Shown here: one piece after another, positions 1 through 23,592 of the stretch | Numbering within the stretch: the first letter of the stretch is position 1 | How the letters are laid out: the number at the start of each line of letters is the position of its first letter | IMG/VR virus record: IMGVR_UViG_3300032046_005453 | Coordinates: 1 to 23,592 of that record | DNA from: a virus | Length of the DNA: 23,592 bases | Reading direction: 5' to 3' (one strand) | Made by a program: the position numbers and the translations under genes | The notes under the pieces: generated by a model | What the model was told of the DNA's origin: nothing | Database searches by the model: none | Seen by the model: the letters and a program-made list of their open reading frames with translations, nothing else

Positions 1-88
1 ACATAAAGTTTTATGAGTAGCGTTGGGAAAATTCTTTTTGTTTTTCATCACGAAACTCAAATTGAAACACTAAACTAAGGCATGGAGC

Positions 89-164
89 ATAACGTAAAAA
101 TTGTCGTCACGTGCGAAGAATGAGCATTGCGACAATTGACCGTTATCAGACGTTTTAATGTCTG
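89..164. ncRNA. Candidate structured RNA element next to the capsid gene terminator
   Basis: This gene-free stretch can fold well. The 6-mer at 89-94 (ataacg) pairs with 141-146 (cgttat), and inside it 100-106 (attgtcg) pairs perfectly with 130-136 (cgacaat). A second hairpin follows at once, 147-151 (cagac) with 160-164 (gtctg). On the plus strand these helices are followed by the terminator hairpin at 178-208, which is the order expected of a small RNA with an intrinsic terminator. On the minus strand it would be sequence downstream of the capsid gene. No RNA family is recognised. It could be chance folding or an untranslated region. Confidence 0.3.
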
Positions 165-177
165 TTGTATATAAAAC

Positions 178-209
178 AAAAAAGGCTCCCATAAAGAGAG
201 CCTTTTTTT
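178..209. terminator. Intrinsic terminator after the major capsid gene
   Basis: The stem aaaaaaggctc (178-188) pairs with gagcctttttt (198-208) around a 9-nt loop. The A run on one side and T run on the other let it work in both directions. It lies 17 nt beyond the capsid stop codon on the minus strand. Confidence 0.8.
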
Positions 210-225
210 ATAACCAATCTTTCGA

Positions 226-1884
226 TTAGTAAGTGTTAATGTTATCGATGTAGATAACAGCGTAGAATCTGTTGTTAACCATTTTCTTAGCATATCTAGT
301 CATGATACCTTTACGTGGAGTAAAGTCATTTGGATCGTAGATAGTCTGAGTTAATTGTAATGGAATGTAAGGAGCGTAGATATAACCAGCCTCTAAGAAC
401 GTGTTACCTTTGTGTCCAAGTAATACTAATGGAGCAGGAAGATAAGGATCTTTGTAAACTACATATCTAGAACCTAAGTTACCAATTTTTTCAACACCTA
501 AGTTGTATTTTTCTGACTCTGGTTGAGCAGAACCATCAACGTGGAAATACTCTAAGTCATCAAAAATAGCACCAGCTTCTGCAGAACATACAATCCAGTT
601 AGCTCCACCTCTTAAAGTAGACTTATGAATTTGAGCAGAAAGCTCGTTAACTCTAGTGATTAATGTTTGGTTCCAATCCTTCTGAGTTCCGAAGAAGTTA
701 GCGTTGTTAGAAAGACCTTTGTAATCCCATCTAGCTCTGAAAGGAGCTTGGTTAATAAGGTCGATGATGATTTCTCTATCGATTTCAGCAGCAACGTGCT
801 CAGATAATAAAGCTGTTAATTCAGCTTCAGCATCAATTGAGTGGTATGCTTCTAAATCTTGAGCTAATTCTGGAGTCCAGTGTGCTCTTAATTTTCTAGT
901 TTCAGTGTTAACTGTAACAGAAGAGAATCTGATAGTGATTTCACCCATTTCTGATTTAGCTTCCATGTTACTGAATACTTCGTAAGCAGGAGTAACAGTA
1001 ACTGTATAAGCAGCTCCGAATAAACCAGCACCGTTGTTAACCATCGCAGGATTGAAATCTGTACCATAAACGCCAGCAGGTCTAAGATCAAGAACAACTT
1101 TCGCAGTTCCGTTAGCATAAAGATCGCTAGTCCAGTTTTGGATTTGAGAGAAGAATGGTACTCTACCACCAGCAGCAACTAATAAAGTATTTCCGTTAGC
1201 ACCTGAATAATAAATTGCAGTACCAGCAGAGAATCTTAAAGTAACTGAAGATTGAGAAGTAGATACGTTGAAACCTGCACCTAAAGTGAAGTTTGCAGCT
1301 AAAATACCATTTGTGAATGTGCTAGAAACGATTGCAAGTGCTGAACCTAAAGCAGTTTCACCTGTACCGAAAGAAAGGTCAAAACCTCTATTGTTATAGA
1401 ATCTTTCGTATGCAGTAGTATCTGCGAAAATTGGACCAGCTTGTCCGTTTGCTGTGTTAGCAGGAGCAACCTTACTGTAAGAACCAGGACCTGAGTTATC
1501 AGGGAAGTTAGGGATTACAGGGTTGTTAAATGTTGTATCGTTACCGTTGAAAGATACTCTAGCATCCATGTAGAATAATAAACCAGAAGGTAAAGCAAGA
1601 GGTTGTACTGATACAATCTCGTTAGCTAACAATCTAGAGAATACTCTTCTTACAATTGGAAATGCAACTGTATCAAATCTACCAGCTGAAGAGTCAAGAG
1701 TTACCTCGTTTAACATTGCTTGTGCTTGATTTTCCATCAACTGAGCAGTGTTTGCTTTCTTCATACCTTTAAGACCTTCAAGAAGACCTGAGTCGTCCCA
1801 ATTTCTTACGATAGCTTGTCTTTGTTCTGCAAGGTTTCTAAACACTGTTAGACCTACCTTACCACTATTTAAAAGTTCACTCAT
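226..1884 (-). CDS. Major capsid protein, T4 gp23-like
   Basis: A 552-residue capsid subunit that would form the shell of the phage head. It matches T4 gp23 as I remember that sequence: RRVF..L.ANEIVSVQPL near residues 79-95, the block ELAQDLEAYHSIDAEAEL about two thirds along, then REIIIDLI, and a C-terminal half with YVVYKDPY, AGYIYAPY and DPNDF..RKGIMTRYAKK. Residues 58-61 read L-N-E-V and sit just where T4 gp23 is cut (after Glu65, in LTE-A), so a mature chain from Val61 is likely. The region between roughly 110 and 300 is Gly/Ala/Thr-rich and unlike T4. It is last in the protease-scaffold-capsid order, has a TATTTAT element 36 nt upstream, and a terminator follows. Confidence 0.95.
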   Translation of the reverse strand: MSELLNSGKVGLTVFRNLAEQRQAIVRNWDDSGLLEGLKGMKKANTAQLMENQAQAMLNEVTLDSSAGRFDTVAFPIVRRVFSRLLANEIVSVQPLALPSGLLFYMDARVSFNGNDTTFNNPVIPNFPDNSGPGSYSKVAPANTANGQAGPIFADTTAYERFYNNRGFDLSFGTGETALGSALAIVSSTFTNGILAANFTLGAGFNVSTSQSSVTLRFSAGTAIYYSGANGNTLLVAAGGRVPFFSQIQNWTSDLYANGTAKVVLDLRPAGVYGTDFNPAMVNNGAGLFGAAYTVTVTPAYEVFSNMEAKSEMGEITIRFSSVTVNTETRKLRAHWTPELAQDLEAYHSIDAEAELTALLSEHVAAEIDREIIIDLINQAPFRARWDYKGLSNNANFFGTQKDWNQTLITRVNELSAQIHKSTLRGGANWIVCSAEAGAIFDDLEYFHVDGSAQPESEKYNLGVEKIGNLGSRYVVYKDPYLPAPLVLLGHKGNTFLEAGYIYAPYIPLQLTQTIYDPNDFTPRKGIMTRYAKKMVNNRFYAVIYIDNINTY

Positions 1885-1920
1885 TTTTTTTAATTTTTAA
1901 TTTGTTTGTTTTTTGTTTAA

Positions 1921-1927
1921 ATAAATA
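1921..1927 (-). promoter_or_regulatory. TATTTAT element of the capsid gene (candidate late promoter)
   Basis: On the coding strand this reads GATATTTATTTAAAC, 36 nt before the capsid ATG. It is the longest spacing among twelve similar elements in the window. Promoter function is inferred from its recurrence. Confidence 0.5.
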
Positions 1928-1967
1928 TCTACAAATTTTCTTTTTTCGATTTTTTTGTAAAATATTT

Positions 1968-3395
1968 TTATTCTTCAGAGTTTTTTGATAATCCTGCAAG
2001 CTGTTTCATTCTTCTAGCTTCATCACTTTCATACAAAGGTTTTGCCTCTGTAGTTGGTTTAGCAGTGTGAGTTGTAGTAGATTTAATCTTAGAATCAACA
2101 TTATTTACTTTAATGTTATTTTCTTTAATGATACTCTTGTAAATTTTTTGAGCTTCTTCAATAGTGTCTGCACTATCAAATTGTTCGCATACTTTAAGTT
2201 TCTCATCAAATGATAAACCACCATTCATCAACAACTTATTTACCAGTGCTAGCTTTCCGTTGAAAGTTTGCATTTCATCAAATTGTTCTCTTAATTGAAC
2301 GAAAGCTTCTTCGAATTCTTTACGTTCTGATTTTAAACCATTGTTTTCCTTTTTGAGCTCGTCTATTGTAGACTCATATTGAGCTTTTTTATTTTCTTCT
2401 AAAGATGTTACAGGTGCGTGATGACCTTTATTTTTTTGCATAACATCCATTTTTAATGTTTTATCTCCAGTTCTTTTTGAAGTAAATCCAAGACCTCTTG
2501 TTTCTTCCATTGCTGGACCTTCATTAGTCTCTTCATATTCATCAACGATTTCTACGTCTTCAGAACCCATATCATCAACGATTTCTAGAACGCTATCATT
2601 AGGCTCTTCAAAATCTGTAATTTCAAATTCCATTTCTTCTTGAACAGGTGCCTCAGCTGCAGGAGCAGGTGCGCCAGCAGGAGCAGGAGCTCCAGCTTCA
2701 GGTGCATTTGCACCAGCGTTCTCATCATCAATAACTTCAAATTCTTGTCCAGCAGTTTGATCACCTGTTGCACCTTGTTGTTGCATCATTAGATTAATAA
2801 GTGTATCCATTTTAGATACAAGACTTTCTATAGCCGCATCAGAACCACCTTCTTCAGGTGTTGTTCCTTCTGGAGCTGGTGCAGAAGCATCAACCGCAGG
2901 AGCTGCAGAAGCGTCAGGAGCTGGGGCAGCAGGAGCTGCAGGAGCAGGAGCCATAGGGGCATCTTGTTCCATCATTTCATCATTATTTTGCATACTTGTT
3001 TGATTATTTAATTCGTCATTATTTATCATTTCATCTAACTCTTCGTCGTCAGAAACATTAATAGGTTCTTCATCATCAGAAACTGTAAATTCATTATCTG
3101 CATCTTCATCGTGAGCACCATCAATATCTGATTCAATATCAGATGATGTAGTGTCAGAATCTTCAGCAACATTTACAGAAGCAACTTCTTCACCATCTTT
3201 TGAAATGGCTACATTACCTTCTTCATCAACAGAGATGTTTACATCTTCATTTAATTTATCGTTGATGATTTTTAAAAGTTTTTTATCAACCTCTTCTTGA
3301 AGCTTTTTTTCAGCTTGACTTTGAGCAAATGTTCTGATTTCTTCGAAATCAGCTTTGGCTTGTTCTAGAGATGACCTGTTAATGTTGTTGCTCAT
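1968..3395 (-). CDS. Prohead core scaffold protein, gp22-like
   Basis: A 475-residue scaffold expected to fill the prohead before DNA packaging. It has a charged helical N-terminus (1-50), a very acidic stretch (55-145), two Ala/Pro-rich linkers (about 146-176 and 230-250), and a predicted coiled coil (about 333-380). After this comes a segment I associate with phage scaffolds, FNGKLALVNKLLMNGGLSFD (378-397), then E-x-A-x-x-I-Y. The last residues, EARRMKQLAGL (459-469), resemble the end of the 264-aa protein at 15856-16650 and may be a capsid-binding helix. An L-N-E site lies at 48-50. It is longer than T4 gp22, chiefly through the acidic and Pro/Ala regions. The assignment rests on its position between protease and capsid genes plus these features. 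Confidence 0.85.
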   Translation of the reverse strand: MSNNINRSSLEQAKADFEEIRTFAQSQAEKKLQEEVDKKLLKIINDKLNEDVNISVDEEGNVAISKDGEEVASVNVAEDSDTTSSDIESDIDGAHDEDADNEFTVSDDEEPINVSDDEELDEMINNDELNNQTSMQNNDEMMEQDAPMAPAPAAPAAPAPDASAAPAVDASAPAPEGTTPEEGGSDAAIESLVSKMDTLINLMMQQQGATGDQTAGQEFEVIDDENAGANAPEAGAPAPAGAPAPAAEAPVQEEMEFEITDFEEPNDSVLEIVDDMGSEDVEIVDEYEETNEGPAMEETRGLGFTSKRTGDKTLKMDVMQKNKGHHAPVTSLEENKKAQYESTIDELKKENNGLKSERKEFEEAFVQLREQFDEMQTFNGKLALVNKLLMNGGLSFDEKLKVCEQFDSADTIEEAQKIYKSIIKENNIKVNNVDSKIKSTTTHTAKPTTEAKPLYESDEARRMKQLAGLSKNSEE

Positions 3396-3421
3396 ATTAT
3401 CTTTTTATATAAGATTTATTA

Positions 3422-3428
3422 ATAAATA
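3422..3428 (-). promoter_or_regulatory. TATTTAT element of the scaffold gene
   Basis: The coding strand reads AATATTTATTAATAAAT, 26 nt before the scaffold ATG. It belongs to the shared set of oriented leader elements. Confidence 0.5.
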
Positions 3429-3464
3429 TTTTAAAATTTCTAAAAACTGATTAAATTTTAATAT

Positions 3465-4133
3465 TTAAACGTTTTTCCAAAAATTATTACCAGCTAATTT
3501 ATTTAGCTTGTCATAAAATTCATGTTGTTCTTTAGTAAATGAGTTGTCTAGTTTCATTAATTTTGCACTATCTTCATCTAAAGGAATCATTCCTCTTCTG
3601 CCCATTTCCTTACCTTCTTTGAATAAATAAGCCCCTGGAGTTGATGGTGATGAAACGAAGTCAAATGCGATTAATTCAAAATCTTCTTGAACCACGTCTT
3701 TACCGCTAACACTTTTAACAGATCCAACACCTCTTGATGATATACCAAGCATAAAACCTGCTTTTAAAAGGCCTTTTAAAGTGCCACCAGCATCTGTTTC
3801 TTCTGCGATTAATACTTTACCGTATAAATCTTTTCCTTGCCACCACATGTCAGTTACCCTGTGTGATACATTAGCTAAAGAAACAACAGCACTATCAGGG
3901 TGATCTAATTCACCACCAGCAGTACCACTTTCAACAAGTTCCATATATTTATCAACTTCTCTCTTAAGAATTTCATAAGGATATACTCTACCATTTCTAT
4001 TTAAAGTATCGGCTTTCTGAAGAATACCTGTCATTACTAAAGGCTTCTTTTTTTCTTCGAATTCTTTAATTAAATCAGGACTTGCCTTGAATTCATAGAA
4101 TTCTGTGATGATACATCTACCGCTATTAATCAT
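3465..4133 (-). CDS. Prohead core protease, T4 gp21-like
   Basis: A 222-residue serine protease of the T4 prohead protease family (S77), close in length to T4 gp21 as I remember it. In T4 this enzyme matures the prohead by cutting the capsid, scaffold and internal proteins after L/I-x-E. Family landmarks are NRNGRVYPYE (45-54), the block GGELDHP (73-79) whose His78 is the expected catalytic histidine, and LGISSRGVGSV (129-139) whose Ser133, or Ser132, should be the nucleophile. The His-Ser spacing is about 55 residues, as I recall for T4. The last 50 residues are polar and may be removed by self-cleavage. The gene lies directly upstream of the scaffold gene on the same strand, as in T4. Confidence 0.92.
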   Translation of the reverse strand: MINSGRCIITEFYEFKASPDLIKEFEEKKKPLVMTGILQKADTLNRNGRVYPYEILKREVDKYMELVESGTAGGELDHPDSAVVSLANVSHRVTDMWWQGKDLYGKVLIAEETDAGGTLKGLLKAGFMLGISSRGVGSVKSVSGKDVVQEDFELIAFDFVSSPSTPGAYLFKEGKEMGRRGMIPLDEDSAKLMKLDNSFTKEQHEFYDKLNKLAGNNFWKNV

Positions 4134-4154
4134 GTTATTGTAAATTGATTTAAT

Positions 4155-4161
4155 ATAAATA
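4155..4161 (-). promoter_or_regulatory. TATTTAT element of the protease gene
   Basis: The coding strand reads AATATTTATATTAAATC, 21 nt before the ATG. It lies between the 4208-4232 terminator of the preceding gene and the protease start, so the protease unit appears to start transcription here. Confidence 0.5.
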
Positions 4162-4207
4162 TTGAATTTTTTTTCATTTTCTTGATTCTTTGATAATTAA
4201 CAACAAA

Positions 4208-4232
4208 AAACCCCCGAAAAATTCGAGGGTTT
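4208..4232 (-). terminator. Intrinsic terminator of the 334-aa gene
   Basis: An 11-bp stem with one mismatch (4208-4218 with 4222-4232) has a 3-nt loop. On the minus strand it is followed by a run of T. It lies 22 nt past the stop of the 334-aa gene. Confidence 0.8.
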
Positions 4233-4254
4233 AATAATTTATTATGTTTTTTGA

Positions 4255-5259
4255 TTAAATAGGGTATATAAGATATGTTCCTGGGTCATTTGGTTCAGCA
4301 AAATAACCTACAGATTTTAAAAAATTATGCAATGGCTTATATACGCCCATTATATAATTTTTTTCTTCATAATCTTCAGAATAATAATTAAATAATTCCA
4401 TCCCATTATTTGCATAGCTTCCTTCGCCTGTCCATATAGAATTATTACTACCATCATTTCTAAAATCTTCTCCATCTTTAAACCATGCTTTTGGGTACAT
4501 TTTCTCAAGAGCATTCATTAATTCATCTCTACTCATAGCTTGCATTCCTTCATTTAATTTTTGTTCTCCAAACAAGTCTCCGCCACCTTCTTCTTCCACC
4601 ATTTCTTTAGCAGTATCTCTTGCAACTTCTAAAGCTCCGTCATAATTTCCACTTTCTAATAATGATTCTATATCATCTAATCCACTAGCAAAAGTAGCTG
4701 AATCAGGTAAGTCAGAACTAGAAAGACCAATTATTTTATTAAGCATTTGATCGATCATTTTTACACCTGCGCCTCTAGCGCCGTTTTCTGCAATCCATTT
4801 TTGAAGAGTTGCGATTCCTTTTTCAGTAAGACCCTCATTTAATTTTTTCTCTGGGCTCATTGCTTTATAAAGATTTTTTTTATTAATACCATCTTCAAAA
4901 CTATTCTTTCCTAAAGAGTCAAATTTTTGGCCATCATTCTTGATATCTTTTTTAGCAACATCCATTGCACTCTTGTCAATTTCATTTGTTGGAGCAGGAA
5001 CTTTATAGCCTTTATCTTTTGCAACATTTAAAGCTGCAGCTACAGCTCTATCATGCTTATAGCCTTTATCTTTCTGTAAATGAGAGATTTCTTTTCCAAT
5101 AAAATTACTAGCTTTTTTAGTATATTTATTTTCGCTGAGAACTTTTAAATCATTCTCAATTCTAGATTTTTCTTCATTTAAAGTGTGAAGTTTGTAAAGA
5201 TTTTGAACTTGCTCCTGAATATAGCTTGCAAGATCTTTTTTGGATATTTGTTTTTTCAT
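4255..5259 (-). CDS. Candidate internal head protein with N-terminal tag and internal L-N-E sites
   Basis: A 334-residue protein that I do not recognise as a whole. Residues 1-25 form an amphipathic helix (ISKKDLASYIQEQV) like the N-termini of five other proteins in the window. Residues 53-90 hold a Lys-rich module with AVAAALNVAKDKGYKVP; it reminds me of a short module found in other phage proteins, but this is tentative. L-N-E occurs at 27-29, 140-142 (before Gly) and 235-237 (before Gly); cutting there would release pieces of about 113, 95 and 97 residues. It has its own TATTTAT element and terminator, so it is probably a single-gene transcript. Packaging into the head and processing by the gp21-like protease are inferred. 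Confidence 0.6.
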   Translation of the reverse strand: MKKQISKKDLASYIQEQVQNLYKLHTLNEEKSRIENDLKVLSENKYTKKASNFIGKEISHLQKDKGYKHDRAVAAALNVAKDKGYKVPAPTNEIDKSAMDVAKKDIKNDGQKFDSLGKNSFEDGINKKNLYKAMSPEKKLNEGLTEKGIATLQKWIAENGARGAGVKMIDQMLNKIIGLSSSDLPDSATFASGLDDIESLLESGNYDGALEVARDTAKEMVEEEGGGDLFGEQKLNEGMQAMSRDELMNALEKMYPKAWFKDGEDFRNDGSNNSIWTGEGSYANNGMELFNYYSEDYEEKNYIMGVYKPLHNFLKSVGYFAEPNDPGTYLIYPI

Positions 5260-5278
5260 GACTGTTTAAATGTTTCCA

Positions 5279-5285
5279 ATAAATA
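5279..5285 (-). promoter_or_regulatory. TATTTAT element of the 334-aa gene
   Basis: The coding strand reads GCTATTTATTGGAAAC, 19 nt before the ATG, in the 43-nt gap after the 169-aa gene. Confidence 0.5.
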
Positions 5286-5302
5286 GCCATGAAAATCAAA
5301 AA

Positions 5303-5812
5303 CTAGGAGGATTTTTTATAGATTGTGAAGCATTTTGAATTTGTGAATACATCAGCTTTAGACATAATTTTGCTCAATCTTACAGTCTCGTCAAAAAGCT
5401 CAGTATTCTTCTTAGGACTGATAGGTATTTTAACTAAGTTGTTTATGTTACAAGTGTGTAAATATAACTCCACAGATATGTAGTTTCTTTTGTTGTTATA
5501 ATTGAAATTTTCAGGTATGTTTTTTATGAATATATTATCATTTTCTCTTGGAAAAAATTTATTCTTTGAGAGCTCTTTTTTTAACCCGTGGGAATATATT
5601 TTACTAAGTTCTTTGTCAAGTAAATCTTTTAGAGTTTTCTGATCCTTATTTTTATAATTATCTTTAGGTTCTAACCAGAAGCTTGCAAAAATATAAATAG
5701 TGTCAGGAGCCTCCCTGTTCTCTACAGTTCCTACTTTTACACTGATATTGTTATTTCCTAATAACTTATCACTTATTTTAATCTCTCTTGCTGTTCTCTT
5801 ATTATTTGACAT
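5303..5812 (-). CDS. Hypothetical protein, 169 aa
   Basis: I do not recognise this protein. It is Lys/Asn/Ile-rich, with no signal peptide or membrane segment. The middle has alternating hydrophobic residues suggesting beta strands (TIYIFASFWLEP, NYISVELYLHTC). It has no L-N-E site and no N-terminal tag, which sets it apart from its neighbours on both sides. Its leader lacks the TATTTAT element. It lies 43 nt before the 334-aa gene on the same strand and 65 nt beyond the terminator of the 271-aa gene. The ORF is open over its whole length and fills the gap cleanly, so it is probably real. Confidence 0.7.
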   Translation of the reverse strand: MSNNKRTAREIKISDKLLGNNNISVKVGTVENREAPDTIYIFASFWLEPKDNYKNKDQKTLKDLLDKELSKIYSHGLKKELSKNKFFPRENDNIFIKNIPENFNYNNKRNYISVELYLHTCNINNLVKIPISPKKNTELFDETVRLSKIMSKADVFTNSKCFTIYKKSS

Positions 5813-5877
5813 ACATTAAAACAATTTTGTAAAATATAATAAAAAATGACTTATAAACAAAATAATGAACAAAAAAA

Positions 5878-5899
5878 AGCCCCCAATTTCTTGGAGGCT
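5878..5899 (-). terminator. Intrinsic terminator of the 271-aa gene
   Basis: A 9-bp stem with one mismatch (5878-5886 with 5891-5899) has a tttc loop and is followed on the minus strand by eight T. It lies 21 nt past the stop of the 271-aa gene. Confidence 0.8.
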
Positions 5900-5920
5900 C
5901 TCATAGTAAGGCTTTTAGTG

Positions 5921-6736
5921 TTATTTACTTAATACTTCTTTTAATTCTAAATTTGAAATTATACACTCATCAACGTTCACAAAATTTACATTTTTCATGT
6001 TTTCTATTTTGTTTTTAAATGTATCTAAAAGATCAATAGTTATAGGCTCTTTTTCTTCTAATAATTTAGATTTTATTGTAGAAAGATTTTCTTCTTTAAT
6101 TTCATTTAAATAACTAATCTTTACTTTTTCGTCAGCCACTAAAATAGAAAATACTTTTTTCTCTTCTTCGTTTAAATGTTTGTATCTTTCATTGAAATTG
6201 TTTATTGCAACTTTCGTAACAAACTTCCAGGCATCATCCACTAATTTAGGACTGTCAGTCTTCTCTTCAATCTTTTCACTCTCATTAACCACAGGTCTAG
6301 TTAGATGTCCTAAAACAAATTCATAAGCCTCTTGTTCTCTTTCGAAATCAGAAAACCCTGGCTTTGAAACAGATTCAATTAAAGTGTTTACACTCTCAGC
6401 TAATTTTGCATTAAATTTAGATGCAATATGAATATCATCAAGTAGTTCTCTTCTTAATGTTTTGTTTTCAGATAAAATATTATCCCATCTTTCGTTGATA
6501 AAAAGGTGAAGATTTTGTGTTATAAATCTCTCTGCTAATCTTTCTTTTGAAAAAGGTTTTGCATTTTCGAAATTTTTATAAGCATAATGTTGTTTAGTTA
6601 AGATTGGGCTTTTCTTAACAGCTGTTAAAAACTTATCTAAAGTTTTGCTTTTTTCTTCTCTTATGAGTTCTGAAGCTGATAATCTAGCTATAGTATCTCT
6701 AATAGCGCCGAAGTTAAATGATATGTTTTCTTTCAT
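5921..6736 (-). CDS. Helical protein of unknown function, possible head protein
   Basis: A 271-residue charged protein, mostly helical by composition and not recognised. The start MKENISFNFGAIRDTIARL is loosely similar to the N-terminal tag of six other proteins here but less convincing. It has two L-N-E triplets in the C-terminal half (HLNEEE and YLNEIK) and I-R-E near residue 26, the kind of sites enriched in the capsid-associated proteins. It is transcribed divergently from the VWA gene, from its own TATTTAT element, and closed by a terminator. A role in head assembly is only suggested by location and these sites. Confidence 0.65.
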   Translation of the reverse strand: MKENISFNFGAIRDTIARLSASELIREEKSKTLDKFLTAVKKSPILTKQHYAYKNFENAKPFSKERLAERFITQNLHLFINERWDNILSENKTLRRELLDDIHIASKFNAKLAESVNTLIESVSKPGFSDFEREQEAYEFVLGHLTRPVVNESEKIEEKTDSPKLVDDAWKFVTKVAINNFNERYKHLNEEEKKVFSILVADEKVKISYLNEIKEENLSTIKSKLLEEKEPITIDLLDTFKNKIENMKNVNFVNVDECIISNLELKEVLSK

Positions 6737-6754
6737 TATTGGTAAGATTTATAT

Positions 6755-6761
6755 ATAAATA
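6755..6761 (-). promoter_or_regulatory. TATTTAT element of the 271-aa gene
   Basis: The coding strand reads GATATTTATATATAAATC, 18 nt before the ATG, inside the divergent region shared with the VWA gene. Confidence 0.5.
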
Positions 6762-6850
6762 TCTAAAAAAAGATAATTATGTTTCAAATTTGGTTAATTG
6801 GTAAAGAAATAATATATTTGTTTTCTATAAAAAAACCAAATAAATTAACT

Positions 6851-9154
6851 ATGATCAACTATTTAAAAATTAAAGACGGCCTATTTTTAGCGAATCAGAC
6901 CGTTGCGTTAGAAGCGCAAAAAGAAAAAGCTGTAGAGCTCCACACTCAACACATCTTCGTAATTGACTGTTCTGGGTCAATGTCAGGAGAATTACCTACC
7001 ATCCGTAAAGATTTGTACAACAAAATCTCAACAATGCTTAAACCAAAAGATTCTGTTACCATTATTTGGTTTTCAGGAAGAGGTCAATATGGCGTATTAT
7101 TGGAAGATTATAATATCAGTAGTGGCATTTCTCTTGAAAAAGTAAGAGATGTTATTAATAAACATTTAACCCCTCAAGGTCTTACAGCATTTAAAGATTC
7201 TTTAGTTGAAGTTAAAGAAGTTGTTAATAGAGTTCGTAGTAACAACCCCGAAATGTTACATTCTATGTTTTTCCTTACTGATGGATGTGATAATCAATAT
7301 TCTACAAAAGAAATATTAAAAGCAACATCTGATCTTAAGGAATATTTAAACAGTGCTACAATGGTTGAATATGGTTGGTATTGTAATAAAGAATTAATGG
7401 CCCAAATGGCTCAGGAAATTGGTGGTGTTCACACATTTAGCCAAAACTTCCAGGATTATGAACCATATCTTACAAAACAATTTACAGGAGATAATAAAGG
7501 AAAGAGAAAGTATATCCAACTTGATAATACTGCAAAATTTGACCTTGTATTTAATATTGTTGATAATGAAATCGTTCTTTATAAATCAAACGAAAACAAT
7601 GAGATTTTAGTAAGTATTGATGGTGAGACGAATATTTTTTATTTTACCGACAAAGCTGTAGGTACTACTATGGATCCTAATTTTGCAGAAGATATGGCTA
7701 GTAAAGGTCAAGACCATCCAATGATGCAAGGTTTGTATGCTTCACTATTTGCATTAAGCAGAAAAGGTGATTATAATACTGTTTCTGAAGTTTTAAAATA
7801 CTTAGGAGATGCTTATTTAATCGTTGAAAAAGCAAATACATTCGGAACTCAAAAAATTAATGAGCTAGAACAGAAATTTAAAGACGCTGTTAACGATAAA
7901 TCAAAAAGATATACTGAAGGGTATAATCCTAAATTAGAGCCAGCAGAAGACGCATATTGCGTTCTAGACCTGATTGAAGACCTTATGTCTAAAGACGAAA
8001 ACTTGTGGTACCCACAACATGAAGCTTTCAATTATAAAAGAATTGGTAGTAAGACTGTTGCTAAATTAGCAGAGCTTTCAGAAGAAGACAGAAATAGAGT
8101 TAATGACCTTCTTGATCAAAATAAATTAGATGAGGCGCACAAGCTTCTTGAAGAAATTCAAAAGAACATGCCAGCTCAACTTAAATTTATTTACGACGGA
8201 GATTTACAACCTTTCCAAATATCTGATCTTGTATGGAATGAATCAAGAGCTAATTTATCGGTTCAAGTGAACTATAAAGGACATGTTGTTCTTCCTGCAA
8301 ATTCATTTAATCTTCCAGCTGAATTTAAAACTAACCAATTCAGAAATTATACTTTGATTAAAGACGGTGTTGTTTATAATTATACACTTCCTGTTTCTTT
8401 ATCAAAAGAAACTTTTGACAAACTTCAATCTAATGGATTATTAAAAGGAGAATTTTTTGAAGCTAATAAAATTTATGTTCTTGATTTCTCTAAGATTCCT
8501 GTTATTAATAGAAAAATGGCAAAGACTCTTTCTGCAAAAGAATTGTTTACAAACGAATGGGAACTTACAAAATTAAAAGCTGCAAATGCAGTTTATAATT
8601 TCTACAAGAAAAAACATTTCGAAAATCTTGGTGCGAAATTTTCTGAGACTTATGGTGTTGATGCAGCTAAGTGGCTTTCAGAACTTGGTCTTAAAGAATA
8701 TGGATTTACCCCTCCATCTAAGACAGAAAAAACAGGAGAAGAAATTGATGTTAACGTTTTAGAAGTTAAAATAGAAAAACTAAGTTCTTCAATAGTTAAG
8801 AAAGATATTGAAACTGCTGAGAAAAAAATTCTTGCAGAAAGTAAAGACTTATCTCCTAAAGAAGCGTTAACAGAAAATGCTATTAGAGAATTTAATCAAT
8901 TCCTTGGATTGCTCAAAGATGTTAAGGACAAAGATAAAATGCTTGAGAATTGGCTTTATGATAAATCTAAAGCATTCAGAAGTCAAAAGAATAAATTGAT
9001 GTCTGATATCTCTAAGGCTAAATTTTTAACCATTGTAGGCAAAAATTGGTTCGTAGAATTTACTGATAGAAGTCAAAATGAAATGACATTAAACATTGAC
9101 TCTAAAGAGTTGAAGTTTAAAGTTGAAGACAAGATGGAAACAGTTAAGATCTAA
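6851..9154 (+). CDS. Large von Willebrand factor A (VWA) domain protein
   Basis: A 767-residue protein with an N-terminal VWA domain, a fold that binds a metal ion and protein partners. The metal site (MIDAS) is complete: D39-C-S41-G-S43 after a hydrophobic strand (HIFVI), Thr112 in LTAF, and Asp144 in FLTDG. The remaining 550 residues are charged and mostly helical, with no domain I recognise. No signal peptide or membrane segment is seen, so it should act in the cytoplasm or in the virion. I chose ATG 6851 because the in-frame ATG at 6779 lies within the divergent promoter region and adds an atypical 24 residues; a near-match TATTTGT sits 29 nt before 6851. It is the only plus-strand gene between two minus blocks, with a shared terminator at its end. 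Confidence 0.85.
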   Translation: MINYLKIKDGLFLANQTVALEAQKEKAVELHTQHIFVIDCSGSMSGELPTIRKDLYNKISTMLKPKDSVTIIWFSGRGQYGVLLEDYNISSGISLEKVRDVINKHLTPQGLTAFKDSLVEVKEVVNRVRSNNPEMLHSMFFLTDGCDNQYSTKEILKATSDLKEYLNSATMVEYGWYCNKELMAQMAQEIGGVHTFSQNFQDYEPYLTKQFTGDNKGKRKYIQLDNTAKFDLVFNIVDNEIVLYKSNENNEILVSIDGETNIFYFTDKAVGTTMDPNFAEDMASKGQDHPMMQGLYASLFALSRKGDYNTVSEVLKYLGDAYLIVEKANTFGTQKINELEQKFKDAVNDKSKRYTEGYNPKLEPAEDAYCVLDLIEDLMSKDENLWYPQHEAFNYKRIGSKTVAKLAELSEEDRNRVNDLLDQNKLDEAHKLLEEIQKNMPAQLKFIYDGDLQPFQISDLVWNESRANLSVQVNYKGHVVLPANSFNLPAEFKTNQFRNYTLIKDGVVYNYTLPVSLSKETFDKLQSNGLLKGEFFEANKIYVLDFSKIPVINRKMAKTLSAKELFTNEWELTKLKAANAVYNFYKKKHFENLGAKFSETYGVDAAKWLSELGLKEYGFTPPSKTEKTGEEIDVNVLEVKIEKLSSSIVKKDIETAEKKILAESKDLSPKEALTENAIREFNQFLGLLKDVKDKDKMLENWLYDKSKAFRSQKNKLMSDISKAKFLTIVGKNWFVEFTDRSQNEMTLNIDSKELKFKVEDKMETVKI

Positions 9155-9177
9155 AAAATGTCAAAACGATTATAGCA

Positions 9178-9209
9178 AAAAAAGGGGCCTAATAATAAGC
9201 CCCTTTTTT
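9178..9209. terminator. Bidirectional terminator between VWA and 111-aa genes
   Basis: A perfect 11-bp stem, aaaaaaggggc (9178-9188) with gcccctttttt (9199-9209), lies between two converging genes. It has A and T runs on both sides, so it can end both transcripts. Confidence 0.9.
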
Positions 9210-9228
9210 AATTTCCATAAGTCAAAGA

Positions 9229-9564
9229 TTATACTAATCCTTGTAGTCTTGTATATCCTGCTGTTAATCCAGTTGAGTTAAAAGTTGTGTGTTCGCCTGG
9301 TTTAACATTGTTACCAACAAACTCAAATCCTAAAGTAGCTCCTGTTGGAGTTGCAGTGTTTTTGAAGTAGTAAGAATTTCTTTCGTAATCAAAAATAGTA
9401 ACACCATGTCTTGCAAGAGCAGCACGATTTGTGATTTGTTCAGAAACTCTTAAGCCTTTCATAGCAACAAATTTATTACTAGGAATAACTTTTACTAAAG
9501 CTTTAGACCCATCTTTATATTCTATTTTGAAGGGGTTTGACGAGAAATTGATTAAAATTACCAT
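9229..9564 (-). CDS. Small beta-rich protein, possible virion component (111 aa)
   Basis: This is not a recognised family. The sequence is largely short hydrophobic/polar strands with Gly and Pro turns, no membrane segment and no tag. Residues 25-60 (VKVIPSNKFVAMKG, then VSEQIT at 40-45, an Arg, then VTIFDY) resemble the 90-aa protein at 12547-12819 (VGVILKPGQF, VSDQIT at 38-43, Arg, then ISIEKD), so the two may be paralogues. Short proteins of this style occur among phage head, neck and decoration proteins, but I cannot say which. It has its own TATTTAT element and a terminator, suggesting strong single-gene expression. Confidence 0.7.
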   Translation of the reverse strand: MVILINFSSNPFKIEYKDGSKALVKVIPSNKFVAMKGLRVSEQITNRAALARHGVTIFDYERNSYYFKNTATPTGATLGFEFVGNNVKPGEHTTFNSTGLTAGYTRLQGLV

Positions 9565-9585
9565 AATTGTATGTTTTTGTTTATT

Positions 9586-9592
9586 ATAAATA
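9586..9592 (-). promoter_or_regulatory. TATTTAT element of the 111-aa gene
   Basis: The coding strand reads TCTATTTATAATAAAC, 21 nt before the ATG. Confidence 0.5.
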
Positions 9593-9643
9593 GAAACACC
9601 TTTTTTTAAAAATGGCAGTTTGATAAAAATATTTAAATAAAAA

Positions 9644-9659
9644 AAGGGCCTAAGCCCTT
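9644..9659 (-). terminator. Intrinsic terminator of the GT-GNAT operon
   Basis: The stem aagggc (9644-9649) pairs with gccctt (9654-9659) around a 4-nt loop. On the minus strand a T-rich run follows. It lies 8 nt past the acetyltransferase stop. Confidence 0.75.
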
Positions 9660-9667
9660 CTTAATTT

Positions 9668-10018
9668 TTATAATTCTCTCCACATATAATGCATCGTTTC
9701 ATCTACATTCCCGTCTATGATAAAACCACATTCTTTATAGAAATTGATTGCAGTCTCATTTTCAACTAATACTGCTAGTCTAATAGTTTTAGCTCCTTTT
9801 TCTTTTTCTGCCTCTACTACTTTTTCCATTAACGTTTTTCCATATCCTTCTCCTCTAAATTGCTCGCCAATAGAAAACATCATAATTACTTTGTCGTTTT
9901 CAGACATTGATTCTTTAGGCTTTATGAAATCAGTATGCCCAACCCAAGCGCCTCCCACATAGACCCCGTCTACATTTAGGCTATAATAATCATCTCTTTT
10001 AAGTGAAATTTCTGACAT
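9668..10018 (-). CDS. GNAT-family N-acetyltransferase
   Basis: A 116-residue protein of the GNAT fold, which moves an acetyl group from acetyl-CoA to an amine. The acetyl-CoA-binding motif A is clear: FSIGEQFRGEGYGKTLM, with RGEGYG at 55-60 fitting R/Q-x-x-G-x-G/A. Motif B follows as NETAINFYKECGF (87-99), typical of GNAT C-termini. It is short for the family and lacks much of the usual N-terminal region, but the catalytic core is present. It starts 12 nt after the glycosyltransferase stop, so the two are cotranscribed. The substrate may be an amino sugar transferred by that partner, or a protein; the sequence does not decide. Confidence 0.85.
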   Translation of the reverse strand: MSEISLKRDDYYSLNVDGVYVGGAWVGHTDFIKPKESMSENDKVIMMFSIGEQFRGEGYGKTLMEKVVEAEKEKGAKTIRLAVLVENETAINFYKECGFIIDGNVDETMHYMWREL

Positions 10019-10030
10019 TTTTTTAAATTT

Positions 10031-11323
10031 TTAAATTGAAACAATCGATTCGTTAACTTTTTTATTTACTTCTTTTTTAGCCATAATGCTTTTATACATT
10101 TCAGCTCTTTGAGCAGTAACAATCTTTAAATCATATTTTTCTTTTACGTAATTATGAAGATTGTCTGCAAGCATTTGTCTATATTCAGGATCTTGAACAA
10201 CCTTCTTAATAGCCTTATACCAATCATCTTTATTATCTTTGATTAATATACCTGTCTCACCATCTTTTAATAGTTCTTTATATATACCAAAGTTTTGAGC
10301 AATTAAAACTTTCTTTTTCATTCCAGCTTCAATTATTTTTAATTCAGATTTAACTTCGTTAAAATAATTTACTCTGTTTATTATTTGGCCCTTATCTGTC
10401 TTATAAACATCGATAGCGTCAATTGGAGCTAAACATACATCACAATAGTCATAATGTTTAGCATATTGAGTAAGAGGCAGTGTCCATCTTCTAATATAAT
10501 TTTTCTTATATTGTTCAGGGTAATCTTCTCTCTTAATTTTTTTAAGCCATTTGAAATATTCAGGATCTTCACTTTCTTCTCTGTAATTTGCTGTGAAAAT
10601 CTCCTCAAACTTATTCCAGATAGTTTCGTGTGGTTGAATTGATCTAGTAGTTCTAGAACCGTCAGGTTTAATTTCTGTGATTGTACCTCTTATGTCGTAA
10701 CCACACATGATCATTTGAAATTTATCTTTTAAATCCTTATTGTTATAAAGCATTCTCATTGAATTCTCCATAAGTTTTAAGTCATTAAAATGAGATGAAC
10801 CTCCAATCCATGAAACTCTACACTTACCACTTTCGTTAGGAACAGCTTCTGAGGTCCACATCTTATCATTCATATTTAATGCATTTGGTATAACCAAAAC
10901 ATTTGAATTTATTGGTTTTATATAACCAGCAAAGATATTTGTTGTTGTACTAACATAATCAGATTGCGCAATAACTTCTTTTATTTTTTCTGTTAACCCC
11001 TCTTTTTTAACAAGTTCATATAAAGGGTGAGTTGTAGGTGGTTCCCAAAAATCATCTATATCCATGATCATTGTCACGCCAAGTTCTTTTAGTTTAGAAA
11101 AAATTTCTCCCATTTTTTCATGGGGACCAAAATGTCTATGAAAATGTATGATATCAAATTGCTTTAGATATTCAAAATTATCAAAAGCTGGCGCTAGATT
11201 AATCTCTACATCAAACTCTTCTCCATGATACTTAGAAAGAGCCTGTGCAGGCCAGATATTACGAAAATGCCCTACGCCTTGACTGTCCGAAGGTGCCATT
11301 AAAATTTTAATTTTTTTGCTCAT
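10031..11323 (-). CDS. Glycosyltransferase, GT4-like (GT-B fold)
   Basis: A 430-residue sugar transferase. The N-terminal half has IIHFHRHFGP (58-67), MDIDDFWEPP (87-96) and VLVIPNALN (142-150), the usual signature between the two domains of GT4 enzymes. The second domain begins with VSWIGGSSHFNDL (170-182). The donor site near the C-terminus reads ELKIIEAGMKKKVLI, then GETGILI (355-361). A 90-residue polar insert (about 212-300) separates the strands. No signal peptide is seen, so it is cytoplasmic. It is first of a two-gene operon with the acetyltransferase. Its leader has no exact TATTTAT. This pair sits between two head-type genes and looks like an accessory insertion. Confidence 0.85.
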   Translation of the reverse strand: MSKKIKILMAPSDSQGVGHFRNIWPAQALSKYHGEEFDVEINLAPAFDNFEYLKQFDIIHFHRHFGPHEKMGEIFSKLKELGVTMIMDIDDFWEPPTTHPLYELVKKEGLTEKIKEVIAQSDYVSTTTNIFAGYIKPINSNVLVIPNALNMNDKMWTSEAVPNESGKCRVSWIGGSSHFNDLKLMENSMRMLYNNKDLKDKFQMIMCGYDIRGTITEIKPDGSRTTRSIQPHETIWNKFEEIFTANYREESEDPEYFKWLKKIKREDYPEQYKKNYIRRWTLPLTQYAKHYDYCDVCLAPIDAIDVYKTDKGQIINRVNYFNEVKSELKIIEAGMKKKVLIAQNFGIYKELLKDGETGILIKDNKDDWYKAIKKVVQDPEYRQMLADNLHNYVKEKYDLKIVTAQRAEMYKSIMAKKEVNKKVNESIVSI

Positions 11324-11384
11324 TTGCTTTTAATTTTAATGAAAATATATCCCTATAAAAAGTAAAAGTAAAGTAAAAACAAAA

Positions 11385-11407
11385 AAACCTGCTTTTTAGG
11401 CAGGTTT
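11385..11407 (-). terminator. Intrinsic terminator of the 350-aa gene
   Basis: The stem aaacctgc (11385-11392) pairs with gcaggttt (11400-11407) around a 7-nt loop, with T run on the minus strand. It is nearly the same sequence as the terminator at 12502-12528. Confidence 0.85.
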
Positions 11408-11412
11408 TAAAT

Positions 11413-12465
11413 TTAATATGTTTCATTAACCCACAGGTCAAACAAGTCAATTAGTTTTTTAATTCTAAGTTTTAATACATAAGTAGAGGCCCATGTATCC
11501 TCTTCGTTTAACCAGTTTATAAAAGCTTTTGGGTATTTAGGCAGTTTATCTATACCAATTAAATCTGAATACCACATATCTGCAAAGTCGCTAGCAGAAG
11601 CATAATTTTCATTAAATTTCTTTTTCATTGTTTTCCTAATCTCTTGTTTGACAAAGGATTCAAAATTTTCTTTAACTACAGTTTGTGAATCTGTTGATTT
11701 TGGAATTTTTCCTTCATAAAACTTAGGTATATTACGAATTATTTCCTTAACTTGTCTTAATTCTTCGTATGAAGTAGAATCAACAAAATCCTGTATTGAA
11801 TTAATTAATTTTGCAGGGATATTTCCATAAATAACCTTGTAATTGCCTTTATTGTTAAGGCCAAACCCTGCAATCGCTTTTGCAATTGAAGGTATAGTTA
11901 ATTTTTTAGTTATGTCCTCTTGTTTTTTTGTTTCTATACTTTGTTGGACTTTTTCTACAGCTTTTTCTTGTTTTCTTACTTTTGACCCTGATTTTAATGT
12001 TGCTTGATGTGCTGCTTGACTAGTAAAACCTTCTTTCTCAGAAGAATTTAATATAAATGAAACTGCATCGCTAGCATTATTAAAAATCTTACTTCCAACA
12101 GAAATATTCATTGTTCCGTTTTTAATAGGAAATTGTACTGTGATACCACCATTTTTATATGGGATGTAAACATATCTTCCAGACCTTCCATAGCCCATTG
12201 AAATACGGCTATAAATGTCGTTGTTTTTAAGTTCATCTCTAAGATGATTTATTGTTCCGCTTTTTTGACTAGTGAAAGCCCCTTTTCTACTGCGATATTC
12301 ACCACCACCACCATATTCATCTTCATCACGTTCATAATATTCAGGATCAGAAGAATCTATTTGATATTCTTTCCCAATTGGCTCTCCAGCGTCATTTGTT
12401 ATAGTAACCCAACTGCCTTCTTGGAGTGCTTGTCTTATTAATAACCTAAGATTGATATTTTTCAT
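11413..12465 (-). CDS. Candidate internal head protein with N-terminal tag (350 aa)
   Basis: An unrecognised protein. The first 17 residues, MKNINLRLLIRQALQEG, form an amphipathic tag like that of other proteins here, and LQE-G (14-17) fits the gp21-type L/I-x-E cleavage consensus; cutting there would remove just the tag. An acidic Gly-rich stretch follows (about 38-58). A beta-rich part comes next, including GRSGRYVYIPYKNGG and a YKVIYGN segment further on. A helical C-terminal half includes WLNEED. It has no membrane segment. It is a single-gene unit with a TATTTAT element 16 nt upstream and a terminator. Packaging in the head is inferred from the tag and the company it keeps. Confidence 0.6.
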   Translation of the reverse strand: MKNINLRLLIRQALQEGSWVTITNDAGEPIGKEYQIDSSDPEYYERDEDEYGGGGEYRSRKGAFTSQKSGTINHLRDELKNNDIYSRISMGYGRSGRYVYIPYKNGGITVQFPIKNGTMNISVGSKIFNNASDAVSFILNSSEKEGFTSQAAHQATLKSGSKVRKQEKAVEKVQQSIETKKQEDITKKLTIPSIAKAIAGFGLNNKGNYKVIYGNIPAKLINSIQDFVDSTSYEELRQVKEIIRNIPKFYEGKIPKSTDSQTVVKENFESFVKQEIRKTMKKKFNENYASASDFADMWYSDLIGIDKLPKYPKAFINWLNEEDTWASTYVLKLRIKKLIDLFDLWVNETY

Positions 12466-12481
12466 ATTATGAATGTTTTAC

Positions 12482-12488
12482 ATAAATA
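12482..12488 (-). promoter_or_regulatory. TATTTAT element of the 350-aa gene
   Basis: The coding strand reads TATATTTATGTAAAAC, 16 nt before the ATG. Confidence 0.5.
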
Positions 12489-12501
12489 TATTATAAAACG
12501 A

Positions 12502-12528
12502 AAAAACCCGCTTTTTAGGCAGGTTTTT
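12502..12528 (-). terminator. Intrinsic terminator of the 90-aa gene
   Basis: A 10-bp stem with one mismatch (12502-12511 with 12519-12528), T run on the minus strand. It shares the core gctttttaggcaggtttt with the terminator at 11385-11407. Confidence 0.8.
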
Positions 12529-12546
12529 AAATATTAATTCAGGTTT

Positions 12547-12819
12547 TTAACCTTTATAATCAGCAGCTTCTTGTCTGGCTTTTTCGATATCTGTTTGATC
12601 GTATGCCTCACAAAGATTTAGTTTTAAATCGTTGTCAACATCTTTTTCAATAGAAATAAAATTTCTTCTTCTTTGAGCATCCATAGATGAAGTGATTTGA
12701 TCACTTACAAGACAAAATTGACCAGGTTTTAATATTACACCAACCGTTACGGTGTTACTTTTTGCAGCAGCGATTTTAATATCTTGAGCCACTTTAGCGA
12801 TGTTTGTTACTTTCCACAT
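12547..12819 (-). CDS. Small protein, possible virion component (90 aa)
   Basis: This is not a recognised family. It has a beta-rich first 60 residues (TVTVGVILKPGQFCLVSDQI) and a charged helical tail ending DIEKARQEAADYKG. The segment around VSDQIT (38-43) aligns with VSEQIT in the 111-aa protein at 9229-9564. The Lys-Pro-Gly turn after a strand is common in short phage structural proteins, but no specific role can be named. It has its own TATTTAT element and terminator, so it may be an abundant late product. Confidence 0.7.
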   Translation of the reverse strand: MWKVTNIAKVAQDIKIAAAKSNTVTVGVILKPGQFCLVSDQITSSMDAQRRRNFISIEKDVDNDLKLNLCEAYDQTDIEKARQEAADYKG

Positions 12820-12833
12820 AATTTTTAGTTTTT

Positions 12834-12840
12834 ATAAATA
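12834..12840 (-). promoter_or_regulatory. TATTTAT element of the 90-aa gene
   Basis: The coding strand reads GATATATTTATAAAAAC, 14 nt before the ATG, in the 46-nt gap after the 403-aa gene. Confidence 0.5.
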
Positions 12841-12865
12841 TATCTCTTATCTACTTAAAAGTAAA

Positions 12866-14077
12866 TTATTTTTTGATATATCCTTTGTTTTTTGATATTC
12901 TATTTTTTGGCAAGAAATAACTTGTGCCATCGAAGTGCCATTCTTCCACTTCTTGATTTTCGTTCTTTAAAAAATCTCTTCTTCCAGCGCCTATATATTC
13001 TTTAAGAGCCTCAGGTAATTCAGACTTAGTAAAAGACCCATTATCATCAACTAACTTAGCCATATTCAAATCAAACGCAACAGCGTTCAATTCTGTAATG
13101 TCTCCATTGCCTTTAAATAGCCTATTTGATTCTTCCATTGGTCTCATGGCTTGAGATTGATCATAACCATAACCTTCATTTGGTGATGCTACTAATCCTG
13201 TTGGATGTATAGGAACTCCTGCTGAAGTTGTTGGAAGGTTGTTTGGATTTGGAATAGCATTAGGAGTTGCAATGTTATTACCCATCATACCTTTTTGAAT
13301 AAGGTCCTTTACAATCTTTGTAACAACAGCTTCAAGATCAACCGCAGTTGATATTTGAGCCATTATATTAGAATTGTCTGTTCCTGTGGTTTGAGGTAAA
13401 GATGGAGCTCCATATGGATTCTCTTTGTATTTTGCTTGAGCTTCAAAATCAGGATCAAATCTTTTTTCAATAAATTGAGAAGTCCCATTTACATAATTAA
13501 ATTCAATCTCACCAATTTTTTCAAACTTGGCCATATAAACTTCAGCTTTCTTTTTTCCTTCATTAACCCAAAAATCATTCATAGATTTTTTAACATCAGG
13601 ATTTTCAAAAGTTCTAAGAGGTGCATTGGTCAAATTTTCTCCACCATGACTTAATTCATTCATATCAAACACAATTACCTTTGCAGGCTCTATTTTGTTT
13701 AAGAATGATGGCAATTCAGGTGTATATGCAGGAATATTTCCTGAAGTACTTTGATCTATTTGTGTAGTTGAATTTGTGATTCCTGTTCCAAAATTATCAG
13801 CTTCTATTGATGGAGTGTAATATTTATTTGTAGGAACTTCTACATCACCTGTTTCTGTTGGCATTGCATTAGTAGGAGCTGCCATAGGCGGCCCTTCTGT
13901 TTGCTCAGGTATAATTTCAGGTATTGCGTTTCTAGCATTATCCATATTTTGTTTATATAAAATGTCTTTAACTATTTTATCTATAGCGGTACTATCTAAA
14001 ACTTCATTAAGGCCTTCGTTTTTTATTTCGTTAGCAATCATAACTTTAAGTTCCTCTATATTAATCTTTTCCGTCAT
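12866..14077 (-). CDS. Candidate internal head protein with N-terminal tag (403 aa)
   Basis: An unrecognised protein. Residues 1-22 (MTEKINIEELKVMIANEIKN) are an amphipathic tag, and L-N-E-V at 23-26 has the same four residues as the predicted capsid protein cut site. Next come a helix (27-50), a Pro/Thr/Asn-rich linker (about 51-125), a compact region with VIVFDMNELSHGG and EFNYVNGTSQFIEKRFDPDF, a second Pro/Asn-rich linker, and a C-terminal part with AVAFDLNMAKL and EEWHFDGTSYFLPKNRI. The latter two regions look alike (FDMNEL/FDLNMAK; YVNGTSQFIEKR/HFDGTSYFLPKN) and may be an internal repeat. No terminator is seen after it, so it may be read through into the 90-aa gene. Confidence 0.6.
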   Translation of the reverse strand: MTEKINIEELKVMIANEIKNEGLNEVLDSTAIDKIVKDILYKQNMDNARNAIPEIIPEQTEGPPMAAPTNAMPTETGDVEVPTNKYYTPSIEADNFGTGITNSTTQIDQSTSGNIPAYTPELPSFLNKIEPAKVIVFDMNELSHGGENLTNAPLRTFENPDVKKSMNDFWVNEGKKKAEVYMAKFEKIGEIEFNYVNGTSQFIEKRFDPDFEAQAKYKENPYGAPSLPQTTGTDNSNIMAQISTAVDLEAVVTKIVKDLIQKGMMGNNIATPNAIPNPNNLPTTSAGVPIHPTGLVASPNEGYGYDQSQAMRPMEESNRLFKGNGDITELNAVAFDLNMAKLVDDNGSFTKSELPEALKEYIGAGRRDFLKNENQEVEEWHFDGTSYFLPKNRISKNKGYIKK

Positions 14078-14092
14078 AGTTTAAATTTACTT

Positions 14093-14099
14093 ATAAATA
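14093..14099 (-). promoter_or_regulatory. TATTTAT element of the 403-aa gene
   Basis: The coding strand reads GATATTTATAAGTAAAT, 15 nt before the ATG. It faces away from the element of the PhoH gene in the same 90-nt divergent region. Confidence 0.5.
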
Positions 14100-14147
14100 T
14101 CTAGTTTTTTTCATTCTTAAGCTCTTTATTTTAAAGAAAAAAAGCTA

Positions 14148-14154
14148 TATTTAT
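14148..14154 (+). promoter_or_regulatory. TATTTAT element of the PhoH gene
   Basis: The plus strand reads TATATTTATAAAAAAC, 13 nt before the PhoH ATG. Its orientation follows its gene. Confidence 0.5.
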
Positions 14155-14167
14155 AAAAAACAATTAC

Positions 14168-14956
14168 ATGGGAGATAAAAAAAGGCCTAGCAAAAGAGTG
14201 CCAAGATATGAACAGGAAGAGATTCAATCTTATAAAAACAATTCACAATCCATTAGAAACGGAACTAATGAGTTCATAACTGTAAAGAAATTGGCTTTTG
14301 AATTGACAAAAAAGCAAAAGGAGCTAGTAAAGCTACTACATGGTAATAAAATCATTACCATTACAGGACCTCCAGGTACATCAAAAACATTTATTGCATG
14401 TTATGCCGCCATACAAGCTTATATGTCAGGAAAATGTAAGCATATAATTCTTTCTAAGCCAACAGAGATATTATCAGGGACAAAAGACCCAGGTGCTCTT
14501 CCAGGATCACTAGAAGAAAAAATGTCTGTTTATGCAGAATCTTTTCTTGATTCATTTGATGAAATTCTTGATAAAAAAGATTTTAAACACCTATGGAGCG
14601 ATAAAGTAATAGAGTTTAAGCCTGCTCAGTTTTTAAGAGGAAGAACTTTAAAAGATTCCTTTATTATAGTCGATGAGTTTCAGAATTTTGACATAAAAGC
14701 TCTTAAAAGTATTGTTACTCGTCTTGGGCGTAATAGTACAATAGTATTTATGGGGGACACTAGACAAAATGATATAAATAAAAAATACGTTGCTGTTGAC
14801 GCTTTTAATGAGATAATAAAACCAATTAAAGGCTGTGCCATTTTTCAATTTGAAAGAGCGGACATTGTACGTGAACAAATATTAATTGATATTGTTGATA
14901 GATTTGAGAAATTTGAGGACGAAGGCAGTCTACCAGCTACCCAAAAAGGAAATTAG
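14168..14956 (+). CDS. phoH: PhoH-like ATPase
   Basis: A 262-residue P-loop ATPase of the PhoH family, common in large phages; its role there is unsettled, with RNA-related and stress roles proposed. The Walker A region is GPPGTSKT (67-74), where Ser72 replaces the second glycine of G-x-x-x-x-G-K-T. Next come SKPTE, then the PhoH signature FLRGRTLKDSFIIVDEFQN (155-173), which holds Walker B Asp169-Glu170, and FMGDTRQND (194-202). The usual DEAQN is DEFQN here. The first 50 residues are a basic, polar extension. It is first in a two-gene plus-strand unit. Confidence 0.9.
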   Translation: MGDKKRPSKRVPRYEQEEIQSYKNNSQSIRNGTNEFITVKKLAFELTKKQKELVKLLHGNKIITITGPPGTSKTFIACYAAIQAYMSGKCKHIILSKPTEILSGTKDPGALPGSLEEKMSVYAESFLDSFDEILDKKDFKHLWSDKVIEFKPAQFLRGRTLKDSFIIVDEFQNFDIKALKSIVTRLGRNSTIVFMGDTRQNDINKKYVAVDAFNEIIKPIKGCAIFQFERADIVREQILIDIVDRFEKFEDEGSLPATQKGN

Positions 14957-14968
14957 AAAATTTCAAAC

Positions 14969-14975
14969 TATTTAT
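14969..14975 (+). promoter_or_regulatory. TATTTAT element of the 65-aa gene
   Basis: The plus strand reads ACTATTTATAAACAAA, 12 nt before the ATG at 14988. It is placed in the 31-nt gap after phoH, so the small gene may have its own transcript. Confidence 0.5.
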
Positions 14976-14987
14976 AAACAAAAAGTT

Positions 14988-15185
14988 ATGAGTAATCCAA
15001 ATGAATTAAATCCAACTGGAAAAAAGTTTGTAAACGAACTTATGAATCCAGACGAAGCTCTTAAAGAAGCTGTTAATCAAGCAAATCTTAAGAAGCCAAA
15101 AAATGATATTGTTGAAAAGTCAGGCATTCTGTTAACAAATGACGGAAGAACTGTTCTAAACGAAGACAAACAAGAAAATATCTAA
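14988..15185 (+). CDS. Small hypothetical protein, 65 aa
   Basis: An unrecognised polar protein (MSNPNELNPTGKKFVNELM at the start, TNDGRTVLNEDKQENI at the end), with no membrane segment or cysteine. The reading frame stays open upstream into phoH, but I chose ATG 14988: it comes just after the phoH stop, follows a TATTTAT element by 12 nt, and gives a start typical of this genome. It ends 6 nt before a strong terminator. Confidence 0.65.
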   Translation: MSNPNELNPTGKKFVNELMNPDEALKEAVNQANLKKPKNDIVEKSGILLTNDGRTVLNEDKQENI

Positions 15186-15188
15186 AAC

Positions 15189-15215
15189 AAAAAACCCCTT
15201 TTTAAGGGGTTTTGT
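15189..15215. terminator. Bidirectional terminator between 65-aa and 214-aa genes
   Basis: A perfect 10-bp stem aaaacccctt (15191-15200) with aaggggtttt (15204-15213), 3-nt loop, flanked by A and T runs. It serves two converging transcripts. Confidence 0.9.
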
Positions 15216-15218
15216 TTT

Positions 15219-15863
15219 TTAAGAAGGGTTCTTAATTATTTCTCTGACATTATTAAATTTGGAGGTTTTTAATTCTTCAAATCTTTCGCCACCTTCTGGT
15301 TTTCTGTAAACAGTAATTGTTCCAGGTCCACCAAGTTTCATATCGGACACTTTTAAGGCATCACCACTTTGAATACCTTCAATGTTTGTCTCTATTACTT
15401 TGTAAACGTTATTGTCAGAAAGTTTTTCTGCAATGAAATATTTACCTCCCCCTTGAATCTTAATTTTGTTTCCTTTTAAGAATTCTTCGTTTTTAAATTC
15501 ATTAAGAGATTTATTACTAAACACGCTAACGCCTTTAGATCCTATTTCTTGAGTTCCAGTTTCTATTTCTTGGCCAAGCTTGTTAAGATATTCAACTTTC
15601 TTTTCGTAAAATCTGATAAGTTTTCTAAGTACAGTAACTTGTTCTTCTTTTACTCTTTTAAGTTCAACATAATCTTCTTTTTCTACAGCCTTTTCTTCAT
15701 CAGATTTAAGCTTATCGAATTTCTTATTATATAATTGAATTAAACCAGCATCAATATCTTCGATAACATCTTCTAAATGCTCGAAAGCCTGAGACTCTTT
15801 CATAAGCTTCAGGCCTTCGTTTTTTATGTGTTCTTTCAAAGTATTAATATTGATTTTACTCAT
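15219..15863 (-). CDS. Candidate internal head protein with N-terminal tag (214 aa)
   Basis: An unrecognised protein. Residues 1-23 (MSKININTLKEHIKNEGLKL) match the tag seen in five other proteins and share INxxxLKxxIxNEGL spacing with the 403-aa protein (I-N-I-E-E-L-K, then I-K-N-E-G-L). A long charged helix or coiled coil follows (about 24-105), then a beta-rich domain (about 130-195) with KIKIQGGGKYFIAEKL and Gly-rich turns. L-N-E-F lies at 120-123, between the two parts. Its start overlaps the end of the 264-aa gene by 8 nt, so the two are translationally coupled. A terminator closes the operon. Confidence 0.65.
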   Translation of the reverse strand: MSKININTLKEHIKNEGLKLMKESQAFEHLEDVIEDIDAGLIQLYNKKFDKLKSDEEKAVEKEDYVELKRVKEEQVTVLRKLIRFYEKKVEYLNKLGQEIETGTQEIGSKGVSVFSNKSLNEFKNEEFLKGNKIKIQGGGKYFIAEKLSDNNVYKVIETNIEGIQSGDALKVSDMKLGGPGTITVYRKPEGGERFEELKTSKFNNVREIIKNPS

Positions 15864-16650
15864 TGTTGTCTAATTTTGCAAGCTTTCTCATTCTGTCAAC
15901 TTCATTTTGAAGTGCAGATTTTTGATTCTTATCAAGTCCTTCAGAAAGGATGTTTAAGTAAGGAGATTTAGTTTCTTTAGTTTCTGTAATAACTTTCTTT
16001 TTAGAATTTACAGATTCTTTTTGTAATGCTTGATCAGCAGTCATGCCTTGCTCAGCACCTACACCACCTTGAGTTTCTGCATATTCATCAACTTCTTCTT
16101 TGTCTTCATCTTCAGTACCTTCGATGTTACCTTCAACACCTTCAGTGTCTTCAGCACCTTCAGTACCATCAGAATCAACTTCAACCTCTTCAAATTCTTC
16201 GCCACCTTCAGCACCTTCAGCACCTTCAACATCTTCAGCACTTTCAGATTCTCCACCTAAAACAGCTTTGATTTTAGCTTCGATAGCAGCTCCAAGTTCA
16301 GCAAATTCGTCAGCAAGATTAAGCTCGCCTTTTTCTTCACTTTCACCTTCTCCTCCTTCTATACCAATTTCAAGAGTTTCTTCGTCTTCATCTTCTAAAA
16401 GATGAGAACCTTTCTTCTCGAATTTAGGCTTAAATTTTTCACCTTGACCACCGCCAAACGATTGACCTGGTGATAATTTTTCTGTCCCACCAGCTTCAAC
16501 TTCTTCTAAAGAATTATCTTCAGCGTCCATTTGACCAAGTTCTTCATTGATCTGCTTAATTCTAGACTTTAACTTATTTTTAGTCATTAATCTTTGGAAT
16601 TCTTCCTTAATGATTTGATTAACTTCGTTCCAACTTGTTTTGTTTGCCAT
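15856..16650 (-). CDS. Acidic core-like protein with tag and scaffold-like C-terminus (264 aa)
   Basis: Residues 1-22 carry the amphipathic tag (NEVNQIIKEEFQRLMTK). I-N-E-E lies at 34-37. The middle (about 83-200) is extremely acidic, with Glu/Gly/Ala repeats of the type EGAEGAEGGEEFEE. Near the end L-S-E-G (235-238) is a good L/I-x-E site. The final helix EVDRMRKLAKLDNNE resembles the scaffold's last residues EARRMKQLAGLSKNSEE, both with R-M-[KR]-x-L-A-x-L. Acidic internal proteins are typical of T4-type prohead cores (gp67, gp68), so a second scaffold or core protein is my best reading. It is the middle gene of a three-gene operon. Confidence 0.65.
   Translation of the reverse strand: MANKTSWNEVNQIIKEEFQRLMTKNKLKSRIKQINEELGQMDAEDNSLEEVEAGGTEKLSPGQSFGGGQGEKFKPKFEKKGSHLLEDEDEETLEIGIEGGEGESEEKGELNLADEFAELGAAIEAKIKAVLGGESESAEDVEGAEGAEGGEEFEEVEVDSDGTEGAEDTEGVEGNIEGTEDEDKEEVDEYAETQGGVGAEQGMTADQALQKESVNSKKKVITETKETKSPYLNILSEGLDKNQKSALQNEVDRMRKLAKLDNNE
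16103..16254 (-). repeat. Low-complexity GAA/GGT codon repeat in the acidic protein gene
   Basis: On the plus strand the pattern is repeated variants of the 9-mer ccttcagca. It encodes the Glu/Gly/Ala/Val/Asp tract and opens long but false antisense frames. Length change by slippage is plausible. Confidence 0.75.
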
Positions 16651-16672
16651 AATATTTGTTTTTTAGTGGTTT

Positions 16673-17038
16673 TTATTTTTGTGATTTTAACTCCTCATTT
16701 TGTTTTTTAAGAGAAGCAATTTCTTCTTTAAGTTTATTAACCTCGTTCAATTCTTCTTCTTTAAGCGTATTTGCCGCTTCATCTTTTGTTTGCATATCTC
16801 TTTCAAGTTGTGCAATATGAGAGATGTTCTGGAAATCATTTACAAATCCAGTTTTAGATTTTTTAGCAATATCATGAGGATTATTGAAACCGAAAGTTCC
16901 AACCCATCCAACTTCATTTAATTGCTTTAATTCTGTATTGATAGAAAGAACATTTTCATAAAGTTCTTTTTTTCTTTTTATTTTAAGCGCCTCTTCTACG
17001 ATAGCTGCTTTTATACTAGATGGAGTTATTTTTTTCAT
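16673..17038 (-). CDS. Candidate internal head protein with tag and coiled coil (121 aa)
   Basis: An unrecognised small protein. Residues 1-23 (MKKITPSSIKAAIVEEALKI) form the tag, with IVE-E at 13-16. L-N-E-V occurs twice, at 40-43 and 97-100, the same tetrapeptide as in the capsid protein cleavage region and the 403-aa protein. The middle has a Gly/Asn/Phe-rich turn segment (GWVGTFGFNNP, 44-54). The end (about 84-120) is a strong heptad-type coiled coil, NKLKEEIASLKKQNEELK. It is first in an operon with the 264- and 214-aa genes (22-nt gap, then 8-nt overlap). A role in the prohead core is inferred. Confidence 0.65.
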   Translation of the reverse strand: MKKITPSSIKAAIVEEALKIKRKKELYENVLSINTELKQLNEVGWVGTFGFNNPHDIAKKSKTGFVNDFQNISHIAQLERDMQTKDEAANTLKEEELNEVNKLKEEIASLKKQNEELKSQK

Positions 17039-17050
17039 ACTAATTTATTA

Positions 17051-17057
17051 ATAAATA
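17051..17057 (-). promoter_or_regulatory. TATTTAT element of the three-gene core operon
   Basis: The coding strand reads GATATTTATTAATAAAT, 12 nt before the ATG of the 121-aa gene. The two downstream genes of the operon have no copy. Confidence 0.5.
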
Positions 17058-17139
17058 TCTAAAAAAATTGATTTTCGGAAGACTTTTTTATAAATTTATC
17101 TTCAAACCAACATATATAAATAATTAAAATTTTTAAAAC

Positions 17140-17457
17140 ATGGAAAATTTAATAATAGGCACCAAAGAAAACTTTAACAACCTAATAGAGTCAGACAAAT
17201 TAAGTATTGTAGACTTCTGGGCGGCATGGTGTGGTCCATGTAAAAACCAAATACCAATTTTAGACGAATTCGCCAAATTAAACCCTGATGTTCAGGTTAT
17301 TAAGGTTAATGTCGATGAAAATTCAGAGTTAGCCACTTCTTATGGAATTAGAAGTATTCCTACTATTGTATATATAAAGAATGGTACAGAACTAAAAAGA
17401 GTGTCTGGAGTACAGCAAATAAACGCATTAAATACAACTAAAACAGAGCTAGCATGA
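17140..17457 (+). CDS. Thioredoxin
   Basis: A 105-residue thioredoxin, full length for the family, that reduces disulphides through two cysteines. The active site is WCGPC (30-34) in VDFWAAWCGPCK, with the buried Asp25. The cis-proline loop reads RSIPT (71-75, Pro74), and KNGTELKRVSG fits the last strands. No signal peptide, so it is cytoplasmic. Its TGA stop overlaps the start of the next gene by 4 nt (ATGA), tying it to the glycan operon. T4-like phages often carry a thioredoxin or glutaredoxin for ribonucleotide reductase, but no such enzyme is in this window. Confidence 0.95.
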   Translation: MENLIIGTKENFNNLIESDKLSIVDFWAAWCGPCKNQIPILDEFAKLNPDVQVIKVNVDENSELATSYGIRSIPTIVYIKNGTELKRVSGVQQINALNTTKTELA

Positions 17458-18257
17458 TAAACGCAATAATCTTCAGTAAGGACAGAGGTGCTCAATTGAG
17501 ACTGCTGATCCATAGTATTCAAAATAACGCTCCTGGCGCATTTAAATTGAATGTAATCTATAAATATAGTAATGACTCATATAAAGAAGGGTTTGAAAAG
17601 GTAAAGGCAGAATTTGGGCATATCTGCAATTTCGTAGAACAAACAGCAGACTTTAAACAAGATGTTTTAAACTTGTTAAATTCAGGCGATGAATACACTT
17701 GCTTTTTTACCGATGACGATATTATATATAAACCATTTGACCTTAATAAGGTAATAGATACACTGAAAACAGATGACGATGTTTTTTGTTTTTCTTTGAG
17801 ATTAGGAGAAAATACCACTTTTTGTTATGCAATGAATACTCCAAATGTTTTAAAGAATCATGAAATTGATGGAGATCTTATGAAGTGGCAGTGGAATGTT
17901 CATTATCTTGATTTTGGCTATCCACTATCAGTTGATGGGCATGTGTTCAGAACAAAAGATATTACAAAATTAACTAGAAATGTCTCTTTTACAAATCCAA
18001 ACACATTTGAAGCAGCTCTTCAGGCTTTTGATAATTTTCCTAAAGAAAAAATGGCATCATTCGTCCAAAATGTTCTAGTGAATACTCCTAATAATATGGT
18101 TAATACCACTTTCAATAACAGAAATGGTCTTACACATGCAGCTAGTGTAAAAGAATTAAACGATATGCTTTTGGAAGGAAAAGTTATTGACCTAGATTCA
18201 ATGGATTTTTCAAACATAATTGGCTGTCACCAGGAGATTGAATTTAAATATAAATAA
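17454..18257 (+). CDS. Probable glycosyltransferase, GT-A type
   Basis: A 267-residue protein with the outline of a GT-A nucleotide-sugar transferase: a first strand and loop MINAIIFSKDRGAQLRLLI, and a metal-binding acidic triad in CFFTDDDIIY (Asp87-89). Further on, YPLSVDGHVFRT could form the acceptor side. It is not a standard GT2, since the usual DDxSxD loop is missing at the expected place, and I cannot name the sugar. It overlaps thioredoxin by 4 nt and is followed 1 nt later by the next gene, so it is part of the operon. Confidence 0.7.
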   Translation: MINAIIFSKDRGAQLRLLIHSIQNNAPGAFKLNVIYKYSNDSYKEGFEKVKAEFGHICNFVEQTADFKQDVLNLLNSGDEYTCFFTDDDIIYKPFDLNKVIDTLKTDDDVFCFSLRLGENTTFCYAMNTPNVLKNHEIDGDLMKWQWNVHYLDFGYPLSVDGHVFRTKDITKLTRNVSFTNPNTFEAALQAFDNFPKEKMASFVQNVLVNTPNNMVNTTFNNRNGLTHAASVKELNDMLLEGKVIDLDSMDFSNIIGCHQEIEFKYK

Positions 18258-18258
18258 T

Positions 18259-18921
18259 ATGGTAATATTAAAAAATGTGTTCGAAAGAACAAAAGCTAAA
18301 TTTGGCGGCAAAATTATGAATTTTGAACTTGAAGATGAAACACTTCACTTATTATATTCCGACGCTCACAAAAAATTCGTTCTCTATTCTGATTTAAGCA
18401 ATAGACCTTTAGATAAAATAGAACTTATTAAGGATAATTGGATTGAATCTTATTTTAGTGCAAATGTTAAAGAAGCGTTAGGAAATGTACGTGGAAAATA
18501 TTTTGGAGAATCTCATGTGCCAGGCGCTGAATTAAAAATAGAATATAAACACTTGCTTGAAGAATCTAGCCAAGAAAGAAAAACTTTAACAAGACTCATA
18601 TTAGACAATGAATATAAAGGTAATGATATTGCTAAAGATGACGATTTTGTTCTTCTTGCTGTTTACTTAAATGTTGAAAATGCGGATTATGAACAGACTG
18701 CTGAAATATGCACAAAAGTAACTACAATGTTATCTGAAGGAACTCCTGCTTATGTTAAACATTATGTTTTACCTGTAAGAAATCAAGAGACTAGAGTTGA
18801 GCTTGTATACCCATTAAATCTCGGAAAAGAAAAAGAAAAAATATATGATATCGTACAGACATTAAAAGAAATGGACGAAAAACTAAAATCAATGAATTTT
18901 ACCGATGAAGAACAAAATTAA
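18259..18921 (+). CDS. Hypothetical protein, 220 aa
   Basis: An unrecognised mixed alpha/beta protein, charged and without signal peptide or membrane segment. I chose ATG 18259, one base after the stop of the upstream transferase; an upstream in-frame ATG at 18220 would lie inside that gene. The C-terminus is helical and acidic (TLKEMDEKLKSMNFTDEEQN). Its last 17 nt overlap the start of the homing endonuclease. Being in the glycan operon does not by itself imply a sugar-related role. Confidence 0.7.
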   Translation: MVILKNVFERTKAKFGGKIMNFELEDETLHLLYSDAHKKFVLYSDLSNRPLDKIELIKDNWIESYFSANVKEALGNVRGKYFGESHVPGAELKIEYKHLLEESSQERKTLTRLILDNEYKGNDIAKDDDFVLLAVYLNVENADYEQTAEICTKVTTMLSEGTPAYVKHYVLPVRNQETRVELVYPLNLGKEKEKIYDIVQTLKEMDEKLKSMNFTDEEQN

Positions 18922-19636
18922 AATTTTGTTTGGTGTTTATTTAATAAAAAATAAAATAAATGGTAAGATATATATCGGAAGTTCAAATAATATAAGAAAA
19001 AGATGGAATGAACACAAAAACGATTTAAGAAACGATGAGCACCATAGTAAACATTTACAAAAATCTTATAAAAAATATGGTATAGAAAATTTCGAGTTTT
19101 CAATACTAGAAGAAGTACAAAGTGCGATTGGATTATTTGCTTTAGAACAACAATATTTAGATAAACACAGGCCTTTTGACAGAAATATAGGATATAACAT
19201 TAGTGAAACAGCTATAGGACCTACAGGTGTTGTGCGAAATGATTTAAAAAGATTTAACATAGAAAATAAATCTAAAAAAGTTTACCAATATAGCCTAAAT
19301 GGTGTTTTTTTAAAAAAATGGAATAGCGTAACAGAAGCTGCGTCTTTTTATAAAAAAGGAAAGTCGGATATATCTAGGAATTGTTTAAAAAAAACAATAC
19401 AATCATTTGGTTATATTTGGAGATATGATTATATTGAGAATCTAGATATAAATGAGATTAAGAACAAAAATAAAAGAAAAATAACACAACTTACAATTGA
19501 TAATGTTGTTATAAAAGAATGGGAAAGTATAACTGAAGCTTCCAAGTTTTTAAAAATAAACGCTTCAAAAATATGTTCAGTTTGTTCTGGACAAAGAAAA
19601 ACATCTGGCGGATTTGTTTGGCAGTATAAAAAATAA
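18905..19636 (+). CDS. GIY-YIG homing endonuclease with two NUMOD1-type repeats
   Basis: A 243-residue free-standing homing endonuclease, which would cut DNA lacking the insertion and so spread its own gene. The GIY-YIG nuclease domain (1-100) has GVY at 10-12, YIG at 23-25, Arg32 in RKRW, Glu81 in ALEQQYLD and Asn98, matching the catalytic residues known from I-TevI. The DNA-binding part has two similar repeats: VYQYSLNGVFLKKWNSVTEA through IWRY (126-173) and ITQLTIDNVVIKEWESITEA through VWQY (193-241). It overlaps the upstream gene by 17 nt and ends 5 nt before the GT2 gene. No flanking intron or split gene is seen. Confidence 0.9.
   Translation: MKNKIKILFGVYLIKNKINGKIYIGSSNNIRKRWNEHKNDLRNDEHHSKHLQKSYKKYGIENFEFSILEEVQSAIGLFALEQQYLDKHRPFDRNIGYNISETAIGPTGVVRNDLKRFNIENKSKKVYQYSLNGVFLKKWNSVTEAASFYKKGKSDISRNCLKKTIQSFGYIWRYDYIENLDINEIKNKNKRKITQLTIDNVVIKEWESITEASKFLKINASKICSVCSGQRKTSGGFVWQYKK
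19280..19423 (+). repeat. First NUMOD1-type repeat unit
   Basis: It encodes residues 126-173 of the endonuclease. It shares Y/L-x-x-G/N-x-V-x-K-x-W-x-S-[VI]-T-E-A and a final aromatic W-R/Q-Y with the second unit. Confidence 0.75.
19481..19627 (+). repeat. Second NUMOD1-type repeat unit
   Basis: It encodes residues 193-241 of the endonuclease and aligns with residues 126-173. Both probably contact DNA by a helix-turn-helix. Confidence 0.75.
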
Positions 19637-19641
19637 ATAAA

Positions 19642-20388
19642 ATGAAAAAAAATAAGATAGTAGTCATAATTCCTTTTTATAATGCATCTGCATATTTAGA
19701 GAGATGTGTGAGTTCAGTTTTATCTCAAAAATATGATAATTTTAAAGCTGTTTTTATAGACGATTGCAGTACTGATAATAGTTGGGAATTATTACCCCAT
19801 AATGATATTAGATGTGTTTGTGTTAGAAATACAGAAAATTTAAGTGCATTACCAAATATTCATAATGCTATATTAAATTATTGTGAAAAAGAAGATATAT
19901 GTGTTTTATTAGATGGTGATGACGCATTTTTAAAAAAGAACACATTAGAATATGTAAACTCTTTTTTTGAAGAAAATAATTGTTGGATTATGTATGGACA
20001 ATTTGTTTTTTCTACTGGCGGTGTAGGGTTTGCTTCTGCTTACACTGAAGATGAATTTAAAAATATACGTAAATCTCCTTTTAAAGTATCTCATCTTAGA
20101 AGTTTTAAAGCAGGATTGTATCAAAAAATAAAAGAGCAGGATTCTAACTTTTCTTGCATGAAAGATAAGGACGGTAATTTTTATAGAATATCGTATGATG
20201 TGGCCATGTTTGCTCCTATGCTAGATATGTGTCCTTTTGAAAAAGTTAAATTTAATAATATACCTCTTTATTTATATAACTTTGAGAACCCTATTTCTGA
20301 TCATATAAAAGACCAAAAAGGTCAAACCATGACTCATATGGAAATATATAATAAACCAAATTTTAATAAAATAGTAGATTATAAGTAA
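19642..20388 (+). CDS. Glycosyltransferase family 2
   Basis: A 248-residue GT2 with a clear GT-A start: VVIIPFYNASAYLERCVSSV, the nucleotide loop FIDDCSTDNSW (39-48), and the metal-binding LLDGDDAF (89-96). The acceptor half is less typical, with SHLRSFKAGLY about two thirds along, a motif I have seen in other GT2s acting on surface glycans. Its TAA stop shares one base with the next ATG, so translation is coupled. Cytoplasmic, no membrane segment. The sugar is unknown. Confidence 0.92.
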   Translation: MKKNKIVVIIPFYNASAYLERCVSSVLSQKYDNFKAVFIDDCSTDNSWELLPHNDIRCVCVRNTENLSALPNIHNAILNYCEKEDICVLLDGDDAFLKKNTLEYVNSFFEENNCWIMYGQFVFSTGGVGFASAYTEDEFKNIRKSPFKVSHLRSFKAGLYQKIKEQDSNFSCMKDKDGNFYRISYDVAMFAPMLDMCPFEKVKFNNIPLYLYNFENPISDHIKDQKGQTMTHMEIYNKPNFNKIVDYK

Positions 20389-21074
20389 TGGCAAAAATTG
20401 GAGTAGTAGTAATAGCAACAGGAAAGTATGATCAATTCATACCGCTTCTTTTTAAATCAATGAAGCAATATTTCATGACAAATCATGAAGTAACCATGTT
20501 TGTATTTACTGATCAGGAGATGCCAAAAAAAGAAGGATTGGTGGCACTTCCTCATGTTCATGAGCCATGGCCGAATCCAACCCTAAAAAGATATCATGTA
20601 TTTGATAAATATAAAAACGAATTAAGTCAAATGGATTATTTGTTTTATTGTGATGCAGATATGAGATTTGTGGCTCCTGTTGGAGACGAAATTTTGCCTG
20701 ACACAGAAACAGGACTTGTTGCCACAGAACATCCAGGGTTCTTTGGAGGTAGAAGAGGTACATATGAAACAAGAGTTGAATCAACAGCTTGTGTAGCGCC
20801 AAATGAAGGTGGTATTTATTTTGCAGGAGGATTTAATGGTGGAACATCAGCAGCTTTTTTAAAGATGTCTGAAGAAATAAAGAAAAAAGTTGATAGAGAT
20901 CTAGAAAATGGAATTATTGCTGTTTGGCACGATGAAAGTCAAATGAATAGGTATTTAATTGACAATCCGCCTAAAGTTTTAAATCCTAGTTATTGTTATC
21001 CAGAATCATGGAATATTCCATTTGAAAAGAAGTTACTAGCACTAGATAAAAATCATTCAGAAATAAGAAATTAA
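20388..21074 (+). CDS. Glycosyltransferase family 6 (ABO / alpha-1,3-Gal type)
   Basis: A 228-residue enzyme related to the family of mammalian ABO and alpha-1,3-galactosyltransferases, which add Gal or GalNAc in alpha linkage to a galactose acceptor. Diagnostic blocks are HEPWPNPTLKRYHVF (58-72), the metal-binding FYCDADMRF (Asp89, Asp91), EHPGFFG (114-120), IYFAGGFNGG (143-152), and AVWHDESQMNRYL (178-190), nearly the WHDES-x-LN-x-Y of the vertebrate enzymes, followed by PPKVLNPSYCYPE. It lacks a membrane anchor. Known bacterial members mostly have N-x-N in place of D-x-D; this one keeps D-x-D, as I recall for a cyanophage member. It overlaps both neighbouring genes by 1 nt. Confidence 0.9.
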   Translation: MAKIGVVVIATGKYDQFIPLLFKSMKQYFMTNHEVTMFVFTDQEMPKKEGLVALPHVHEPWPNPTLKRYHVFDKYKNELSQMDYLFYCDADMRFVAPVGDEILPDTETGLVATEHPGFFGGRRGTYETRVESTACVAPNEGGIYFAGGFNGGTSAAFLKMSEEIKKKVDRDLENGIIAVWHDESQMNRYLIDNPPKVLNPSYCYPESWNIPFEKKLLALDKNHSEIRN

Positions 21075-21862
21075 TGAATCCTATAGTAGTATCAAATTTT
21101 GGATTAAAACTAGAACATGATTTCAACAAGCAAGTTGAAATATGGGTTGATAATTTTCGTGATGTAGAAAATAGTAAATCTGCAATAAAAATTTTTGCTC
21201 AAATTGAGCCTAATGAAATAATGGGCTTGAACAACGAAATAATTGCAAAAGCAAATTTGTTTGATTACATTTTAACATATGAAAGTGAAGTCTTAAAAAG
21301 ATTAAACAATGCTGTTCTTTTTGAATATGGCACAAAATGGATTGACATAGAAAAATATGAATTTAAAGAAAAAGAATTCTCTATATCAACTATTTGTGGG
21401 CATAAGACAATTACATCTAATCATGTTTTAAGACAAAAATTATGGTATAAGCAAAATCAAATAACAACTCCAAAAAAGTTTTTTTTAAGCAGACTTGGCG
21501 GTGTTGAGAATTTTAATAATAACCCCATTCTAGAGGAACACAAAGAACCTTTGTTTGAAAGCATGTTTCATGTGTGTATAGAAAATGTATCTAAAGAAAA
21601 TTTCTTTACAGAAAAACTAATTGATTGCCTTTTATGTAAGAGCATTCCAATTTATATTGGATGTCCAAGCATAAGCAATTATTTCAATATGGATGGATTC
21701 TTTATTGCAAACAGCTTTAATGAAGTAATAGAAATATGCAACAAACTTACTCCTGAAGATTACAATTCTAGATTAAGCATAATTGAGGAAAATAGAAATA
21801 AAGCTCTTGATTGGATTGATTACAACGAGAGATTGGTTAAAAAAATAGAAGAAATTATTTAA
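21074..21862 (+). CDS. GT10-like glycosyltransferase (probable alpha-1,3/4-fucosyltransferase)
   Basis: A 262-residue protein whose C-terminal half carries the donor-site motif of GT10 fucosyltransferases: FHVCIENVSKENFFTEKLID (165-184), then PIYIGCPSI (192-200), equivalent to the family's F-E-N-S...TEK...PI-x-x-G. The N-terminal half is poorly conserved, with only an ILTYESEVLK segment typical of the family's acceptor domain. GT10 enzymes use GDP-fucose. The first gene base overlaps the GT6 stop. Residue-level similarity is limited to the donor half, so another sugar is possible. Confidence 0.75.
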   Translation: MNPIVVSNFGLKLEHDFNKQVEIWVDNFRDVENSKSAIKIFAQIEPNEIMGLNNEIIAKANLFDYILTYESEVLKRLNNAVLFEYGTKWIDIEKYEFKEKEFSISTICGHKTITSNHVLRQKLWYKQNQITTPKKFFLSRLGGVENFNNNPILEEHKEPLFESMFHVCIENVSKENFFTEKLIDCLLCKSIPIYIGCPSISNYFNMDGFFIANSFNEVIEICNKLTPEDYNSRLSIIEENRNKALDWIDYNERLVKKIEEII

Positions 21863-21863
21863 T

Positions 21864-22400
21864 ATGAAATTACACTTAGGTTGTGGGTATAAAAAATTAG
21901 ATGGCTTTGTCAATGTTGATATAAGACCAGAAACAGAATGCGATATTTTAGATGATGTTGCTACTCTAAAAAACTTCCAAGATGGTAGCGCCGATATGAT
22001 ATATGCATGTCATGTGTTAGAACATTTTACTAGAACACAATATAAAGATGTTTTAAAAAGATGGACCGAAATTTTAAAAAGTGGTGGCGCTTTAAGAGTG
22101 TCTGTTCCAGATTTATATAAAGTCTCCGAATTGCATTATACAAAAAAATATCCACTTAAAAAATTAATGGGGTTTTTATATGGAGGTCAAAACTATTCAG
22201 AAAACTTTCATTATATAGGATTTGATTTTGATACTCTTAAAGAAGATCTTGAAGAATTAGGATATAAAGATGTAAAAGTTTGGAATTGGAAAGAAGTTGA
22301 ACATGGTGATATAGATGATTATAGCCAAGCTTACTTGCCACATATGGATAAAGAAAATGGGCACCTAATGAGTTTAAATGTAGAGGCTACAAAGATATGA
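21864..22400 (+). CDS. SAM-dependent methyltransferase
   Basis: A 178-residue class I methyltransferase. Motif I is KLHLGCGYKKLDGFVNVDI (2-20), with the acidic residue that binds the SAM ribose at Asp19. ACHVLEHF (48-55) and ALRVSVPDLYK give the later strands. It is short, lacking a large substrate domain. It lies inside a glycosyltransferase operon, so a sugar O-methylation or chain-capping role is plausible but inferred. Its stop overlaps the next gene's start (ATGA). Confidence 0.88.
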   Translation: MKLHLGCGYKKLDGFVNVDIRPETECDILDDVATLKNFQDGSADMIYACHVLEHFTRTQYKDVLKRWTEILKSGGALRVSVPDLYKVSELHYTKKYPLKKLMGFLYGGQNYSENFHYIGFDFDTLKEDLEELGYKDVKVWNWKEVEHGDIDDYSQAYLPHMDKENGHLMSLNVEATKI

Positions 22401-23047
22401 TTTCAATATTGTTAGCTGTTTATAATGGCGAAAAATACATAAAAAGAAGCATTGACTCAATCTTAGACCAAACCTTTAAAGATTGGGAATTACTTATTGG
22501 ATTTAACGGAACAGTAGATGGCAGTAAAGAAATTGTCAAACAATACAACGATCCTAGAATAAGAGTTTTTGATTATGGAGATGATAAAGGAAAGGCAAAG
22601 ACATTAAATAAACTCATAAAAGAATCAAAAGGCGAGTGGTTAGCCATTCAGGATGATGATGATATGTGGATGCCTAAAAAGCTTGACAGGCAGTTTAAAT
22701 ATACAGATGATTATGATGTGATTGGAACGCAAATAATATATGTTGATGAGAATGATAATCCAACAGGTAATCCAGTTCTTGCTAAAGACAACGACACAAT
22801 CAAGTTAAAATCTTTAACTGGAGATAATCAGGTTGCAAATACATCTGCAATTTTTAAAAAGAAATGCGCAGAAGAAATAAATGGATGGAGTGAGATTTTA
22901 GATGGAATAGAAGATTTTGATTTTTGGTTAAAAATAATGAGAAATGATCATAAATTTATTAACTTAGCATCAGCTGAAGTTATGCATAGATTACATAATA
23001 ACAGCAATTTTAATACAAAAAAATTTGATTTAAACAAAATACTTTAA
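22397..23047 (+). CDS. Glycosyltransferase family 2, compact
   Basis: A 216-residue GT2. It begins MISILLAVYNGEKYIKRSID, with SILDQTF, an atypical nucleotide loop LIGFNGTVDGS (33-43) where the usual DDGS has an Asn-Gly, and the metal-binding IQDDDDMWMPKKLDRQF (84-100). EDFDFWLKI marks the C-terminal acceptor helix. It is shorter than many GT2s but appears complete at the core. It overlaps the methyltransferase by 4 nt and is followed 8 nt later by the last gene. Confidence 0.9.
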   Translation: MISILLAVYNGEKYIKRSIDSILDQTFKDWELLIGFNGTVDGSKEIVKQYNDPRIRVFDYGDDKGKAKTLNKLIKESKGEWLAIQDDDDMWMPKKLDRQFKYTDDYDVIGTQIIYVDENDNPTGNPVLAKDNDTIKLKSLTGDNQVANTSAIFKKKCAEEINGWSEILDGIEDFDFWLKIMRNDHKFINLASAEVMHRLHNNSNFNTKKFDLNKIL

Positions 23048-23055
23048 ACAAGAAT

Positions 23056-23592
23056 ATGAAATTTTATTTTGAGGGTTGGCTTCATCACAAAAACGAGATA
23101 GGCCTTAATTTAATGATTAAAGAAGGAATGGATGTAGATTTTTCTATGAACCCAAACAAACAATATGATTGGATTGTGAGTTTGAGTGAATTTAAAACAT
23201 TTGAAAATCACAAAGGTGGTATAATTTATGGACCACACATGACATTCCCTGCTGTTGATGTTATGAAAGTTCCTAATAGATCAGGGAGAGTATATTGTAA
23301 CGCATTGTCTGATTGGAATAAAAAACTTTGTGAAGATATCATGCCAGGAGTTAAATTCCTTGCTTTGCCTTTTGGGGTAGATATTGAAAAATTTAAGCCA
23401 CAAGAGAAAACTGGTAAGCCTGTTATATATTTTAAAACAGTTGATGAGTCGAGATTATATGATGTTTTAAATAATTTGCCAGGAGATTTTTTGATATTTG
23501 ATTATAACAAAAGATATGATGAAGGAGCATTTCAAGATGCTATATCGAAAGCGCCATATGCTATATGGTTAGGAAGACATGAAAGTCAAGGA
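23056..23592 (+). CDS. GT4-like glycosyltransferase, cut by the window edge
   Basis: At least 179 codons are open from ATG 23056 to the right edge, where the gene runs out of the window. The start MKFYFEGWLHHKNEIGLNLM looks like the first strand and loop of a GT-B enzyme. Later LALPFGVDIEKFKP fits the inter-domain signature (P-x-G-V-D-x-x-x-F) of GT4 proteins, and the final visible part, YAIWLGRHESQG, matches the start of the donor-site motif, where a catalytic Glu would follow. It starts 8 nt after the GT2 stop, as next gene of the operon. Confidence 0.75.
   Translation, partial: MKFYFEGWLHHKNEIGLNLMIKEGMDVDFSMNPNKQYDWIVSLSEFKTFENHKGGIIYGPHMTFPAVDVMKVPNRSGRVYCNALSDWNKKLCEDIMPGVKFLALPFGVDIEKFKPQEKTGKPVIYFKTVDESRLYDVLNNLPGDFLIFDYNKRYDEGAFQDAISKAPYAIWLGRHESQG

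Follow-up and report, generated by a model that had tools for sequence, protein, structure and literature searches.

The window, the whole stretch of 23,592 nucleotides analyzed here (IMG/VR record IMGVR_UViG_3300032046_005453), comes from an uncultured T4-like virus of bacteria. Its head genes lie on one strand in the order protease–scaffold–capsid (gp21, gp22, gp23 in T4). In the lists, a slash marks the predicted end of a propeptide or tag.

226..1884, minus strand: major capsid protein of the T4 gp23 type, 552 aa (PF07068, E=1.2e-71; phrog_138, major head protein)
1705..1884, minus strand: N-terminal propeptide predicted for the capsid protein, with its end at residue 60, QAMLNE/VTLDSS (capsid protein alignment)
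1968..3395, minus strand: scaffold in the gp22 position, 475 aa (between the protease and capsid genes; acidic; C-tail common to gp22-like proteins)
1971..2012, minus strand: class II peptide of the scaffold, RMKQLAGL-SKNSEE (motif scan)
3465..4133, minus strand: head maturation protease, T4 gp21/peptidase S77, 222 aa (PF03420, E=4.8e-32; phrog_207, E=2.8e-52)

The scaffold, identified solely from its position and C-tail, matches nothing in Pfam or PHROG and does not carry the class I tag described below. In an alignment of the capsid protein with relatives and outside capsid proteins, h-[LIV]-x-E is followed by a variable stretch. T4 gp23 is cut after E65 and, on this model, a cut at MLNE/V is predicted for the capsid protein of the same phage that encodes the tags.

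Six open reading frames, for which the initial annotation proposed a common N-terminal tag, are present where it had put them, all on the minus strand. As it had also noted, tagged genes adjoin those of gp21, gp22, and gp23. No known domains were found in the six bodies with Pfam, PHROG, or PADLOC (the last with no credible defence or anti-defence match in any tagged protein of the window), and searches of annotated phage records with the 264- and 334-aa proteins gave no usable match.

4255..5259, minus strand: 334-aa tagged protein (tag rank 6 of 79 families)
5173..5259, minus strand: class I tag of the 334-aa protein, MKKQISKKDLASYIQEQVQNLYKLHTLNE/ ([LIM]xE kept here in 3/3 distinct orthologue N-termini)
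11413..12465, minus strand: 350-aa protein with a marginal tag (no relatives found)
12418..12465, minus strand: marginal class I tag of the 350-aa protein, MKNINLRLLIRQALQE/GS (1.4 bits when left out)
11608..11664, minus strand: tag-like stretch at residues 268-286 within the 350-aa protein, FESFVKQEIRKTMKKKFNE/N (31st of 112,609 internal positions)
12866..14077, minus strand: 403-aa tagged protein (tag rank 11 of 79)
14003..14077, minus strand: class I tag of the 403-aa protein, MTEKINIEELKVMIANEIKNEGLNE/V (left-out rank)
15219..15863, minus strand: 214-aa tagged protein (tag rank 4 of 79)
15795..15863, minus strand: class I tag of the 214-aa protein, MSKININTLKEHIKNEGLKLMKE/S (left-out rank, HMM, orthologue conservation)
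15856..16650, minus strand: acidic 264-aa protein carrying a class I as well as a class II peptide (tag rank 1 of 79; C-tail in 7/7 orthologues)
16543..16650, minus strand: class I tag of the 264-aa protein, MANKTSWNEVNQIIKEEFQRLMTKNKLKSRIKQINE/ (core IKE kept in 7/7)
15859..15894, minus strand: class II C-tail of the 264-aa protein, RMRKLAKLDNNE (motif scan)
16673..17038, minus strand: 121-aa tagged protein (tag rank 9 of 79)
16913..17038, minus strand: class I tag and coiled-coil extension of the 121-aa protein, ending KQLNE/VGW (orthologue conservation)

The core of the tag is h-x-x-h-I-x-(x)-E: LASYIQE (334), VNQIIKE (264), IKAAIVE (121), LKEHIKNE (214), LKVMIANE (403), and LRLLIRQ (350). 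The residue pattern originally proposed was slightly off. The tags were assessed by leaving out one family at a time, with a position matrix trained on all other families plus the outside tags and the left-out family then scored by its own N-termini. The comparison covered 79 gene families of the window and eight relatives (each with at least two distinct N-termini); in it, the 264-, 214-, 334-, 121-, and 403-aa families rank 1, 4, 6, 9, and 11. The two subtypes of the 334-aa family rank 6 and 2, and a further family, encoded directly downstream of the capsid gene in relatives, ranks 3 (rank-sum p = 2e-8; 3e-6 for the five window families alone). With a single-sequence HMM, the 334-, 214-, and 264-aa proteins are clear of the background (2-10 of 2454 internal 45-mers reach their scores) and the 403-aa protein is weak (54 of 2454), whereas the 350- and 121-aa proteins are not distinct from internal 45-mers. 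Since this HMM and a position matrix with weak pseudocounts were too noisy for the 121-, 350-, and 403-aa proteins, both were replaced by family means. A strict HMM built from the outside tags matches the 264-aa protein alone among the six.

The common tag thus holds for five of the six proteins. That of the 350-aa protein is marginal, because no relatives were found and it scores only 1.4 bits by itself (about 30th of 177 families). The 271-aa protein, suggested as a seventh, weaker case, drops out with a left-out score of -0.8; with the 350-aa tag marginal as well, the figure of at least six loaded proteins is not supported.

Beyond the tag, the proteins differ. The 334-aa protein looks like a set of modules joined at LNE sites (residues 27-29, 140-142, and 235-237), and modules are shuffled among its relatives. 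In the 403-aa protein, LxE is kept in part of the orthologues only; a structure model of low confidence has a tag helix at 7-20, a break at 21-28, and a helix at 29-50. The model of the 214-aa protein (AlphaFold2, mean pLDDT 73, pTM 0.41) contains the tag, a helical hairpin (6-110), a disordered linker, and a beta domain (133-211) for which a PDB fold search gave no match under E=0.001. Its linker holds SLNE/F (119-122), with E122 invariant and L, M, or I two residues earlier in 5/5. The orthologues of the 121-aa protein keep LNE or INE in 7/7, followed by an insertion of variable length. In the 350-aa protein, the internal stretch at 268-286 is suggestive of a tag; an ArdA-like antirestriction domain was also considered for this protein and rejected (Pfam E=0.069, far below the cut-off, with no relatives as backing).

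The same tag occurs in other viral contigs, where MKKSELRQIIKEEIxKVLNE (consensus MKKSELRQIIKEEI-x-K-V-L-N-E) begins 89 proteins in 76 unrelated clusters. A control with the core reordered gave 0 matches against at least 120 for the real pattern and, with a slightly longer pattern, the tag is nearly absent from 84,980 bacterial and archaeal genomes (two contigs, one bin). Both an S77 protease and gp23 are present in 12/18 tagged contigs, and in 10/10 of those of at least 113 kb, versus an S77 protease in 0/9 control contigs drawn by a random 20-mer. Contigs of 160-180 kb have 4-10 tag candidates each, scattered. The tagged outside proteins are small and often in tandem arrays, and the tag is sometimes repeated within one protein. 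Searches with 88 of them returned two weak Pfam and five PHROG matches, none with a function, and tblastn of the 20 tag residues against annotated phage records returned no usable match. Tag-like N-termini are found also on two terminase large subunits and on proteins beside baseplate genes, so that the helix by itself is no proof of a location in the head.

The motif [L/I]-x-E is the one cut by the T4-type head protease, and it is short and common in glutamate-rich proteins. The conservation of class I stops exactly at residue 20, within [L/I]-x-E: columns 18 and 20 carry about 1.5 bits of information each, and from column 21 on the value is about 0. Since the search pattern covered residues 1-13, residues 14-20 are independent evidence. 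At residues 18-20, [L/I]-x-E occurs in 49/76 (0.8 expected), and a site lies anywhere in residues 14-26 in 71/81, compared with 16% of cargo 13-mers. Tags with deletions retain the site (EELNE, EELLNE, EEIQKLNE). In the window group, [LIM]-x-E is conserved in 4/6 tagged families versus 5/38 others (p=0.011), and four of those five are the capsid protein, the scaffold, the protease, and the 271-aa neighbour. The density of [L/I]NE, 3.5 times background, is given only moderate weight because permuted motifs are also enriched by composition (1.5-1.9 times).

The second peptide, class II, has the sequence RMQKLAGI and forms the C-tail of the scaffold. There are 59 C-terminal cases in viral contigs, with the motif followed by 1-4 residues. 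RMxxLAG[I/L] lies near the C-terminus of the window scaffold and, with K for G, of the 264-aa protein also. The peptide is found N-terminally as well, on 13 unrelated proteins, with [L/I]-x-E after it in 13/13. Double-tagged proteins, like the 264-aa protein, unite both peptides. This distribution suggests that the scaffold tail is a docking peptide borrowed by other proteins. Because of its scaffold C-terminal motif, the 264-aa protein is likely a second core or scaffold protein rather than a delivered one, and the word cargo, initially used for all the tagged proteins, should not extend to it. We found no mention of either peptide in the open-access literature.

The capsid-targeting signal proposed in the initial annotation is well supported by the sequences, with unrelated bodies behind the tag, the [L/I]-x-E end, the place beside the gp21, gp22, and gp23 genes, and the co-occurrence with S77 and gp23 in other contigs. 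We consider that the shared N-terminus is probably (at roughly 0.77) a cleavable head-targeting propeptide acting like the T4 capsid targeting sequence. Through the short amphipathic tag helix (core h-x-x-h-I-x-E), proteins would dock after their synthesis in infected cells onto the scaffold core as it assembles, and completion of the gp23 shell would enclose them. Cleavage behind the terminal [L/I]-x-E of the tag by the gp21-type S77 protease would then free the mature protein inside the head and remove the docking peptide. Where [L/I]-N-E sites also separate domains, as in the 334-aa family and in the 214-aa protein, a single tagged precursor could give rise to several pieces. The class II peptide RMQKLAGI may have the same docking role on other proteins. 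For the tagged proteins we infer docking to the core, cleavage, presence in the virion, and delivery to the host.

Alternatively, the tagged proteins could be mainly prohead core proteins of the scaffold type, like T4 gp67, gp68, and gp22, destroyed at maturation, with the tag a core assembly helix and little or no delivery to the host. We regard this as rather unlikely, although the five tagged families are syntenic across relatives, unlike the fast-changing internal proteins of T4, the 264-aa protein is acidic with the scaffold C-tail, the modeled 214-aa protein starts with a long helical hairpin, and multiple internal [L/I]NE sites suit proteins that are cut to pieces. Exchangeable cargo fits better with small proteins of 76 unrelated kinds that start with the tag and often lie in tandem; the folded beta domain modeled behind the internal site of the 214-aa protein and the shuffled modules of the 334-aa family also speak against a core role for all. 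A tag that docks to a partner outside the head (membrane, phage replication compartment, chaperone, or polymerase) and ends in [L/I]-x-E by coincidence is improbable. Amphipathic helices do have many binding partners, terminases and proteins encoded next to baseplate genes can also start in a tag-like way, with such starts scattered over 160-180 kb contigs, and the N-terminus of T4 gp23 also directs the protein to GroEL, going by the title of a reference cited in PMC10052503. Such a partner would not account for conservation that ends sharply at [L/I]-x-E and a site kept in shortened tags, for the co-occurrence with S77 and gp23, or for the same behaviour of the scaffold-tail peptide and its union with class I in double-tagged proteins. 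Lys/Glu/Ile-rich helices are common in AT-rich phages, and the 350- and 271-aa proteins exemplify how easily the pattern is seen by eye, but the idea of a helical N-terminus of the usual kind, or of a duplicated 5′ gene start, lacking any function at the protein level is largely refuted by the reordered-pattern control, the rank test, free codon variation at conserved residues (Ile ATT/ATC/ATA 45/25/19), and unconserved upstream DNA, the last two of which rule out a shared leader.

Returning to the cleavable propeptide, we lean slightly towards its extension to a two-peptide head-loading code in a large group of uncultured T4-like phages, in which class I (MKKSELRQIIKEEI..LNE/) and class II (RMQKLAGI..[L/I]xE/) would both be cleaved by S77 and proteins like the 264-aa one would bridge two docking surfaces. 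Phage proteins carried in the head and injected first are known for few phages and are usually unpredictable from sequence. A conserved 20-residue tag ending at the head protease site would make head contents readable from the genome in many uncultured T4-like phages and would bring up many candidates for injected proteins, almost none of them from a known family. With two peptides, the genome sequence would directly reveal the packaged and injected proteins, among them precursors that are split into several cargo modules, and both peptides, being short and portable, could be used to load foreign proteins into heads.

Like the T4 capsid targeting sequences (IPI, IPII, IPIII, Alt), class I is a short N-terminal peptide on unrelated proteins, ending at a gp21-type [L/I]-x-E, in a virus that encodes the head protease and gp23. 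T4 IPIII (MKTYQEFIAE) and gp24 (MAKINELLRE) have, by eye, the register h-x-x-h-[IL]-x-E of the class I core; the T4 sequences have no significant score with the tag models, so that the likeness is one of spacing and not demonstrated homology. In IPIII, residues 4 and 7 govern targeting and residues 8 and 10 processing (PMC9026906). Class I differs in sequence and in length (about 20-42 residues versus 10-19 in T4), is on many more proteins, sometimes repeated inside one, and has a second, scaffold-derived peptide alongside. In SPN3US and phiKZ, N-terminal propeptides of head and ejection proteins are removed by a gp21-like protease after glutamate (PMC5694885, PMC10052503), as predicted here; most of these propeptides have 111-254 residues, the first 15 residues are common to SPN3US gp53 and gp54 as paralogues, and the relevant parts of these papers mention no tag shared by unrelated proteins. 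The first 30 residues of phage P1 DarB, an N-terminal head signal as class I would be judging from sequence, suffice to carry a foreign reporter into the head; unlike class I proteins, the Dar proteins have no N-terminal sequence in common by BLAST (PMC9024508). Class II resembles the herpesvirus arrangement in that a short scaffold C-tail follows a protease site and likely serves for docking. In herpesviruses this tail binds to the capsid protein, and the maturation protease releases it; here, in contrast, the tail peptide is reused N-terminally on unrelated proteins.

The class I tag, an N-terminal peptide with the core h-x-x-h-I-x-(x)-E that ends in [L/I]-x-E, is common to unrelated proteins, and the comparisons below suggest that it likely acts like the capsid targeting sequence of T4. 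The 23.6-kb record covers part of a T4-like phage, with the following head genes:

226–1884, minus strand, gp23-type capsid gene (PF07068, E = 1.2e-71)
1968–3395, minus strand, gene at the scaffold position
3465–4133, minus strand, gp21/S77 head protease (PF03420, E = 4.8e-32)

Upstream of these, on the minus strand too, are the genes of six proteins (334, 350, 403, 214, 264, and 121 aa) for which Pfam, PHROGs, and PADLOC gave no credible match. Interspersed with them and beyond occur, among others, a PhoH-like protein, a thioredoxin, an acetyltransferase, glycosyltransferases, and a homing endonuclease.

Relatives of the protease are encoded at 14 loci, and eight relatives (contigs of 20–96 kb) were read fully or nearly so. 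To keep the tag from influencing the clustering, gene families were built without the first 30 residues. Each tagged family was left out in turn, and its N-termini were scored with a matrix built from the remaining tagged families and from tags of other viral contigs. Among the 79 families with two or more distinct N-termini, the 264-aa family ranks 1, the two subtypes of the 334-aa family 2 and 6, the 214-aa family 4, the 121-aa family 9, and the 403-aa family 11; untagged families average −3.9 bits (SD 3.4). The rank-sum p is 2e-8, or 3e-6 with the five window families only. The initial annotation had assigned the tag to all six proteins, which holds for five; the 350-aa protein, for which no relatives were found, is marginal (1.4). 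The 271-aa protein, put forward as a weaker seventh case, scores −0.8 when left out and is rejected. Rank 3 belongs to a tagged family (MNLRKLIRENIENI..) that lies past the window end; in relatives (G002, G004, and G001; e.g., 14049–14708 of locus L005) it directly follows the capsid gene on the downstream side. Besides this family and two proteins encoded near other genes, a strict HMM of the outside tags matches the 264-aa protein as the only one of the six. Within the 403-aa protein (12866–14077), one segment seems to be present in two similar versions (KVIVFDMNEL.. and AVAFDLNMAK..).

An exact scan of viral contigs with M-K-K-x-x-L-[KRQ]-x-I-I-[KRQ]-E-E gave at least 120 stretches, and the same pattern with a reordered core (EE-x-II) gave no match in viral contigs. 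In 84,980 prokaryote genomes, a slightly longer pattern occurs in two contigs only, of one metagenomic bin. Among the matches listed, the tag is on 89 proteins at 70 loci, starting at residue 1 in 80; the bodies form 76 clusters (blastp E ≤ 1e-3), known domains are almost absent from the 88 proteins scanned, and several stand in tandem arrays (loci L065, L121, L052, and L099). Since this set was picked by residues 1–13, only residues 14 onward are independent evidence. There, again among the matches listed, conservation extends up to residue 20 (1.64 bits, falling to 0.17 at 21 and then to about zero), with position 18 mostly L and position 20 mostly E. [L/I]-x-E is present at residues 18–20 in 49/76 (0.8 expected), and [LIVMF]-x-E anywhere in residues 14–26 in 71/81 (vs. 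16% of cargo 13-mers; shuffles, mean 31 and maximum 45). The site is retained in shortened tags of these matches (EELNE, EELLNE, EEIQKLNE). The conserved residues show free codon variation and the upstream bases are unconserved; selection therefore acts on the peptide. Tag-like helices can also start baseplate-adjacent proteins, and two terminase large subunits (G028 29755 and G018 98820) start with one (MSQDLKQIIRDEYLKCAQ), likely a false positive of the tag model. Calling an individual tag thus also requires a terminal [L/I]-x-E and a fitting context.

The tag end has the form of a gp21-type site. In T4, gp21 cuts C-terminal to a glutamate in an [L/I]-x-E context, and the propeptides of the internal proteins, gp23, gp24, and Alt follow this rule (PMC5694885, PMC9026906). 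Of 18 tagged contigs, 12 encode both peptidase S77 and gp23. None of the ten contigs of 113 kb or more lacks them, a size split chosen post hoc; the six contigs without them are fragments of 53–105 kb. S77 is present in none of nine contigs drawn with an unrelated 20-mer (12/18 vs. 0/9, p = 0.001). In the window group (the window and its relatives), [LIM]-x-E is conserved within residues 14–50 in 4/6 tagged families vs. 5/38 others (p = 0.011), and four of those five are the capsid, the scaffold, the protease, and the 271-aa neighbor. The clearest case is the 121-aa family, with LNE or INE in 7/7 followed by an insertion of varying length and then a conserved segment. The capsid proteins probably are cut in the same way: just ahead of a variable stretch, at the position of the T4 gp23 cut, they have MLNE|V in the window group and mostly [LIV]-x-E| in the contigs found by the tag scan.

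Similar sites occur inside the tagged proteins. In the 334-aa family (4255–5259 in the window), relatives combine the same modules, including one without a Pfam hit (KASNFIGKEISHLQKDKGYKHDRAVAAALNVAKDKG), in varying order, with [L/I]NE where they meet (in the window, KKLNE|G and QKLNE|G; in relatives, INE|G and INE|S). Two relatives have a second, internal tag, and one relative instead shows a tandem pair of genes that both begin with the tag. The 214-aa protein is predicted (pLDDT 73) to have, after the tag, a helical hairpin and a beta domain joined by a disordered linker that contains SLNE|F; the glutamate of that site is invariant, following L, M, or I, in 5/5 aligned sequences. In the 350-aa protein, the tag-like stretch at residues 268–286 before FNE|N is only suggestive of an internal tag.

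A second peptide, class II, comes from the scaffold. The window scaffold ends in RMKQLAGL (1971–2012) and the 264-aa protein in RMRKLAKL (15859–15894), a C-tail kept in 7/7 orthologues. In a scan with RMQKLAGI (loci L240–L319), 59 proteins, mostly gp22-like scaffolds, carry the peptide 1–4 residues from the C-terminus, and 13 proteins with unrelated bodies carry it near the N-terminus, with [L/I]-x-E within nine residues in 13/13 (background 8.6%, p about 1e-14). The double architecture of the 264-aa protein recurs at L251 10419, L253 12686, and L308 9121, where a class I-like N-terminus is combined with a class II C-tail that follows [I/M]NE. Class I and class II N-tags co-occur in 4/4 large contigs read. 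The simplest reading is that RMQKLAGI would be a scaffold docking peptide, borrowed by other proteins and removed during maturation.

Targeting of T4 IPIII is controlled by its residues 4 and 7, and processing by residues 8 and 10 (PMC9026906). Translated, IPIII (MKTYQEFIAE) and gp24 (MAKINELLRE) both have h-x-x-h-[I/L]-x-E; the outside tag core is L-R-Q-I-I-R-E and window cores are LASYIQE, VNQIIKE, and IKAAIVE, with one-residue variants in the 214-, 403-, and 350-aa proteins. The likeness is one of spacing; the T4 sequences gave no score in the tag models. The feature seen in the initial annotation is real, and T4-type capsid targeting, which it named, is the likely mechanism, in view of the peptide common to unrelated bodies, its [L/I]-x-E end, and the presence of S77 and gp23 in the same virus. 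Because of T4 and of the double-tagged proteins, we infer that the tag would dock proteins on the scaffold core; the S77 protease would cleave it at its terminal site, and the proteins would be enclosed in the mature head and then delivered. Confidence in inclusion and delivery is lower for the 264- and 121-aa proteins, which are conserved and syntenic and may be core parts. We found no description of the class I or class II peptides in the open-access literature, and descriptions elsewhere are possible; the breadth of the former and the scaffold origin of the latter exceed what the accessible text of the cited papers describes.

Downstream of phoH, a 65-aa ORF (MSNPNELNPTGKKFVNELMNPDEAL..; 14988–15185, plus strand) has orthologues at the same place in relatives; a longer TTG-start version (14886–15185, plus strand) overlaps phoH and likely has the wrong start. 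In relative L014 (G011), the capsid gene is broken at about 12697–12713 by a TGA/frameshift-like interruption in the record. In the closest relative (L002, G001), it forms two ORFs (14445–16095), beyond which (16305–22109) occur unrelated small genes, mostly on the opposite strand, and then the tagged downstream family again.
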